From Dokdonia sp. Dokd-P16 (GTDB lineage Bacteria > Bacteroidota > Bacteroidia > Flavobacteriales > Flavobacteriaceae), in contig NZ_CP029151.1 in NCBI RefSeq assembly GCF_003095655.1, positions 2,975,001-3,039,000 on the forward strand: 64,000 nt of DNA, given 5' to 3'. Positions 1 through 64,000 of this stretch are shown here, piece after piece. How positions within the stretch are numbered: position 1 is the first letter of the stretch; each line of letters opens with the position of its first letter. The notes beneath the pieces were generated by a model. The model had not been told where the DNA came from. It did no database searches and was given only the letters and a program-made list of their open reading frames with translations. A program made the translations under genes and the position numbers.

Positions 1-2754
1 TTGTGTGATGGGAATATATCTCGTGTCCTCTAAGATTTCTATAAGATGAAGCATGGCGATATTCATCTGCCTGCTTCGGTTTCTTATTAAGTTACGAATA
101 GTTTGAAATTCTGACTGATCTTCTATTTCAAAGTGTGCTGTATCTGCTTCTTCTGTTTCAATAATGTTGTATTCTAACAGCGGTAGAATTTTATTCTTAA
201 GCTTGATATGAAGTAGATTGTCTAGAAATTCGATAGCGTTCACTTTTGCAATATCATCATCGCTTTTTAATCCTAAAAAAGCGGCTGTAATGTCATCTTG
301 GTTATAGCGTATGCTCAGTAATGTAAAAATACTATTCAAACTTAAATCTACCTGCTCTCTTAAAATGATAACAATCGCCTCACGAGCAAGTAAAATTTCT
401 GTTTCTTTATCTGTGGAGCTTTCCAGCATACTTGTATTATTTACAAGCTTTAAAAAAGTTGATAGGGCATTTATAGTACTTTGATAATAGTTGCTTTCCG
501 TTAGAATATACCTCGTTATACGTCGCTTATCAATTACTAGAGAAGGATTTTGTGTACTCAGCTTTAGCAGTGATTTTGAAGCATTTTTACGTACGATAAG
601 ATTATTACTAGCTAGGAATTTATATAAAATGCGCACGGCATTTTGCGAATTAAAAGTTGCGATAACTTTAGGTAAATTTCTTTTGATGTCAAGGCTAAAG
701 GCATCCTCACTTTCTAATTGAAGCAGGGTCTTAGTAATCTCTGGCCCATACTGAGTTAAACTTTTAATAGCGCTTTTTCGTAAGTCTTTGTCCTCAAGAT
801 TCTGAAGTAGATGACCTACAAAAAGTGGGTCTGTTGTTATTCCTGCAGCCTGAATAGCCTTTCTAGCAACAGAACGTTGCTTATTGCTAAAATGAATAGA
901 AATGAAGTAATAAAATTCTTTCATTCCAGAATATGCAATCGTTAGCAGTAATTCTGATGTTTCTTTTTGATTTTCTAATCCTTCAGGAGTTCCTAATCTC
1001 TCGATTTCTTTGGCAATACGATTTCTTAAATCAAATCGTGTTGCAAGGCGGTTATTAGTGCGCGCATCTTGTGCAAGGCAAAGTAATGCTGCTTTTGATA
1101 TTCTTTGATTAGCGTGGTTGAGGTATTCGTTAAAGACGCTGTCATCTTCCAATTGGGTATGATGAAGTAGATATTGTAGTACCGCAAGGATGAGTGCATC
1201 ATCTTCACTAGATAAAAGTGTTTTCACCTTTGCCAGCGCTGTGCCTTCTTTATAATAATATAATTCTTCTAAGGCTGCTTTTTTTACAGCGTTAGAAGGG
1301 TGATCGAGAAGTTTTACAATATGTGACTTAAGGGGATTGAGTTTTGTAGTAGATAACCTCGTAAGGAGCGTTAGTATTTCTTGCTCTTCACCGGTTTGTA
1401 AAATACGTTTCGCGGTAGAGATTGTTCTATCTTCTTGGAATGTCTTTTTAGAACTCTCCTTGTTGAGAAGTAAACTTTTTAAGTTACTACGGAAAGAGTC
1501 AAAATAAGCATCTCTTAATTTGTAAATTAAAATGAGCCAAACAAATAGAAAAAAGAGCGTGAGTACTGTCACAAACTTTGTGTCTAGCTCCATACCTTTT
1601 ATTACGAAAATGAGCAAAAACCCAGCGAGACCTGTAGCAACACTGTCTACCACAATATCTATAAATGATTTAGCTTGATTTTTTATTGCGTAGGGTATGG
1701 GTAAAATAGAAAGCTCGGCAGCAGCTTTGTTTATTGATTGTTTGAAGCTACCATCTAATCCTTTGATAATGATAAGTACCCAAAGCTCAGGTACTGTGAG
1801 AAATAGAAGGGATCCTAAAGCAATCCCTAGTGGAAGGATGAGCATGGTTGAGGTTACCCCTAGATAACTGAGCACTCTATTTGTAATAAACAGCTGTATT
1901 AATAGTGCAACCACATTAAAAGAAGAGAACCAAAAACCTAAAAACGAAGCTAACTCATCTGAATCTGGCAATGCTCTATGCGCAAAATCACTAAATTGAA
2001 AGTCGACTAACTTTGCCACAACTACACTTACACCAATTATCGATGCGAGGTATAGTAAATGCTTTGATTTTGATATGAGTTGGTATGCATTTCTGTCTGG
2101 AGTTGTAGCTTGGTGAACCTCCTTTTTTCTAGTATATACAGTAAGGGTACGAAGCCTCAAATTCCAAATATGGTGTAAAATGGGAACACATGAGAGAATA
2201 AGAATACCTGCTATAAAAATAGAAACCTTATTCCCGAACATGGCAGAAATAAGCGTTGTCAAGTATCCTCCAAAGATACCTCCTGCAATAGCACCAGCAC
2301 CTATAAAACCAAATAAGCGCTTTGCTTCTCTTGCATTGTACACCATGTTTGCCAGTATCCAGAACTGTGAGGTTACCACTACTGCAAAAAGCGATATAAG
2401 AACATAATAGAGATAAAGTACCCAGACTTCAAGAAACTTGAAGTGTAGCGCTACAGAAAGAATAATGAAAAATAGACAAAAAGCAGAGAGTGTGATGGTC
2501 GCAACTCTCTTAAAGGAATACTGTTTGAGCGCTTTGTTATAAAAAAACGAACTAATGATGGCTACCACGGCAACCATGAGATACCCATAGGGTAATTTTT
2601 CTGCACCTAGTGCAGAGAGGAAAAGCGCATTTACTGTAGGCTTAACAATGAGCAATACTGTGATCACCAAAAAGATGTACAGTTGCATAAAAAAAGAGAT
2701 GGTGATTTCACCATCTCTTATATCAAAGGCTTTTTTATAAAGTCTTTTTATCAT
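1..2754 (-). CDS. Npt1/Npt2-type nucleotide transporter fused to HEAT repeats (3' end outside window)
   Basis: An uninterrupted reading frame of 918 codons starts at the ATG on the complement of 2752-2754 and runs off the left edge without a stop, so the C-terminus is missing. The first ~420 residues are a polytopic membrane domain with about 12 hydrophobic segments and an MFS-like layout (for example ISFFMQLYIFLVITVLLIVK near residue 20). This resembles the ATP/ADP translocase (Npt/TLC) family of nucleotide antiporters. The remaining ~500 residues are soluble, helical and HEAT-like, with recurring pairs of amphipathic helices such as HPSNAVKKAALEEL. Such transporter-HEAT fusions are known in free-living bacteria; their substrate is uncertain and need not be ATP/ADP. 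It is transcribed away from the beta-lactamase-like gene's 3' end, 26 bp downstream of it, so the two could share a transcript. Confidence 0.72.
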   Translation of the reverse strand, partial: MIKRLYKKAFDIRDGEITISFFMQLYIFLVITVLLIVKPTVNALFLSALGAEKLPYGYLMVAVVAIISSFFYNKALKQYSFKRVATITLSAFCLFFIILSVALHFKFLEVWVLYLYYVLISLFAVVVTSQFWILANMVYNAREAKRLFGFIGAGAIAGGIFGGYLTTLISAMFGNKVSIFIAGILILSCVPILHHIWNLRLRTLTVYTRKKEVHQATTPDRNAYQLISKSKHLLYLASIIGVSVVVAKLVDFQFSDFAHRALPDSDELASFLGFWFSSFNVVALLIQLFITNRVLSYLGVTSTMLILPLGIALGSLLFLTVPELWVLIIIKGLDGSFKQSINKAAAELSILPIPYAIKNQAKSFIDIVVDSVATGLAGFLLIFVIKGMELDTKFVTVLTLFFLFVWLILIYKLRDAYFDSFRSNLKSLLLNKESSKKTFQEDRTISTAKRILQTGEEQEILTLLTRLSTTKLNPLKSHIVKLLDHPSNAVKKAALEELYYYKEGTALAKVKTLLSSEDDALILAVLQYLLHHTQLEDDSVFNEYLNHANQRISKAALLCLAQDARTNNRLATRFDLRNRIAKEIERLGTPEGLENQKETSELLLTIAYSGMKEFYYFISIHFSNKQRSVARKAIQAAGITTDPLFVGHLLQNLEDKDLRKSAIKSLTQYGPEITKTLLQLESEDAFSLDIKRNLPKVIATFNSQNAVRILYKFLASNNLIVRKNASKSLLKLSTQNPSLVIDKRRITRYILTESNYYQSTINALSTFLKLVNNTSMLESSTDKETEILLAREAIVIILREQVDLSLNSIFTLLSIRYNQDDITAAFLGLKSDDDIAKVNAIEFLDNLLHIKLKNKILPLLEYNIIETEEADTAHFEIEDQSEFQTIRNLIRNRSRQMNIAMLHLIEILEDTRYIPITQ

Positions 2755-2780
2755 TAATTATGTTTGGATTGCGAGATGCT

Positions 2781-3677
2781 CTAGTTGAATGCTAAAGCTC
2801 GTGATTTTTTCATTGCTTTTTCTAAAGGAATTACTAAATCTCTAACAATCTGCTCTCCTTGAGAATCATCTATCAAAGCTACCAAAATATACTTACGATC
2901 TGGTCCCCAAACAAGCACAGAATCTGAGTGCCAGTTTTTCCATGATCCTGACTTTCTATAGATATCAGCTTTTGGAGCAATTTTATCAAGGGTATTTACA
3001 AATTTGTGGTGTAATGCAGGATCTTTCATGATTTTAAGCATTTCTAAAGATCGTGCTGGGTTAATAAGATTTCCCATTGCAAGTTGGTAATAAAAACTAC
3101 ATACCTGTCTTGCAGTAGCAGCATGACTAAGACCTTTCATAGGTTCTGGGTGGCGTCTTCCGCCAGCAGCATATCTTTTGCCTACCCATAAACCACCACC
3201 TACTTCTTCATCATAAAGTTTAAGCTGATCGCTACGTAAAACTTGTTCTATTTTTTCATAACCTACACGGTCAATCATACGTGTAGATGCAGCATTATTT
3301 GATTTACTAATCATGAGGTGCATATCCTTGCGTACTTCCTTAGAATCTTTGAGTTCGCCATTTTCTATAGCGTCCATAGCTGCAAGTAAAATTGCAATTT
3401 TGGGTAGACTCGCTGCATACATCATAAACTCATCGTTTAATCCTGCATATTCTATTCTATCTACATTACTCATATCTACAATACCTATAGACATTTTATT
3501 TGCTTTGACCATGCTCTTCCATTTAGGATTCTTTGCTATTTCTTGAGAAAGTAGCTCTTGAAGAATAGGACTAGAGTGTGTCTCTAATGGAGCGACATCA
3601 TTAACCGCTAGTGGAAGATTTTGTGCCGTCATCATTGAGGCAAGGAAGGAGCACATAAAAAGCGCAATGTATTTCAT
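2781..3677 (-). CDS. Secreted class A beta-lactamase-fold serine hydrolase
   Basis: 298 aa with an N-terminal signal peptide ending near TAQ (residue 19), so it is probably periplasmic. The serine penicillin-recognition motifs are visible in order: S-L-P-K at 90-93 (nucleophile Ser90 and general-base Lys93), S-N-N at 126-128 (counterpart of SDN) and K-S-G at 242-244 (counterpart of KTG). This order and spacing fit the PenP / class A beta-lactamase fold. Whether it hydrolyses beta-lactams or is a D,D-peptidase-like enzyme cannot be told from sequence; the omega-loop glutamate is not obvious. It lies 26 bp upstream of the transporter gene on the same strand. Confidence 0.8.
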   Translation of the reverse strand: MKYIALFMCSFLASMMTAQNLPLAVNDVAPLETHSSPILQELLSQEIAKNPKWKSMVKANKMSIGIVDMSNVDRIEYAGLNDEFMMYAASLPKIAILLAAMDAIENGELKDSKEVRKDMHLMISKSNNAASTRMIDRVGYEKIEQVLRSDQLKLYDEEVGGGLWVGKRYAAGGRRHPEPMKGLSHAATARQVCSFYYQLAMGNLINPARSLEMLKIMKDPALHHKFVNTLDKIAPKADIYRKSGSWKNWHSDSVLVWGPDRKYILVALIDDSQGEQIVRDLVIPLEKAMKKSRALAFN

Positions 3678-3836
3678 AAATATATGTTTTTTTAAAGGTT
3701 TCTTATAGTATACAAAAAGGCTGCCAAAGATAGTAACCTTTACTGTTAAAACGATAAAAACGTTTTATAATCAACTATAGTATTTACTGTATTCTTAAAG
3801 TTATTATAAAATTAAGTGTTGTGCTCGTGAAGCTTT
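3678..3836. other. Intergenic spacer without recognisable gene
   Basis: 159 bases between the beta-lactamase-like gene start and the 3' end of ggt. AT-rich; it must hold the promoter of the hydrolase gene, but I cannot assign a confident TTG/TAnnTTTG pair and see no strong hairpin. Confidence 0.5.
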
Positions 3837-5528
3837 TTAAAACCCTACCGCAGTATCATCTCCACGTCTATCTGCTCCACCTTCTAAGGTGCCGTCAGGA
3901 AGCACTAAAATACCGTCCACTTTTCCAATAACTGGAGATTGCTCTTCATTAGTATTATATCCTTTTTCTTGTAATCCTTTTATAGTTTCAGCATCAAAAC
4001 TATTTGGTTCAAACAATACAACATCTGGTAGCCACTGGTGGTGGAAGCGTGGAGCATTAACCGCTTCTTGCATAGTCATGCCGTATTCATGGACGTTAAG
4101 TATCGTTTGCAGTACAGATGTGATAATCGTAGAACCTCCAGGAGTTCCTACGGTCATCCAGAACTCCCCATCCTTTTCTACTAGGGTAGGAGTCATACTT
4201 GATAGCATACGCTTACCTGGTGCAATCTTATTAGCTTCGGCACCTATGAGGCCAAACATGTTAGGTACTCCAGGTTTGCTAGAAAAATCGTCCATTTCAT
4301 TATTTAAAAAGAAACCTATCTCGTCTACATATAATTTTGATCCGTAAGCACCGTTAAGCGTTGTTGTCACAGCGATTGCATTACCGTACTGATCTATCGC
4401 ACTGTAGTGTGTAGTTTCCATACTTTCATAGCCTGGTAACTTCCCGTGGCTCATATCGCTTGACTTTGTGGCGGTATCCCAAGAAAAAGTATCCATTCTG
4501 TTTTTTGCATACTCGTCAGAGAGTAATGTTTTTAGCGGAATTTCTACAAAGTCGGGATCACCTAGATAAAAGCTACGATCTGCATAGGCACGTCGCTCAG
4601 CTTCGGTAAGTAGCTGGATGCTTTCTACTGTATTATGTCCATATTGTGAGATATCATAAGGTTCAATCATCTGCATGATTTCAGATAAGCAAACACCACC
4701 AGAACTAGGAGGGCTCATGGAAATAATCTTTAGGTTATCATATTCAAAAGTTACTGGAGTGCGCCATTTTGCTTCGTAAGCAGCAAGATCTTCCATTGTT
4801 ATAATTCCGCCTTTTGATTGTAGGTAGTTCACTAACTTCTGTCCAGTCTCTCCTTTGTAAAATTCATCTTTACCATTTTCGACAATACGCTCTAGTGTTT
4901 TTGCTAGCGATTCATTTTTGAGGGTAGACATTTTCGCGAAAGCATTTGCATATAAAATACTATCTCCATTGAGCTCAATAAATTTCTCGCGCAACGCGTC
5001 AAATCGTTTTGCTTGATTTTCTGTAACCACATAACCATTGCGGGCAAGATCTATTACCGGTTGTAAAATCTGGGACATAGGTAAAGAGCCAAATTTCTCA
5101 TGTACGGCAAACATTCCAGCAAGACCTCCAGGAACGCCTACAGCAAGACTTCCTTCTGTGCTTAAGTTAGGGATTACATTACCATCTTCATCAAGGTACA
5201 TATCGTGCGTGGCGGCTGCGGGAGCCATCTCTCTATAATCAAGGGCGCCTATCTCTCCATCCTTAGTGCGATATACTAGAAAACCACCACCACCCAGACT
5301 TCCTGCAAAAGGATAAGCCACGTTAAGCGCCATATCTGTTGCAATCATTGCGTCAAAAACATTACCGCCTTGCTCCATAATTTCTGATCCTATGCGTGAG
5401 GCTTCTTCACGAGCAGAAACTACCATAGCTTTTTGTGTAATTAATCCATACACGGGCTCAGGAGCAGGTGTTTCTGTCTTGCACGTTATAAATAAGATAG
5501 GAGAGAGGAGTAATAGTAGTTTTTTCAT
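3837..5528 (-). CDS. ggt: Gamma-glutamyltransferase (lipoprotein)
   Basis: 563 aa, full length for the family. It cleaves gamma-glutamyl bonds of glutathione and related peptides, or transfers the glutamyl group, on the outside of the inner membrane or in the periplasm. The N-terminus is a lipoprotein signal with lipobox cysteine Cys16 (LFITC). The autocatalytic processing site is seen as E-T-T-H-Y-S at 371-376, where Thr372 would become the N-terminal nucleophile of the small subunit. The oxyanion and substrate-loop motifs LSSMTPT and GTPGGSTI are also present. A copy of the genome palindrome lies in the coding sequence and encodes AFAK (196-199). It is monocistronic: the next gene upstream starts 33 bp away on the same strand but is functionally unrelated. 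Confidence 0.93.
   Translation of the reverse strand: MKKLLLLLSPILFITCKTETPAPEPVYGLITQKAMVVSAREEASRIGSEIMEQGGNVFDAMIATDMALNVAYPFAGSLGGGGFLVYRTKDGEIGALDYREMAPAAATHDMYLDEDGNVIPNLSTEGSLAVGVPGGLAGMFAVHEKFGSLPMSQILQPVIDLARNGYVVTENQAKRFDALREKFIELNGDSILYANAFAKMSTLKNESLAKTLERIVENGKDEFYKGETGQKLVNYLQSKGGIITMEDLAAYEAKWRTPVTFEYDNLKIISMSPPSSGGVCLSEIMQMIEPYDISQYGHNTVESIQLLTEAERRAYADRSFYLGDPDFVEIPLKTLLSDEYAKNRMDTFSWDTATKSSDMSHGKLPGYESMETTHYSAIDQYGNAIAVTTTLNGAYGSKLYVDEIGFFLNNEMDDFSSKPGVPNMFGLIGAEANKIAPGKRMLSSMTPTLVEKDGEFWMTVGTPGGSTIITSVLQTILNVHEYGMTMQEAVNAPRFHHQWLPDVVLFEPNSFDAETIKGLQEKGYNTNEEQSPVIGKVDGILVLPDGTLEGGADRRGDDTAVGF
4932..4943. repeat. Palindrome copy 1, inside ggt
   Basis: TTTCGCGAAAGC, core plus one arm of the recurrent palindrome. 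It is read in the ggt frame as A-F-A-K. The left outer arm has decayed. Confidence 0.75.
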
Positions 5529-5561
5529 GTAGTTGAATTTTCTAACGTAAATATATTAAAC

Positions 5562-6146
5562 TTAAAGTTCTTCTAGTTTTAATGCAACAAAGGCTTGTAA
5601 TTCTTTAAAGAAGCGTGTGAACTCATCTTCAAAGGCTTCATAATGTTCGGCTAGGTCTTCTATGGCTCTATCCATCGCCACGCGACGTTTTGTGCGTATA
5701 TTCATATTATAGAGTACTGTGCCTATACCTTCCATAGTAGCATAGCTAAGTAGCCAGTTTTGCTCTATCATAGGGATCATCATTTTCTGAATACGGCTCG
5801 TAAGCAGGTGGTGATGGTCTTGTAATAGTTTGTAAAAGTCACCTACATAGATATCAAGTGGTGCGCTGTGGTATTGTTGCCAGTTTTTGGCAAGAAAGTG
5901 ATCATAAATAATATCTACTATCACACCAGAGTAGTGACCATACTTTGCGTGCAGGCGTTTTGTACTCTGCTTTACAATAGGGTGACTATCTGTGTAGCTA
6001 TCTATCCAGCGATGCACGAGTATACCTCGCTGTATATCATCACTATACTTGAGGTACTTTTTACCTTTTATACCATCTGCCATAAAGTTGCCTATAGTTT
6101 CCATAGGTAAGCCGTCAGTAAGGTAAATGTGTGCGAGAAAATTCAT
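5562..6146 (-). CDS. Acyl carrier protein phosphodiesterase family protein
   Basis: 194 aa, essentially the length of E. coli AcpH. That family removes the 4'-phosphopantetheine arm from holo-ACP in the cytoplasm. The N-terminus MNFLAHIYL followed by GNFMADGIKG (about 19-28) and RGILVHRWID with TDSHP (about 41-57) are the conserved metal-binding HD-like blocks of this family, with IYDHFLAKNW following. The start ATG is the only one compatible with the conserved NFLAH start. It shares no operon partner of obvious related function. I am confident of family membership; activity is inferred. Confidence 0.87.
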   Translation of the reverse strand: MNFLAHIYLTDGLPMETIGNFMADGIKGKKYLKYSDDIQRGILVHRWIDSYTDSHPIVKQSTKRLHAKYGHYSGVIVDIIYDHFLAKNWQQYHSAPLDIYVGDFYKLLQDHHHLLTSRIQKMMIPMIEQNWLLSYATMEGIGTVLYNMNIRTKRRVAMDRAIEDLAEHYEAFEDEFTRFFKELQAFVALKLEEL

Positions 6147-6243
6147 AGTGGTGAAGTTAATAGGAAAAATTCACCTGTTCAAAGAATTTATCAGGCATTG
6201 TGAAGCAATGTATTCTTGTTAGGCTAGTACGTATGTGTTTTAG

Positions 6244-6251
6244 TACTTTTG
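6244..6251 (+). promoter_or_regulatory. Possible -7 element for glmM
   Basis: TACTTTTG fits the Bacteroidota -7 consensus TAnnTTTG and lies 61 bases before the glmM start. The best upstream TTG (6216-6218) is 25 bases away, slightly too far, so this is tentative. Confidence 0.35.
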
Positions 6252-6278
6252 TTTAACAATCAAAAAACAAAGATTAAT

Positions 6279-6298
6279 TACGCTTTCGCGAAAGCGTA
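6279..6298. repeat. Palindrome copy 2, intergenic, upstream of glmM
   Basis: TACGCTTTCGCGAAAGCGTA, a perfect 20-base palindrome ending 14 bases before the glmM ATG. It would lie in the 5' untranslated region, close to the ribosome-binding area. Confidence 0.85.
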
Positions 6299-6312
6299 CT
6301 CAAAATTTACAT

Positions 6313-7701
6313 ATGACACTAATAAAATCCATTTCAGGAATACGCGGAACCATAGGAGGACGCACAGGAGATAACTTAACACCAGTAGATGCTGTAAAAT
6401 TTGCTGCAGCATACGGTGCGTGGCTTAAAAATGACCGTAACAAAGAAACCTACAGAGTAGTAGTAGGGCGTGATGCTCGTATCTCTGGATCTATGATACA
6501 GGAACTCGTGATGAATACCTTAATAGGAATGGGGATTCACATTATAGATTTAGGACTCTCTACCACACCTACGGTAGAAATTGCAGTACCAATGGAACAT
6601 GCAGACGGCGGAATCATACTCACAGCTTCTCACAACCCAAAACAATGGAATGCGCTAAAGTTATTAAATAGCAAAGGAGAATTCTTAAACGGAATAGAAG
6701 GAGAGAAGATCCTTAAGTATGCAGAAAATGAAGACTTTTCTTTTGCCGAAGTAGATGATCTAGGTGCTATCACAAAGAACGATGCTTACATTGATTTACA
6801 TATTGAAGAAGTAAAGGCGCTTGAACTTGTAGATGTTGACGCTATTAAAGCCGCAAAATTTAAAGTGGTGGTAGATGGTGTAAACTCTACGGGAGGTATC
6901 GCAATACCAAGACTTCTAGAAGAACTAGGAGTGGAGGCAGTAAAATTATATTGTACGCCTAATGGTGAATTCCCACACAATCCTGAGCCACTAAAAGAAC
7001 ACCTAGGTGATATCTGTAATATGGTAGTAGATGAGCGTGCAGATTTTGGTGTTGTAGTAGATCCAGATGTAGATCGTCTTGCTTTTATAGATGAGAAGGG
7101 TGAAATGTTTGGAGAAGAGTACACGCTAGTTGCTTGTGCAGATTACGTTCTAGGAGAGACTAAAGGAAATACGGTTTCAAACTTATCATCATCACGTGCA
7201 TTACGTGATATTACAAGAAAACATGGCGGAGAATATTTTGCAAGCGCTGTAGGAGAGGTAAACGTAGTGCAAACTATGAAAGACCAACATGCTGTAATAG
7301 GCGGAGAAGGAAATGGTGGAATCATCTATCCAGCTTCGCATTATGGTCGTGATAGCCTGGTGGGAACTGCATTATTTTTAACGCACCTTGCAAAGCTTAA
7401 AATTACCGTGAGCGAACTAAAAGCTAGTTATCCTCCATATTTTATGAGTAAGCAAAAGATTCAACTCACGCCAGAACTTGATGTAGATGTATTATTAGAA
7501 AAGATGGCTGCCAAATATGCTAATGAAGATGTATCAACGGTAGACGGTGTAAAAGTAGATTTTGAAAACCACTGGGTACACCTACGTAAATCAAATACTG
7601 AGCCTATTATCCGTATTTATACAGAAGCAAGCACACAAGAAAACGCAGATCAAATCGCAAATGATATGATTGCTACGATTAAGGAGGTAGCTGGCATATA
7701 A
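6313..7701 (+). CDS. glmM: Phosphoglucosamine mutase
   Basis: 462 aa alpha-D-phosphohexomutase. It interconverts glucosamine-6-phosphate and glucosamine-1-phosphate in the cytoplasm on the way to UDP-GlcNAc, the precursor of peptidoglycan, lipid A and several of the sugars made from the downstream glycan locus. All four family motifs are visible: phosphoserine loop T-A-S-H-N-P at 104-109 (Ser106), metal loop D-P-D-V-D-R at 250-255, sugar loop G-E-G-N-G-G at 331-336 and the phosphate-binding loop RKSNTEPIIR near 430. Bacteroidota GlmM proteins have this N-terminus (MTLIKSISGIRGT). Phosphomannomutase activity cannot be excluded. A perfect palindrome copy sits just upstream of the start. Confidence 0.92.
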   Translation: MTLIKSISGIRGTIGGRTGDNLTPVDAVKFAAAYGAWLKNDRNKETYRVVVGRDARISGSMIQELVMNTLIGMGIHIIDLGLSTTPTVEIAVPMEHADGGIILTASHNPKQWNALKLLNSKGEFLNGIEGEKILKYAENEDFSFAEVDDLGAITKNDAYIDLHIEEVKALELVDVDAIKAAKFKVVVDGVNSTGGIAIPRLLEELGVEAVKLYCTPNGEFPHNPEPLKEHLGDICNMVVDERADFGVVVDPDVDRLAFIDEKGEMFGEEYTLVACADYVLGETKGNTVSNLSSSRALRDITRKHGGEYFASAVGEVNVVQTMKDQHAVIGGEGNGGIIYPASHYGRDSLVGTALFLTHLAKLKITVSELKASYPPYFMSKQKIQLTPELDVDVLLEKMAAKYANEDVSTVDGVKVDFENHWVHLRKSNTEPIIRIYTEASTQENADQIANDMIATIKEVAGI

Positions 7702-7757
7702 TCATTGACGGTAGTAAAATCATAAAATCAATTTTGTTTTTTTAAATCCACATTATA

Positions 7758-8114
7758 ATGATTAATTATCGCATAATATTTTCTCTTGTTTTTTTACTCG
7801 GTTCTATCAATGTCTTTTCACAAAACAACCTTTCTAATGAAAAAGGAGGTAGACAAGCCATTAAGCTTATGAGTAAGGAGGACTTGTCAAAATTTAGAAT
7901 AGATACTGAGGAATCTGAAAACGAAGTACTAGATTTTAAACTACGAGTAGATAAGCTTCCATCAATTCTTGTAAAAGGTAATAAAATTGATGGAAGAGGT
8001 TCGTCTCTTATTCAAAAAACATCTCGTGGATCAAAGATCATCGTATATGATATAAGACGAAAAATTGTCGACTCATTAAAAGTTGGAACTTATGAATTTG
8101 TTGTAAGAGATTAA
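7758..8114 (+). CDS. Secreted hypothetical protein, possibly GldM C-terminal-like
   Basis: 118 aa with a signal peptide (hydrophobic IIFSLVFLLGSINVF, cleavage near FSQ at 22), so exported. The mature part is short and predicted beta-rich. Its last half (pattern LPSILVKGNKIDG...GSKIIVYDIRRK...GTYEFVV) faintly resembles the immunoglobulin-like C-terminal domains of the gliding-motility protein GldM. That is pattern memory, not a proven match. The gene is followed by a strong hairpin terminator and stands alone, 56 bp after glmM. Confidence 0.6.
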   Translation: MINYRIIFSLVFLLGSINVFSQNNLSNEKGGRQAIKLMSKEDLSKFRIDTEESENEVLDFKLRVDKLPSILVKGNKIDGRGSSLIQKTSRGSKIIVYDIRRKIVDSLKVGTYEFVVRD

Positions 8115-8135
8115 AATTTATGTTTATACAATTTT

Positions 8136-8164
8136 AAAAAGGAGCGCCACGGCGCTCCTTTTTT
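8136..8164 (+). terminator. Rho-independent terminator
   Basis: GGAGCGC / loop CACG / GCGCTCC stem (8141-8158), extended by an A-tract before and followed by six T. It terminates the 118-aa secreted protein transcript. Confidence 0.88.
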
Positions 8165-8204
8165 GTAGACTTTTTTAATAAATTTACATCCTAAAGTTTT
8201 GATT

Positions 8205-9710
8205 ATGAAAACATTAAATCCTATTAAGTCTAGCGGTAAACTAGAGAATTACTTTACACGCTTTCGCGAAAACATTGTAGGTGTTGATCAATACTTTAAC
8301 TCACCTTACGGCACCCAGCGATTACTATATACAGATTGGACAGCTTCTGGGAGACTGTATGGTCCTATAGAAAATAAAATGACACGTGATTTTGGTCCCT
8401 ATGTGGCAAATACACATACCGAGACTACTGTCTCAGGTACTGCAATGACCATGAGTTATCATAAAGCCAAGCACATCATAAAAGAGCACGTAAATGCAGA
8501 TGAGAATGATGTACTCATTGTAGGTGGTAATGGTATGACGGGAATGATCAATAAATTCCAACGCATACTTGGGTTAAAAGTTCCTGAGAATATAAAAAAG
8601 TTTGTAACCGTACCAGAGGAGATAAAACCTATTGTTTTTATCTCTCATATGGAGCATCATAGTAATCAAACAACTTGGCTAGAAACTACAGCAAAGGTTG
8701 TAGTAGTTCCTGCTAAGGAGGATGGGCTTTTCTGTATAGAGATGTTTGAAAACGAACTTCTTAAATATGAGAATCATCCGTTTAAAATTGCTTCTATAAC
8801 AGCGTGTAGCAATGTAACAGGTATCCAAACTCCGTATCATGATGTAGCAAGATTAATGCACGCACACGGCGGATTGTGTTTTGTAGATTTTGCTTGCAGT
8901 GCTCCTTATGTGAATATAGATATGCATCCAGCAAATCCCGAAGAACGCCTAGATGCGATTTTCTTTTCTCCACACAAGTTTTTAGGAGGTCCAGGATCTT
9001 CAGGTGTATTGATTTTTAATAAAGGATTATATAAAAATGTGGTGCCAGATAATCCAGGCGGAGGTACCGTTTCTTGGACAAATCCTTGGGGAGAGCACAA
9101 GTATATAGATAATATAGAAGAGCGTGAAGATGGCGGTACACCAGGGTTTTTACAAACCATACGTACAGCTCTGTCTATAAAACTTAAAGAAGAAATGGGC
9201 GTTAGTAATATTGTGAGCCGTGAGCACGAGCTCATAGATATTATCTGGAAAGAATTAAATGAAGTGCCAGATATTAATATTCTTGCTAGCAATCATAAAG
9301 ATAGGCTAGGGGTGATTTCATTTTACATAAATGATTTACACTTTAACCTTGCGGTAAAAATGCTTAATGATCGTTTTGGAGTGCAAACTCGAGGTGGATG
9401 CAGTTGTGCAGGTACTTACGGTCATTATTTACTCGACGTAGATCAAAAAACATCTAATTCACTTACCTGCGAGATCGACGCTGGTAATTTAATTCACAAA
9501 CCAGGCTGGATTAGAATGTCTATACATCCTACACTTACTAACGAGGAGGTTTTATATGCTTGCAATGCTATTAAAGAACTTGCATTAAACCACAGAGAAT
9601 GGTCTCAAGATTATCATTACCAACCATACTCAAACGAGTACTTACATAAAGACGATAAGGCTACCTCTTTGAGTCGTAGTACTGCTATAGACTCTTGGTT
9701 TGAATTTTAA
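8205..9710 (+). CDS. Class V PLP aminotransferase / cysteine-desulfurase-like enzyme
   Basis: 501 aa from the ATG at 8205; an in-frame TTG at 8199 is possible but lies only two codons upstream and is less likely. Fold type I PLP enzyme of aminotransferase class V. The Schiff-base lysine is Lys258 in FFSPHKFLGGPG, and HMEHHSN (148-154) supplies the ring-stacking histidine region. A cysteine-containing loop RGGCSCAGTYG near residue 395 resembles the catalytic cysteine loop of CsdA/SufS-type enzymes. It is about 90 residues longer than SufS and has no suf or isc neighbours, so the substrate is unknown. A palindrome copy in the 5' part encodes RFREN (19-23). Confidence 0.78.
   Translation: MKTLNPIKSSGKLENYFTRFRENIVGVDQYFNSPYGTQRLLYTDWTASGRLYGPIENKMTRDFGPYVANTHTETTVSGTAMTMSYHKAKHIIKEHVNADENDVLIVGGNGMTGMINKFQRILGLKVPENIKKFVTVPEEIKPIVFISHMEHHSNQTTWLETTAKVVVVPAKEDGLFCIEMFENELLKYENHPFKIASITACSNVTGIQTPYHDVARLMHAHGGLCFVDFACSAPYVNIDMHPANPEERLDAIFFSPHKFLGGPGSSGVLIFNKGLYKNVVPDNPGGGTVSWTNPWGEHKYIDNIEEREDGGTPGFLQTIRTALSIKLKEEMGVSNIVSREHELIDIIWKELNEVPDINILASNHKDRLGVISFYINDLHFNLAVKMLNDRFGVQTRGGCSCAGTYGHYLLDVDQKTSNSLTCEIDAGNLIHKPGWIRMSIHPTLTNEEVLYACNAIKELALNHREWSQDYHYQPYSNEYLHKDDKATSLSRSTAIDSWFEF
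8258..8271. repeat. Palindrome copy 3, inside the class V aminotransferase
   Basis: ACGCTTTCGCGAAA, left arm and full core; the right arm has diverged. It is read as R-F-R-E-N in the host gene. Confidence 0.7.
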
Positions 9711-9712
9711 TG

Positions 9713-10624
9713 CTATTTCTTAGACTTATTTATTTCAGAAAGGACTTCTTCCTTTTTGCCTAAGAGCTTAAAACGTTTATGAGTCCAGAGGTAATACTCT
9801 GGATTTTTACGTATTTGAGCTTCAAGAGCGGCGGCATAATTTGTCATAATCTCGCCATCTTCTGTTTGAGAACCATCTGGTGTAATGAGTTGGAAAGATC
9901 CTTTGTAGTAGCCACGTTTTATCTTTTCTGTACCGTAGTAAAATACGGGTAGTTTAAACTCTTTTGCAATACGTTCTACCCCTGTAAAGAAAGGCAACTC
10001 GTGACCTAAAAATTGTGTCCAGTAGCGGGCGCGGTGAAATCTAGGCGATTGATCTGCCACAAAGCCATAACAGCCTGTTTTATTCTCACTCTCATTTCTT
10101 CTTATAAAGCGCATTGTATCCTTAGAGTCTATAAGATAGGTGTTCCATCTACTACGTATCTTGCGTATGAGGTTATCAAACTGTTTGTGTTTTATCTTTT
10201 TATATACTCCATAACCCGGATTTTCCATAGATAGTTGTAGTGCAAATATCCACTCATAACTTGCGTAGTGTCCCATCATAAGGAGTGAGCTTTGTCCTTC
10301 CTTATCATATTTTGTGATGAGTTCCTTGTTAGAAAATTGGTAACGTTCAAGAAGGTCCTCCTTTTTTATATTCATAGATTTTATCATCTCTAGAAACATA
10401 TCACATAGATGACTATAAAATTTACGTTCTATAATATGGAGTTCTTCTTTAGATTTTTCTGGGAAGGTAGTCTTTAGGTTATATCTCACTACTTTTTTAC
10501 GATAGCCTATAACTTTATAAATAATGAAATAACAGAAATCTGAGAGCAGGTAAAGCCCTTTAAAAGGGAGTATGGAGATGAGCCATAATAGCGGATAAAA
10601 CAACCAGAAAACAATAGCTTTCAT
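9713..10624 (-). CDS. LpxL/HtrB-type lipid A acyltransferase
   Basis: 303 aa. The family transfers a secondary acyl chain from acyl-ACP to the KDO-lipid A precursor at the inner membrane. An N-terminal membrane anchor (residues 5-22) and the H-x4-E catalytic motif, His119 and Glu124 in MMGHYASYE, are visible. A second family block, ADQSPRFHRARYW with PFFTGVERIAK, follows. The gene is tail-to-tail with the PLP enzyme with a 2-base gap, so the two transcripts must overlap. It is divergent from the rhomboid gene. kdsB further along the window shows the KDO-lipid A pathway is present. Confidence 0.85.
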   Translation of the reverse strand: MKAIVFWLFYPLLWLISILPFKGLYLLSDFCYFIIYKVIGYRKKVVRYNLKTTFPEKSKEELHIIERKFYSHLCDMFLEMIKSMNIKKEDLLERYQFSNKELITKYDKEGQSSLLMMGHYASYEWIFALQLSMENPGYGVYKKIKHKQFDNLIRKIRSRWNTYLIDSKDTMRFIRRNESENKTGCYGFVADQSPRFHRARYWTQFLGHELPFFTGVERIAKEFKLPVFYYGTEKIKRGYYKGSFQLITPDGSQTEDGEIMTNYAAALEAQIRKNPEYYLWTHKRFKLLGKKEEVLSEINKSKK

Positions 10625-10651
10625 TCAGATTTTGTTAAGAAATTGATAGCA

Positions 10652-10659
10652 CAAATATA
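10652..10659 (-). promoter_or_regulatory. Possible -7 element for the LpxL-type gene
   Basis: TATATTTG on the minus strand, 28 bases before the start codon, matches TAnnTTTG. No TTG is found at the usual distance, so the assignment is weak. Confidence 0.35.
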
Positions 10660-10688
10660 ACTATCTTTACAAGTAAAACTTAGTATTT

Positions 10689-11321
10689 ATGGCGGATTTA
10701 CATCCAGTTACAATTGCAATTATCTTAGCAAATGTTTTATTCTCTATGAGTGGTTTTAACAACTACTCGATGTTTGAAAAATATAAATTTAATATAGGCG
10801 CTATACGTAGAGGGGAGCAAGTACGTATGGTATCTTCTGCCTTTTTACATGCAAACACGCAGCACTTATTATTTAATATGCTCACGTTATATTTCTTTGC
10901 AAATGCTGTAATCTATACCATAGGTGTACCTAAGTTTTTACTCGTGTATCTATCTAGTTTGCTCTTAGGAAATATTCTTTCATATTTTTTACACAAAGAT
11001 GAGTATCATTACTCTGCAGTAGGTGCTAGTGGAGCAGTAATGGGTGTAGTGTATGCTGGTATTCTTCTCAACCCAGGATTAGAAATTTACTTTTTGCCAG
11101 GTTGGGTGTTCGGAGTAGGGTATATGATTTATTCCATTTATGGTATGGTAAAGCGTAACGATAATATAGGGCATGATGCCCATTTTGGTGGAGCTATTGC
11201 GGGTTATGCAATTGCTCTTATTTCGGTTCCAGAACTCCTAGAAGTTCGATTACCTATTGTGCTAGCACTTGCAGCACCTATACTTGTTTTCTTTGTCTTG
11301 TTTAAAATGGGAAAGATTTAA
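10689..11321 (+). CDS. Rhomboid family intramembrane serine protease
   Basis: 210 aa, six hydrophobic segments. The catalytic serine is Ser114 in the G-A-S-G motif (112-115), and the paired histidine is His165 in HDAHFGG. The conserved HLLFNM motif (about 59-64) provides the oxyanion-stabilising His/Asn. It cleaves transmembrane substrates within the inner membrane; substrates are unknown. Start ATG at 10689 gives the expected N-terminus. The next gene begins 49 bases after the stop. Confidence 0.9.
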   Translation: MADLHPVTIAIILANVLFSMSGFNNYSMFEKYKFNIGAIRRGEQVRMVSSAFLHANTQHLLFNMLTLYFFANAVIYTIGVPKFLLVYLSSLLLGNILSYFLHKDEYHYSAVGASGAVMGVVYAGILLNPGLEIYFLPGWVFGVGYMIYSIYGMVKRNDNIGHDAHFGGAIAGYAIALISVPELLEVRLPIVLALAAPILVFFVLFKMGKI

Positions 11322-11370
11322 GAAACTATGGTATCAACTTTGTTATCTTAATGGTCTAAAACATACAAAT

Positions 11371-12054
11371 ATGAAATATCTAACAGCAATATTATTATTT
11401 ACGGTAATGAGTCTAACTGCACAAACTAATACTATGGAGCCACTTGTAAATGTCACAGGAGAAGGAATTGTAAAAGTAATTCCAGATGGCGTATCTATAA
11501 AAGTTCGTGTAGAAACTCAAGGCAAGGAAGCGCAACAAGTAAAGGCAGAAAACGATCAGTCTATAGACAAGGTGATTAAGTTTTTACGTTCTCAAGGAAT
11601 AGACAGTAAGTATGTGCAAACCGAATATATTAATCTTAATAAAAATTATGATTACAACAGTAAGACGTATAATTATAATGCAAACCAAACGCTCACAATA
11701 CAGCTCAAGGATATAAAAATGTATGAGGGTGTAATGACTGGACTTCTTAATTCTGGTATTAACCGTATAGATAATGTGCAATTTACTTCGTCTAAGATGG
11801 ATGCTTTAAAGGCAGACGCTCGCATAGAAGCAATAAAGGATGCAAAAGATAAAGCAACAGCATATGCAGAAGCGCTTGGGCAGACTATAGGTAAGGCAGT
11901 ACAAATAAGTGAGCAAGGTACTTCTTCACCACAGCCACCTATGTATAAAGCAAGAATGATGTCTATGGAAATGGATAATGCAGGAGGAGAAACTATTGCA
12001 CCTGGTGAGCTTATGATCATAACTAAAATAGCGGTGAGCTTTAAATTAAACTAA
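11371..12054 (+). CDS. SIMPL-domain (DUF541) periplasmic protein
   Basis: 227 aa from the ATG at 11371, which starts a clean signal peptide (MKYLTAILLFTVMSLTAQ). A longer frame reaching back to 11269 would overlap the rhomboid gene and spoil the signal, so it is rejected. The mature protein shows the SIMPL/DUF541 pattern: VTGEGIVKVIPDGVSIKVRVETQG at the start, an internal repeat of helical segments (DAKDKATAYAEALGQTIGKAVQISE), and a beta-strand end. Members (for example BP26, E. coli YggE) are periplasmic and form ring oligomers; the role is unclear and is sometimes linked to oxidative stress. It probably follows rhomboid in one transcript. Confidence 0.82.
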   Translation: MKYLTAILLFTVMSLTAQTNTMEPLVNVTGEGIVKVIPDGVSIKVRVETQGKEAQQVKAENDQSIDKVIKFLRSQGIDSKYVQTEYINLNKNYDYNSKTYNYNANQTLTIQLKDIKMYEGVMTGLLNSGINRIDNVQFTSSKMDALKADARIEAIKDAKDKATAYAEALGQTIGKAVQISEQGTSSPQPPMYKARMMSMEMDNAGGETIAPGELMIITKIAVSFKLN

Positions 12055-12116
12055 GCTTAACTATTCTTAACGACGTGTTAACCATATCATCTAGGGTAGC
12101 TCAGTATCTTTAGGAT

Positions 12117-12296
12117 ATGAAAAAGTTAGAAGAAAACAAAGTCAAGTCAGAGCGAGAAAAAGAAATAGAAGCACGCATCGTTAGAGATAATCCTAACCCT
12201 ATATCCATAGGAAATGGAGTGCATCGGGAGGAATCAGATTTAGCTAAGAAAGAGGCTAATGATGAGGCGATATTACGAGCTAAGAAAGAACAATAG
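12117..12296 (+). CDS. Small charged hypothetical protein (59 aa)
   Basis: A 59-aa frame from an ATG to TAG, rich in Lys and Glu, entirely helical in appearance with the short motif RDNPNPISIGNGVHREESDLAKKEANDEA. No signal peptide or membrane segment. I do not recognise the family. Support for it being real: codon use fits the neighbours, a terminator follows 17 bases after the stop, and the frame ends cleanly. It is too short for certainty. Confidence 0.55.
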   Translation: MKKLEENKVKSEREKEIEARIVRDNPNPISIGNGVHREESDLAKKEANDEAILRAKKEQ

Positions 12297-12312
12297 TAAA
12301 AGACTTTTATAG

Positions 12313-12347
12313 AAAAAGGCAAAGAATTTTAATTCTTTGCCTTTTTT
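12313..12347 (+). terminator. Bidirectional-looking terminator hairpin
   Basis: Stem GGCAAAGAATT / AATTCTTTGCC flanked by A-tract before and T-tract after. It terminates the 59-aa gene and could also act on the minus-strand rluF transcript. Confidence 0.82.
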
Positions 12348-12367
12348 ATTTGCGTGGTCTTAAGATA

Positions 12368-12385
12368 ACGCTTTCGCGAAAGCGT
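12368..12385. repeat. Palindrome copy 4, intergenic, 3' of rluF
   Basis: ACGCTTTCGCGAAAGCGT, a perfect 18-base palindrome lying between the hairpin terminator and the 3' end of rluF (10 bases after its stop). Confidence 0.85.
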
Positions 12386-12395
12386 AACTAAAATA

Positions 12396-13178
12396 TTATC
12401 TATTTCTAGAGCTTCTTAAATCTTTAAATTTTGGTTCGGCATCTTTTTCTGCTTGTGTTTTTTCGGAGTCTGCTACAAGTACATAGATTTCTTTCATTTC
12501 ATCTTCTGTAATATAGCGCCATTTTCCTTCCTCCACGTCTAGTGAGACATTCATAATCCTGTTACGCTTTAAACGTGTAACCTCATAGTCAAGTGCTTCA
12601 CACATACGACGTATCTGTCTGTTGAGTCCTTGTGTAAGAATGATTTTAAAAGAAAATCTACTTAACTGTTCTACGTGACAAGTGCGTGTTACGGTATCAA
12701 GTATGGGCACGCCATTCCCCATTTGTTGAATAAAAGAAGGTGTGATAGGCCTATCTACCCATACTTCGTATTCTTTCTCGTGATTGTTACGAGCGCGCAA
12801 AATTTTATTTACAATATCCCCATCGTTGGTTAAAAATATCAAACCTTCAGAAGGTTTATCTAGTCTTCCTATTGGAAATATACGACTAGGGTAGTTTATG
12901 AAATCAATGATATTATCCTTTTCTACACGTGTATCTGTTGTGCAAACGATGCCTACAGGCTTGTTAAAGGCGATATAAACAGGCTTTTCTGTAGGAGTAG
13001 AGATGAGTTCGCCATTTACATGAACCTCGTCTCCTTGCGAGATCTTTGTTCCCATCTCTGGAATTCTACCATTTATGGTTACTCTTCCTTGCTCAATCAA
13101 TTTATCGGCAGCACGGCGGGAGCAGTAGCCTACTTCACTTAGATATTTATTTATGCGGGTTTGTTTTCTTTCTTCCAT
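12396..13178 (-). CDS. rluF: 23S rRNA pseudouridine synthase, RluF/RluB-E family
   Basis: 260 aa. An N-terminal S4 RNA-binding domain (about 8-60, [25 protein letters not shown]) precedes the RsuA/RluB/E/F-type catalytic domain. The catalytic aspartate is Asp107 in G-R-L-D (104-107), followed by [13 protein letters not shown]. The motif [25 protein letters not shown] near 184-208 is the conserved C-terminal block. It isomerises uridine in 23S rRNA; the RluF assignment (U2604-type site) is from overall resemblance, and another subfamily member is possible. A lysine/glutamate-rich tail of about 25 residues ends the protein. Confidence 0.82.
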
Positions 13179-13206
13179 AGAGCTACAAAAATACTATATA
13201 ATTGGA

Positions 13207-13237
13207 CAAAAAAAATGCCAGTCGTAAGACTGGCATT
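13207..13237 (-). terminator. Terminator of the cold-shock gene
   Basis: Perfect 10-base stem AATGCCAGTC (13214-13223) with a 4-base loop and its complement (13228-13237), followed on the minus strand by a run of T. Confidence 0.9.
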
Positions 13238-13274
13238 GCAAGTTCATAAAAGTGAACTAAAAAGTTATATGTGC

Positions 13275-13469
13275 TTAGTCAATTACTCTGACGTTTACTG
13301 CATTTAATCCTTTTTTACCTTCTTTTAATTCAAACTCAACAGCGTCACCTTCTCTTACCTCGTCGATAAGTCCTGTTACGTGTACGAAGTGCTCTTGGTT
13401 TGCTTCTTCTTCATTGATAAATCCAAAACCTTTAGTGTCGTTGAAGAATTTTACTGTTCCTTTGTGCAT
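13275..13469 (-). CDS. Cold-shock domain protein
   Basis: 64 aa, the size of a single cold-shock domain. It binds single-stranded RNA/DNA and acts as an RNA chaperone in the cytoplasm. RNP1 is seen as KGFGFI (13-18) and RNP2 as HFVHV (27-31). Acidic, with the family end GKKGLNAVNVRVID. It has its own promoter-like element upstream and a strong terminator downstream, so it is a one-gene transcript. Cold induction is usual in the family but cannot be read from this sequence. Confidence 0.93.
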   Translation of the reverse strand: MHKGTVKFFNDTKGFGFINEEEANQEHFVHVTGLIDEVREGDAVEFELKEGKKGLNAVNVRVID

Positions 13470-13495
13470 TGTAATAATTTAAATATGTTAAGTTG

Positions 13496-13525
13496 CAAAT
13501 TTACAGTTATTTAATACAGAAACAA
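13496..13525 (-). promoter_or_regulatory. Bacteroidota-type promoter of the cold-shock gene
   Basis: On the minus strand: TTG (13523-13525), 19-base spacer, TAAATTTG (13496-13503), matching TTG-N17-23-TAnnTTTG. The start codon is 26 bases downstream of the -7 element. Confidence 0.65.
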
Positions 13526-13563
13526 TTAATTGCAGTTAATAGTTTTAAAATAGTTTTTTATAC

Positions 13564-13577
13564 GCTTTCGCGAAAGC
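13564..13577. repeat. Palindrome copy 5, intergenic between csp and DUF1456
   Basis: GCTTTCGCGAAAGC, perfect 14-base palindrome with one outer arm (TAC) intact and the other changed (TAA). It lies 38 bases upstream of the csp promoter's TTG. Confidence 0.82.
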
Positions 13578-13719
13578 TAAAACCCTTGTAATCCCCATTA
13601 TATAGGCATTTGATCAGTAAAAAATTGGGTGCTATAAATTGCTATTTAACTAATTTAGTTCTCTTATATCATAAAGATTGTCTGTCTAATCTCGTAACTT
13701 GCGCTTAAAACAGACAAGT

Positions 13720-13956
13720 ATGGCTCTTACAAACAACGATATCTTTAAAAAATTACGAGTAGCACTTCAATTGCGCGATGATGAAATCATTGAAATCTGT
13801 AAGCTTGTAGAATTTCAAGTATCTAAGAGCGAACTAGGAGCTATCTTTAGAAAACCGGACCATCCAAAGTATATGGAATGTGGAGATCAGTTTTTACGAA
13901 ATTTCTTAAATGGTCTTGTGATACACAAACGTGGACCAATGCCTCCTAAGAAGTAG
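13720..13956 (+). CDS. DUF1456 (YehS-like) single-domain protein
   Basis: 78 aa from the ATG at 13720; an in-frame TTG at 13699 would add seven residues outside the conserved block. The family core is visible: NNDIFKKLRVALQLRDDEIIEICKL, then FRKPDHPKYMECGDQFLRNFLNGL. E. coli YehS carries two such units in about 156 aa; this protein has one. Function unknown. It is convergent with the methyltransferase gene, 6 bases apart. Confidence 0.8.
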   Translation: MALTNNDIFKKLRVALQLRDDEIIEICKLVEFQVSKSELGAIFRKPDHPKYMECGDQFLRNFLNGLVIHKRGPMPPKK

Positions 13957-13962
13957 GTAATA

Positions 13963-15144
13963 CTACAAGTTGACTTTGTTACATTTTATGACCACAAGTG
14001 TTCCATCCTGAAGCGTTGTAAAAAATAAGTAAACGTCGCCTCCATCCTTAATTTTAAGTTTTTTACGTATATCCTCTACTTTCATAGGGAAATTACGGGT
14101 GGTGATATTTGCCTTATTGATTTGCAACTCTTTTGCTACTTTCTTTGAGTAGGGTAGTACCTCAAGTATTTCAAAGCGTCTTCCAGCAAATTCTTTTAGC
14201 TCTGCTGATGTGTAGAGATGTGAGTGCTCATGTAGTTTATCTACTTGAAAATGATCACAAACCCAATGAAAAGCTCCGCTTTTCATAAGTGCGGCATTGG
14301 GCTCATATAAATATTCTTGAGGCGCTGCATACGTGGGTGTAAATTCAAAAATAGCAGTATAATCAAATGTAAGTATAGGATCTTCAGTACCTAAGTTAAC
14401 AACGGTAACTTTAGGAATACTCATTTTCTTAGATGAGAGTTTCCATAGTAATTCTTTAACCTCATTTTTAAGTGAAACGATATGTATTTCGGCAACATGC
14501 TGTAGTTCTTCTAGTCCTGCAGATATATCTAATAATGGCGCCGTTTTAATCCACAAGCTATCACACTTAGAAAGCAATAGATTTTTATATAGAGGAACAT
14601 TAGGTAAGCAATCTTTGAGCATAAATACTTTCCCTTTGGCGTCTGTTCGTCTTCCTGGGTCTAAGAAGATGGTATCGAACTTCTGCTCAGTATTAGAAAA
14701 GAAATCTATGGAGTCACCTATTATAAAATCAATATTAGATTGCTGTAGTGTTTGCGCATTATTTTTCGCGAAAGCGGAAAGTTCGCTATTCATCTCAATG
14801 TGTGTAACATGCTTTGCTATTTGCGCAAAGTAAAAAGCATCGATACCAAAACCTCCAGTTCCATCCACAATATGGTTACCTTCCATAAGGCTCGCTTTAT
14901 AGCGAGCTGTAGCTTGTGAAGAGGTTTGCTCTAGATTGAGTTTAGGTGGAAATAAAATCCCACCTGTTTCATACCACAAGGGTAATTTACCCTTTGCTTT
15001 GCGTTTGCCTTCTAGCTGTTGCGCCAATTCTTGAACGCTTATTTCCTTAAACGGGCTTCCTTTAAGAATAAAAGAATGTAGCGGAGTGTGCTCATGAAGC
15101 TTCAAATAATCAAGCACTTCAGGCTCTAAAAGCATGGTGTTCAT
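13963..15144 (-). CDS. THUMP-like SAM-dependent methyltransferase
   Basis: 393 aa. A Rossmann methyltransferase domain shows SAM motif I D-G-T-G-G-F-G (94-100), the acidic residue of motif II (HIEMN, ~115-119) and motif IV-like D-P-G-R-R (162-166). The C-terminal third fits the THUMP-like RNA-binding domain of Bacteroidota proteins annotated as class I SAM methyltransferases. The target is likely RNA but unproven. The stop of the upstream permease gene overlaps its start by one base, so they form one operon with translational coupling. A palindrome copy encodes SAFAKN (123-128). Confidence 0.8.
   Translation of the reverse strand: MNTMLLEPEVLDYLKLHEHTPLHSFILKGSPFKEISVQELAQQLEGKRKAKGKLPLWYETGGILFPPKLNLEQTSSQATARYKASLMEGNHIVDGTGGFGIDAFYFAQIAKHVTHIEMNSELSAFAKNNAQTLQQSNIDFIIGDSIDFFSNTEQKFDTIFLDPGRRTDAKGKVFMLKDCLPNVPLYKNLLLSKCDSLWIKTAPLLDISAGLEELQHVAEIHIVSLKNEVKELLWKLSSKKMSIPKVTVVNLGTEDPILTFDYTAIFEFTPTYAAPQEYLYEPNAALMKSGAFHWVCDHFQVDKLHEHSHLYTSAELKEFAGRRFEILEVLPYSKKVAKELQINKANITTRNFPMKVEDIRKKLKIKDGGDVYLFFTTLQDGTLVVIKCNKVNL
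14764..14776. repeat. Palindrome copy 6, inside the THUMP-like methyltransferase gene
   Basis: TTTCGCGAAAGCG: core plus one full arm, read as A-F-A-K in the host gene. Confidence 0.75.
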
Positions 15145-16241
15145 TACAGATCTTGTGTAAGTTTTTGAACAATTTTATACTCACTTAAAAATTCCTTAGA
15201 AATCACTTTAAGTGCAGTATATACAGGTACGGCAAGAATCATCCCGAAAACTCCAAATAGTAATCCTGCAATAATAATAGCAAGAAATATCTCTAGGGGA
15301 TGTGATTTTACACTATTTCCAAAAACAAATGGCTGGATGATAAAATTATCAACCATTTGTGCAGCTCCATAGCATATAAAAATCCAAAACAGCTTAGGTA
15401 ATATCACCGTTCTAAAATCCATGTTGATATTACTAGAGGTCACAAGTAATAGCATGACACCTCCACCCACAAGCGGACCGATATAAGGAACTAGGTTTAA
15501 TACCGCACAAAATAATGCAATCGCAAGTGCATTATCTACTCCAAAGGAAAGTAAGATAATCGCATAAAGTACAAACATGGTAAACACCTGAATGATGAGA
15601 CCAATGAAATATCGAGATAGCAAGTATTTAATTTTTTCAAAAACACGAAGAAATTTACCTTCATTACCTCTTCTAGCAAATACTAACAAGCTGTTTACTA
15701 AAAGTCTATTGTCTTTTAAGAAGAAAAAAGTGATGAAAATAATGGCGAAAATTCCTATGCCTGCAGCTCCTAGATTTCCTATAATACTATTTAAAAATGT
15801 TGGAATAATCCCAAAATCAAAATTCTTTACAAAGTCGGCTTGTTGTACACCTTGTATGATAGTCATTTTATTGATGCCAAAATAGGCAGCAATCTCTCCG
15901 TATAGCCTGTTGATATTCACCTTGACATCATCAAAATTAATCTGACTAAGATGCTGACTCTGATCAATCACCACTGGTATAAACAAGGCAAGCACTCCCA
16001 TAATAATCATGATGAGTAGGAGAATGGTTACTACAGATGCCCAAGTAGGGCTAAATTTAAGCGAGTAGCGTAAAAATTTCACAATAGGTCTTCCTACTAG
16101 TGACAACACCGCAGCTACGGCAAGATAAACGATAACACTTTGAATGGTATAAAGCAGCCATAAAATCATGAGAACGCCTACCACGACGCCTATTGCTCGT
16201 AGTATACCTATGCTTATTATTTTTGCTTTGAGTGGTTTCAT
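15144..16241 (-). CDS. AI-2E family (PerM/TqsA, UPF0118) permease
   Basis: 365 aa with about eight hydrophobic segments, paired at the N-terminus, a periplasmic stretch (about 85-150) and a C-terminal set. The family block FGVDNALAIALFCAVLNLVPYIGPLVGGG (about 233-261) is diagnostic. Members export autoinducer-2 or act as ion antiporters; the substrate here is unknown. It starts the two-gene operon with the methyltransferase and follows the TrmH-type gene by 21 bases, so a longer operon of three or more is likely. Confidence 0.85.
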   Translation of the reverse strand: MKPLKAKIISIGILRAIGVVVGVLMILWLLYTIQSVIVYLAVAAVLSLVGRPIVKFLRYSLKFSPTWASVVTILLLIMIIMGVLALFIPVVIDQSQHLSQINFDDVKVNINRLYGEIAAYFGINKMTIIQGVQQADFVKNFDFGIIPTFLNSIIGNLGAAGIGIFAIIFITFFFLKDNRLLVNSLLVFARRGNEGKFLRVFEKIKYLLSRYFIGLIIQVFTMFVLYAIILLSFGVDNALAIALFCAVLNLVPYIGPLVGGGVMLLLVTSSNINMDFRTVILPKLFWIFICYGAAQMVDNFIIQPFVFGNSVKSHPLEIFLAIIIAGLLFGVFGMILAVPVYTALKVISKEFLSEYKIVQKLTQDL

Positions 16242-16262
16242 TAAGGGTGCAAGATACTATAA

Positions 16263-16760
16263 TTATGATCTTGTAAGTTCATAAAGCGCAATACCCGTAG
16301 CTTGCGCTACATTCATACTACTATTAATACCATACATCGCAATATGCGCTACATTATTGCATTGCTCCAGTGTTTCGTCCGTAATGCCGATGCTTTCTGC
16401 GCCTATTATAAGAGCAACTTTATCTAGTCTAGAAAAATCTATCGTGCTTATCGGTTTACTATTTGATGTGATCTCTAAGGCAACACTAGTATAGGAAAGG
16501 TCGTGTAGTTCTTGTAATGTATTTTTTATAGTATCGCTTGCGCGAAAAGGTATTGTTTTTTCTGTGTTTCTAGCTGTTTTACGTAAACGGCTACTTCCTG
16601 TATCCGGTTGATTTCCGCAGAAAATAATTTCTTTAACACCAAAGGCATCTGCTAGCCTAAAAATACTTCCAGCATTTGCAGGGCTTGTCATATGCTCACA
16701 GACGAGAATAATTTCTTTATTGTGAATAGATGGTTTATGATGATTATGGGCGAGTTGCAC
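16263..16760 (-). CDS. TrmH/SpoU-family RNA 2'-O-methyltransferase
   Basis: 165 aa SPOUT methyltransferase without extra domains. Motif 1-like NAGSIFRLADAFGVKEIIFCG (about 29-49), motif 2 ALIIGAESIGITDETL (about 116-131) and motif 3 IAMYGINSSMNVAQATGIALYEL (about 138-160) form the knotted SAM site. The substrate is a tRNA or rRNA ribose, not determinable here. It is short compared with RlmB, resembling minimal TrmL/TrmH types. Confidence 0.85.
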   Translation of the reverse strand: MQLAHNHHKPSIHNKEIILVCEHMTSPANAGSIFRLADAFGVKEIIFCGNQPDTGSSRLRKTARNTEKTIPFRASDTIKNTLQELHDLSYTSVALEITSNSKPISTIDFSRLDKVALIIGAESIGITDETLEQCNNVAHIAMYGINSSMNVAQATGIALYELTRS

Positions 16761-16789
16761 AGTATAGGGAATTAGAGTTTGTAGCCGAA

Positions 16790-17125
16790 CTATTTGTCGT
16801 CCACCATTACTTTATTAAAATTACTCGCTTGTTGATTAGCATATGAAAATGCAAGAATAGGAATACTAAATGTTAGGGTTGCTATCCAGCCAAGATTCCA
16901 TAAGAATATAGTCGATATAATACCTAACAATAAACCTACTGAAATTATTTTTATATCGGGTTTTGCGTGAACTCGATTAACTCTTCTTTTAACTTGGGTT
17001 CCACAATGATTACATCTGTCATTTATATGATTGCCGCGTTCTTCTTGTAATTCAAAACGATTGCTAGCTTTAGTATTAAAGCTATTTTCTTTTTTACATG
17101 AACTACAGTAATAGTATAATTTCAA
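16790..17125 (-). CDS. Zinc-ribbon membrane hypothetical protein
   Basis: 111 aa. An N-terminal C-x2-C (YYCSSCKKE, 7-10) and a second C-x2-C (CNHCGTQ, 38-41) make a probable zinc ribbon; two adjoining hydrophobic segments (about 60-95) then make a membrane hairpin. I do not recognise a named family. It sits between the TrmH-type and DUF4159 genes with gaps of about 29 bases, on the same strand. Confidence 0.6.
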   Translation of the reverse strand: MKLYYYCSSCKKENSFNTKASNRFELQEERGNHINDRCNHCGTQVKRRVNRVHAKPDIKIISVGLLLGIISTIFLWNLGWIATLTFSIPILAFSYANQQASNFNKVMVDDK

Positions 17126-17154
17126 AGGTCTAAATTTTTTAAAAGGAATATAAT

Positions 17155-17802
17155 CTAATTCTCAAAAGCATATTTCACAATATTAGCACCCATTTGTAGT
17201 GCTTTCTCGCGTACGCTTTCTGGGTCTCCGTGTACTTCTGGATCTTCCCAGCCGTCACCTAAGTCTGATTCTGTAGTGAAAAGCACTACAAGTCTATCTT
17301 CATAAAAAAGCCCTAGCGCTTGTGGTCGTTTGCCATCATGCTCATGGATTTTAGGTAATCCCTTAGGAAATCTATATGCACTGGAAAAAATAGGATGAGT
17401 AGCGGCAAGTTCTGTAAGTTCTTGCTCTGGGAATATTTTTTTAAGTTCCTTAGGTAAGTACTCTGCCATTCCATAGTTGTCATCAATGTGTAAGAAACCA
17501 CCACTTATAAGGTAATTGCGCATGTTTTCTACATCATTATCTGTAAATAGAACGTTGCCATGTCCGGTCATATGCAATAGCGGATATTGAAAAATGTCTG
17601 TGCTACCAGCATCTACAGAAACTGGTGTAGTGTTCATCTTAGTATTGATGTTTTTATTACAAAAAGTAATGAGATTAGGTAAGGCTGTTGGGTTACTATA
17701 CCAGTCTCCACCGCCTTTATATTTGAGTACCGCTAGATCTTGCGCTTTCGCGAAAGCGAACATAAATAACATGATAACCAGTGCGAGATTACTACGCTTC
17801 AT
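17155..17802 (-). CDS. DUF4159 secreted protein
   Basis: 215 aa with a signal peptide whose cleavage motif A-K-A|Q (18-21) is encoded by a genome palindrome copy. The mature protein matches DUF4159: KYKGGGDWYSNPTALPNL, PLLHMTGHGNVLFTDND, and GGFLHIDDNYGM (about 101-112), ending with a GLFYEDRLVVLFTTESDLGDGWEDPEV block. The fold is related to class I glutamine amidotransferase-like domains. Function unknown, though in Bacteroidota it often sits near MoxR/von Willebrand factor genes, which are not seen here. Confidence 0.82.
   Translation of the reverse strand: MKRSNLALVIMLFMFAFAKAQDLAVLKYKGGGDWYSNPTALPNLITFCNKNINTKMNTTPVSVDAGSTDIFQYPLLHMTGHGNVLFTDNDVENMRNYLISGGFLHIDDNYGMAEYLPKELKKIFPEQELTELAATHPIFSSAYRFPKGLPKIHEHDGKRPQALGLFYEDRLVVLFTTESDLGDGWEDPEVHGDPESVREKALQMGANIVKYAFEN
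17743..17758. repeat. Palindrome copy 7, inside the DUF4159 signal peptide
   Basis: CGCTTTCGCGAAAGCG, perfect 16-base palindrome. It encodes F-A-F-A-K-A at the end of the signal peptide, including the signal peptidase A-x-A motif. Confidence 0.85.
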
Positions 17803-18040
17803 AGTGTTTTTTATAAAAAATAAAAATAGTGAATACCAAAATGATGGAAGTCCTAATTAACAAGAAAGTTACGTGAGAATACTAAAGTGCTGCAAATTAG
17901 TTGTTCTCATTCTAAATTGTAGGAATATATGTACAAGTGACTTGTGTTTTATTAAACGAGTATATAAATTTACTCATGTAAAGTTGTAACAATTTCATCT
18001 TGCTGCGACTTACATACTAACAATAACTTTAAAATCTAAT
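17803..18040. promoter_or_regulatory. Divergent intergenic region between DUF4159 and M16 genes
   Basis: 238 AT-rich bases that must hold two divergent promoters. I found TAAATTTA-like near matches (around 17965-17972) but no exact TAnnTTTG with a correctly spaced TTG. No hairpin or small frame of note. Confidence 0.4.
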
Positions 18041-19360
18041 ATGAAAAAGAAAATGTATGCTTTAGCAGCTCTTTTGTTAAGTGGCGTTGCCCTTAATGCT
18101 CAAGAGGTTAGCTTTGAAGAGTATGATCTTGACAATGGAATGCACGTTATTCTTCACCAGGATAATGGCGCTCCAGTAGTAACAACATCTGTAATGTATC
18201 ACGTAGGTGCAAAAGATGAAGATCCAAGTAAAACTGGTTTTGCTCACTTTTTTGAACACTTACTTTTTGAGGGTACAGAAAATATTGAGCGTGGTGAATG
18301 GTTTAAAGTAGTTTCTTCAAATGGAGGACAAAACAACGCAAACACGACACAAGACAGAACGTATTATTACGAAGTATTTCCTTCTAACAACCTAGAACTA
18401 GGTTTATGGATGGAATCTGAGCGTTTATTACACCCAATCATCAATCAAATAGGCGTAGATACTCAGAAAGAAGTAGTGCAAGAAGAAAAACGTTTACGAG
18501 TGGACAATCAGCCATATGGACGTTTTCAAGAAGTAATAGGTAAAATGCTTTTTAAGAAGCACCCATACCGCTGGACAACCATAGGATCTCTTGATCACCT
18601 TGCTAGTGCAACACTTGAAGATTTTCAAAAATTTAGCGATACTTATTATGTACCAAATAATGCGGTACTCGTAGTAGCGGGTGATATTGATCTTGCAGAG
18701 ACTAAGGAGATGATTAATACATACTTTGCTCCTATCCCAAGAGGTAAGGACATTGCACGTAGCACATTTAAGGAAGATCCTGTGGTACCTGTAAGAGAGA
18801 AGTTTTATGATCCTAATATCCAGATTCCTGCGATATTCTTAGCTTACAGAACTCCTGCTCAAACAGAAAAAGATGCTTATGTGTTAGACATGGTGTCATC
18901 TGTATTAAGTGACGGTAAAAGCTCTAGACTTTATAAAAAACTTGTAGATGATCAAAAGAAAGCATTACAAGTATTTGCTTTTAGTGGTGCACAAGAAGAT
19001 TACGGTTCTTACTTAATTGGTGCATTACCACTAGGTGACAACTCATTAGACGATTTAATAACAGAAATGGATGAGGAAATTGTAAAACTTCAAACAACAT
19101 TAATATCTGAAAGAGATTATCAAAAACTTCAAAATAAATTTGAAAACCGTTTTGTAAACTCTAACAGTAGTGTAGAAGGTATTGCAAACTCACTTGCTCG
19201 TAACTACATGTTATATGATGATACTAATCTTATTAATACAGAGATTGATATTTACAGATCAATAACAAGAGAGGACATTAAAGCAGCTGCTATAAAGTAC
19301 CTCAAAGAAAATGAGCGTGTAATATTAGAGTACTTACCAGAATCTCAAAAAGAAAATTAA
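18041..19360 (+). CDS. M16 zinc metallopeptidase (active subunit)
   Basis: 439 aa with a signal peptide (MKKKMYALAALLLSGVALNAQ). The inverted zinc motif H-x-x-E-H is intact: His69, Glu72 and His73 in GFAHFFEHLLFEGT, with the third ligand in QEEKRLR near residue 150. It is a pitrilysin-type peptidase exported to the periplasm. Its stop overlaps the next gene's start by one base (TAATG), the usual arrangement for an M16 pair in which this subunit is catalytic and the partner is not. Confidence 0.9.
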   Translation: MKKKMYALAALLLSGVALNAQEVSFEEYDLDNGMHVILHQDNGAPVVTTSVMYHVGAKDEDPSKTGFAHFFEHLLFEGTENIERGEWFKVVSSNGGQNNANTTQDRTYYYEVFPSNNLELGLWMESERLLHPIINQIGVDTQKEVVQEEKRLRVDNQPYGRFQEVIGKMLFKKHPYRWTTIGSLDHLASATLEDFQKFSDTYYVPNNAVLVVAGDIDLAETKEMINTYFAPIPRGKDIARSTFKEDPVVPVREKFYDPNIQIPAIFLAYRTPAQTEKDAYVLDMVSSVLSDGKSSRLYKKLVDDQKKALQVFAFSGAQEDYGSYLIGALPLGDNSLDDLITEMDEEIVKLQTTLISERDYQKLQNKFENRFVNSNSSVEGIANSLARNYMLYDDTNLINTEIDIYRSITREDIKAAAIKYLKENERVILEYLPESQKEN

Positions 19361-21429
19361 TGAAAAAGCATATTATATTAGGTGCACTATTAATGCTAGC
19401 AACTGCTGGTTATGCACAAGTAGACAGAAGCATACAACCTAAGCCAGGTCCGGCTCCTGAGATTAATCTAAAAGATCCAACATCTTTTGAGCTCAAGAAT
19501 GGACTTAAAGTAATGGTTGTTGAGAATAAAAAATTACCTAGAGTATCTATTCAACTTACGATGGATAATCCTCTTATTGTAGAAGGAGATAAGGCAGGTG
19601 TTGCTTCCCTTACTTCGTCAATGCTAGGTAAAGGTTCTAAAAACATTGAAAAAGATGTTTATGAGGAAGAAGTAGATTACTTAGGAGCAAACATAGGTTT
19701 TGGTTCTCAAAGTGCTTTTGCTAGCGGACTATCAAAATATTTTGAGCGTCTTATAGAACTTACAGCAGATGCTGGTATCAATCCAAACTTTACACAAGTA
19801 GAATTTGACAAGGAAAAGGAACGTCTCATAGAAGGTTTAAAATCTAATGAGAAGAGTGTAAGTGCAATTGCAGGTCGTGTACAAAGCGTTCTTGCTTATG
19901 GTGCAGATCATCCTTACGGGGAATTTACTACGGAAGAAACGGTAAACAATGTAACTCTTGCAGATGTAAATAAGTTTCACTCAGATTACTTCAGACCTAA
20001 TAATGGATATTTAATCATAATAGGTGATGTAGATTTTGATAATGTAAAGAAGATTGTAACGAAGAACTTCAAGAGCTGGAAAAAAGGAAACATTCCTGAA
20101 ACGCCATTCTCAGAGCAAGGAAATGCATCTACTACAGAAATTAACTTCATAAACATGGATAACGCTGTACAGTCAGAAATTGCTGTTCAGAACACTGTAG
20201 AATTAAAAATGACTGATGCAGATTATTTTCCTGCATTGATTGCAAACAACATCTTAGGTGGTGGTGGAGAAGCTCGTCTTTTTAACAACTTACGTGAAGA
20301 TAAAGGATATACTTACGGTTCTTATTCTAGAATAGGATCTAACGAGAAAACGGTAACACGTTTTAGCGCTACAGCAAGTGTACGTAACGTTGTGACAGAT
20401 AGCTCTGTCGTTGAGATTGTAAAAGAAATCAACCGCATGGGATCTGAGCCAGTATCTGCCGAAGAGCTTGCAAATGCAAAAGCAAAGTATACTGGTAATT
20501 TTGTACTAGCGCTAGAGCGTCCACAAACTATCGCAAACTATGCTTACAATATTGAGAGCAAAGGACTTCCTAAGGATTTCTACAAAAATTACCTTTCTAA
20601 TATTGATAAAGTATCTCAACAAGACGTGAAGAATGCTGCAAGTAAATTGTTTAAAGGAGATAATGCTAGAATTGTAGTTACTGGAAAAGGTAGCGAGGTG
20701 ATTGATAATCTTAATAAGGTTGTTATTAATGGTAAAGCTGTACCAGTAAAGTATTTTGATGTGTACGGTAAAGCAATTGCAAAGCCAGAATTTAAGAAAG
20801 AACTTCCAGCAGATTTAACGGTAAATAAGGTGCTTGAATCTTACATTGCTGCCATAGGTGGAAAGGATAAGATTGCTGCAGTAAACTCTGTGTACATAAA
20901 AGCGCAAGGTACTGTGCAAGGTATGACGTTAGATTTTGAGCTTAAAAAGACAACTAAAGAGCAATTTGTGCAAAACATCATGATGGGAGGTAATTCTCTT
21001 TCTAAGCAAGTGCTAGATGGTGAGACCGCTTATATGGTAGCACAAGGGCAGCGTAAAGACCTAGAAGGTGATGATATTGCAAAAGTAAAAGCAGAATCTT
21101 CTCCTTTTCCAGAAGTAAACTGGTTAAGTGGTGGAGCTACTCTAGAAGGCATGGAGAAAGTAGATGGTGAAGATGCTTATGTTGTAAAGGTTGATGGAGG
21201 TAAAATGGCTTATTACAGTGCAAAAACTGGACTTAAACTTCAAGAAGTTTCTGTACAAGAAGCACAAGGTCAAACTTTCAAGACTACGATCGTTTATAGC
21301 AAGTACCAAGATGTAGGAGGAATCATGTTTCCATTTACATTGAGCCAGTCTTTAGGCCCACAAGCTATAGAGTTTAATGTTACAGAGATCAAAGTAAATG
21401 AAGGAGTTTCAGATGCAGATTTTGAGTAA
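19360..21429 (+). CDS. M16 peptidase-like partner (inactive subunit) with C-terminal extension
   Basis: 689 aa with a signal peptide. Two M16 domains cover about 40-450. The position of the zinc motif reads SSMLGKGSKN, so H-x-x-E-H is missing, whereas the substrate-binding R/Y motif (GGGGEARLFNNLREDKGYTYGSYS, about 304-327) is kept. This is the classical non-catalytic partner. A further ~200-residue C-terminal part (from about 480, starting with VNKVLESYIAAIGGKDKIAAV) resembles the LolA/outer-membrane lipoprotein-sorting type beta sheets that bind hydrophobic ligands; this is inferred. Translationally coupled to the active subunit. Confidence 0.85.
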   Translation: MKKHIILGALLMLATAGYAQVDRSIQPKPGPAPEINLKDPTSFELKNGLKVMVVENKKLPRVSIQLTMDNPLIVEGDKAGVASLTSSMLGKGSKNIEKDVYEEEVDYLGANIGFGSQSAFASGLSKYFERLIELTADAGINPNFTQVEFDKEKERLIEGLKSNEKSVSAIAGRVQSVLAYGADHPYGEFTTEETVNNVTLADVNKFHSDYFRPNNGYLIIIGDVDFDNVKKIVTKNFKSWKKGNIPETPFSEQGNASTTEINFINMDNAVQSEIAVQNTVELKMTDADYFPALIANNILGGGGEARLFNNLREDKGYTYGSYSRIGSNEKTVTRFSATASVRNVVTDSSVVEIVKEINRMGSEPVSAEELANAKAKYTGNFVLALERPQTIANYAYNIESKGLPKDFYKNYLSNIDKVSQQDVKNAASKLFKGDNARIVVTGKGSEVIDNLNKVVINGKAVPVKYFDVYGKAIAKPEFKKELPADLTVNKVLESYIAAIGGKDKIAAVNSVYIKAQGTVQGMTLDFELKKTTKEQFVQNIMMGGNSLSKQVLDGETAYMVAQGQRKDLEGDDIAKVKAESSPFPEVNWLSGGATLEGMEKVDGEDAYVVKVDGGKMAYYSAKTGLKLQEVSVQEAQGQTFKTTIVYSKYQDVGGIMFPFTLSQSLGPQAIEFNVTEIKVNEGVSDADFE

Positions 21430-21448
21430 TCATTAATCACATAATTTT

Positions 21449-21478
21449 AAAAAGGTCAGCGGTTGCTGGCCTTTTTTT
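21449..21478 (+). terminator. Terminator of the M16 operon
   Basis: Stem AAAGGTCAGC / loop GGTT / GCTGGCCTTT followed by T-tract, about 20 bases after the stop. Confidence 0.88.
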
Positions 21479-21753
21479 ATGCTCTTAATTTCCTTTGCAC
21501 ATTGTTATAAACTCCTTATTGCTACTTTACTTCTCAGAATATTCAAAAAAAGCTGGAAGTATATGGTATTACGCTTTCGCGAAAGCATAATAATAACCCA
21601 TCAAAAAAGAGAAATTATAAATTTTACGATGAATTAATTGGCTATTTGCTAATGAGGTTAACTCATAAACAAGTGTAATTATGAGATTCTGAAATTTAAC
21701 AACCCTATATAGTAAGTGAAAAGTGATATGTACTTTTAATAAAAATAATACCC
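21479..21753. promoter_or_regulatory. Leader region of the PEP carboxylase gene
   Basis: The 324-base gap between the M16 operon and ppc holds the terminator above, a palindrome copy, and AT-rich sequence with direct AT repeats. A near-match -7 element (TACTTTTA, 24 bases before the ATG) may be the ppc promoter. No gene-like frame seen. Confidence 0.4.
21573..21586. repeat. Palindrome copy 8, intergenic upstream of ppc
   Basis: GCTTTCGCGAAAGC, with outer TTAC / ATAA arms nearly complementary (one mismatch). It lies about 170 bases before ppc. Confidence 0.82.
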
Positions 21754-24333
21754 ATGTCTAGAGAACCAAAAATTGAGAGATTTAATACAAACGTAAAGTC
21801 AAAATATGAAGTGTATAACGCTATATTTATGACACTTCCCTTTGACGGTATTTCAAATACTGGAGTACTTCTGCCGCTTTTTCATTCTATTTGTAAAGCA
21901 GGATATGAAGACAATAAAAATCCTTCAGAAATCATTGAGTACTTTTTTGAAAGATACATGAGAGATGCTTCGGCAAAGGAAAGGGAGGATTTGCTGTTTA
22001 AGTTTATTCAATATATAGAACGCCAAGTGGTACTTTTTGATGCGATAGAAGATGCTTCATATCGTATTGTAAACAATATGGACGGTCGCGGAACACTGCG
22101 TAACATAAAAGAAGAAGCAGAGGCAACTGGTAAAAAAGAAGAGCTTATCGCTTACTTAAATACCTTTAAAATAAGACCAGTACTTACTGCTCACCCTACG
22201 CAATTTTATCCAGGAGTGGTGCTAGGTATTATTAATGATCTTAGTGAAGCAATACGAGAAGACCGTCTAGAAGACATAAAATCATTACTTGCTCAATTAG
22301 GAAAAACACCTTTCTTTAAGAAAGAAAAACCTACGCCTTATGACGAGGCAGTAAGTTTAATATGGTATCTAGAAAATGTGTTTTACCATAGTGCAGGTGC
22401 TATTTATGATTACTTACATAAGCACTTAATACAAGACGAAGCTTTTAGTAACTCACTAGTAGATCTAGGTTTCTGGCCAGGTGGAGATCGCGATGGTAAT
22501 CCATTTGTTACTACAGCAATCACGCTTAAAGTTGCAGGTAAATTACGCAGCACCGTACTAAGGAATTATTATCGCGAACTAAGACAACTGCGTCGTCGTA
22601 TAACTTTTCAAGGTACAGAAGAGCTTCTTGGGTCATTAGAGGCTGCATTGTATAAAGCCATTTTTGTAGAAGGAAAGCCAGAGATTGATCAAAAACATAT
22701 TCTTACTACACTTAAAGATGTGCGAGATGTTGTAAGAGATAAACATCAAAGTTTGTACTTAGACCATATAGATAGCTTAATTCACAAAGTAGAGCTTTTT
22801 GGGTTGCATTTTGCTTCTCTAGATATAAGACAAGATAGTAGCATCCATAAAATTGTATTTGAAGAAATAGTAGCACATGCTCAGATAGATGGTAAAGCCA
22901 TATTTCCAGAGAACTACTTGAGTCTAGATGACGAGGCGCAGATTGCATTTTTAAATGATGTTTCTGGCTCCTTAGATCCGGAGAGTTTTAGTGAAGAAGT
23001 TGTCACAAAAACACTAGGTTCCATTTATGCAATGAAAACTATTCAAGAAGAAAATGGAGAAAAAGGTTCAAACCGTTACATTATAAGTAATTCACAAAGT
23101 GCATTGCATGTAATGCAGGCTTTTACATTCTTAAGACTATGTGATTGGGACATGCCTACGGCAGATGTTTCTCCGCTTTTTGAGACCGTTCCAGATTTAA
23201 TTGCTGCGCCAGAAGTGATGGAAGCGTTATATACAAACCCAACCTACAGTGCGCATTTAAAGCGTCGTGGTATGCGACAGACTATCATGCTTGGCTTCTC
23301 TGATGGAACCAAGGATGGAGGTTATCTCATGGCCAACTGGAGTATTTTTAAAGCCAAAGAAGCAATGACTGCCATGTCTAGAAAATACGGTGTTACTGTA
23401 ATCTTCTTTGACGGTAGAGGAGGACCACCAGCACGTGGTGGTGGAAAAACACATCAATTTTATGCATCCTTGGGTTCTAAAATAGAGGCTCAAGAAATAC
23501 AACTTACAGTACAAGGACAAACCATCAGTTCAAATTTTGGAACCTTAGATTCTTGTCAATATAACCTGGAGCAATTATTAAGTAGTGGTGTAGCAAATGA
23601 AGTGTTTGCTTCTGCAAATAATGACATTACAGATAGTGATAGAGCCACACTAGAAGCACTAGCTCAAAAGAGTTATGAAGCATATACAGCTTTTAAACAG
23701 CACGATAAATTCTTGCCGTATCTAGAGCGTATGAGTACGCTTAAATATTATGCAAAAACAAATATTGGTAGTAGACCAAGTAAGCGTTCTCAGAAGTCTA
23801 CACTAGATTTTGGAGATTTAAGAGCGATTCCTTTTGTGGGAAGTTGGAGCCAACTTAAACAAAACGTTCCAGGATTTTATGGTGTAGGTACTGCACTGGC
23901 TTCTTTTGAAGAAAAAGGAACACTTGACGAGGTGAAAGAACTTTATAAGAACAGTTCATTCTTCCGTACGTTGCTAGAAAATAGTATGATGAGCCTAACT
24001 AAGTCTTTCTTTGGCTTAACGGCTTATATGGCAGATGACGAGGAGTTCGGTGCTTTCTGGAAAATTCTATTTGATGAATATGAACGTAGCAAGCGATTAA
24101 TGCTTGAAGTGTCAGGACTTAAGGAGTTAATGGAAAATGAGCAAGCTGGAAAAGCTTCCATACAAGAAAGGGAACGCATTGTATTACCCCTTCTTACCAT
24201 CCAGCAATATGCCTTAAGAGCTATACAAGAAATGCAAAAATATGGAGAACAGTCTGATAAGCTAGCTGTATATGAACAGATGGTGACGAGATCATTATTT
24301 GGTAATATTAATGCGAGTAGAAACTCGGCATAA
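21754..24333 (+). CDS. ppc: Phosphoenolpyruvate carboxylase
   Basis: 859 aa cytoplasmic enzyme that carboxylates PEP to oxaloacetate, replenishing the TCA cycle. The catalytic histidine is His147 in TAHPTQ. GGDRDGNP (243-250) is the bicarbonate/PEP-binding block. The glycine-rich loop FFDGRGGPPARGGGKTHQ is near 550, with GFSDGTKDGGYLMANW just before it. The C-terminus is NINASRNSA; the usual conserved QNTG end is changed to N-I-N-A-S-R-N-S-A. Slightly shorter than the ~880-930 aa of proteobacterial enzymes, typical for Bacteroidota. Own leader upstream; rnpB follows. Confidence 0.95.
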   Translation: MSREPKIERFNTNVKSKYEVYNAIFMTLPFDGISNTGVLLPLFHSICKAGYEDNKNPSEIIEYFFERYMRDASAKEREDLLFKFIQYIERQVVLFDAIEDASYRIVNNMDGRGTLRNIKEEAEATGKKEELIAYLNTFKIRPVLTAHPTQFYPGVVLGIINDLSEAIREDRLEDIKSLLAQLGKTPFFKKEKPTPYDEAVSLIWYLENVFYHSAGAIYDYLHKHLIQDEAFSNSLVDLGFWPGGDRDGNPFVTTAITLKVAGKLRSTVLRNYYRELRQLRRRITFQGTEELLGSLEAALYKAIFVEGKPEIDQKHILTTLKDVRDVVRDKHQSLYLDHIDSLIHKVELFGLHFASLDIRQDSSIHKIVFEEIVAHAQIDGKAIFPENYLSLDDEAQIAFLNDVSGSLDPESFSEEVVTKTLGSIYAMKTIQEENGEKGSNRYIISNSQSALHVMQAFTFLRLCDWDMPTADVSPLFETVPDLIAAPEVMEALYTNPTYSAHLKRRGMRQTIMLGFSDGTKDGGYLMANWSIFKAKEAMTAMSRKYGVTVIFFDGRGGPPARGGGKTHQFYASLGSKIEAQEIQLTVQGQTISSNFGTLDSCQYNLEQLLSSGVANEVFASANNDITDSDRATLEALAQKSYEAYTAFKQHDKFLPYLERMSTLKYYAKTNIGSRPSKRSQKSTLDFGDLRAIPFVGSWSQLKQNVPGFYGVGTALASFEEKGTLDEVKELYKNSSFFRTLLENSMMSLTKSFFGLTAYMADDEEFGAFWKILFDEYERSKRLMLEVSGLKELMENEQAGKASIQERERIVLPLLTIQQYALRAIQEMQKYGEQSDKLAVYEQMVTRSLFGNINASRNSA

Positions 24334-24389
24334 AAAAAACATCATAAGGGAGTAATGCGTTGCTCCCTTATAATAGTTAGAGTACCTTT

Positions 24390-24715
24390 GCGTCAGCAGG
24401 CCGCCTTATTGATCCAGCAATGGATAGGAAAGTCCGGACACCATAGGATAGCATAGCGGCTAACGGCCGTCACGCTAAATTTATTTTTAGTGGAGGACAA
24501 GTGCAACAGAAAGAATGTACAGGTAATGCTGTAGCGAACCCAGGTAAACTCTATGCGGTGCAATGTCAAGTATACTCACAGTTAAGTGCGATCCGCGCGT
24601 TGTGGGAGGGTAGGCAGATAGAGGTTACTAGTAATGGTAATCCCAGATAAATAATAAGGAATCTCTAGAATCATCTAGAGTGAACAGAATCCGGCTTATA
24701 GGCCTGCTTTTTTTA
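24390..24715 (+). ncRNA. rnpB: RNase P RNA
   Basis: Catalytic RNA that matures the 5' end of tRNAs. The P4 5' strand GGAAAGTCCGGAC (24427-24439) and its 3' partner region CAGAATCCGGCTTA (near 24685-24698) are diagnostic, together with the conserved ACAG/GAACC elements in between (tgcaacagaa..., tagcgaaccc). P1 is closed by AGCAGGCC (24395-24402) pairing with GGCCTGCT (24701-24708), followed by a T-run that ends the transcript. Type A bacterial architecture. End points are good to a few bases. Confidence 0.93.
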
Positions 24716-24734
24716 AGATTTTACAAGCTTTTTA

Positions 24735-24773
24735 TAACAAATAAATCCCGCTAGTTGCGGGATTTATTTGTTA
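24735..24773. terminator. Bidirectional terminator between rnpB and rsmD
   Basis: A 17-base perfect stem TAACAAATAAATCCCGC with a 5-base loop (TAGTT) and full complement; GC core at the loop and A/T-rich flanks on both sides. It serves the two convergent genes. Confidence 0.85.
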
Positions 24774-24787
24774 TACTATATGTTGTT

Positions 24788-24805
24788 ACGCTTAAGCGAA
24801 AGCGT
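24788..24805. repeat. Decayed palindrome copy, 3' of rsmD
   Basis: ACGCTTAAGCGAAAGCGT: both outer arms intact, core changed at two positions (TTAAGCGAAA). Confidence 0.55.
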
Positions 24806-24819
24806 GCTTATATAAATTA

Positions 24820-25380
24820 CTATTCTTCTTCGTCGCTTTCTGGCAGTTCAAAAAAGCTGAAGGCATTGCCACCATAATTACGTGTTTGTACATAATTACT
24901 AAACGAGTCCATCTTAGTATATTTTCCGTGTTCTATGATCAAGGTGCCATCTTGATCTAGCAAATTTTGTTTAAAAACAAGCGTTGCTATTTTTTCAAAA
25001 TCTTTAATGTCAATATCGTAAGGTGGGTCTGCAAATATGATATCATAGGTACCTCTTGCTCGCTCTAGATACTTAAATACGTCACTTTTTATAGTTTGGA
25101 TTGAAAATTCAAACTCCTCTGCCGTTTTATTTATAAACTGCACACAACCATAATTTGCATCTACGGCTGTAATCTGGTCTGAGCCACGTGATGCAAACTC
25201 ATAACTGATATTTCCTGTACCCGCAAAAAGGTCTAAAACCCTAAGCTGGCTCATATGGTAATTGCTTCTCAGAATATTAAACAATGCTTCCTTTGCCATA
25301 TCTGTGGTAGGGCGTACGGGTAATTTTTTTGGAGCAGCGATGCGGCGTCCTTTATATTTTCCTGAGATTATTCTTGTCAT
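24820..25380 (-). CDS. rsmD: 16S rRNA (guanine966-N2)-methyltransferase
   Basis: 186 aa SAM methyltransferase. The start MTRIISGKYKGRRI and VRPTTDMAKEALFNIL are RsmD hallmarks. SAM motif I LDLFAGTGN (49-57) and the base-methylation motif A-D-P-P-Y-D (117-122, the DPPY type) are intact. It methylates guanine 966 of 16S rRNA in the 30S subunit. Its ATG overlaps the stop of the upstream DUF3822 gene by four bases, so the two are coupled. The acidic tail ESDEEE is unremarkable. Confidence 0.92.
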   Translation of the reverse strand: MTRIISGKYKGRRIAAPKKLPVRPTTDMAKEALFNILRSNYHMSQLRVLDLFAGTGNISYEFASRGSDQITAVDANYGCVQFINKTAEEFEFSIQTIKSDVFKYLERARGTYDIIFADPPYDIDIKDFEKIATLVFKQNLLDQDGTLIIEHGKYTKMDSFSNYVQTRNYGGNAFSFFELPESDEEE

Positions 25381-26174
25381 AGTAGTGTTGCGAGTAGGGA
25401 TTGAGATCTTGTGAAGCTGGTAGACGGACTATCTTTAATAATAAGATGTCTGATGTACGTATGTGCTATACTATAAAATTCGTCGTCTTTTTCTATAGTA
25501 CCTGTAAGTGTTACAGGTGTATTTTCTGGATTGAGTTCTAGTTGTTCTAGTGTGAAGAGTAGGTAATATATAAAATCTTCCTTGGCGCGTATCTCAAACC
25601 TATTAATAAAAAGTAGTTTTTTGTTCTTTACAACACCCATCTCAAAATAGGAGCCTTGTAAATTTATTAATACCTGAGCCTCTTCGTTATTAGAATACTC
25701 TTTAAGAAGATGTTTTGCAAATATTGTGGTACTGTGATAATACTCAAAGGATCCAAAAGTGTCAAAAAAGAAGTTGTTTATGTTTGAATACGGCACATAG
25801 ACATTGATAAGATCATAAAAATCTATGGTGTCGTGAGCTATATAATCAGTACTTAAAATCTTTGTATTAAACTTAAGATAGTCTGCTGCTTTCTCACTAT
25901 CAAATAGCGCCTGAGGGACAAGTGTAAACAATTCGTTAGCATAAACCACAATAACCTTTGAAAATGGTTGTGCAAGCGCCTCTATCTCTTTGAAAGCCTT
26001 TTCTATCTCAACAAGTAGGGTTGTAGGATTCACGTTTTCGCGAAAGCGTACTACCTCTGCATCCTTTATATCCTTAGAATGGATATGTTGAGTAAAAAAA
26101 GAAAGTCCATCCAAATGTATTTGGATGGACAGACTATATAATGAGTTAGAATGACCTTGATTAATCATCAACAC
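25377..26174 (-). CDS. DUF3822 family protein
   Basis: 265 aa, no signal peptide. Fits the Bacteroidota family DUF3822, which has a type IV pilus PilM/actin-like ATPase-style fold: N-terminal SLYSLSIQIHLDGLSFF, then VVYANELFTLVPQALFD and STDYIAHDTIDFYDLINVYVPY. Function unknown. It overlaps rsmD by four bases and the upstream gene by 14, so all three are one operon; linkage to rsmD is frequent in this phylum as far as I recall. A palindrome copy encodes RFRENV (43-48). Confidence 0.78.
   Translation of the reverse strand: MLMINQGHSNSLYSLSIQIHLDGLSFFTQHIHSKDIKDAEVVRFRENVNPTTLLVEIEKAFKEIEALAQPFSKVIVVYANELFTLVPQALFDSEKAADYLKFNTKILSTDYIAHDTIDFYDLINVYVPYSNINNFFFDTFGSFEYYHSTTIFAKHLLKEYSNNEEAQVLINLQGSYFEMGVVKNKKLLFINRFEIRAKEDFIYYLLFTLEQLELNPENTPVTLTGTIEKDDEFYSIAHTYIRHLIIKDSPSTSFTRSQSLLATLL
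26032..26049. repeat. Palindrome copy 9, inside the DUF3822 gene
   Basis: ACGTTTTCGCGAAAGCGT: full 18-base element with one arm substitution. Read as R-F-R-E-N in the host gene. Confidence 0.78.
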
Positions 26175-26811
26175 CGTAACTTTTTGGGAAGTTACTGTTA
26201 GTATTAATAGAAACCATTGATCCTATAGTTAATGCATCTCCATTTACACCATCTACAGATACGATTTGCTTTTCTTTAGCAACATAGTCTTTAGGTTGGT
26301 CTGCAAGTAATATATCTTTCTTTAAAGAAATTTCAAATACTGGATACATGGTGTTGTTTTTTTCAATTTCTCCAGCGTCCATAGTATACTTTGCATCAAT
26401 CCCTTCAATAGGTACATTGATCATTGTCTTATAACGATCTGAACCCTTAAATAAAGAATCCTTTACTGATTTAGTTCCTAAAGTATCTATTATTACAATA
26501 TTCTTTTTTGTGTCAACACGGAAACGCTTAGTTTTCTCTACATCAAGAACCGAAGTATCTCTACGTTGAGTTATTGTGAACTCAGCTGTATCAATAAAAC
26601 GAACTAGTTTGTCAAAGTCTTTTTCATATTTTCCTGTTACGGTTTTATGAGCTAACTGAGCTTTACGTAGATCTCTCATGTTAGTAATAGCGGCCTTATA
26701 TCGCTTTTCTTTTATTTCATTAAATTCTACCTCTCCCCAAACTGCGTTAAAAAGAAGGTAACCTAAAGCGGCAATTACTACCCAAAGTACAAGCTGTATT
26801 ACTAGTTTCAT
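26161..26811 (-). CDS. Membrane-anchored hypothetical protein
   Basis: 216 aa from the ATG at 26809-26811, chosen because it opens a clean signal-anchor (MKLVIQLVLWVVIAALGYLLF). An upstream start at 26847 adds a non-conserved stretch. One N-terminal membrane segment is followed by a basic helical part (FNEIKEKRYKAAITNMRDLRKAQLAHKTVTGKYEKDFDKLVRFIDTAEF) and a periplasmic beta-rich domain. The arrangement (anchor, then a helix with LRKAQLAHKTVTGKY) is like pseudopilin-type proteins, which is a guess. First gene of the operon with the DUF3822 gene and rsmD. Confidence 0.68.
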   Translation of the reverse strand: MKLVIQLVLWVVIAALGYLLFNAVWGEVEFNEIKEKRYKAAITNMRDLRKAQLAHKTVTGKYEKDFDKLVRFIDTAEFTITQRRDTSVLDVEKTKRFRVDTKKNIVIIDTLGTKSVKDSLFKGSDRYKTMINVPIEGIDAKYTMDAGEIEKNNTMYPVFEISLKKDILLADQPKDYVAKEKQIVSVDGVNGDALTIGSMVSINTNSNFPKSYGVDD

Positions 26812-26925
26812 GTAATGATGTTTAAAATTAGTTATGGTTAGGAACAAATCTACAATTTTTTTTTACACACAAAAATTTATTATCTCATTTTTCATTATGT
26901 AATTTGCGAGCATTCTCAACCTCCT

Positions 26926-28362
26926 ATGATTAAAGAACCCAGAGCATTTTACAAGCAGCTAGTTAAAGACTTTGTACACACACCTACTTTAAAGCAAGAC
27001 AGGCTGTTAGAGCAATTGTCTACTTTTCTATTTGACACCTCTAAGGATAAAGTATTTGTTCTTAAAGGGTTTGCAGGTACGGGTAAAACAACGGTAATAG
27101 GGACTGTTGTAAAAAATTTATGGCAAGCTGGCATGACATCTGTGCTCATGGCACCCACAGGAAGAGCGGCTAAAGTGGCGAGTAATTACAGTAAAAAGCA
27201 AGCATATACCATCCATAGAAAAATTTATTTTCCTAAAAAAGAGCGCGGAGGCGGCGTTTCTTTTAGCCTACAACCCAATAAGCACAGAAATTGCATTTTT
27301 ATAGTAGATGAGGCCTCCATGATTTCAGATCGAGCAGCAGAGTCGAAGTTTTTTGATAATGGATCACTCTTAGATGATATGATGCAATACATATATAGTG
27401 GACATAATTGTAAACTTATTCTAGTAGGTGATGAGGCGCAGTTACCGCCAGTAAAATTAGATATGTCTCCTGCACTTGATATTAAACTGCTCTCCATGCA
27501 GTATAATAAAAATGTCGAGACCATACAGCTTGATGAAGTAATGAGACAAGCAGAGGATAGTGGTATCCTTATGAATGCAACAGCCTTAAGGGAGCAACTC
27601 TCTGAAGAATTTTATGAAGATTTTAAATTTGAAATAGCAGGGTTTACAGATGTAGTACGACTTATAGATGGCCATGAGATAATGGACGCGATTAATGATT
27701 GCTACAGTAGCGTGGGAACGGAGGAGACAGCCATTATTGTACGATCTAACAAACGAGCAAACTTATATAATCAGCAAATTAGAAACAGAATTCTCTTCCA
27801 AGAAGAGGAGATATCTGCTGGAGATCATTTAATGGTTGTAAAAAACAACTACTTCTGGATTGACGCAAAAAGTGATGCAGGATTTATTGCAAATGGTGAT
27901 ATTATTAAAGTGTTAGAGATTCTGGCCATTAAGGAACTATACGGTTTCCGCTTTGCAGAAGTAAAAGTGCAAATGGTAGATTACCCACAGATGCAACCTT
28001 TTGAAACTGTTGTCATGCTTGACGTACTTACCCTTGAGACGCCAGCGCTTCCTTATGAGCAAGGTGACACCTTATATAAGGAAGTTCAAAAAGATTATGC
28101 AGATGAAACTTCTAATTATAAACGCTTTCAAAAAATAAAGAACAATAAATTCTTTAACGCACTACAGGTTAAATTCTCCTATGCAATCACCTGTCACAAA
28201 TCACAAGGTGGACAGTGGGATAATGTTTTTATAGAACAGCCCTATCTTCCTGACGGTATGAATAAAGATTATTTGAGATGGTTATATACGGCCATCACAC
28301 GATCTAAAAGTAAGCTGTACTTAATAGGTTTTAAAGACGATATGTTTGTAGAAGAGGCTTAA
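26926..28362 (+). CDS. Superfamily 1 ATP-dependent DNA helicase (RecD2/Pif1-like)
   Basis: 478 aa. Walker A is G-F-A-G-T-G-K-T-T (48-56), Walker B V-D-E-A-S (127-131), motif III VGDEAQLPPV, and the C-terminal helicase motifs YAITCHKSQGGQWDNV (about 418-433) and YTAITRSKSKLYLIG (about 454-468). The UvrD/RecD C-terminal domain is complete. It probably unwinds DNA 5'-3' in repair or recombination, by analogy with RecD2. The protein lacks the extra N-terminal domain of RecD2, so it is a minimal form. Divergent from the membrane-anchored gene. Confidence 0.85.
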   Translation: MIKEPRAFYKQLVKDFVHTPTLKQDRLLEQLSTFLFDTSKDKVFVLKGFAGTGKTTVIGTVVKNLWQAGMTSVLMAPTGRAAKVASNYSKKQAYTIHRKIYFPKKERGGGVSFSLQPNKHRNCIFIVDEASMISDRAAESKFFDNGSLLDDMMQYIYSGHNCKLILVGDEAQLPPVKLDMSPALDIKLLSMQYNKNVETIQLDEVMRQAEDSGILMNATALREQLSEEFYEDFKFEIAGFTDVVRLIDGHEIMDAINDCYSSVGTEETAIIVRSNKRANLYNQQIRNRILFQEEEISAGDHLMVVKNNYFWIDAKSDAGFIANGDIIKVLEILAIKELYGFRFAEVKVQMVDYPQMQPFETVVMLDVLTLETPALPYEQGDTLYKEVQKDYADETSNYKRFQKIKNNKFFNALQVKFSYAITCHKSQGGQWDNVFIEQPYLPDGMNKDYLRWLYTAITRSKSKLYLIGFKDDMFVEEA

Positions 28363-28376
28363 GTTATAGTTCTTTT

Positions 28377-28460
28377 GGAGCTATTTCCCGCTTTACGTTA
28401 CAATTCCTCATCGCGGCTACGCCAGCTCTTGCGGGATTTTCACTACAATCGGGGCTAGGG
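28377..28460. repeat. Intergenic structured element of the flavobacterial GGAGCTATTTCCCGC...CAATCGGGGCTAGGG type
   Basis: Between the helicase and DUF4126 genes the sequence runs GGAGCTATTTCCCGC (28377-28391), a variable middle, GCGGGATTTTC (28431-28441) and CAATCGGGGCTAGGG (28446-28460). TCCCGC and GCGGGA can pair across the middle. I recall elements with the same ends after genes in other Flavobacteriia; that is memory, not a search. It does not end in a T-tract. Possibly a miniature repeat or processed RNA structure. Confidence 0.5.
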
Positions 28461-28530
28461 TTAGGTTAGTACGTTGGCACTTTTCTTTTTCATTCTTACC
28501 TTGTGCACATTATTAGTTAAGTTTACCATT

Positions 28531-29091
28531 ATGAGTTTTGAATTAATTGTAAGTATTATTTTAGGATTTTCTCTGGCGGCATCTGCTGGCTTTAGAGTGT
28601 TTGTCCCTTTATTAGTATTAAGTCTCTCGGCTCATTTTGGCTGGTTTCCAGTAAACAATTCATGGGAATGGGTGGGAAGTGTTCCCGCCTTAGTGTTACT
28701 AGGAGTAGCCACAATTTTTGAAATAGGAGCTTACTTTATTCCTTGGGTAGATAATATTCTAGATACCATTTCTGTGCCGCTTGCTGCAGTAGCGGGTACT
28801 TTATTAATGGTAGCAACGATGGGAGATATGGATCCCACCATCACATGGGCACTCGCCATTATTGCAGGAGGCGGAGCAGCGGCAGCAGTTTCTGGCACTA
28901 CAAGTGCTACAAGATTAGGAAGTACTGCAACCACTGGCGGACTCGCAAACCCGGTAATCGCCGGGACAGAAACAATAGCTGCGACTACAGTCTCTGTGGC
29001 AAGTATATTTTCTCCTATTTTGGCACTTATTCTCGTATTGTTATTAGTGGGCCTAGTTTGGAAGGTAATTCGTCGTATTAGAAGAGCATAG
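28531..29091 (+). CDS. DUF4126 membrane protein
   Basis: 186 aa from the ATG at 28531; an in-frame TTG at 28474 would add a spurious hydrophobic leader. DUF4126 family: SIILGFSLAASAGFRVFVPLLVLSLSAHFGWF, then VLLGVATIFEIGAYFIPWVDN and GGGAAAAVSGTTSATRLGSTATTGGLANPV. Roughly five membrane helices. Function unknown; family members sit in the inner membrane. Follows the repeat element. Confidence 0.82.
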   Translation: MSFELIVSIILGFSLAASAGFRVFVPLLVLSLSAHFGWFPVNNSWEWVGSVPALVLLGVATIFEIGAYFIPWVDNILDTISVPLAAVAGTLLMVATMGDMDPTITWALAIIAGGGAAAAVSGTTSATRLGSTATTGGLANPVIAGTETIAATTVSVASIFSPILALILVLLLVGLVWKVIRRIRRA

Positions 29092-29221
29092 CTTTTGTAC
29101 TCTTTTCACTAACTTCGCTACTTGTTTTGAGGTGATGTATCACGCTTTCGCGGAACTCGTCCCCGAATTTACTTCGGGAAGTGTAAACACATCCTTTGTA
29201 ATTTTCTAAAAAAGATACTTT
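29092..29221. other. Intergenic spacer with decayed palindrome and small hairpin
   Basis: 130 bases. It holds a decayed palindrome copy and the hairpin CCCGAA-TTTAC-TTCGGG (29162-29178), with no T-tract. The kdsB promoter must be here but no consensus element is convincing. Confidence 0.45.
29142..29155. repeat. Decayed palindrome copy, upstream of kdsB
   Basis: ACGCTTTCGCGGAA: left arm and most of the core; right half diverged. Confidence 0.5.
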
Positions 29222-29968
29222 TTGAGTAAAGAACTTAAAATTATTGCTATGATCCCTGCTCGCTATGCAGCCTCACGTTTCCCAGGGAAAATGATGAAGG
29301 ATTTGGCTGGTAAGCCGGTAATTGTGCGCACTTACGAGAGTACTGTTGCAACAGGTCTTTTTGACGAAGTATTTGTAGTTACTGATAGTGAAGTTATTTA
29401 CAAAGCGGTAGAAGAAGCTGGAGGTAAAGCAATCATGAGCATAAAAGAACATGAGAGTGGTAGCGATCGTATTGCAGAGGCAGTTGCAAGTCTTGATATA
29501 GATATTGTGGTAAATGTACAAGGTGATGAGCCTTTTACTACAAGAGAAGATCTTGAACCAGTACTAGGTGTATTCTATGGTGACAATGCAGATCAAATAG
29601 ATTTAGCTAGCGTAATGATGCCAATGACGGAAGGAGTAGAAATCGAAAATCCCAATAATGTCAAGGTGATAGTTGATAACGCAGATTTTGCGCTGTATTT
29701 TTCTAGATCTCCTTTGCCTTATGTGAGAGATACTACAGCTGGTATCACCACTTATAAGCATAAGGGAATATATGCTTTTAGAAAGCAAGCTATTTTAGAC
29801 TTTGCTTCTATGAACATGACTCCATTAGAGAAAGCAGAAAAGATAGAATGCATCCGATTTTTAGAATATGGTAAAAAAATAAAAATGGTACGTTCTTCCA
29901 AGCTTGCTATAGGAATTGACACTCCAGAAGATCTTGAGGAGGCAATAAAAATTTATAAAGGTTTATAA
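29222..29968 (+). CDS. kdsB: 3-deoxy-manno-octulosonate cytidylyltransferase (TTG start)
   Basis: 248 aa. Activates KDO as CMP-KDO for the lipid A inner core. The nucleotide-binding start [29 protein letters not shown] contains the conserved AR...SR/K...PGK signature; [10 protein letters not shown] (about 98-107) is the second conserved block. The first ATG falls inside the first beta strand (at MIPARY), so the TTG nine codons upstream is preferred because it keeps the KII strand. The next gene starts 5 bases after its stop, so it is an operon. Confidence 0.92.
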
Positions 29969-29973
29969 AAGTT

Positions 29974-30528
29974 ATGGGATTTTTTAAATGGATATATAAC
30001 GATGTAATCGGTTGGAAAGCAATAGGTGATTTTTCTCAGGATACCGTAAAAAAAGCGGTGGTAATAGCCGTGCCGCATACCAGTTGGCATGATTTTTACA
30101 TGGGCATCTTATTGCGAAGTGCACTTGATGTTAAAATAGGATTTATAGGAAAGAAAGAGCTTTTTAAATGGCCTATGGGCCTTCTCTTTAAGGCCATGGG
30201 AGGCGCACCTATAGACAGAACTCCAGGTCAAGATAAAGTACAATCTATAGCAGATGTCTTTAAGGATAAAGAAGAATTTAGACTTACAATTGCCCCAGAA
30301 GGAACGCGTAAGAAAGTTGATAAACTCAAAACGGGTTTTTATTACATAGCCCTAGCAGCAGAAGTACCTATTATTATGGTAGCTTTTGATTTTGGCAAAA
30401 AAGAGCATCGTATTTCTAAACCACTATATCCATCTGGAAATATTGAAGAGGATATGAAAACTATATATGCATTTTTTAAGGGGGCTGTAGGGAAGGTACC
30501 TGAGTATAGTTTTACTCCAGAGGAATAA
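29974..30528 (+). CDS. Small lysophospholipid acyltransferase (PlsC-like)
   Basis: 184 aa, about 60-70 residues shorter than PlsC. The acyltransferase motif I is His35-x4-Asp40 in VPHTSWHD, and motif III is PEGTR in TIAPEGTRKK (about 108-117). Short members of this family occur in Bacteroidota; the acceptor may be a lysophospholipid or an aminolipid (the latter is speculation). Five bases after kdsB, consistent with shared membrane-lipid work. Confidence 0.82.
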   Translation: MGFFKWIYNDVIGWKAIGDFSQDTVKKAVVIAVPHTSWHDFYMGILLRSALDVKIGFIGKKELFKWPMGLLFKAMGGAPIDRTPGQDKVQSIADVFKDKEEFRLTIAPEGTRKKVDKLKTGFYYIALAAEVPIIMVAFDFGKKEHRISKPLYPSGNIEEDMKTIYAFFKGAVGKVPEYSFTPEE

Positions 30529-30534
30529 AAACAA

Positions 30535-31029
30535 CTATGTTCTCTTAAGGATTATTTTTTCTTGATGCCCTATTTTTTTTGAAGACGCACCAGCTCCAAA
30601 TAATAAAGGAGTACTAGAAAAGGTGGTTCCAAAGGTGGTAGCGGCTGCACTTACTTGTTCTATAGCACTTTTTAATTCTTGGGTTGTAAGAACATCTAGT
30701 GGATGCACAAAAACTGACCATAATATCCCATTTGATATGGCATATTTTACGTCAAGAGCTGAGTGAAAATTTGCTGTAAGCGTATCTAGTAATAAATCTT
30801 TATCTAGAGATGCTGCCTCAATTATAGGTGATATGATCCGCATACGGTTGTTTTGCTCATCAGTTAAGATGACTAAGGGAGTATCATTATAAATAGCTTG
30901 CCATCGGCCTGATTGACCTAATAAGCTATCTACTTTAGTTTCTAGTAATTTTTCAAGCGAATCATTATTTAGTTGTGCATTTAAAGAACTTACAAATAAC
31001 AAAATGGCTAAAATAAAAAAATGTCTCAT
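30535..31029 (-). CDS. Secreted hypothetical protein (164 aa)
   Basis: Signal peptide MRHFFILAILLFVSSLNAQ, then an alpha/beta domain with no cysteine and no obvious motif: LLETKVDSLL, PLVILTDEQNNRMRIISPI, and a hydrophobic C-terminal half ending in KKIGHQEKIILKRT. It faintly recalls YbjN / type III chaperone-like folds, but I do not claim that. Convergent with the small acyltransferase gene, 6 bases apart; the dps gene lies 74 bases upstream on the same strand. Confidence 0.6.
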   Translation of the reverse strand: MRHFFILAILLFVSSLNAQLNNDSLEKLLETKVDSLLGQSGRWQAIYNDTPLVILTDEQNNRMRIISPIIEAASLDKDLLLDTLTANFHSALDVKYAISNGILWSVFVHPLDVLTTQELKSAIEQVSAAATTFGTTFSSTPLLFGAGASSKKIGHQEKIILKRT

Positions 31030-31103
31030 AACAAATAATTGAATATTATCTGTCGAGACATTTTTAGTATGCTAACAAGCTTTCATTAAGATTTAATAAT
31101 CTC

Positions 31104-31595
31104 TTAAGCTTCTTTATAAGTTCCTGCTGTTTTCTTTCTCCATGCATCCAGCATCCAGCTTGTTTTTTCTAATTCACGTATGTATGCTCCAATAAGGTCG
31201 ATAGTTCCCTCGTCACCAGCATCATCTGCTTTCTTCACAACTGCACTTAGCTGTTTTAAAATAATTCCATGGTCCTCGAGAATGTTATCGACCATATCTC
31301 TATCTGACAGATCTGATTTTGCTTCCTTTATACTGGAGTTTTTTAAATAATCAGATAAATTACTTGTAGGTGCAAAACGTAATGTAAGAATACGCTCTGC
31401 GATTTCGTCAATTTTTAATTTTGCATCATCGTATAATTCTTCAAATTTAATATGTAAATCAAAGAAATTTACTCCTGAAATGTTCCAGTGAAAGTTACGG
31501 AGCTTTTGGTAGTACACGTGGTAATCTGCGAGGAGTGTATTAAGTTCGTTTACTGTATGTTTAGTTTTTTCTGTATCTAAGTTTAAATAATTCAT
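31104..31595 (-). CDS. dps: Dps family DNA-protecting ferritin
   Basis: 163 aa. Twelve-subunit cage that oxidises and stores iron and protects DNA in starvation or oxidative stress. The inter-subunit ferroxidase ligands are visible: His36 (FHWNI), His48, Glu52, Asp63 and Glu67 (DEIAER). Full-length family member; no lysine-rich N-terminal tail, so DNA binding may be weak. It is a single transcript; the upstream region has a TAnnTTTA near-match. Likely induced on stationary phase or peroxide stress, by family. Confidence 0.93.
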   Translation of the reverse strand: MNYLNLDTEKTKHTVNELNTLLADYHVYYQKLRNFHWNISGVNFFDLHIKFEELYDDAKLKIDEIAERILTLRFAPTSNLSDYLKNSSIKEAKSDLSDRDMVDNILEDHGIILKQLSAVVKKADDAGDEGTIDLIGAYIRELEKTSWMLDAWRKKTAGTYKEA

Positions 31596-31735
31596 AGTTT
31601 TATTTTTTGGTTTATGTAAAGCTACGAATGCATTTAAACCTACTAAGACGCTGGTATAGGGTTTAATATAAGTTTAACCCGATTTGCTAAGGTTATGGTA
31701 AAATAAGCAAAGTTCTCTAGACAGTCGAAATACAT

Positions 31736-31743
31736 TATATTTG
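31736..31743 (+). promoter_or_regulatory. Possible promoter -7 element at the head of the polysaccharide locus
   Basis: TATATTTG fits the TAnnTTTG consensus, 14 bases before the first start codon of the locus, so the leader would be very short. The -33 position has TTC (about 20 bases upstream) rather than TTG. Confidence 0.45.
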
Positions 31744-31757
31744 CTCAAAATTTTTTT

Positions 31758-32756
31758 ATGAACGATAGTGTGTATTCTCAAGTCAAAGGAAAGAAGATAT
31801 TAGTAACGGGTGGAGCTGGATTTATAGGTTCAAATATTTGCGAGGTATTGATTGAGAATGGAGCAATTGTTACCTGTTTAGATAATTTGGCAACAGGTCA
31901 TAAGCATAATCTTGATGCTATTATTTCAAATCCTAATTTTATATTTATAGAAGGTGATATTAGAGATATCAAGGTATGTGAGAACGCTATTTCTAGTTGT
32001 GACTATGTGCTTCATCAAGCAGCATTAGGCTCAGTGCCTAGGTCAATACAAGATCCAGCTACGAGCAACGAAGTAAATGTGGGAGGTTTTTTAAACATGC
32101 TTATTGCAGCAAAAGATAAAGGCATAAAACGTTTTGTGTATGCTGCCAGCTCATCTACTTACGGTGATTCTCAAGGATTGCCTAAGAAGGAAGATGTCAT
32201 AGGGAAGCCCTTATCACCATATGCCATCACAAAATATGTTAATGAATTGTATGCAGATGTATTTCATAAAACATATGGATTAGATTGTATAGGTTTGCGA
32301 TACTTCAATGTATTTGGTCGTAAGCAAGATCCTAATGGGGCGTATGCCGCTGTTATTCCAAAATTCACAAAATTATTAATGGACCATGAATCGCCAGTGA
32401 TGAATGGTGATGGTACATTTTCTCGTGATTTCACGTATATTGACAATGTTATTCAGATGAATATCCGTGCTATGCTTACTGAGAATGAGGAAGCAATGAA
32501 TACTGTATACAATGTTGCTTATGGAGAAAGAACTGATTTAAACGAACTTGTTGCAATTCTGAAAACTGAATTAAGTCAGTTTGATAGTGGAATTGCAGAT
32601 GTTGAAATAAAATTTGGACCAAAAAGAGCAGGTGATGTACCTCATAGCCTAGCAAGTATTGATCGTGCAAGAACTAGAGTAGGGTACGACCCTCAATTCA
32701 GTATTAAAGACGGTCTCAAGGAAGCAATGGCGTGGTACTGGAAAAATTTAAAATAA
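31758..32756 (+). CDS. UDP-N-acetylglucosamine 4-epimerase (WbpP/TviC-like)
   Basis: 332 aa extended SDR. NAD-binding T-G-G-A-G-F-I-G at 17-24; catalytic Tyr155-x3-Lys159 with the Ser132-134 cluster before it. The block CLDNLATGHKHNLD (40-53) is what WbpP-type epimerases carry after the NAD site. It would convert UDP-GlcNAc to UDP-GalNAc (cytoplasm). The neighbouring dehydrogenase fits: together they give UDP-GalNAcA, as in Vi antigen or P. aeruginosa O6. Plain UDP-Glc/Gal epimerase is less likely. First gene of the locus. Confidence 0.8.
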   Translation: MNDSVYSQVKGKKILVTGGAGFIGSNICEVLIENGAIVTCLDNLATGHKHNLDAIISNPNFIFIEGDIRDIKVCENAISSCDYVLHQAALGSVPRSIQDPATSNEVNVGGFLNMLIAAKDKGIKRFVYAASSSTYGDSQGLPKKEDVIGKPLSPYAITKYVNELYADVFHKTYGLDCIGLRYFNVFGRKQDPNGAYAAVIPKFTKLLMDHESPVMNGDGTFSRDFTYIDNVIQMNIRAMLTENEEAMNTVYNVAYGERTDLNELVAILKTELSQFDSGIADVEIKFGPKRAGDVPHSLASIDRARTRVGYDPQFSIKDGLKEAMAWYWKNLK

Positions 32757-32764
32757 AGTTTTTT

Positions 32765-32778
32765 GCTTTCGCGAAAGC
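32765..32778. repeat. Palindrome copy 10, between the epimerase and dehydrogenase genes
   Basis: GCTTTCGCGAAAGC, perfect 14-base palindrome, flanked by T-run on the left and A-run on the right; 15 bases before the next ATG, inside an operon. Confidence 0.85.
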
Positions 32779-32793
32779 ATAAAAAATATAGAT

Positions 32794-34074
32794 ATGACAA
32801 AAATTAAAGTAGGAGTTATTGGATTAGGTTATGTAGGATTACCACTGGCTAGGTTATTTGGGACTAAGTACAATACGGTAGGATTTGATATAAACGAAAA
32901 ACGTATTGCTGAACTTCAATCAGGCACAGATAGTACATTAGAGGTTTCTGACGAAGTATTACAAGGCGTTCTTAAAACTGATAATAATGAATTGAACGGT
33001 TTGTTATGTAGTGCAGATAGTAAGGATATTGAAGACTGTAACTATTATATAGTAACCGTTCCAACACCGGTTGATAAAAATAACAGACCTGTTCTTACCC
33101 CTTTATATAAAAGTAGTGAGACTGTAGGTAAGGTTTTAAAGAAAGGTGATATCGTAGTTTACGAGAGCACTGTTTATCCCGGTGTAACAGAAGATGAATG
33201 TGTGCCTGTTTTGGAACGTGTAAGCGGACTTAAATTTAATATAGACTTTTTTGTAGGCTATTCTCCAGAGCGTATCAATCCAGGAGATAAAGAGCACACT
33301 GTAGAGAAAATATTAAAAGTGACCTCTGGTAGTACTCCAGAAATAGGTAAGAAAGTGGATGATCTATATAGTTCTATAATTACTGCTGGAACGCATCTAG
33401 CTCCAACGATAAAAGTAGCTGAAGCGTCTAAGGTAATCGAGAATTCTCAACGAGATATCAATATAGCTTTTGTAAACGAACTAGCTAAGATTTTTAATTT
33501 GATGGGTATCAATACCCATGATGTCCTAGAAGCAGCAGGGACAAAGTGGAACTTTCTTCCTTTCAGACCGGGATTAGTAGGAGGTCATTGCATAGGTGTA
33601 GATCCGTACTACCTAGCACAGAAAGCGCAAGAATTAGGATATCATCCAGAAATTATTTTAGCAGGTAGACGTCTTAATGATAGTATGGGGGCTTACGTTG
33701 CTTCAGAAGTCGTGAAACTCATGCTTAAAAATGACATAAAGGTTAAGGGAGCACAGCTTTTAATGTTAGGAATTACTTTTAAGGAGAATTGTCCAGATGT
33801 TCGTAATACAAAGGTAACGGACGTGATAAAGAATTTAAAAGAATTTGGGGTTAATGTAACCATTTATGATCCATGGGTAAATGCAACTGAAGTAAAACAT
33901 GAATATGGATTAGAGACTCTTACGGAACTTCCTAGAAAGAAATATGATGCCATTGTGCAGGCTGTGTCGCATAAAGAATTTAGCTCTTTGAATTTAGATG
34001 CGCTCAAAAAGGACAATGCTGTTGTTTATGATGTAAAAGGGGTGTTAGGTAGTAAAGCAGATGCTAAGCTATAA
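32794..34074 (+). CDS. UDP-N-acetylhexosamine 6-dehydrogenase (WbpO/TviB-like)
   Basis: 426 aa. Oxidises the 6-hydroxyl of UDP-GalNAc (or UDP-GlcNAc/ManNAc) to a uronic acid in two NAD steps. Rossmann GLGYVGLPLA (10-19); catalytic Cys266 in GGHCIGVDPYYL; C-terminal UDP-binding domain with TFKENCPDVRNTK. The layout is that of WbpO/VipA/TviB rather than the Ugd type. Its stop overlaps the start of rfbB (TAATG). Confidence 0.87.
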   Translation: MTKIKVGVIGLGYVGLPLARLFGTKYNTVGFDINEKRIAELQSGTDSTLEVSDEVLQGVLKTDNNELNGLLCSADSKDIEDCNYYIVTVPTPVDKNNRPVLTPLYKSSETVGKVLKKGDIVVYESTVYPGVTEDECVPVLERVSGLKFNIDFFVGYSPERINPGDKEHTVEKILKVTSGSTPEIGKKVDDLYSSIITAGTHLAPTIKVAEASKVIENSQRDINIAFVNELAKIFNLMGINTHDVLEAAGTKWNFLPFRPGLVGGHCIGVDPYYLAQKAQELGYHPEIILAGRRLNDSMGAYVASEVVKLMLKNDIKVKGAQLLMLGITFKENCPDVRNTKVTDVIKNLKEFGVNVTIYDPWVNATEVKHEYGLETLTELPRKKYDAIVQAVSHKEFSSLNLDALKKDNAVVYDVKGVLGSKADAKL

Positions 34075-35117
34075 TGAATATTCTTATTACAGGTGGAGCA
34101 GGTTTTATAGGGTCTCATGTGGTGAGATTATTTTTAGAAGTTTTTCCCAAAAGTCATATTTACAATGTTGATGCGCTCACATATGCAGGTAACCTAGAGA
34201 ACCTTTCCGATGTAGATACGTCTAGCAATTATACATTTATAAAAGGGGACATCAATGATGCCCCTTTTTTGATGAATCTATTTTCAAAGTACGAATTTGA
34301 TAAGGTAATCCATCTAGCTGCGGAGTCTCATGTTGATAGAAGTATTGAGGATCCTTTAGCGTTTGTGCAGACTAATGTTATTGGAACACTTAATCTTCTT
34401 AACGCGGCAAAGAGTATTTGGAAAGAAGATTATTCGTCAAAACTTTTCTACCATATAAGTACAGATGAAGTCTATGGTTCACTAGGTGAAAGCGGACTCT
34501 TCACTGAAACTACTTCTTACGATCCAAACTCGCCCTATGCAGCGTCTAAGGCGAGCTCAGATCACTTTGTGAGAGCGTTTGGAGAGACGTACGGTTTACC
34601 ATATATAATTAGTAATTGCTCTAATAATTATGGGCCTAATCAGTTTCCAGAAAAATTAATTCCTTTATTTATAAATAATATTATCGAGGGTACATCTTTA
34701 CCTGTTTATGGTGATGGGAATTACACGAGAGATTGGTTATTTGTAAAAGACCATGCGGCTGCAATAGCACTTATATTTGAAAAAGGTACATTAAAAGAAA
34801 CCTATAACATCGGCGGTTTTAATGAGTGGAAAAATATTGACTTAGTAAAGCTATTGTGTGATATAATGGATAATAAGCTTTCGCGAAAGCGGGATTCTTC
34901 AAAATCACTTATAACTTACGTGAAAGACCGTCCGGGTCACGATAAACGCTACGCAATAGATGCCTCAAAAATAGAAAAAGAACTTGGTTGGAAACCATCT
35001 GTTACTTTTGAGGAAGGTTTAGAACTTACTGTAAATTGGTATCTTGAAAATAATCAGTGGCTCAAGAATGTGACTTCTGGTAATTACCAAGAATACTATA
35101 ATAAAATGTATTCATAA
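34074..35117 (+). CDS. rfbB: dTDP-glucose 4,6-dehydratase
   Basis: 347 aa SDR, second step of dTDP-L-rhamnose synthesis. NAD site GGAGFIGS (7-14), active-site T-D-E-V-Y-G (130-135) and Tyr155-x3-Lys159 ([12 protein letters not shown]). The last block [16 protein letters not shown] is family specific. One-base overlaps on both sides (TAATG) tie it to its neighbours. The palindrome inside it encodes LSRKR (268-272), in a loop after the [12 protein letters not shown] helix that is variable in this family. Confidence 0.94.
34877..34890. repeat. Palindrome copy 11, inside rfbB
   Basis: GCTTTCGCGAAAGC, perfect 14-base palindrome, read as L-S-R-K in the rfbB frame. Confidence 0.85.
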
Positions 35118-35971
35118 TGAAAGGTATAGTACTTGCAGGCGGCTCGGGGACGCGTTTATCACCACTTACCATAGCGGTAAGCAAGCAGTTGTTACCTGTA
35201 TATGATAAACCAATGATTTTCTATCCTATATCTGTATTAATGCTTGCCGGCATTAAAGAGATATTAATAATTACTACACCAGAAGACAGTCATCTTTTTG
35301 AGCGTTTACTTGGTGATGGTAGCTCATTAGGATGTTCGTTTTCTTATGAAGTGCAAGAATCACCTAATGGTCTAGCAGAAGCATTTATTATAGGTGAATC
35401 ATTTATAGGAAATGATAAAGTTGCCTTAGTATTAGGTGATAATATCTTTTATGGTAATGGCCTTAGCCAGTTATTACAAAGCAAAAATGATGTAGATGGC
35501 GCGGCTATTTTTGCTTATCCTGTAAGGGATCCAGAACGATTTGGTGTCGTCGCTTTCGATAAGGATATGAAGGCAACAAGCATTGAGGAAAAACCGAGTA
35601 TACCAAAATCAAATTACGCAGTTCCTGGAATTTATTTCTATGATAACGAGGTAGTGGGGATTGCAAAGAAGATAAAACCGTCAGAACGAGGAGAGCTAGA
35701 AATTACTACAATCAATCAAGAATATCTCAAGAAGAAAAAACTTTCAGTAGGTATTATGAGTAGGGGGATGTCTTGGTTTGATACAGGAACAGTAGATGCG
35801 CTAGATGATGCAACAGAATTTATAAGGGTGATACAACGCAATCAAAGCACGATGATAGCATGTCTTGAAGAAATCGCCTATAAGATGAATTGGATATCAT
35901 ACGAAGCACTTAAGGCAAGTGCATCAAGGTATGGTAAAGGTGCTTATGCACAATATATAAATACTGTATAG
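35117..35971 (+). CDS. rfbA: Glucose-1-phosphate thymidylyltransferase
   Basis: 284 aa. First step of dTDP-L-rhamnose synthesis (Glc-1-P + dTTP). The nucleotidyltransferase signature [11 protein letters not shown] (8-18) and [13 protein letters not shown] follow; [10 protein letters not shown] (about 105-114) and EEKP (154-157) are the metal and sugar-binding blocks. Standard length. Coupled to both neighbours by one-base overlaps. Confidence 0.95.
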
Positions 35972-36525
35972 TGGAATTTCAAAAAACAGCATTCAAAGAT
36001 TTAATTATATGTACTCCAAAGGTGTTTGAAGATGATCGAGGTTACTTCTTTGAATCATATAATTCGGAAGCTTTTGAAAAATTTGCTGGTTTCTCCCCAT
36101 CATTTGTTCAAGATAATCAGTCTAAATCATCTTTCGGAGTACTAAGAGGACTTCATTTCCAGATAGGAAAACATGCTCAGTCTAAACTTGTGAGGGTTAT
36201 TGAGGGTGAGGTGCTGGATGTCGTTGTAGATCTTCGTAAAGAAGAGCCTACCTATGGAAAATCTTTTACTATCAAACTTTCGGGCATTAATAAAAAACAA
36301 CTCTTTGTGCCTAAAGGAATGGCGCATGGGTTTATTACGTTGAGTGATACCGCTATTTTTGCATACAAATGTGACGCATTTTATGATCAAAAAAGTGAAC
36401 GTGGACTGGCATACAATGATCCATCATTAAAGATTGATTGGTTACTTGATGAGCGTGAATTTCTGCTTTCCCCCAAGGATTTAGAGAACCCAATGCTCAG
36501 CGAACTTAAAAATATTTCTTTTTGA
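35971..36525 (+). CDS. rfbC: dTDP-4-dehydrorhamnose 3,5-epimerase (GTG start)
   Basis: 184 aa cupin enzyme, third step of dTDP-L-rhamnose synthesis. The GTG start overlaps the rfbA stop (TAGTG). Catalytic His62 in RGLHFQ, and the motif KLVRVIEGEVLDVVVDLRKEEPTYGK with FVPKGMAHGF are diagnostic. Normal length. Confidence 0.94.
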   Translation: MEFQKTAFKDLIICTPKVFEDDRGYFFESYNSEAFEKFAGFSPSFVQDNQSKSSFGVLRGLHFQIGKHAQSKLVRVIEGEVLDVVVDLRKEEPTYGKSFTIKLSGINKKQLFVPKGMAHGFITLSDTAIFAYKCDAFYDQKSERGLAYNDPSLKIDWLLDEREFLLSPKDLENPMLSELKNISF

Positions 36526-37415
36526 TGAGTGTTACTGCGAGTAATATGGAGGTCACTTCAAAAAAGATTGTAGTCACTGGGGCTCTTGGTCAGCTAGGGA
36601 TGGCGTTACAAGAGCAGTCTAAGCATCATGCTGATTTTGAGTGTATATTTCTAGCTAGAAAGGACCTTGATATAAGTTCTCGTGATAATATCTCATTAGT
36701 ACTTAATAAACATCAACCAGATGTTGTTATTAATACTGCTGCTTATACAGCTGTAGATGCTGCCGAAGATGATAAAAAACAGGCTTTTCTTGTTAATGAA
36801 ACTGCAGTAGGTTATCTCGCCGAGGAGTGTAAAAAGCGAGATTGTGCATTAATTCATGTCTCTACAGATTATGTCTTTGATGGTAATAAATCCACTGCCT
36901 ATGTAGAAAGTGATAAACCTAATCCGCAAACAGTTTATGGTGCGTCAAAACTAGGCGGAGAACTCTTAATTGAGTCTTCAAAAATATCAAAATACGCTAT
37001 TATTCGTACCTCATGGGTGTACAGTGTCTATCGTCATAACTTTGTCAAGACAATGTTGCGTTTGGGAAAAGAACGTGATTCGCTCTCTGTTGTCAATGAC
37101 CAGTTGGGTTGCCCTACCTGGGCAAATGACCTTGCAGATACTATTTTAACTGTTGCCCGAGAATTGAAAGAAGATAGTTCCGGTGTTTATCATTATTCTA
37201 ATAAGGGAAGTATTACTTGGTATGATTTTGCAAAAGCCATCTTTGAGAACGCACAAATCGATGTGCTCATAACTCCAGTAACAAGCGATTTATTTCCTAC
37301 CAAAGCAAAACGACCTAAAAATAGTGTGCTAGACACGCATAAGATTAAAAAGCAATTTCAAGTTGATATTCCAGAATGGGAATATTCGCTCCAAAAAATG
37401 CTCAAAGGACTATAA
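36525..37415 (+). CDS. rfbD: dTDP-4-dehydrorhamnose reductase
   Basis: 296 aa from the ATG at 36525 (it overlaps the rfbC stop, TGATG; a further TTG and a later ATG at 36546 are possible starts). SDR that makes dTDP-L-rhamnose. GALGQLG near 20, STDYVFDG and VYGASKLGGE (Tyr-x3-Lys) are intact. The stop overlaps the cysQ start (TAATG). Confidence 0.92.
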   Translation: MSVTASNMEVTSKKIVVTGALGQLGMALQEQSKHHADFECIFLARKDLDISSRDNISLVLNKHQPDVVINTAAYTAVDAAEDDKKQAFLVNETAVGYLAEECKKRDCALIHVSTDYVFDGNKSTAYVESDKPNPQTVYGASKLGGELLIESSKISKYAIIRTSWVYSVYRHNFVKTMLRLGKERDSLSVVNDQLGCPTWANDLADTILTVARELKEDSSGVYHYSNKGSITWYDFAKAIFENAQIDVLITPVTSDLFPTKAKRPKNSVLDTHKIKKQFQVDIPEWEYSLQKMLKGL

Positions 37416-38218
37416 TGAATGAATCTTGGAAAACTATCGCAATTCAAGCTGCAATAAAAGCAGGGAAAGTAATTATGGATGTTTATCATCGTGATTTTGA
37501 TGTTGCACATAAATCAGATAATTCTCCGCTCACTGAGGCAGATCTAAAAGCTCATGAAGCTATTTTAGCTCATCTTAAGCAAACTGGGATTCCAATATTG
37601 AGTGAGGAAGGAAGTGAAATACCTTTTGAAATTCGTACAAAATGGGATCATTTTTGGATGGTAGATCCTCTCGATGGTACTAAGGAGTTTGTAAAACGCA
37701 ACGGTGAGTTTACGGTAAATATCGCATTAGTAGTAGATGATAAACCTGTTTTTGGTGTGATTTATGTCCCTATAATGAAAACTATCTATGCTGGTGGATC
37801 TGATGATGGAGCTAGTTATAAGTTGGTTGATCCCAAAGATGATATGTCATGGGAAACGTTGATAAATAAGGCAATCCCGCTTTCGCGAAAGCTTAAAAAA
37901 TACACAGATCTTAACCTTATTAAAGTGGTTACAAGTCGCTCACATTTAAATTTAAAAACGCAAGAATTTGTAAAGAACTTGCAAAATGCAGGTAAAAATA
38001 CAGAAGTAGTACCATCTGGTAGTGCGTACAAGTTTTGTCTTGTTGCAGAAGGAACTGCAGATGTATATCCACGTTTTGGGCCTTGTATGGAATGGGATAC
38101 TGCAGCAGGAGATGCTATTTGTGAAGGAGTAGGAGGAGCTGTTTATGTTGAGAATACAAGTGAGAAACTATTATACAATAAAGAATCACTTTTTAGTCCT
38201 AACTTCGTAGCACATTAA
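37415..38218 (+). CDS. cysQ: 3'(2'),5'-bisphosphate nucleotidase
   Basis: 267 aa, from the ATG at 37415 that overlaps the rfbD stop; a longer frame from 37376 would run back into rfbD. Lithium-sensitive phosphatase fold with D-P-L-D-G-T-K-E at 84-91 and SEEG (63-66) for metals, and the second D-TAAGDAI block (about 230). Removes the 3' phosphate of PAP/PAPS-type by-products. Placement in a sugar operon may point to sulfation in the same pathway, but no sulfotransferase is seen. The palindrome inside encodes LSRKL (156-160). Confidence 0.88.
   Translation: MNESWKTIAIQAAIKAGKVIMDVYHRDFDVAHKSDNSPLTEADLKAHEAILAHLKQTGIPILSEEGSEIPFEIRTKWDHFWMVDPLDGTKEFVKRNGEFTVNIALVVDDKPVFGVIYVPIMKTIYAGGSDDGASYKLVDPKDDMSWETLINKAIPLSRKLKKYTDLNLIKVVTSRSHLNLKTQEFVKNLQNAGKNTEVVPSGSAYKFCLVAEGTADVYPRFGPCMEWDTAAGDAICEGVGGAVYVENTSEKLLYNKESLFSPNFVAH
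37879..37892. repeat. Palindrome copy 12, inside cysQ
   Basis: GCTTTCGCGAAAGC, perfect 14-base palindrome, read as L-S-R-K. Confidence 0.85.
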
Positions 38219-38225
38219 TTGATTT

Positions 38226-39236
38226 ATGAAAATTCTTGTTACTGGCGCTGCTGGATTTATAGGTTATCATCTTTGTAAACGCTTACTGAGCGAGGGTCAC
38301 ACTGTGGTAGGCCTCGATAATATAAATGATTATTATGATCCACAACTCAAGTTTGATAGACTTAAAGAGCTGGGTGTGGTGAAGGAACAGGCGGAAAAGT
38401 GGAATACACTTTCTACTAGTAGTCTAGAGGACAACTTCTCATTTATTAGATTAAATCTCCAAGATAGAGTCGAAGTTCCAAAGCTATTTAAATCAAATTC
38501 TTTTAACCAAGTCTGTAATCTCGCGGCTCAAGCAGGAGTGAGATACTCTATAGAAAACCCAGAAGTGTATGTAGATACTAATATTGTTGGTTTCTTGAAT
38601 ATTTTGGAATGCTGTAGAGATTATAAAGTTTCAAAATTAGTTTATGCTAGTAGTAGCAGTGTTTACGGTAATAGTAAAGAGGTCCCTTTTACAGAAAAAC
38701 AGTCTGTAGATGAGCCCATAAGTATTTATGCAGCGACTAAGAAATCTAATGAGTTAATGGCGCATACGTATAGTCATCTATTTAATATAGAGACTGTAGG
38801 ATTACGATTTTTTACCGTTTACGGGCCTTGGGGAAGACCAGATATGGCAATGTTTTTATTTACAGATGCTATACTCAATAAGAAACCTATTAAAGTTTTT
38901 AACGAAGGTAATCTTTCACGAGACTTCACATTCATATCAGACATCATAGATGGTGTGATGGCAGTGATTTCGGGTTCATCAAAGTCTAAAAATGAAATTT
39001 ATAATATTGGAAATAGTAAACCTGTCAAGTTATTAGATTTTATTTCAGCATTAGAGGACGAAATAGGTGTAACTGCGATAAAGGAAATGATGCCTATGCA
39101 AGATGGCGATGTGCATAGAACATGGGCAGATGTTTCCTCACTACAGAAAGATTTTGGCTATGAGCCTTCAGTTGCTGTTGCTGAGGGGATTGCAGCTTTT
39201 GTAACTTGGTTCAAATCTTATTATGTAAAGTCTTAA
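38226..39236 (+). CDS. UDP-glucuronate 4-epimerase-like SDR
   Basis: 336 aa. NAD site TGAAGFIG (6-13); GLDNINDYYDPQLKFDRL (29-46) is the hallmark of UDP-GlcA epimerases (CapI/LpsL/GalE-type GAE), as is the end of the catalytic block FFTVYGPWGRPDMAMF. Would interconvert UDP-GlcA and UDP-GalA; the adjacent ugd supplies UDP-GlcA. The Tyr-x3-Lys motif is in YAATKKSNE. Ends right next to a perfect palindrome. Confidence 0.87.
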   Translation: MKILVTGAAGFIGYHLCKRLLSEGHTVVGLDNINDYYDPQLKFDRLKELGVVKEQAEKWNTLSTSSLEDNFSFIRLNLQDRVEVPKLFKSNSFNQVCNLAAQAGVRYSIENPEVYVDTNIVGFLNILECCRDYKVSKLVYASSSSVYGNSKEVPFTEKQSVDEPISIYAATKKSNELMAHTYSHLFNIETVGLRFFTVYGPWGRPDMAMFLFTDAILNKKPIKVFNEGNLSRDFTFISDIIDGVMAVISGSSKSKNEIYNIGNSKPVKLLDFISALEDEIGVTAIKEMMPMQDGDVHRTWADVSSLQKDFGYEPSVAVAEGIAAFVTWFKSYYVKS

Positions 39237-39237
39237 G

Positions 39238-39257
39238 TACGCTTTCGCGAAAGCGTA
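39238..39257. repeat. Palindrome copy 13, intergenic between the epimerase and ugd
   Basis: TACGCTTTCGCGAAAGCGTA, perfect 20-base palindrome, immediately (1 base) after the stop of the epimerase gene and 36 bases before a promoter-like element. Confidence 0.88.
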
Positions 39258-39292
39258 AAAAAAAACCACAATTACCTTATTATTCAAACCGC

Positions 39293-39300
39293 TATATTTG
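39293..39300 (+). promoter_or_regulatory. Possible -7 element for ugd
   Basis: TATATTTG, 24 bases before the start. No TTG at the expected distance upstream. Confidence 0.45.
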
Positions 39301-39324
39301 CGATTTGCTAGAAATTTGATATAA

Positions 39325-40719
39325 ATGAAGATTAAGAATATTTGCTGTATTGGTGCAGGGTACGTAGGAGGTCCTACGATGTCTGTGATAGCATTAAAGT
39401 GTCCAGATATTAAGGTAACTGTAGTGGATCTTAATGAAAAACGTATTGCCGCTTGGAATGATGAAAATTTGGACAACTTACCAATTTATGAGCCAGGACT
39501 TGCCGAAGTAGTAGGAGAGGCTAGAGGAAGGAATTTATTTTTCTCAACAGAAGTAGATAAGGCAATAGATGAAGCAGATCTTATTTTTATCTCTGTTAAC
39601 ACACCAACAAAGACTTACGGTGTAGGAAAAGGTATGGCTGCCGATCTCAAGTATATCGAACTATGTGCGCGCCAAATTGCAAGAGTTGCAACGTCTGACA
39701 AGATTGTAGTGGAAAAGTCAACACTTCCGGTACGCACGGCAGAAGCACTTCAAAATATCTTACATAATACGGGGAATGGCGTGCGCTTTGATATTTTATC
39801 AAATCCTGAGTTTCTGGCAGAAGGAACTGCAATTCAAGATTTGTTAAATGCAGACCGTGTTTTAATAGGTGGAGCCTCTACACCAGAAGGAATAAAAGCA
39901 ACAGATGCTCTTGCGGAGATATATGCACAATGGTTGCCTGAAGAACGTATTTTGAGAACCAATGTATGGTCTTCAGAGCTTTCTAAACTTACGGCCAATG
40001 CTTTCTTAGCGCAACGAGTTTCCTCTATAAATGCCATGTCAGAACTTTGTGAAGTTACTGGAGCAGATATTCAAGAAGTAGCTAGAGCAGTAGGTACAGA
40101 TTCTCGTATAGGCCCTAAATTTTTAAAAGCTTCTGTAGGTTTTGGAGGGTCTTGTTTCCAGAAAGACATTTTAAATCTTGTTTATATTGCCAAAACGTAT
40201 GGACTTGATGAAGTAGCCGATTATTGGGAACAGGTAATTATTATGAATGATTATCAAAAAAGACGATTTGCAGAGAAGATAGTGAAGACGCTTTTTAACA
40301 CAGTTTCTGGAAAAAAAATAGCGCTACTAGGTTGGGCTTTCAAAAAGGATACTAATGATACCCGAGAATCTGCAGCCATTTATGTAGCAGATTATTTACT
40401 CAATGAACAAGCGGAAGTAGTGATTTATGATCCAAAGGTTTCTAAAGAACAGGTTTTAGCAGATTTAGATTATTTAAATTCTCGTTCTGAAGCTGAAAAT
40501 AGAGCACTTGTTACAGTGGTTACAGATCCTATAGAGGCTTGTGACAATGCGCATGCTATTGCGATTATGACTGAGTGGGATGAATTTATAGGATATGACT
40601 GGCAAGAAATTTATAACCAGATGCAAAAGCCTGCGTTTATTTTTGATGGAAGGGCTATATTTGCGATAGATGAAATGAAGGAGATTGGGTTTGAAATGTA
40701 TGTAATAGGGCTTGGGTAG
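39325..40719 (+). CDS. ugd: UDP-glucose 6-dehydrogenase
   Basis: 464 aa. The N-terminus [23 protein letters not shown] and length are those of the animal-like Ugd class (UDP-Glc to UDP-GlcA). GAGYVGGPT (11-19) binds NAD; catalytic Cys277 is in [26 protein letters not shown] is the UDP-binding domain block. Distinct from the WbpO-like enzyme 7 kb upstream, so two separate uronic acid pathways are encoded. Own promoter-like element. Confidence 0.93.
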
Positions 40720-40866
40720 CCATTAATGCTTAGATTTCTATTTACTCTCAATAACAGATTAATGGCGTTATTTATTTGTTTATTCTTTATAGAAAGGGAA
40801 ATTTGTTGTGATAGTCTATTTAAAAAAGAATAGAAACATAACTTCAGTTATATAAAAACCATTTAG

Positions 40867-41880
40867 ATGAATTTAAAAGACAAATCAATTTTAATTACAG
40901 GAGGAACGGGATCTCTTGGAAAGGCACTTACTTCACATATCTTAAAAAATAGTCCAGATATTAAAAGGCTAGTCATCTTTTCAAGAGATGAACAGAAGCA
41001 ATTTGATATGGCTCAAGAATACCCAGTCTCAGAATATCCTCAAATACGTTTTTTTATCGGTGATATTAGAGATTATGATAGAGTGAAAAGAGCATTAAAA
41101 GGAATAGACTACGTAATTCATGCCGCGGCAATGAAACATGTCCCTATTGCCGAATACAACCCGATGGAATGTGTTAAAACGAATATTTTGGGAGCAGAGA
41201 ATTTGATTAATGCTTGTCTTGAGACTGAAGTTACTAGAGTTGTAGCTTTATCGACTGACAAAGCTGCTGCTCCTGTAAACTTATATGGAGCAACAAAACT
41301 AGCATCTGATAAATTGTTTGTTGCGGCTAATAATATTACAGGATGGAACCCAATTAAATTTAGCGTAGTACGCTATGGAAATGTAATGGGGTCTAATGGT
41401 TCTGTTATTCCCTTTTTCTTAAAAAAAAGAAAAGAAGGAGTTCTTCCTATAACAGTAGAATCTATGACACGATTTAATATTTCCTTACAGGGTGGTGTTG
41501 ATATGGTGATGCATGCTCTAGAACATGCTTGGGGTGGTGAAATATTTGTTCCAAAAATACCTAGTTATAAAATTATGGATATTGCAGAGGCCATAGGTCC
41601 TGAATGTGATAAGCCTATTATAGGAATAAGACCAGGAGAAAAAATTCATGAGGAAATGATCACTAGCTCTGATTCATTTTACACCTATGATTTGGGTAAA
41701 TATTATACCATATTGCCGGCTACTCACAAATGGAATTTGGAAGAATTTATATCTAGTTTTGATGCCAAAAGAGTTGAAGATGGATTTAAGTATAATAGTG
41801 GGGAAAATGATGATTGGGAAACAGTAGAAGGACTTCGTAAGCTAATAGTTGAACATGTTGATTCTGATTTTAAAGTTTAA
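40867..41880 (+). CDS. pseB: UDP-GlcNAc 4,6-dehydratase (5-inverting)
   Basis: 337 aa SDR. First step of pseudaminic acid synthesis. The start MNLKDKSILITGGTGSLGKAL, ERLVIFSRDEQKQFDMAQ-like block (35-50) and HAAAMKHVPIAEYNPMECVKTNI are PseB signatures, and STDKAAAPVNLYGATKLASDKLF carries the catalytic Asp-Lys-x...Tyr/Lys set. Single-domain (no membrane part), unlike the PglF-like enzyme later in the locus. Starts a fresh run of pse genes after a 147-base gap. Confidence 0.93.
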   Translation: MNLKDKSILITGGTGSLGKALTSHILKNSPDIKRLVIFSRDEQKQFDMAQEYPVSEYPQIRFFIGDIRDYDRVKRALKGIDYVIHAAAMKHVPIAEYNPMECVKTNILGAENLINACLETEVTRVVALSTDKAAAPVNLYGATKLASDKLFVAANNITGWNPIKFSVVRYGNVMGSNGSVIPFFLKKRKEGVLPITVESMTRFNISLQGGVDMVMHALEHAWGGEIFVPKIPSYKIMDIAEAIGPECDKPIIGIRPGEKIHEEMITSSDSFYTYDLGKYYTILPATHKWNLEEFISSFDAKRVEDGFKYNSGENDDWETVEGLRKLIVEHVDSDFKV

Positions 41881-41888
41881 TTAATAAT

Positions 41889-43082
41889 ATGTCAAACCTA
41901 ATACCTTACGGAAGGCAGAATATTACTCAAGAGGATATACTTGCAGTGACAGAAGCACTTCAATCAGATTACCTTACACAAGGACCACGCATAGCTCAGT
42001 TTGAAGTGGAATTTGCAGCTTACGTTGGTGCAAAATATGCAGTAGCTGTTTCTAACGGTACTGCAGCACTACATTTAAATGCACTAGCTTTAGGTGTGAA
42101 GCCTGGAGATAAGGTTATTACAACATCTCTTACTTTTGCTGCGTCAGCAAATTGTATTAGATACTGTGGAGGTGATGTTGTTTTTGCAGATATTGATCCA
42201 GAGACTTATTTGTTAGATATTAATTCAGTACGTTCTTTATTAGAAAAGTCTCCAAAAGGAACCTATCAAGGATTAGTTCCAGTAGATTTTGCTGGAAGAG
42301 CAGTAGATCTTGAGGCTTTTAGAGCCCTTGCAGATGAGTACGGTCTCTGGATTATAGAAGATAGTTGCCATTCACCAGGAGGTTATTTTATAGATAGCAC
42401 AGGGGAGAAGCAACACTGCGGTAATGGTAATTTTGCAGATTTAGCAATATTCTCATTTCATCCTGTAAAGCATATTGCATGTGGTGAAGGAGGAATGATA
42501 ACTACAAATGACGAGTCACTTTACAAAAAGCTTTTAGCACTTAGAACTCATGGAATTGTAAAGGACGATGACTTGTATACTAACAGTGTGGAGTTCGCTT
42601 CCGCGAAAGCGAGTACAGAACAATATCCTGCTTGGTATATGGAAATGCAAATGTTAGGGTACAACTATAGAATTACTGATTTTCAGGCAGCATTAGGTTC
42701 CAGCCAGCTGTTAAGAGCAAACAGCGGTATAGAGAGAAGAATTCAGATAGCGCAGCAATATTTTAAAGCCTTTGAAGGAAAGAGCTATATTCATGGTCAA
42801 AGTGGAGTAATTGAAGGTCATGCATATCATTTATATGTGATTGAGGTAAATGATCGATTAGGGCTATATAACTACTTGAGAGAACATAGTATTTATGCTC
42901 AAATACACTATATCCCTTGTCATCTAATGCCATATTATAGAGATTTAGGATGGAAAGAAGGTGATTTACCTCTAGTTGAGGCTTATTATGGACAGTGTAT
43001 AAGCTTGCCTATGTTTCCTACATTAACAGATACAGAGCAGCAATTTGTTGTTGATACAATAGATAGTTTTTATAATGAATAG
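41889..43082 (+). CDS. pseC: UDP-4-amino-4,6-dideoxy-N-acetyl-beta-L-altrosamine transaminase
   Basis: 397 aa DegT/DnrJ-type PLP enzyme, second step of the pseudaminic acid pathway. Schiff-base Lys194 in FHPVKHIACGEGG; SNGTAALHLNALAL is the PLP phosphate site. Between HGIVKDDD and WYMEMQ lies a short extra segment (about 228-246) that holds a near-perfect palindrome (FASAKAS); other PseC proteins have fewer residues here as I recall. Eight-base overlap with pseF. Confidence 0.92.
   Translation: MSNLIPYGRQNITQEDILAVTEALQSDYLTQGPRIAQFEVEFAAYVGAKYAVAVSNGTAALHLNALALGVKPGDKVITTSLTFAASANCIRYCGGDVVFADIDPETYLLDINSVRSLLEKSPKGTYQGLVPVDFAGRAVDLEAFRALADEYGLWIIEDSCHSPGGYFIDSTGEKQHCGNGNFADLAIFSFHPVKHIACGEGGMITTNDESLYKKLLALRTHGIVKDDDLYTNSVEFASAKASTEQYPAWYMEMQMLGYNYRITDFQAALGSSQLLRANSGIERRIQIAQQYFKAFEGKSYIHGQSGVIEGHAYHLYVIEVNDRLGLYNYLREHSIYAQIHYIPCHLMPYYRDLGWKEGDLPLVEAYYGQCISLPMFPTLTDTEQQFVVDTIDSFYNE
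42596..42611. repeat. Palindrome copy (one mismatch), inside pseC
   Basis: CGCTTCCGCGAAAGCG: one base off the perfect element. Read as A-S-A-K-A (237-241). The last copy before an 18-kb gap in the palindrome pattern. Confidence 0.75.
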
Positions 43083-43761
43083 TATCTGTATCATACCAGC
43101 TCGGGGAGGTAGCAAACGTATTCCTAGAAAAAATATTAAATCCTTTTTAGGAAAGCCTATCATTGCTTACTCTATAGAAGCAGCTATAAAATCACAGCTA
43201 TTTGATGAGATTATGGTTTCTACAGATGATGAGGAGATAGCTGCTATTGCAAAGGATTACGGTGCAGTAGTACCTACGATGCGATCTGCACAAAACGCAA
43301 ATGATCATGCAACTACTTTTGACGTATTAGATGAAGTATTGGAATATTATTCATCTTCATTAAATAGAAAATTTGATTATGCCTGCTGTATTTATCCCAC
43401 CGCACCATTTGTTACAAATGTGACTTTATTTAAAGCTTTTGAAACCTTAAAGAAAGAAAATTTTGATACTGTTTTTCCAGTAATGAGATTTGGATTTCCT
43501 ATTCAAAGAGCATTGAAAAAAACAAGCTCTCATAAAATTGAATTTTTTAATGAAGAATTTCAAAACACTAGAAGTCAAGATCTAGAAGCTGCATATCACG
43601 ATGCAGGTCAATTTTATTGGTTTCATGTAGAGAATTGCTTAAAAGCAAAAAGTTTGATTACAAATAACTGCGGTAGTATAGATATTAAAGAAACAGAAGG
43701 GCAGGATATTGATAATGAAATAGATTGGAAACTAGCAGAATTAAAATATGAACTCTTATAA
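43075..43761 (+). CDS. pseF: Pseudaminic acid cytidylyltransferase
   Basis: 228 aa. Forms CMP-Pse from CTP and Pse. PARGGSKRIPRKNIKSF (8-24) is the CMP-sugar synthase signature; the C-terminus with ETEGQDIDNEIDWKLAELKYEL is typical for PseF. Overlaps pseC by eight bases and the following GNAT gene by 14 bases. It precedes PseI in gene order but acts last. Confidence 0.93.
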   Translation: MNSICIIPARGGSKRIPRKNIKSFLGKPIIAYSIEAAIKSQLFDEIMVSTDDEEIAAIAKDYGAVVPTMRSAQNANDHATTFDVLDEVLEYYSSSLNRKFDYACCIYPTAPFVTNVTLFKAFETLKKENFDTVFPVMRFGFPIQRALKKTSSHKIEFFNEEFQNTRSQDLEAAYHDAGQFYWFHVENCLKAKSLITNNCGSIDIKETEGQDIDNEIDWKLAELKYELL

Positions 43762-44749
43762 GGCACTTTCACGACAAGAATTTTCTTCTGGAGAATTTAA
43801 AATTGTACCTATACGTTCTGAAGATCGTATAGATATTATGAAGTGGCGTAATGAACAAATGTACCATTTGCGTCAATCGCAACTTTTAACTTTAGAATCT
43901 CAGAATAAATATTTTAATACTACAGTAAAGTCTTTGTTCAATCAAGAAAAGCCTAAGCAGCTACTTTTTTCTTTTTTAAAAAATGATATCTGTATTGCTT
44001 ATGGAGGTTTGGTTCATATTAATTGGGTAGATAAGAATGCAGAAATATCCTTTATTATGGATAGTACTCTAGAAAAAGAGTTTTTTGAAGACTTATGGTT
44101 TGTTTATCTAGGTTTAATTGAAAAAGTAGGTTTTCAGGAGTTAGATTTCCATAAAATTTTCACTTATGCCTTTGATTTAAGGCCTAGATTATATATAGCA
44201 CTTGAAAAGGCTGGCTTCCATAAAGAAGTAACTTTAAAAGAACACTGTTTGTTTGAAGAGAAATTCATTGATGTTATTATTCATAGCTTAATTGCTGATT
44301 CATTTGTTTTGAAAAAGGCCACATTGAATGATGTACAAGCAACATTTAATTGGGCTAGTAATCCTGCAATTAGATCTTTTTCATTTAATCAAAATAAAAT
44401 TCTACTTAAAGATCATATTAAATGGTTTAATAATAGACTAAGTGATAATAATTGTGAGTATTTTATCGCTTATGATGGAATTAATAGAGTAGGTTCAATT
44501 AGGTTTGATATTACTAATAACAATGCCTTATTAAGTTACTTAATAGATCCTGAGTTTCATGGTAAAGGATTTGGAACTCAAATATTAAAAGATGGAATAG
44601 CGAAGCTGAAAAATATTCGAAACGATGTAGATATAATTTCTGGATTTGTAATTCCTGAAAATAAAGCCTCAGTTTACATTTTTAACAAACTACAATTTGA
44701 TGTAGAAACTGTTGAAGATAATTTATATTTTTCTTTGAAAATCAAGTAA
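43748..44749 (+). CDS. Tandem GNAT acetyltransferase (PseH-like) at the place of pseG
   Basis: 333 aa with two GNAT domains: one at about 15-175 (IVPIRSEDRIDIMKWRNEQMYHLR at its start) and one at about 187-333 (LKKATLNDVQATFNWASNPAIRSFSFN...GKGFGTQILKDG, the acetyl-CoA loop). The second resembles the acetyltransferase half of PseG-PseH fusions. PseH acetylates the 4-amino group of UDP-4-amino-4,6-dideoxy-altrosamine. No UDP-sugar hydrolase fold (PseG) is visible here or elsewhere in the window. Which domain is active is unknown; the first domain lacks an obvious acetyl-CoA loop. Confidence 0.75.
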   Translation: MNSYKALSRQEFSSGEFKIVPIRSEDRIDIMKWRNEQMYHLRQSQLLTLESQNKYFNTTVKSLFNQEKPKQLLFSFLKNDICIAYGGLVHINWVDKNAEISFIMDSTLEKEFFEDLWFVYLGLIEKVGFQELDFHKIFTYAFDLRPRLYIALEKAGFHKEVTLKEHCLFEEKFIDVIIHSLIADSFVLKKATLNDVQATFNWASNPAIRSFSFNQNKILLKDHIKWFNNRLSDNNCEYFIAYDGINRVGSIRFDITNNNALLSYLIDPEFHGKGFGTQILKDGIAKLKNIRNDVDIISGFVIPENKASVYIFNKLQFDVETVEDNLYFSLKIK

Positions 44750-44753
44750 AATT

Positions 44754-45773
44754 ATGCGTTTAAATAATCAAACTTATATAATTGCTGAACTTTCTGCTAA
44801 TCATGGCGGTCAATTAGATATTGCCTTAGACACAGTAAGAGCAGCAAAAAGGGCAGGAGCTGATGCCATTAAGCTACAAACTTATACCGCCGATACCATT
44901 ACTTTAGATTGTGATAAACCAGATTTTAAAATTAATCAAGGTACACATTGGGATGGACAGTACCTCCATGATCTTTATAAGGATGCCGCACTACCTTGGG
45001 AATGGCATAAACCTATTATGGATTTAGCTAATGAATTAGGAATTGATTGTTTTTCATCTCCTTTTGATCATTCTGCCGTAGACTTTCTAGAAGGCTTAAA
45101 TGTTCCAGCCTATAAAATTGCCTCTTTCGAAATAACAGATATACCTTTGATTGAATATGCTGCATCAAAAGGTAAGCCTATGATTATTTCAACTGGAATT
45201 GCTGGAATTGAAGATATAGAATTAGCAATCGCAGCATGTAAAAGATTTGATAATCACGATATAACTATTTTAAAATGTACTAGTGCTTATCCTGCTGCTC
45301 CTGAAGATGCAAATTTGTTGACCATTAATGATATTAAAGAACGATTTAATGTTAAAAGTGGATTGTCGGATCATACAATGGGAATAGTAACTCCAGTAGT
45401 TTCTGTAGCAATGGGTGCAACAGTAATTGAAAAGCACTTCATTTTGGATAAAAAAATAGGTGGAGCAGATGCGCATTTTTCATTAGATGAAAAGGAGTTT
45501 ACAGATATGGTAAATGCTGTAAGAGAAGCAGAATCAGTTATAGGGAAGGTTGATTATGAAATGACGAAAAAAAAACTTAAAAGTCGTGAGTTTTCTAGAT
45601 CTCTATACGTAGTAGAAGACATTAAAAAAGGTGAAAGATTTACGGCTAAAAATGTTAGGTCTATCCGTCCTGGATTTGGTTTACATCCTAAGCATTATAA
45701 CGAAGTTTTAGAGTCTAATGCTTCAAGAGATTTAGAACGAGGTACGCCGTTAAGTCTTAGTTTTATAGATTAA
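44754..45773 (+). CDS. pseI: Pseudaminic acid synthase
   Basis: 339 aa NeuB-type enzyme condensing 2,4-diacetamido-altrose with PEP. TIM-barrel start YIIAELSANHGG (8-19), with AGADAIKLQTY (34-44), and the end carries a SAF antifreeze-like domain (about 285-339: SLYVVEDIKKGERFTAKNVRSIRPGFGLHP). Four bases after the GNAT gene. Together with pseB, pseC and pseF it fixes the pathway as pseudaminic rather than legionaminic or sialic acid. Confidence 0.92.
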   Translation: MRLNNQTYIIAELSANHGGQLDIALDTVRAAKRAGADAIKLQTYTADTITLDCDKPDFKINQGTHWDGQYLHDLYKDAALPWEWHKPIMDLANELGIDCFSSPFDHSAVDFLEGLNVPAYKIASFEITDIPLIEYAASKGKPMIISTGIAGIEDIELAIAACKRFDNHDITILKCTSAYPAAPEDANLLTINDIKERFNVKSGLSDHTMGIVTPVVSVAMGATVIEKHFILDKKIGGADAHFSLDEKEFTDMVNAVREAESVIGKVDYEMTKKKLKSREFSRSLYVVEDIKKGERFTAKNVRSIRPGFGLHPKHYNEVLESNASRDLERGTPLSLSFID

Positions 45774-45806
45774 TACATATTGAGACTAAGTAAAATATAA
45801 GTAACT

Positions 45807-47006
45807 ATGAAGTTTTCTTTAAATTTATTGGGAACCTTTTTAGACAAAGGGATACCGTTGATTATAGGTATACTTCTTTCTAAATATATGACCAGTGAGT
45901 CATTTGGAACATGGTCGCTATTTTATCAATTTTTATTGATTGTAAATTTAATTGCGACATCTCCAGTTTTAGGTTTTTTTAGCCGTTACTTTTTTCAGTC
46001 ATCGTATGATGATAAATCCGTAATGGTTATTTATAACTATGCTTTTGTATTTCTGATATTTGTTTTCTCTTTTATTATTTTTTACGGATTCTTTCAACCA
46101 TTTACACGAGTTAGTCTACTAGAGATTTTATCTTTATTAGGCTTTACATCCTACATTTATTATACTCTTTACTTAAGATTTATAAAAGAGGATTTAAAAT
46201 ATGTTTTGAGTGCATTACTACGTATTACAGTTTTGATAGTCACTATAGCCATTGGATATTATTTTAGTGGAATAATAACATATGAACTTCTTATTACTGC
46301 TTTTTGTTTAAGTCATGTTTTAAGCTTAATTCAAGCGTTAAGAAAATATAAGCTTAAGAAAAAGTATGCGCAACTCGAATTAAGAGAATTCTTAAGCCTA
46401 TCTATTTATGGAATAAGCTCTTCTACGGTTAATGGATCAGATAAGTTCATAATATTGGCATTAGGTAATTCTAAAGCTTTTTTAGGTGTCTATTCTTACT
46501 TTTTCACTTTAGCGTCTGCACCTAATTTATTAGTTGAGGCATTTAAGAAAATATATACACCAATACAGTTTAGAGAATATGCAGAAGAAGGTAAGTTGAC
46601 TTCTAAAACAAAAAAGGGAATTATAACCTTTCTTTTAGTTTTTAGCTTTATACAACTCGCAGGACCCTTAATTTTATACAGATTCTTACTTTTCCTCAAA
46701 ATGGTAAACGTCGAGTATATTGCTGTTGAGAATGTTGAGTATTTACTCTTATTATTTTCTTTTGGTTTATATGGATTTAGTATTTATCACTTTATAAACC
46801 CATATCTTATTTATTTTAAGAAAACTCTATTTATGACCTTCTCTCTAGCAGCTGCTTTCGTAATCTATTTATTATTTTTGCATTTTGGGTATGGCTCAAA
46901 TGATCTGTTTTATTTAGCAATTTGTAAATCAGTGATGCTGGTTAGTGCCACTATATTGACATTCCTTTGTTCTAAATTATTTATAAAAAAAAGTCTCTCA
47001 AACTAA
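45807..47006 (+). CDS. Polysaccharide flippase (Wzx/oligosaccharide exporter family)
   Basis: 399 aa, about 12 membrane segments, no soluble domain. The start LNLLGTFLDKGIPLIIGILLSKYMTSESFGTWSLFYQF is like other O-antigen flippases. It would turn the lipid-linked repeat unit across the inner membrane. Very AT-rich codon use. Its stop overlaps the start of the next gene by one base. Confidence 0.82.
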   Translation: MKFSLNLLGTFLDKGIPLIIGILLSKYMTSESFGTWSLFYQFLLIVNLIATSPVLGFFSRYFFQSSYDDKSVMVIYNYAFVFLIFVFSFIIFYGFFQPFTRVSLLEILSLLGFTSYIYYTLYLRFIKEDLKYVLSALLRITVLIVTIAIGYYFSGIITYELLITAFCLSHVLSLIQALRKYKLKKKYAQLELREFLSLSIYGISSSTVNGSDKFIILALGNSKAFLGVYSYFFTLASAPNLLVEAFKKIYTPIQFREYAEEGKLTSKTKKGIITFLLVFSFIQLAGPLILYRFLLFLKMVNVEYIAVENVEYLLLLFSFGLYGFSIYHFINPYLIYFKKTLFMTFSLAAAFVIYLLFLHFGYGSNDLFYLAICKSVMLVSATILTFLCSKLFIKKSLSN

Positions 47007-48166
47007 TGAAAAGTTCAAATTTAGTCTACGCCTACGAGTACAGCCAGACTAGGTGGGATCATTTTAAAAAAATGGGAGGCTCACATAATTCTTTTGTTTT
47101 AATAATCATTATTATTCTTGGTATATTATTCTCACCTTTTTATTGGCTCATTCATTATGTATTAACATTATATGTTGCTAAGGTTAAGATTGCAGATACT
47201 GTATCATTCTGTTTTACTGCAAATCATATAACAGTAATGGATAAAATTAAAGAGAATTCATTTCAAAATATAAATATTGGAACAGGTGAATCTAATTTCT
47301 CTAATAAATTATTAGTCTTATTCATTTTTAGTAGTTATAACTTTTTTTCTAATTGCTTTACAATTTTAAGAAATAGACATATGAATTTTAATGCTACTAA
47401 AGTATTTAAAACCATAGCTCTTTCAAATTTATTTCAAATGATATTTGAAAAACATGCTATTAAAAATGTAGTGCAATTTAATGACCACGGACCATTACAT
47501 TTTGATTTATATAGACAAGCAAAGTTAAGTAACGCTAAAACTTTTTATATTCAGCATGCACCAATTACCAAGGAGTTCCCGCCTCTTTATCATGATGTAA
47601 ATATTTTATTTAGTCAGGATAGTTTAGATAAGTATAGAAAAGAAAATGATAGGATAGAGGTTATTTTAAATAGAGATCTCCGATTTCCTAAGCAACTTAA
47701 TATATTATCGAAAAACCCTTTAAAAGTTGTATTGTGTCCTAACATTTTAGATAGTAAGGCAGAGATTATTATCACTTACAATAATTTAATTAATGAAGGT
47801 TTTGAAGTCCTTCTTAGAAATCATCCTGCCGATCGAAGACAATTCCCTAAGGAATTTTTATTAAGCTCTAATGAGAGTATTTGGGATGATTTTGCCGATG
47901 CCAAATATGTTGTGACAAATGAATCTGCTGTTACTTTAGAAGGTTTATATAGCAATTGTATTTGTTATAAAACGTGTTGTTGGTCTGATTCTATAGATGG
48001 TTATGGATTTATGGAAAAGGGATTGATTTTACGTGAAATTAAAACTCAAGGAGCTCTCATAGATTCGATTAAAAAGAATTTAATTTTGACTGATTCATCT
48101 AAATTATCTTATTTCATAGGAGATCAGAAGAAAAAATTCTATTTAAAAAACTTTTTGATTAACTAA
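47006..48166 (+). CDS. Unrecognised protein, candidate GT-B glycosyltransferase
   Basis: 386 aa. One hydrophobic segment near the N-terminus (about 29-57), then a soluble alpha/beta part. Visible blocks: FNDHGPLHFDLYRQAKL, TFYIQHAPITKEFPPL, VVLCPNILDSKAEI, LRNHPADRRQFP and VTNESAVTLEGLYSNCI. The last two resemble the nucleotide-sugar and acceptor blocks of GT-B capsule enzymes such as polysialyltransferase-type proteins (with an HP motif). I do not recognise a named family. Its place between wzx and wzy, straight after the pse genes, makes it the best candidate for the pseudaminic acid transferase; this is inference. Confidence 0.55.
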   Translation: MKSSNLVYAYEYSQTRWDHFKKMGGSHNSFVLIIIIILGILFSPFYWLIHYVLTLYVAKVKIADTVSFCFTANHITVMDKIKENSFQNINIGTGESNFSNKLLVLFIFSSYNFFSNCFTILRNRHMNFNATKVFKTIALSNLFQMIFEKHAIKNVVQFNDHGPLHFDLYRQAKLSNAKTFYIQHAPITKEFPPLYHDVNILFSQDSLDKYRKENDRIEVILNRDLRFPKQLNILSKNPLKVVLCPNILDSKAEIIITYNNLINEGFEVLLRNHPADRRQFPKEFLLSSNESIWDDFADAKYVVTNESAVTLEGLYSNCICYKTCCWSDSIDGYGFMEKGLILREIKTQGALIDSIKKNLILTDSSKLSYFIGDQKKKFYLKNFLIN

Positions 48167-48168
48167 AT

Positions 48169-49482
48169 ATGAAGAATTTATTGATACATAAAAACAAGAA
48201 TTTATTTTTTTCCTTAGGTATCTATTTATTTATTTTTTTTGTTGTACCGTTTTTATACCACCTTGCTAATCCACAAGCCTTTATTGTACAATTTCAAGGA
48301 ACAAGAGATTTTTCTTCATTGATCTACCTCTTTATCTTATTTGTGATAATATTGATCTCATATAATTTAACCTCTTTTAAATTACCTCGCATAACATTGC
48401 CGACTATAATGTTTAATTCAAAACTTGTTGCAGCATTACTACTGGTTTTTTTAGTCATTTCTATTTATTTCTATATTAATTTTAGTTTTAAATTTAGACA
48501 TACTGGTGAAGGGTTAACAGCAGCGGGAAATGACATTATTGTTTTGAGTTTGCTGAAAATATTCTTTAAAGCGTATCTCTTCATTTCTTTGATATACTAT
48601 ATTAAATCAAAAATTATTTTAGGTAAATGGTATGTCTATATTGTTATTGCTGCTTCCTTTTGGCTTTCTAAGTCTGCTTCTTCCGATATCCCTATTATTT
48701 TAGTATCTCTGCTTTTTGGAGTTAAAAAACCTAACTTACTCATCCAGAATACATCAAAGTTAAATTTTAAGCTAAAAATTTTTAACAATTTATTTTTTAG
48801 ATTAATTTTAATTTTACTTTTAGGTTTTGGAATTATATTTATGGGATTTGCGAATAAAATAGGTTTTGAAAAAGCACAAGAAATTTTTTTTTCAGAAGCC
48901 GGTTTACCTAAAGTATTCAATTCTACGACTCTTAGACTATCTACACATTATGCTTCTAATTTTGGTGCATATAAAGCATATGAGGAAGGTAGTTATACGA
49001 TTACTGATGCTCTCTCAGGAACATGGAATAACATGTACAGTAGAGCTGCATATTTGTTTAGTGGACAAGCGGTAGAAAGAGATCGTGTTTGGAGTATCAA
49101 TAGAGCTAACTATTTAAATTTGTTCAACGATAATTACGGAGAAAAAACAGGCGCATCACCAGGACTTTTTGCTTCTATCTATTATACAAATAATCTAACA
49201 ATAGGATTAATATTGATAAGCTTGTATATTGTAGGTGTTATTAAAGTTCTCAAGGTCTCTCTACAATTAAATACGTTGAAATTTAATTTAGCGGGTTATA
49301 TTATCTGTGCATTATATTTAATGCCGTTATTCGAAAGTCCTTTTGATAACATTAATATTTTCAATACTTCTTTTGTTTATTTGTATTTTACAATCATACC
49401 TTTATTAAAAATTAATAATGATAAATCACTTAAAATTACTTCTGTCAGAAATAGGGCACAAGGGAAACTTCATAAAATCTGA
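48169..49482 (+). CDS. O-antigen/capsule polymerase (Wzy-like)
   Basis: 437 aa, about 10-12 membrane segments and one long periplasmic loop (about 230-335), as expected for Wzy, which links repeat units in the periplasm. Very low sequence conservation is normal for Wzy, so the call rests on topology and position between wzx and the transferase genes. The last 65 bases overlap the start of the next gene. Confidence 0.7.
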   Translation: MKNLLIHKNKNLFFSLGIYLFIFFVVPFLYHLANPQAFIVQFQGTRDFSSLIYLFILFVIILISYNLTSFKLPRITLPTIMFNSKLVAALLLVFLVISIYFYINFSFKFRHTGEGLTAAGNDIIVLSLLKIFFKAYLFISLIYYIKSKIILGKWYVYIVIAASFWLSKSASSDIPIILVSLLFGVKKPNLLIQNTSKLNFKLKIFNNLFFRLILILLLGFGIIFMGFANKIGFEKAQEIFFSEAGLPKVFNSTTLRLSTHYASNFGAYKAYEEGSYTITDALSGTWNNMYSRAAYLFSGQAVERDRVWSINRANYLNLFNDNYGEKTGASPGLFASIYYTNNLTIGLILISLYIVGVIKVLKVSLQLNTLKFNLAGYIICALYLMPLFESPFDNINIFNTSFVYLYFTIIPLLKINNDKSLKITSVRNRAQGKLHKI

Positions 49483-50152
49483 TTCAATAATCAAGTCTTT
49501 AAATACTAAGGGGTATCATTATATTCCCGATTTTATTATTGGTGAAGAATTAAAGCGTATAAAGAATGCTGTGGTAGAGCTTTATTCTAATGAGGATCTT
49601 GTAAAGATAGAATCGAACGGTTTTGATAAGAGGATTTATGGTGCAGATGAACGAGCAAAATTTTCTGTGCCATTACTCAATAACAAATCAAATCCTCTAT
49701 ATTCAAAATTTTCATTTACATCAAATCCTTTTCATTTCTTATTGTTGGGATGGATTACAAGTGGTAAAGGAAATTTAGGATCTGGCGGAGGATGGCATAG
49801 GGATAGTCCATTTGCTCATCAATTTAAAACGATTTTATATCTTACCGATGTTACCGAAGAGAATGGTCCATTTCAATTCATTGAAGGTTCAAATCATTGG
49901 AGAAACAATACTTTAGTGGCTAAAGCCCTAGGTAAATCTATAAAGGATTACCGCTTTACTAATGAAGAGATTGACTCGTTGATTGCAAAAAATATACTTA
50001 AATCACCCCAAACTTTTACATCTAAAGCAGGTGGGTTAATCATAGCAGATACTAGAGGGTTGCATAGAGGGAAACCCATTGAAACAGGAGAACGTCTAGC
50101 AGTAACCAGGTATCATTTTCATAAAGACGTACGAAGTAAATTTTATAAATAA
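49418..50152 (+). CDS. Phytanoyl-CoA dioxygenase (PhyH) family protein
   Basis: 244 aa double-stranded beta-helix Fe(II)/2-oxoglutarate oxygenase. Iron ligands His127 and Asp129 (WHRDSPFAH) and His216 (GLHRGKP), with Arg226 for 2-oxoglutarate. Normal family length. The start is inside the end of the polymerase gene (65-base overlap), with no later ATG nearby that would keep the N-terminal block. It probably hydroxylates a sugar, lipid or amino-acid substituent in the glycan pathway; the substrate is unknown. Confidence 0.8.
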   Translation: MINHLKLLLSEIGHKGNFIKSDSIIKSLNTKGYHYIPDFIIGEELKRIKNAVVELYSNEDLVKIESNGFDKRIYGADERAKFSVPLLNNKSNPLYSKFSFTSNPFHFLLLGWITSGKGNLGSGGGWHRDSPFAHQFKTILYLTDVTEENGPFQFIEGSNHWRNNTLVAKALGKSIKDYRFTNEEIDSLIAKNILKSPQTFTSKAGGLIIADTRGLHRGKPIETGERLAVTRYHFHKDVRSKFYK

Positions 50153-50156
50153 TAGA

Positions 50157-50915
50157 ATGAGTAGACCTAAAGTTTCTATAATTACTCCAGTTTATAATGC
50201 AGCTCGCTTCATCGAGGAAACTTATAATTCTGTTAATAAACAAATTTTTCAGGATTGGGAATGGGTTCTTGTTGATGATCAATCAACTGATAATTCTTTT
50301 CAGTTATTACAAGATTTAAGTGTAAAAGATCGTAGATTAAAAGTTCATCAACTCCCTGAAAATTCTGGTTCAGGACCGGCAAGGAATTTAGCCATTGATT
50401 TAGCACAGGGAACTTATCTAGCATTTCTTGATAGTGATGATATTTGGACTAAAAATAAATTATCAAGACATGTATCTTTCATGGAAAAACATCAAGCTGC
50501 ATTTTCACATACATCTTACGGTTTTATGAATGAAGCTGGTGAAGTAATAAATCAAACTTTTCATGTAAGTAATAAACCCGTTACCTATGATGATTTACTT
50601 AAAAGAACTGAAATAAGTTGCTTAACAGCGATGTATAACCAAGATTTAATTGGTAAGTATTTTATGCCAGATTTGAGAAGGAAGCAAGATTATGCTTTGT
50701 GGCTCAGTATTCTAAAAGATGGACACAATTCAATTCCCTTAGATGAAGAATTAGCTTTTTATAGACAAGTAAAGGGCTCCGCCACAAATAATAAGTTTAA
50801 ATTAATAATAAAGCACCTTAAGTTCCTCAGAGAAGTAGAGGGACTAAGCCTCCTGCAATCTTTATATTATAGTTTTCATTGGGGAATTAATGGATTAAAG
50901 AAGTATTACTTATAG
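50157..50915 (+). CDS. Family 2 glycosyltransferase
   Basis: 252 aa, GT-A fold. KVSIITPVYNAARFIEETYNSV (5-26), VLVDDQSTDNS and the D-x-D-like LDSDDIW (about 92-98) are GT2 hallmarks. Cytoplasmic, transfers a nucleotide-linked sugar to the growing lipid-linked repeat unit. The specificity cannot be told. Five bases after the PhyH stop, so same operon; last gene before the strand switch. Confidence 0.9.
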   Translation: MSRPKVSIITPVYNAARFIEETYNSVNKQIFQDWEWVLVDDQSTDNSFQLLQDLSVKDRRLKVHQLPENSGSGPARNLAIDLAQGTYLAFLDSDDIWTKNKLSRHVSFMEKHQAAFSHTSYGFMNEAGEVINQTFHVSNKPVTYDDLLKRTEISCLTAMYNQDLIGKYFMPDLRRKQDYALWLSILKDGHNSIPLDEELAFYRQVKGSATNNKFKLIIKHLKFLREVEGLSLLQSLYYSFHWGINGLKKYYL

Positions 50916-50944
50916 TAATTGTATGTAAAGATGAAGTTATGAAA

Positions 50945-51853
50945 TCAATTTATTTGTCTTTTTAACTTTTGTATTATCTCTTGATTAATCTCACGTTGCA
51001 CTACATTTATGTTTGAGTTTAAATGATGAGTTTTAGTAGTACCTATCATTGCAGCACTTACATATTGATTCTCTGTCACAAATTTTAGGGCTATTTCAGC
51101 TCCTTTCCAGTCTGGATAAGAGTTGATGTATCTATATTTATAACCTTTAAATAATTGCGGTCTATAATTCTTTAATACCCTTAGTAGGTACCAAACATCA
51201 CTCAATCCTCTTATTTTAAATATATCATTGCTGTACAATCCATGAGCCATTGGGCTTTTTATCAATACACCTATGTTTTTTTTGGCGGCTTTCTTAATTT
51301 GATTATCTGCTTCTTGTTCTAGTATATTATAAGTCAACATCACTGTGTCAAAAAAGTCAAGATTAAGTACATGATCTAGAACTTTACCATCGCAAGAGAC
51401 ACCTATATTTCTTATCTTTCCCTGTAATTTAAATATTTCAAGTGTTTCAAATACATCATCTGTTAAATGCTTTATTTGCGGGCTATGTAATTGAAACAAA
51501 TCAATGTATTCCAGATTAAGTTTCCTCAACGATGTTTCTAGGGACTCTGTAAGTTGTTTTCTAGAATAATCTTTTTTGTAAGTATTTCCTTTGACGTGTA
51601 CTGTTCCTCCCTTAGTAGCTATTACTAATTTATCTCTGGGAACGTCTTTAATAAGATTTCCTAATCTCACTTCTGCATTACCAAAAGAATAAGCACTACC
51701 AGTATCAAAAAAGTTTATACCCTTATTGTAAGCTTCATGTAAAACCTTACTTGCTTGGTCTTCATTAAATGCCTTCATACCTAAAATTCCTCCTATTCCT
51801 AATCCTAGTTTAGAAATCTTTAAATCTGTTGATCCTAGTTGTTTTAATTCCAT
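50945..51853 (-). CDS. Aldo/keto reductase
   Basis: 302 aa from the ATG at 51853; a TTG at 51874 is in frame but adds seven residues outside the family start (MELKQLGSTDLKISKLGLG). NADPH-dependent TIM barrel with catalytic tetrad Asp50, Tyr55, Lys81 (TKGG) and His123 (QLHSPQ). The only gene inside the locus on the opposite strand, tail-to-tail with the glycosyltransferase. It could reduce a keto-sugar or aldehyde; a general detoxifying role is just as likely. Confidence 0.87.
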   Translation of the reverse strand: MELKQLGSTDLKISKLGLGIGGILGMKAFNEDQASKVLHEAYNKGINFFDTGSAYSFGNAEVRLGNLIKDVPRDKLVIATKGGTVHVKGNTYKKDYSRKQLTESLETSLRKLNLEYIDLFQLHSPQIKHLTDDVFETLEIFKLQGKIRNIGVSCDGKVLDHVLNLDFFDTVMLTYNILEQEADNQIKKAAKKNIGVLIKSPMAHGLYSNDIFKIRGLSDVWYLLRVLKNYRPQLFKGYKYRYINSYPDWKGAEIALKFVTENQYVSAAMIGTTKTHHLNSNINVVQREINQEIIQKLKRQIN

Positions 51854-52131
51854 AGTAATTTTACTTCTTGACAAAAATCCGTAATATATATGAATAAACC
51901 ATTAAATTTAAGTGATTCCATTATTATTGATTTTATAACCTACATTAGTTTCTTACTCTCTATTTTTTTTTAACCTCAAATTATTATCTAGCATTTTTAG
52001 AAATACAAATAATTAAATATGTATTTATGCTTTATAGTCAAAGTATCCATATATTTTTGTCATTCTTTTTAATTCTTTAAATCTATTAGAGAATACCTAG
52101 ATTACAAGAGTTTAATAATTCGGTTTAAAAA
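51854..52131. promoter_or_regulatory. Divergent intergenic region inside the polysaccharide locus
   Basis: 278 very AT-rich bases between the reductase and the WecA-like gene, which should hold divergent promoters. No matching TTG/TAnnTTTG pair, hairpin or frame was found. Confidence 0.35.
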
Positions 52132-53094
52132 ATGACATATATTTTAATTTTTATAATTCTAGCAATACTTTCCTACGTCTATCTAAAATTAGCAGATAGA
52201 TTCAATATCATAGATAAACCTAATCACAGAAGTTCACATACTCAGATTACTATAAGAGGTGGTGGTATCATATTCTACATAGCATTGCTTATTTTTTTCA
52301 TTTCCAGTGGTTTTGTATACCCATATTTATTTATCGGCACAACTATTATTGCATTGGTAAGTTTCATAGACGATTTAAGGCCACAACCACCAGTATTACG
52401 TTTGCCAGTTCAATTTATTGCTATTGCTTTGGCTATTTATCAGGTAAGTTTAGACTTCCCTTTAATATCATTAATTCTATTATTGATAGTAGGTGTAGGG
52501 TTTGTAAATGCATTTAATTTTATGGATGGGATCAATGGGATAACCGGAATGTATTCCATAGTCATCGTAAGTTTTTTACTATTCTTTAATATTTATGAAG
52601 CTACTTTTGTAAATGTAGACTTACTGTATTATATACTTTTTTCTCTAGTTGTTTTTGGTTTTTATAATTTCAGAAAAAAGGCGCTGTTTTTTTCTGGAGA
52701 TGTAGGAAGTATTTCTATAGCGGTGGTTTTGTTTTTTCTAGTCTATCAATTTTACTTTACATTAAAAGCACCAGTAGCTATTTTGCTAGTTGCAGTTTAT
52801 GGAGTAGATACCGTACTAACAATCATACGCAGAATTAAGATGAAAGAAAAAATTTCAGAAGCGCATAGACATCATCTTTATCAATTATTTGTTGATTCAA
52901 AACGGTTTTCTCATATTACTACTTCATTAATATATAGTGTAATTCAATTATTATGCTGCATCATTGTGTATTACAGTTTTCAGTTGGGATTATGGGAGCA
53001 ATTATTAATTATTACACTAGTTTTACTTTCGATTACCTTTTGTTATGTGTTCTTAGTTCGTTACTTTCTTAAAATGCGTGTGAAAGCATTATAA
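52132..53094 (+). CDS. Polyprenyl-phosphate GlcNAc/HexNAc-1-phosphate transferase (WecA/WbpL-like)
   Basis: 320 aa, about 10 membrane segments. Starts the repeat unit by moving a sugar-1-phosphate onto undecaprenyl phosphate. Conserved loops: SFIDDLRPQ (Asp-Asp, about 79-87), NAFNFMDGINGITG (about 128-141) and HRHHLYQLF (about 243-251). The sister aminotransferase and dehydratase that follow suggest its substrate is a 4-amino-4,6-dideoxy-HexNAc, as in P. aeruginosa WbpL. Starts the second sub-operon of the locus. Confidence 0.88.
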   Translation: MTYILIFIILAILSYVYLKLADRFNIIDKPNHRSSHTQITIRGGGIIFYIALLIFFISSGFVYPYLFIGTTIIALVSFIDDLRPQPPVLRLPVQFIAIALAIYQVSLDFPLISLILLLIVGVGFVNAFNFMDGINGITGMYSIVIVSFLLFFNIYEATFVNVDLLYYILFSLVVFGFYNFRKKALFFSGDVGSISIAVVLFFLVYQFYFTLKAPVAILLVAVYGVDTVLTIIRRIKMKEKISEAHRHHLYQLFVDSKRFSHITTSLIYSVIQLLCCIIVYYSFQLGLWEQLLIITLVLLSITFCYVFLVRYFLKMRVKAL

Positions 53095-53097
53095 AAT

Positions 53098-54228
53098 ATG
53101 AAAAAACGTATTTATTTATCACCGCCAATTTATGGTGATCAGACCGTTTTATCTACACCATCAAGTATAAATGTTTATGATGATATCTATAAAGATATTG
53201 ATGGTTTTGAGAAAATAGTCAAAGATTATTTAAATACGGATAAGCAGGTTGTTGCTCTCAATTCTGGTACATCAGCAATTCATATGGCTTTAATTCTTGC
53301 AGGTGTTGAAGAAGATGATTTTGTACTGTGTCAATCTATGACTTTTGTTGCCTGTGCAAACCCTATTCTATATCAAAGAGCAAAACCAGTGTTTGTTGGT
53401 AGTGAAGAAAGTACCTGGAATATGTGTCCAGAAGCTTTAGAACTAGCTTACCTAGAATGCGTTAAAAAAGGAAAAATCCCCAAAGCTATAATTGTAACCA
53501 GCCTTTATGGTATGTCCAGTAATATGGATGCTATTGGAAGCTTTGCTAGAAAAAACAGTATAAAGTTAATTGAGGACAGTGCTGAAGCTTTAGGTGGAGC
53601 GTATAGAAATGAAAAACTGTCCACTATAGGAGATTACGGAATTTTGTCTTTTAATTTAAATAAAATAATCACAACAGCTGGTGGTGGGATTTTAGTTGTA
53701 AACTCAATAGAAGAGAAGCAAAAAGTACTTCATCTAGCAACTCAGGCCAAAACAAATTTACCATACTATCATCATGACACCTTAGGATACAACTATAGGT
53801 TAGGTCATATAAATGCAGCCCTAGGAGTACTACAATTTAAAGAATTAGAAAATAACCTTAAGAAAAGAAAGGCCAACCATAAATTCTATGAAGAGCTATT
53901 TAAACATATTAGTGGAATATATGTCCATAAAGAACCCGATGATCATTTTATTTCCAACCACTGGCTCAGTGCTATTCTAGTAGATCCTTTAAAAACTGGT
54001 GGAATTACTCGAGAAGATATCAGACTTTTCTTAGAAAAAGACAATATAGAGTCCAGACCATTATGGAAGCCTATGCACATGCAACCGCTTTATAAGAAAT
54101 TTTCATATTACGGAAACACCTTAGCTGAAAAGTTATTTAATCATGGTTTGTGTCTTCCTTCTGGTTCTAATCTTTCTGATAACGATAAAGGTAGAATAGA
54201 AAATGTTATCTTTAACCTTTTCAATTAA
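53098..54228 (+). CDS. DegT/DnrJ-type aminotransferase (PglE-like)
   Basis: 376 aa PLP enzyme. The start MKKRIYLSPPIYGDQ and the PLP Lys189 in SFNLNKIITTAGGG are like UDP-4-keto-6-deoxy-GlcNAc aminotransferases (PglE type). It would make UDP-4-amino-4,6-dideoxy-GlcNAc from the product of the next gene. No PglD-type acetyltransferase is beside it; the tandem GNAT upstream could serve. Three bases after the WecA-like stop. Confidence 0.85.
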   Translation: MKKRIYLSPPIYGDQTVLSTPSSINVYDDIYKDIDGFEKIVKDYLNTDKQVVALNSGTSAIHMALILAGVEEDDFVLCQSMTFVACANPILYQRAKPVFVGSEESTWNMCPEALELAYLECVKKGKIPKAIIVTSLYGMSSNMDAIGSFARKNSIKLIEDSAEALGGAYRNEKLSTIGDYGILSFNLNKIITTAGGGILVVNSIEEKQKVLHLATQAKTNLPYYHHDTLGYNYRLGHINAALGVLQFKELENNLKKRKANHKFYEELFKHISGIYVHKEPDDHFISNHWLSAILVDPLKTGGITREDIRLFLEKDNIESRPLWKPMHMQPLYKKFSYYGNTLAEKLFNHGLCLPSGSNLSDNDKGRIENVIFNLFN

Positions 54229-54236
54229 ATGTATAG

Positions 54237-56234
54237 ATGTTCAAACGATTAATAGAAGCCATAAATCGCCTATTTTCAGAGGAGAATAGGTTAGATATTC
54301 GGAAACTGCGCTATCTACCTAGATGGGCGGTATTGTTTATTGATATTTTTCTAGTCTTTGTTGCGCTTATCACTACTTATTATTTGCTTGAAGGTATTAA
54401 TATTAAGTCGTTATTTACGCTAGACTTAAATAAACAGATAAGTATTGTAATAGGTATTAATTTTATTTTTTTATTACTTTTTAAGACATATGCAGGTTTA
54501 ATAAGACATTCATCATTTATGGATGCTCTTAAATTACTCTTTGCTTCTGGAGCCACCTTTGTTTCTTTAATATTTATTAATATCCTAAGTAAAATTTTTC
54601 TGGGTGAGAAAATATTTTTGACGACAGGTATATTTTTATTTGCACTATTATCCTTTACTGCTCAATTCATTTTCAGGCTAGTAATAAAACAGCTGTATGA
54701 ATCATTTAAAATTGCACAGAAAGAAGAGGAGCTTATTAAAGCAATCATCGTAGGGATTGATGACGGTGCAATTTCTATTGCGGCAGCACTAGATATAGAA
54801 CATCCTCAGCGTTTTATTATTAAAGGTTTTGTTTCAAAAAGACAGAATAAAAGTTTAAGAATACTTGGTAAACCTGTATTAGAACTTAACGATGATATTA
54901 GTTTACTTACAAATAAATTAGATGCCAGTGCAATCATTTTTGCAGGTAACACAATGAATGCTGAAGAGCGTTTTTTATTAGTTAAAGACTGCTTAGAAAA
55001 CGATATTAAGGTTTATAATTCCCCCCTTGTAATTAACTGGAGTGAAAAAACAACAGTAACAGATCAATTAAAGTCTTTGCAAATTGAAGATTTATTGAAT
55101 AGAGATCCTATAAAATTAAACGATAAGGATAAGGCCAAAAAGATTCAAGGTAAAACAGTGTTAGTGACAGGAGGTGCTGGTTCAATAGGTAGTGAAATAG
55201 CAAGGCAAGTTGCTTCTTATAATCCTTCAAAGCTTATAGTTTTAGATCAAGCCGAGTCACCCTTACATAATTTAAGTCTTGAGCTTCTTGGGCTGTATCC
55301 TGATATCGATTTTGAATTTACAATTTGTGATGTAGCAAACCGAAATAGATTAAGAGTTTTATTTGATACTTTTAAAATTGATATTATTTACCATGCTGCT
55401 GCCTATAAGCACGTGCCCTTAATGGAGAATAATCCTTCTGAAGCTATATTAACTAATATATATGGCACTAAAAATTTGGCAGACATAGCTGCCAAGCATG
55501 AAGTAGGCTATTTTGTAATGGTCAGTACAGACAAAGCAGTGAATCCAACCAATGTAATGGGTGCTTCTAAAAGAGCAGCTGAAATGTATGTGCAATCTAA
55601 ATACTTTGACGCTATTCAAGCTGGATCTTCAAAGACCAAATTTATAACAACTCGATTTGGGAATGTATTAGGGTCTAATGGGTCTGTAGTACCTCTATTT
55701 AAGAAGCAAATTAAGCAAGGTGGTCCTGTCACTATTACGCATCCTGACATCATACGTTATTTTATGACCATACCAGAAGCTTGCCAACTTGTTCTTGAAG
55801 CAGGTACGATGGGTAAAGGTGGTGAGATTTTTATTTTTGATATGGGGGAACCTGTTAGAATTATGGATTTAGCAGAAAAAATGATAAAGCTTGCTGGTTT
55901 TACGGTAGGCGAGGACATTGAAATAAAAATTACAGGTCTACGTCCAGGTGAGAAGTTATATGAAGAATTGCTAAGTGATGAAAGCAAGACGCTCGCGACT
56001 CATCATGAAAAAATAATGATCAGTGAGGATATAAGTGCTAATTATGATTATGTAAATACAGTAATTAGTAAAATAGTAAAAGCAGCTATTAAAAATAATA
56101 ATAATATAAGTGTTGCTAAATTAAAATCATTGGTTCCTGAATTTAAAAGTAAAAATTCTGAATATGAAGTGTTAGATATTAATGTACATGATATTGTACC
56201 TGAAATAAACCCTTCTCAAAACATTGTGCAATAG
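54237..56234 (+). CDS. Membrane-bound UDP-HexNAc 4,6-dehydratase (PglF/WbpM/CapD family)
   Basis: 665 aa. Four N-terminal membrane segments (about 30-150), a nucleotide-binding-like middle domain (about 165-290) and a C-terminal SDR (from 305). NAD site GGAGSIGSE near 312-320; HAAAYKHVPLMENNPSEA and STDKAVNPTNVMGASKRAAEMY carry the Met-Asp-Lys active site of the retaining class. Makes UDP-2-acetamido-4-keto-2,6-dideoxyhexose for the aminotransferase. Retaining stereochemistry, so it is distinct from PseB. Confidence 0.9.
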   Translation: MFKRLIEAINRLFSEENRLDIRKLRYLPRWAVLFIDIFLVFVALITTYYLLEGINIKSLFTLDLNKQISIVIGINFIFLLLFKTYAGLIRHSSFMDALKLLFASGATFVSLIFINILSKIFLGEKIFLTTGIFLFALLSFTAQFIFRLVIKQLYESFKIAQKEEELIKAIIVGIDDGAISIAAALDIEHPQRFIIKGFVSKRQNKSLRILGKPVLELNDDISLLTNKLDASAIIFAGNTMNAEERFLLVKDCLENDIKVYNSPLVINWSEKTTVTDQLKSLQIEDLLNRDPIKLNDKDKAKKIQGKTVLVTGGAGSIGSEIARQVASYNPSKLIVLDQAESPLHNLSLELLGLYPDIDFEFTICDVANRNRLRVLFDTFKIDIIYHAAAYKHVPLMENNPSEAILTNIYGTKNLADIAAKHEVGYFVMVSTDKAVNPTNVMGASKRAAEMYVQSKYFDAIQAGSSKTKFITTRFGNVLGSNGSVVPLFKKQIKQGGPVTITHPDIIRYFMTIPEACQLVLEAGTMGKGGEIFIFDMGEPVRIMDLAEKMIKLAGFTVGEDIEIKITGLRPGEKLYEELLSDESKTLATHHEKIMISEDISANYDYVNTVISKIVKAAIKNNNNISVAKLKSLVPEFKSKNSEYEVLDINVHDIVPEINPSQNIVQ

Positions 56235-56254
56235 TCAGTAGTATAGTATTTTTG
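56224..56254 (+). promoter_or_regulatory. Internal promoter of the export operon
   Basis: TTG (56224-56226), 20-base spacer, TATTTTTG (56247-56254), matching the Bacteroidota consensus well. The -33 lies over the end of the dehydratase gene; the Wza-like ATG is 18 bases after the -7. Confidence 0.6.
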
Positions 56255-56272
56255 CACTCCAAATTTTTATAT

Positions 56273-57046
56273 ATGTCTATTAAAGAATTGAGTAGAACTT
56301 TCTTAACATTGCTAGCTTGTGTGGCTTTTTGCTCATCTTGTATATCAAAGAAAGAGGTGCTATATTTTCAAGATATTGAAACCTTATCAGGACAAGATCA
56401 AAATACTAATTACAATACGGTGATACGTCCAGACGACCTATTATCTATAACAGTTTCTTCTCAAGATCCTGAATCTGTAGCTATATTTAATCCAGTAGCA
56501 GGTGCTGCAAATGCTTTAAGAACAACGAATGATCGTCTTGGGACCTACTTAGTAGACAAGAATGGTAATATAGAATTTCCTTACTTAGGGACATTAGCTA
56601 TTGCAAACAAGACAAGAATTGAAGCAATACAACTATTACGAGATCGTATTAGAGAATTTGCTAAAGAAGCTGTTATAGATTTAAGGATTTTAAATTTTTC
56701 TATATCTGTACTTGGAGAAGTGCAACGTCCAGGGACATTTACCATTCCTAATGAAAGAATTACAGTACTTGAAGCTTTAGGGCTTGCTGGGGATATGACA
56801 ATTTTTGGTGAGCGTAAAACAGTTAAAATTATTAGAGAAGAAGAAGGAGTTAAAACATACGGTGAGCTTGATTTTACTAGTATTGATTTAGTTAATTCAC
56901 CTTTTTACTATCTTCAGCAAAATGATGTTATCATCGTTTCTCCAAATAAAGCTCAAATACAAAGTGGTGCCTTTAATAGAAATTCAACCATATTCATTTC
57001 TATAGCAGGTATTGTAATATCTGTGTTAACTATTCTTACTCGTTAA
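56273..57046 (+). CDS. Polysaccharide export outer membrane lipoprotein (Wza-like)
   Basis: 257 aa from the ATG at 56273; a TTG at 56252 is in frame but overlaps the -7 element. Lipoprotein signal with Cys20 or Cys23 (FCSSCISKK). Polysaccharide-export (Poly_export) part IRPDDLLSITVSSQDPES (about 49-66), then SLBB-type strands (RPGTFTIPNERITVLEALGLAGD). A C-terminal hydrophobic helix (TIFISIAGIVISVLTIL) may form the outer-membrane barrel as in Wza, though the protein is shorter. Ten bases before the kinase gene. Confidence 0.87.
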   Translation: MSIKELSRTFLTLLACVAFCSSCISKKEVLYFQDIETLSGQDQNTNYNTVIRPDDLLSITVSSQDPESVAIFNPVAGAANALRTTNDRLGTYLVDKNGNIEFPYLGTLAIANKTRIEAIQLLRDRIREFAKEAVIDLRILNFSISVLGEVQRPGTFTIPNERITVLEALGLAGDMTIFGERKTVKIIREEEGVKTYGELDFTSIDLVNSPFYYLQQNDVIIVSPNKAQIQSGAFNRNSTIFISIAGIVISVLTILTR

Positions 57047-57055
57047 TTATTCTTC

Positions 57056-59443
57056 ATGCAACAACCTAATACTCAAATATCACAAGAAGACGATTTTAAC
57101 CTTAAGGATGTATTGAATCAATACTTAAAATTTTGGCCTTGGTTTTTACTCTCAGCTATAATCTTTATATCACTTGCTTTCTTATATGTACGTTATAGCA
57201 CGTATGTTTATCAATCACAGGCAACCATATTAATTAAAGACTCAAATAACGGTGCTTTATCTGAACTCGCAGCTTTTGAAGATTTAGGTTTAGGCGGTGG
57301 AGGATTAAGTAAGTCTGATTTTGAAAACGAAATTGAAATCATTAAGTCAAAAAGGTTAATTTCTCAGGTAGTTGATGATTTCCAATTAAATGTGAAGTAC
57401 TATAGAGAAGGTAATGTTAAATCTTCAGAAGTTTTTAAGAATAGTGAATTTACAGTGGAAGTACTAAATTTGAAAGATTCTCTCAAATCTTTTATGAGTT
57501 CTGTTTACATACGACAAATTTCAGGCAATACTTTTGAAATTAAAAAAAGAGAAGATTCAAAAGGTGAAATAAAAAATTATGGAACGCCACTACCTTTAGA
57601 TTTCGGAGAAATTGTAGTTTTTCCGAATAAATTGTATAAAGAGGATGGCATTGAGAAAGGAACGGACTTTACATTAGTAACCATAAGCGATAAAGCTTCA
57701 GCTATTACAAGTCTAAGAAACAACCTCTCTATTCAGGCAGTAAATAAAAATAGTAGTGTAATACAATTATCTTTTAATTCATCTGCACCTAATAAGTCTG
57801 AAGCAATACTAGATGGTCTTGTAGATGCTTATAATAATGATGCTATACTAGATAGAAATTTAGTGTCAGCAAATACCGCTCGCTTCATTGATAGAAGACT
57901 AGAAATTATTACCAGTGAATTAGATTCTGTTGAGACTAAGAATGTTGATTTTAGAGAAGATAGACGAGTAACAGATATTGCCACAGAGGGTCAAATTTTC
58001 TTGCAAAGCGCCACAGAACTACAAAAGAAACAACTAGAACTGTCTACCAAAATTGGTTTGGCAAATTCTATGAAGGATTATTTAAGTAATGAGGGATCTG
58101 AAGAATTACTTCCTGTTAATTTAGGCTTATCAGGAGATGGTTTAGCACAAGCAATTCAAAACTATAATGGTTTACTTCTAGAAAAAGAACGTTTATTAAA
58201 AAGTTCTACACCAGCAAACCCTGTGATTATAGCACTAAATGATCAAATTGATCAATTAAAGGGTAGTATTGGTTCTAGTTTAAATAATATTACTACCTCA
58301 TTAGAGATAGAAGATCGTGATTTAAGAAGACAAAGTGGACGTATAGGAGGTAAGATAGCTTCAATACCAAGCTTAACGAAGGCTGCTCGTGATATCATGC
58401 GCCAACAAGAAATCAAAGAGGCACTGTATCTATACTTACTTCAAAAAAGAGAAGAAACTGCAATTTCTTTGGCAGTTACCACTCCTAAAGCGAAAATAGT
58501 CGATAGAGCATATAGTTTAAAGACACCTATTTCTCCCAAACCTAAGATTGTGTACTTAGGGGCTTTAGTATTAGGTCTGTTAATTCCATTTGGTTTTGTG
58601 TATGTAAAAACGCTTTTAGATACTAAAATACATAACCGTCTTGATGTTGAAAAGGAAGTTCCTGGTGTACCAATTCTAGGTGAGGTTCCTATTATTGATA
58701 GCAAAGAGAGTGAAACGATTACAAGTAACGATAGGTCTGTACTTGCAGAAGCTTTTAGAATTCTTAGAACTAATTTAGGGTATTTTATTAAAAGTACAGA
58801 CGGAGGTCTTGGAAATACTATTTTTGTAACATCAACCATAAAAGGTGAAGGAAAAACTTTTGTAGCTTATAATCTAGCGCTGTCACTTACGAGTACAGGT
58901 AAAAAGGTATTACTTGTTGGGGCAGATATAAGAAATCCACAACTACATAGATATATTGATAAAAATGAATGGACTATAGGATTATCAGAATATTTATTTG
59001 ATACTGAAGTTGATATCAAATCTATTACAAATGAAGTTTTCAATGGTGATGAACATTTTGATTTAATACTATCTGGACGTATTCCACCTAATCCAGCTGA
59101 ATTATTAATGAATGGTCGTTTTGATAAACTAATTGAGGATGTTCGTGATGATTACGATTATGTGATTGTAGATACAGCACCTACGCTTTTAGTAACTGAT
59201 ACACTACTCATAAGCCAAAAGGCTGATATGACTGTCTATGTATGTAGAGCCGAATATACTGAGACGAATCTGCTACAGTATCCTAATGAACTTTATAAGG
59301 ATGGTAAACTCAAGAACATAGCATTTGCAATCAATGGAATAAAGCTAACTAACTTTGGTTATGGAAGTAAGTATGGCTATGGTTACGGCCAAGATAAACC
59401 ATCATTAATGAATAGAATTAAAAATAAGGTGGGACTGAGTTAG
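57056..59443 (+). CDS. Tyrosine-protein kinase / chain-length regulator (Wzc-like)
   Basis: 795 aa. Wzz-type N-terminal domain with two membrane segments (about 31-52 and 497-519) around a long coiled-coil periplasmic part, then a cytosolic BY-kinase domain: Walker A GEGKTF (about 596-601), Walker A' LVGADIRNP (about 621-629), and Walker B VIVDTAP (about 702-708). A C-terminal tyrosine cluster (YGSKYGYGYG, near 775-784) is the autophosphorylation site. Controls chain length and export of the polysaccharide with the Wza-like protein, and is reversed by the phosphatase gene that follows on the opposite strand. Confidence 0.93.
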   Translation: MQQPNTQISQEDDFNLKDVLNQYLKFWPWFLLSAIIFISLAFLYVRYSTYVYQSQATILIKDSNNGALSELAAFEDLGLGGGGLSKSDFENEIEIIKSKRLISQVVDDFQLNVKYYREGNVKSSEVFKNSEFTVEVLNLKDSLKSFMSSVYIRQISGNTFEIKKREDSKGEIKNYGTPLPLDFGEIVVFPNKLYKEDGIEKGTDFTLVTISDKASAITSLRNNLSIQAVNKNSSVIQLSFNSSAPNKSEAILDGLVDAYNNDAILDRNLVSANTARFIDRRLEIITSELDSVETKNVDFREDRRVTDIATEGQIFLQSATELQKKQLELSTKIGLANSMKDYLSNEGSEELLPVNLGLSGDGLAQAIQNYNGLLLEKERLLKSSTPANPVIIALNDQIDQLKGSIGSSLNNITTSLEIEDRDLRRQSGRIGGKIASIPSLTKAARDIMRQQEIKEALYLYLLQKREETAISLAVTTPKAKIVDRAYSLKTPISPKPKIVYLGALVLGLLIPFGFVYVKTLLDTKIHNRLDVEKEVPGVPILGEVPIIDSKESETITSNDRSVLAEAFRILRTNLGYFIKSTDGGLGNTIFVTSTIKGEGKTFVAYNLALSLTSTGKKVLLVGADIRNPQLHRYIDKNEWTIGLSEYLFDTEVDIKSITNEVFNGDEHFDLILSGRIPPNPAELLMNGRFDKLIEDVRDDYDYVIVDTAPTLLVTDTLLISQKADMTVYVCRAEYTETNLLQYPNELYKDGKLKNIAFAINGIKLTNFGYGSKYGYGYGQDKPSLMNRIKNKVGLS

Positions 59444-59461
59444 AACATCTGATTTTAATAG

Positions 59462-59500
59462 AAAAGAGGCAAAAACTTACATTAAGTTTTTGCCTCTTTT
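59462..59500. terminator. Bidirectional terminator between the kinase and phosphatase genes
   Basis: 17-base perfect stem AAAAGAGGCAAAAACTT / AAGTTTTTGCCTCTTTT with a 5-base loop (ACATT); serves both convergent genes. Confidence 0.88.
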
Positions 59501-59513
59501 AGTTTGTAGCAAG

Positions 59514-60236
59514 TTACCTAAATGTCTTTGTTGTGCTCAAGCATATATCTTCTAATGCTGAACTATACTTGGCAGAAATTTGCATCTTTTCAATTTTCTC
59601 AAGATGATCAATTCTATGCGTATCTAAACCTATAAAGTCAAAAAGGTTATTTTTTAATAAGTCATAAGCTACCTTTTGTACAGATTCACCATAGTGATTT
59701 GACAAGGAAAGTCCATTGAGTTGAAGGAGACATCCTTTCTTTTTGAAGTCTCTATAAATTTCGGGGCGCTTGTGATAAAATGCATAACGCTCGGGATGTG
59801 CTAGAATAGGTGTATATCCCTGAGAACCAATTTTAAAAATTTGTTTAAAAAGATTTTCTGGTGGTTGAAAAAAAGACATTTCCACTAGTACAAAATTATC
59901 GATTAGAGGTATAAGCTCTTTTTTTTCCAAATAGGTAGTAAATACTTCATCCAGCATATACTCAGAAGAGTATGATAAATCAATGCCCTGTGTGTTTTCA
60001 ATGCTTTCAAACGCATTGAAAATGGTTGTAGGTGTATTATCATACATACCCCCCATAGTATGTGGAGTAGCAATAACCTTATCACAACCTAAACTCTTAT
60101 ATTTTTTTAAAAGTTCCTCGCTTTTGGCTATAGTTTTAGCTCCATCATCGATTCCCGGTAATACATGACAGTGCATCTCTGGTGTACCTGACCAAATATC
60201 TAGGAATGATTTCTTTTTGTTAAAAATTCCAAACAT
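59514..60236 (-). CDS. CpsB/YwqE-type PHP tyrosine phosphatase
   Basis: 240 aa. PHP metal-binding phosphatase: EMHCHVLPGIDDGAK (20-34), ATPHTMGGMYDN (about 57-68), LAHPERY (~140-146) and GLDTHRIDHL (about 203-212) carry the His/Asp ligands of the trinuclear site. Removes phosphate from the kinase tyrosine cluster; the convergent layout with the kinase supports this. Unlike Wzb, it is not of the low-molecular-weight type, which is usual for this phylum. Confidence 0.9.
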   Translation of the reverse strand: MFGIFNKKKSFLDIWSGTPEMHCHVLPGIDDGAKTIAKSEELLKKYKSLGCDKVIATPHTMGGMYDNTPTTIFNAFESIENTQGIDLSYSSEYMLDEVFTTYLEKKELIPLIDNFVLVEMSFFQPPENLFKQIFKIGSQGYTPILAHPERYAFYHKRPEIYRDFKKKGCLLQLNGLSLSNHYGESVQKVAYDLLKNNLFDFIGLDTHRIDHLEKIEKMQISAKYSSALEDICLSTTKTFR

Positions 60237-60282
60237 GAGTCAAAAATACTTCAAATATTTTAGAAACTAGTATCTTCATTCT

Positions 60283-61641
60283 ATGATTAAAAAGTTGATA
60301 AGTGTATTACTTCACATTTTTATTTTCACTTCCAGTATCACTGCGCAAGAAATATTAAATTTTTCTGGTTCTCTTGGCTCTATAGGCTTTATATCTAGTG
60401 ATAGACTTCCTTTTTGGAGTTTTACTAATAGTCAAGGTTTCTTAAGTGAGTCAAGTAGTTATGGGGTTTCCGCTTTCGCGAAAGCGGACTATAGCATTTC
60501 AAATACTCATATACTCACTCTAGGTACAGGTGCTTTTATATCTGACGGATTTGATAATAATATAAGGAGAAGTGATTTGTATTTGGAATATAAAAATCAA
60601 TGGATTCAATTGACTGCAGGTGCAAAACAGCTTACTCCAGAGACATACAATCTTTCTACTATAAATAATAACATTTTACAAACTGGAAATGCACGACCAC
60701 TTCCCGGAATTATAATTTCCAATACGAAACCAATTAAATTATCAGAGAAATTTTCTTTAGATGCAGCGTTAGCTCATTATAATCTGAATGATGATCGCAG
60801 TACGAAAAATGCGCAGATTCATTATAAGATGATTAGGGCCAATTGGGCTATAAATGAATCAAGTTCACTATTAGTAGCGTTAAGACATTATGTTCAATGG
60901 GGAGGTAGGCTTTCTGACGGAACTAAGCTTCCTAGTGACTTAAAAGCATTTGGTAGAGTTTTCATAGGAGCCAATGGTGGTGATATAGATAACCCTAACG
61001 AGGCTATAAATGCATTAGGAAATCATTTAGGCAGTTATAGTGTTGACTATAAAAGAACACTTAACAGTGGAATATTAGCGCTCTATCATCAATCATTGTT
61101 TGATGATAGATCCGGAAGGGAATTAAATAATTTTCCTGATGGTGTTTGGGGTGTAAACTATCTCCCTAGAGGAAGTATAATGATTAAGTCTATCTTATAT
61201 GAATATATACAGACCGTATCACAAAGTGGAGCACCTAGGCCTACTGAAGGTAGTGGCCAACAAAGTGGTGGTGATAATTACTTTAGCAATAGTATATATA
61301 GATCAGGATGGACATATGAAGGGGCTGTTATAGGACTTCCCTTTCTTAATCCTTTTGGTAATGCAACGGCGCCAAGCAATAACAGAATGATAGGTCATCA
61401 TCTAGGTATAGCGGGATCAATAGGGAAGATAGACTATGCTATTAAGGGATCTTATATTCAGAATCTAGGAACATACACTTCACCTATCAAACCTAGACAA
61501 CAAGCGCTATATAGTCATGCAACGTTTTCTTATGATACCAATATTCTCGGAATTATCAATCTTTATGTAGGAGCAGATTACATTAACGATTTCTCTAATG
61601 CTACGAGTATTGGAATAGGATATAAGTATAACTTAGAGTAA
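60283..61641 (+). CDS. Capsule assembly Wzi-like outer membrane protein
   Basis: 452 aa with a signal peptide (SVLLHIFIFTSSITAQ), then a beta-barrel-like pattern of alternating strands to the C-terminus. The start of the mature part (FSGSLGSIGFISSDRLPFWSFTNSQGF) matches the capsule assembly Wzi family, which anchors polysaccharide to the outer surface. Lies last in the locus. A perfect 18-base palindrome in the N-terminal third encodes SAFAKAD. Divergent from the phosphatase gene. Confidence 0.87.
   Translation: MIKKLISVLLHIFIFTSSITAQEILNFSGSLGSIGFISSDRLPFWSFTNSQGFLSESSSYGVSAFAKADYSISNTHILTLGTGAFISDGFDNNIRRSDLYLEYKNQWIQLTAGAKQLTPETYNLSTINNNILQTGNARPLPGIIISNTKPIKLSEKFSLDAALAHYNLNDDRSTKNAQIHYKMIRANWAINESSSLLVALRHYVQWGGRLSDGTKLPSDLKAFGRVFIGANGGDIDNPNEAINALGNHLGSYSVDYKRTLNSGILALYHQSLFDDRSGRELNNFPDGVWGVNYLPRGSIMIKSILYEYIQTVSQSGAPRPTEGSGQQSGGDNYFSNSIYRSGWTYEGAVIGLPFLNPFGNATAPSNNRMIGHHLGIAGSIGKIDYAIKGSYIQNLGTYTSPIKPRQQALYSHATFSYDTNILGIINLYVGADYINDFSNATSIGIGYKYNLE
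60470..60487. repeat. Palindrome copy 14, inside the Wzi-like gene
   Basis: CCGCTTTCGCGAAAGCGG, perfect 18-base palindrome with C/G outer bases; read as S-A-F-A-K-A. First copy after the ~18 kb gap. Confidence 0.88.
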
Positions 61642-61927
61642 TTATTTCTCAAAGTAATTTAAATATTTGTGGTAGCTTACAATTAATTAGCTCGAGCTTC
61701 TTCCGAAATTAATTTCTTCTCTACCAGTTTAAAAATTTAAATAAGGTTTGGTTTATTCTTTGTTAGTATGGGCTTCGTGTCTCTTATTATGGAGTTTTAT
61801 CTTTGTAAAATGGATTGAACTTACGATTTGTAATGTCCTTACTCTTTGTTTAGATATCATATAAAAACGGTCATTCAGAAATTGAGAAAATACCCTTAGG
61901 GTACACTAATTTATAATTATAACTAAT
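61642..61927. other. Intergenic spacer, 3' of the Wzi-like gene
   Basis: 286 AT-rich bases, no gene-like frame, hairpin, palindrome copy or consensus promoter found. The upstream signals of the oxidoreductase gene must be here. Confidence 0.4.
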
Positions 61928-62998
61928 ATGTCTAAAATATATACACCATTAACAATAAGAGGCTTAGAATTACCTAATAGAATTGTAGTTTCTCCCATGT
62001 GCCAGTATAGTTCGGTTAACGGAATGGCAAATGATTGGCACCTTGTTCATTTAGGTTCTAGAGCCGTTGGAGGAGCTGGGCTTATTATTACTGAGGCTGC
62101 TGCAATTTCTCCGGAAGGAAGGATTACACCTTCAGATATGGGGATTTGGTCAGATGAGCATATTAAGCCTCTTAAACGGATTACAACATTTATTAAGGAA
62201 CAAGGAACAGCAGTGGGAATTCAGCTAGCTCATGCTGGGAGAAAAGCAAGTACCTTACCTCCTTGGGAAGGTAGCAAGGTGCTTAATAGTGAAAATGGAG
62301 GATGGCATCCCATAGCACCTTCTGCGATACCTTTTAATGAAGAAGGATTAATACCAAAAGAACTTTCTATAAGTGAAATAAAAGATATTATTAAGTTATT
62401 TGTAGATGCAGCTTTGAGAGCTGTTGAAGCAGGTTTTGATGTTATAGAAATTCATGCCGCGCATGGCTATCTTTTAAATCAGTTTTTGTCTCCACTAACC
62501 AATAAACGTGTAGACGAATATGGTGGTACTTTTGAAAATCGAGTACGTCTCTTGCTGGAGGTAACAGAGGAAATTCGATTAGTAATCCCTGATGCCATGG
62601 CTTTATTTGTACGTATATCTGCTACGGAATGGGCAGAAGGTGGTCATACCATTAAAGATTCCTTAAAAATCTCACAGCTCCTCAAAGATAGCGGAGCAGA
62701 TTTAATTGATTGTTCGACCGGTGGCGTTGTTAAAAATCAAGAAATTCCAGTAGAAAAGAATTACCAAGTACCATTTTCTGAAGAAATCAAGAAGAAAATA
62801 AATATAGCCACGGGTGCAGTAGGCTTAATTGATAACGCCATTCAAGCTGATGAGATTTTAACTAATGACCAGGCAGATTTAATATTTATAGGAAGAGAAA
62901 TGTTACGAAATCCATATTTCGGATTATTAAGTCCAGAACTGGGAGGGAAGAAGATTGCCTGGCCAAATCAATATCAAAGAGGAGAACCTAGAAAATAA
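61928..62998 (+). CDS. NADH:flavin oxidoreductase, old yellow enzyme (YqjM/NamA-like)
   Basis: 356 aa FMN-dependent TIM barrel reducing activated C=C bonds. The start IYTPLTIRGLELPNRIVVSPMCQYSSVNGMANDWH, then GGAGLIITEAAAISPEGRITPSDMGIW and EIHAAHGYLLNQFLSPLTNKRVDEYGG (His-x-x-His active site) are YqjM class. The Cys of SPMCQYS (Cys25) is characteristic of that class. Standalone gene; substrate unknown. Confidence 0.92.
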   Translation: MSKIYTPLTIRGLELPNRIVVSPMCQYSSVNGMANDWHLVHLGSRAVGGAGLIITEAAAISPEGRITPSDMGIWSDEHIKPLKRITTFIKEQGTAVGIQLAHAGRKASTLPPWEGSKVLNSENGGWHPIAPSAIPFNEEGLIPKELSISEIKDIIKLFVDAALRAVEAGFDVIEIHAAHGYLLNQFLSPLTNKRVDEYGGTFENRVRLLLEVTEEIRLVIPDAMALFVRISATEWAEGGHTIKDSLKISQLLKDSGADLIDCSTGGVVKNQEIPVEKNYQVPFSEEIKKKINIATGAVGLIDNAIQADEILTNDQADLIFIGREMLRNPYFGLLSPELGGKKIAWPNQYQRGEPRK

Positions 62999-63252
62999 TT
63001 TTAATATACGGTAATCATATTTGAAACTTCTATGGCTTTAAACTAAGTATATAGGCTCTTATATATTGGATAATTAAATTAGCTTTATCAAATCTTGTAA
63101 AAAATTTGATAAAGTTGGTTTTGATTACCAGCCTTTTCTACTGTTTGGAGTAAAACAAGAGTAGCTTGTTATTTAATTGTGCATGGAATATACTAGCAAC
63201 TCTTATTGAAATTACATTGAATGAATACTTGAATCGCTGAGTAAACAGCGTT
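62999..63252. other. Intergenic spacer between oxidoreductase and mnmE
   Basis: 254 AT-rich bases with a partial inverted repeat (AAATCTTG...AAAAAATTTGAT around 63090-63116) but no clear terminator, palindrome or promoter. Confidence 0.4.
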
Positions 63253-64000
63253 TTATTTGCCGATACAGAAGTTTGCAAATATGTTCCCAAGTAACTCATC
63301 ATTAGTTACTTGACCTGTAATTTCTCCAAAATGATAGAGCGCTTCTCTAATATCAATAGCCATAAGATCACCAGATAAGTCTGTATCTAGACCGTATTGT
63401 ACTTTTTCTATTTCCTCAAGAGCCTTAAGTAAAGCATCATAGTGGCGGCTGTTAGTCACAATAGTTTCATCATTACGCAGGGCACCGGTATTTACAAATT
63501 CTAAAAGTTTAGTTTTAAGCTCATCAACTCCTTTATTTTCTTTGGCCGAAAGTAGATGGAGATTAGGTATTTGACTACTTATTTCTTTAATGTCACTCTC
63601 AGCTACTTGGTCCACTTTATTGGCTACAATAACAAGAGGCTTCAAAGGAAACTTATTCTTGATCTTTTCTATTTCTGTTTTAAACGTCGCTGCATTTGCA
63701 AGAAATTCATTTGCACTAAATAACAGAATTACAACTTGTGCTTGTTTTATTTTTTCAAATGTCTTTTTGATTCCTAAGCCTTCAATAACATCTACAGTTT
63801 CTCGTATACCGGCAGTGTCTATAAACCTAAAACCTATGCCACCTATTGATAGTTCATCCTCAATAGTATCACGAGTGGTACCAGCGATGTCTGATACAAT
63901 GGCACGTTCCTCATTAAGTAGTGCGTTTAATAAGGTTGATTTACCCACGTTTGGTTCTCCTACAATAGCTACGGGGATTCCATTTTTTATAACATTACCG
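63253..64000 (-). CDS. mnmE: tRNA modification GTPase MnmE (5' part outside window)
   Basis: Open frame to the right edge: the residues before MGKSTL read GNVIKNGIPVAIVGEPNVGKST, so the GTG-start frame at 63948 is an internal position, not the true start. G-domain with P-loop GEPNVGKST, DIAGTTRDTIED, DTAGIRET and NKVD. The C-terminal FCIGK carries the functional cysteine of MnmE. With GidA it modifies wobble uridine (cmnm5U) of certain tRNAs. About 249 of the usual ~460 residues are visible. Confidence 0.93.
   Translation of the reverse strand, partial: GNVIKNGIPVAIVGEPNVGKSTLLNALLNEERAIVSDIAGTTRDTIEDELSIGGIGFRFIDTAGIRETVDVIEGLGIKKTFEKIKQAQVVILLFSANEFLANAATFKTEIEKIKNKFPLKPLVIVANKVDQVAESDIKEISSQIPNLHLLSAKENKGVDELKTKLLEFVNTGALRNDETIVTNSRHYDALLKALEEIEKVQYGLDTDLSGDLMAIDIREALYHFGEITGQVTNDELLGNIFANFCIGK

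Follow-up and report, generated by a model that had tools for sequence, protein, structure and literature searches.

The 3.62 Mb chromosome of the marine bacterium Dokdonia carries 808 copies of GCTTTCGCGAAAGC, a 14-letter palindrome that is near letter-perfect across its genomic copies and whose reversed-sequence control occurs 0 times. The observation is confirmed as real and genome-wide, and we tentatively propose that the palindrome is a dispersed self-recognition word, most likely working, by analogy, like a DNA uptake sequence. The original prediction had listed a binding or uptake site, a site linked to restriction-modification and a small mobile palindrome without choosing among them; the first fits best given the strict conservation of the word, its spacing, its lack of polarity, its division into oriented half-sites and the presence of another dispersed word in other genera, and the other two are disfavoured. 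We infer both the existence of a binding protein and the link to uptake.

A strict, genome-wide palindrome

The window, a stretch of 64,000 nucleotides, holds all 14 exact TTTCGCGAAA cores that had been claimed for it, from 4932 to 60483, and all 10 exact copies of GCTTTCGCGAAAGC, in perfect inverted repeats measuring 10 to 20 bp (Table 1). The estimate that chance would supply well under one core holds in dinucleotide shuffles (mean 0.06, maximum 1), and against an order-2 Markov model in 864 kb of the genome 239 cores were found where 0.91 were expected. Three further decayed copies had been reported, which holds only in part: two more copies, at 24790 and 42597, differ at 1-2 positions and have lost the intact core. 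Those at 16536, 29144 and 37224 have 3 mismatches each, and about 1.5 matches with 3 or fewer are expected by chance. The prediction likewise survives the genome-wide count and the survey of relatives, since all 18 genomes of the genus carry GCTTTCGCGAAAGC, at 369-905 copies each.

Table 1. Core sites and the core-free interval in the window, with their state in other Dokdonia loci
Position	Feature	Setting	Other loci
4932..4941	TTTCGCGAAA core, one intact arm (GAAAGC on +)	inside gamma-glutamyltranspeptidase gene	
6279..6298	TACGCTTTCGCGAAAGCGTA, 20-bp perfect palindrome	between divergent ORFs	
8262..8271	core, one arm intact (GCTTTC side)		
12368..12385	18-bp palindrome	between convergent ORFs	17-nt gap in G001 (L146), partial gap in L008
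13564..13577	14-bp palindrome	intergenic	intact in 6/6 Dokdonia loci aligned there
14764..14773	core, one arm intact	inside ORF 13963-15144	
17743..17758	16-bp palindrome	inside DUF4159 gene	substituted at equal length in L007, L008, L146
21573..21586	14-bp palindrome	intergenic, upstream of PEP carboxylase gene	
26036..26045	core, one arm intact	inside ORF 25377-26174	
32764..32779	16-bp palindrome	intergenic	single change destroys core in G007
34877..34890	14-bp palindrome	inside GDP-mannose dehydratase-like gene	
37879..37892	14-bp palindrome	inside ORF 37376-38218	
39238..39257	20-bp palindrome	intergenic	G004 has lost the core; one substitution destroys it in G001
60469..60488	TCCGCTTTCGCGAAAGCGGA, 20-bp palindrome	inside Wzi-like gene	
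39258..60468	core-free 21 kb	polysaccharide locus; one near-miss at 42597	

The word behaves in an all-or-none manner: a sample covering 35% of the genome holds 255 perfect 14-mers and 47 with a single mismatch. Among 367 core sites both arms are intact at 255, one arm at 111 and neither at 1. Aligned cores were unchanged in 11 of 12 cases at 9% divergence and 12 of 12 at 17%. Conservation then drops: at 22% divergence 6 of 12 cores were unchanged, and at 27% divergence 3 of 7. Where GCTTTCGCGAAAGC does deviate at a single position, the change falls on the outermost base. The same pattern is described in PMC4390886 for cyanobacterial HIP1, an abundant GC-centred palindrome kept, in Elhai's model, by an orphan DNA methyltransferase together with mismatch repair. 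HIP1 and the alternate cyanobacterial HIPs resemble the Dokdonia word in being highly iterated GC-centred palindromes, in their most variable outer positions and in their sporadic occurrence within a family; the Dokdonia palindrome is longer (14-22 bp) and its flanks are biased to position 26. The methyltransferase search covered PF00145, PF01555 and PF02086, and for these three families the Dokdonia genome gave 0 matches, so no matching orphan enzyme of the HIP kind was found among them and a link to restriction-modification is disfavoured. In G004 no match to the three families passes the cut-off, and G206, with 664 copies of the palindrome, gave 0 matches. Maintenance of the HIP type is very improbable.

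Changes at individual sites bear on whether the palindrome could be a small mobile element of the REP/RAYT or MITE-like kind, which would account for one intergenic copy being absent as a 17-nt gap in G001. REP/REPIN elements with their RAYTs are likewise short dispersed palindromes; in contrast to them, the Dokdonia genome has 0 matches to the Y1/RAYT transposase family PF01797 (present in 8 of 26 genomes searched, including G206 and G024 (g8)), few decayed copies and many genic copies. Identity among copies ends at about 22 bp, and an extended hairpin was looked for but pairing beyond position 10 shows no consistent excess. For three genic sites, the homologous place in other Dokdonia lacks the palindrome yet hardly differs in length. 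Mobility is scarcely credible because of these near length-neutral absences, the missing PF01797, the paucity of decayed copies and a reading-frame preference within genes.

Flanks and half-sites

A new observation of the present analysis is that about 16 nt on either side of the palindrome are biased, the 5' side being C-poor and the 3' side G-poor and also A+C-rich. The signal is symmetric and strongest out to position 26, peaks of A in intergenic arms are separated by roughly one helical turn, and the same bias is absent at 591 other palindromes. In one-armed copies (74 sites) the bias lies mainly beside the intact arm. The biased flanks and the behaviour of one-armed copies make the palindrome look like two overlapping oriented half-sites, each with G/T-rich sequence 5' of it on its own strand.

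This architecture suggests how an uptake-like word might be read. The recognition unit would be an oriented half-site, TTTCGCGAAAGCGTAA followed by about 16 nt poor in G, and two half-sites sharing a core by overlap would render the palindrome equally legible from either strand. A putative cognate protein would bind the palindrome on double-stranded DNA, and a surface or periplasmic receptor would favour DNA fragments holding one site. Biased uptake and recombination could then keep sites perfect and spread them until the majority of fragments a few kb long contain a site.

The cognate receptor of the DUS of Neisseriaceae and the USS of Pasteurellaceae is ComP, or the predicted ComN/PpdA, and DUS are not known to be palindromic. 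The Dokdonia word shares with these systems hundreds of near-perfect copies in genic and intergenic DNA, what may be dialect-like words in related genera, a variable locus without sites and, in each oriented unit, a core flanked by biased sequence on one side; it differs in being palindromic and in belonging to another phylum, Bacteroidota. PMC12616744 describes uptake sequences as abundant and divided into dialects, with USS non-palindromic and composed of a core and biased downstream regions. The USS flank is an AT tract, whereas that of Dokdonia is G-poor and A+C-rich. We do not class the Dokdonia word as a DUS or USS, since it is not an oriented, non-palindromic word and both arms are intact at most core sites. 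Riemerella columbina favours its own DNA (PMC7965970).

Placement on the chromosome

Gaps below 1 kb number 35, compared with 88 +/- 7 for random placement, and 0 of 500 simulations gave so few. This over-dispersion is expected if one site per fragment is enough. According to PMC7811141, 17% of the USS of H. influenzae have a neighbouring USS no more than 30 bp away; such close pairs are rare in Dokdonia, though the palindrome itself amounts to a fused pair.

The predicted occurrence both within and between genes is borne out: 132 of 255 sites are genic, 77 of them in phase 0, and 123 are intergenic although intergenic sequence makes up 12% of the DNA. The intergenic sites divide into 16 in 25.9 kb of convergent, 81 in 88.9 kb of co-directional and 26 in 30.9 kb of divergent DNA. 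A role as terminator was rejected, in agreement with the original prediction, as the printed contexts have no regular T tract and sites are no more frequent in convergent stretches than in the rest of the intergenic DNA. The core-free interval of the window contains 0 exact cores against the 6.2 that the sampled density predicts (Poisson P ~0.002); 7 of 10 proteins scanned there gave a family, including Polysacc_synt_2, DegT, Glycos_transf_4 and Wzz.

Of the one-armed copies 58 are leading and 53 lagging, and this lack of replication polarity argues against a Chi-like recombination hotspot whose G/T-rich 5' flanks would load RecA. That flank is found on each half-site's own strand and the copy number is near that of Chi in E. 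coli, but known Chi sites are much shorter than the Dokdonia word. In G077, 16 sampled copies of CTTCGGAAA, counted by strand irrespective of replichore, are split 8 and 8. We regard a Chi-like role as improbable.

The main rival of the uptake reading is a chromosome-organising site. A dimer of a nucleoid or chromosome-organising protein would occupy a symmetric site of about 52 bp every few kb and shape, segregate or protect the chromosome. Perfect dyad symmetry, the symmetric flanks, the helical spacing of the A peaks and the over-dispersion are all consistent with it, as is site density, at 0.264 per kb up to 200 kb from the putative origin against 0.154-0.180 beyond 1 Mb. However, density within 200 kb of the putative terminus is 0.213 per kb, with no clear exclusion from the terminus, one-armed sites are common and the word of genus g61 lacks palindromic symmetry. 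Noc, SlmA and parS sites share the perfect dyad, and the TTTC...GAAA half-sites recur in Noc and parS sites. Noc and SlmA sites number in the tens, far fewer than in Dokdonia, where sites occur in hundreds chromosome-wide, many are genic and half-site spacing is different. On balance we consider a chromosome-organising site somewhat unlikely.

For the uptake reading, the higher density near the putative origin is not predicted, and the sites borne by phage-like contigs and the drop in conservation at the two larger divergences also count against it, as do the palindromic form of the word, its G-poor flank in place of an AT tract and the scarcity of close pairs.

Distribution and a second dispersed word

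GCTTTCGCGAAAGC occurs in hundreds of copies in 3 of 187 sampled genera of the family. Among named loci of at least 14 kb (116 best-word entries), comparable palindromes with z >10 were found in Dokdonia loci only; in pooled genus sets the best 10-mer reached z 221 in Dokdonia and, elsewhere, 12.4 (Flavobacterium). An anchor-gene tree (one gene) groups g8 with g61 (100/100), apart from Dokdonia, and in g149 the anchor gene has no close ortholog (best 36%). The palindrome is also present on related islands in five other genera, where it marks the origin of the DNA and makes the islands conspicuous. As a source of the machinery, the island of G084 offered no candidate among 20 proteins scanned, which gave mostly metal-resistance families and RteC, with one lacking a family.

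Other genera carry CTTCGGAAAT, a non-palindromic dispersed word with up to 605 copies. It reaches 297+308 copies in G077 (reversed control 8+13), in sense, antisense and intergenic positions, and 167+178 in G241 (reversed control 8+6). Of 298 genomes, 11, in 8 genera, have at least 140 copies. A core common to CTTCGGAAAT and the palindrome is seen in a by-eye alignment only. A codon artefact was rejected for CTTCGGAAA, TCG being the rarest or nearly the rarest serine codon and the sites lying in both orientations. A-rich stretches 3' of CTTCGGAAA are based on 26 sites, and overall 3' composition there is near background. Separately, TTCAGAA/TTCTGAA is 2-3 times above expectation in some genera, and 40-kb samples of 18 genera gave other top words, in G095 and G043, and TTTCGGCTTT was noted in G241.

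It is possible, if doubtful, that Flavobacteriaceae have their own undescribed uptake-sequence-like system with dialects, many genera using the non-palindromic CTTCGGAAAT, whereas Dokdonia and two further genera would use a palindrome that works in both directions. Literature searches on TTTCGCGAAA, Dokdonia palindromes, over-represented palindromes and uptake sequences in Flavobacteri, and Bacteroidetes transformation showed no description of the word among the papers listed.

Implications

Even if the palindrome is a nucleoid site, an unusually strict, regularly spaced signal of about 52 bp in hundreds of copies would point to an unknown DNA-binding protein. If the word serves uptake, Bacteroidota would supply an independent case, and the palindromic form of the word would show how directionality can be dispensed with. 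Should the dialect reading be true, the family would be the third lineage with self-recognition words throughout its genomes, and would belong to a different phylum.

Results

The palindrome is a real, strict and maintained feature of the Dokdonia sp. Dokd-P16 genome. The original prediction of 14 copies of the core and 10 of the longer form in the window was exact, with TTTCGCGAAA present 14 times (shuffle mean 0.06) and GCTTTCGCGAAAGC, the core with both arms, 10 times. Nor is it limited to the window, which covers positions 2,975,001–3,039,000: the single contig of 3,623,447 bases holds 808 copies of the 14-mer and none of its reversed control, and all 18 Dokdonia genomes counted, this one included and some incomplete, carry 369–905 copies each. 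The anchor gene has as its nearest named relatives four Dokdonia loci (81–99% protein identity). At least one copy occurs in 73 of 298 genomes of the family (187 genera sampled), and hundreds in only five, from Dokdonia (808 and 857) and genera g8 (578 and 664) and g149 (408); the next-highest counts, 19 and 16, both belong to genus g61. A draw across the phylum gave a copy in 24 of 392 genomes, with a maximum of 6 outside Dokd-P16.

Strictness was gauged in a sample covering 35% of the genome, made up of the window and 60 stretches of 20 kb each (1,264,000 bases in all). It contains 255 perfect 14-mers, 47 single-mismatch and 91 two-mismatch copies, for which arm-shuffled control palindromes (up to 30) averaged 0.0, 0.1 and 1.5, respectively. 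Both GC arms are intact at 255 of 367 cores, one at 111 and neither at 1, and in the first 864 kb CGCTTTCGCGAAAGCG has 54 one-mismatch forms, 46 of which deviate at the outermost base. When sites were aligned with four other Dokdonia genomes, in the anchor region only, cores were kept at 11/12 (9% divergence), 12/12 (17%), 6/12 (22%) and 3/7 (27%). Kept sites have no substitutions over the ten core positions, which is true by construction of the count; substitution is 0–0.17 at positions 6–7, and flanks outside the arms change at about the background rate. A single change removed two cores in G001 and one in G007, both Dokdonia genomes, and the remaining losses reflect deletion or block divergence. 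At three genic sites the whole block differs at the homologous place in other Dokdonia with almost no change in length.

Using ORFs called by a simple longest-ORF rule, we found that copies lie both within and between genes, as predicted: 123 of 255 perfect sites fall outside ORFs, though ORFs account for 88% of the sequence (P = 7e-45), and 77 of the 132 inside are read in the frame GCT TTC GCG AAA (P = 4e-9). Sites are also spaced apart: 35 gaps are shorter than 1 kb, whereas random placement gave 88 ± 7 and none of 500 simulations went as low. Taking origin and terminus as estimated from the GC skew in the 35% sample, sites number 0.264 per kb up to 200 kb from the origin, 0.220–0.236 at 0.2 to 1 Mb and 0.154–0.180 farther out. 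Replication polarity is lacking, one-armed copies (a single intact GC arm) being oriented 58 versus 53 relative to replication. A chromosome-organising site, a less likely reading than an uptake-like word, ranks next after it.

The flanks are distinctive. From positions 11 to 26, counted from the centre, on the 5′ side C falls to 7.9% versus 18% genome-wide, the 3′ side being the mirror image, and 591 other palindromic 10-mers holding CG or GC have 18.0% C. Beside intact arms the strong depletion stops near position 26, with a weaker one (12–15% C) until about 35. The bias occurs inside and between genes, recurs in g8 and is weak in g149; no consistent base pairing extends past position 10. 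In 74 one-armed copies it lies mainly beside the intact arm (G 0.07–0.09) and less on the opposite side (C 0.11–0.14), so the palindrome can be read as two oriented half-sites overlapping on the core.

Nine stretches around copies were fetched from five low-copy genera, and flank bias was found in such stretches; eight are related to one another in DNA and the ninth, L160, has no match over 300 bases. The core is absent from other stretches (40 kb each) of three of these genomes, G095, G084 and G184. The one island scanned, from G084, encodes metal-transport and metal-resistance families (RND efflux, P-type ATPases, MerT, multicopper oxidase) besides RteC. The simplest reading is that island cargo derives from a palindrome-bearing lineage. 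An IMG/VR scan gave at least 80 loci with palindrome sites; among the matches listed, 53 of 85 sites are in loci of at least 45% GC, with no flank bias, and 32 in lower-GC loci, several with it. One viral contig encodes phage transposition proteins (which we term Mu type), tail sheath and baseplate hub, and another a head maturation protease and endolysin.

Other genera carry a second, non-palindromic word. TTTCGCGAAA is absent from 80 kb of G077 (g61), where the top word is CTTCGGAAA(T), its 9-mer having 16 copies. Genome-wide, CTTCGGAAAT reaches 297+308 copies in G077 (reversed control 8+13) and 167+178 in G241 (8+6), and at least 140 in 11 of 298 genomes from 8 genera, counted from the table (reversed controls at most ~53). 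Dokd-P16 has 3 (control 14), G003 12 (17) and G206 1 (6). In the 80-kb samples its sites are 6 sense, 6 antisense and 4 intergenic in G077, and 7 sense and 3 antisense in G241. A codon effect was rejected because serine is rarely encoded by TCG in either genome. One-mismatch forms (25 and 31 versus 17–34 for control words) show no clear excess, so perfect copies stand alone. Composition 3′ of the core is near background overall, with A raised at +5 to +7, +9 and +13 to +17 (~46–62% versus 34%; 26 sites). By eye, CTTTCGCGAAAGCGTAA and CTTCGGAAATAGTAAAG appear alignable.

Loci and repeats recorded alongside the palindrome
Feature	Genome or contig	Location	Observation
Polysaccharide locus	Dokd-P16	window 39.3-60.4 kb	exact core absent; 6.2 expected
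CGATAGCTATCG	Dokd-P16	L087, L112, L117, L308	13 copies, most in arrays whose repeated unit is ~1.2-1.6 kb
CTCTTCGAAGAG	Dokd-P16	L094, L090, L107	7 copies, embedded in longer related repeats; L094 has four in a span of 800 bases
Palindrome-bearing islands, DNA-related	G095:C1, G084:C1, G184:C1, G277:C5, G026:C18 (five Flavobacteriaceae genera)	L155-L159, L161-L163
Phage contig, presumably from a palindrome-bearing host	IMGVR_UViG_3300039191_000362	L185, L202, L207	transposition and tail-sheath proteins; up to four cores, stretches possibly overlapping
TTCAGAA/TTCTGAA	G079, G077, G241 samples		2-3x order-3 expectation
AGGCTAAAAT	G095	L343-L344	20 per 40 kb; possibly a gene or array repeat
CGTTGGTTCC	G043	L363-L364	34 per 40 kb; possibly a gene or array repeat

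Discussion

HIP1 and its methyltransferase model are described in an excerpt of PMC4390886. Four enzyme families have no match in Dokd-P16: PF00145 (positive in 22 of 40 genomes searched), PF01555 (7 of 26), PF02086 (13 of 26) and PF01797 (8 of 26). Members occur in some other palindrome-bearing genomes, and none of the four is common to all.

None of the literature searches turned up a Dokdonia word of this kind. Excerpted text of PMC12616744 names uptake words for two families, sections of PMC7811141 and PMC3630211 cover USS spacing and DUS dialects, and a portion of PMC7965970 describes Riemerella columbina, which prefers its own DNA and whose top repeats are A/T-rich words. Uptake words are usually non-palindromic, whereas the Dokdonia word is a palindrome. 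By analogy, we tentatively suggest that the palindrome might work like an uptake word, the reading that best explains its strictness, its spacing, its lack of polarity, the islands and the second word of other genera.
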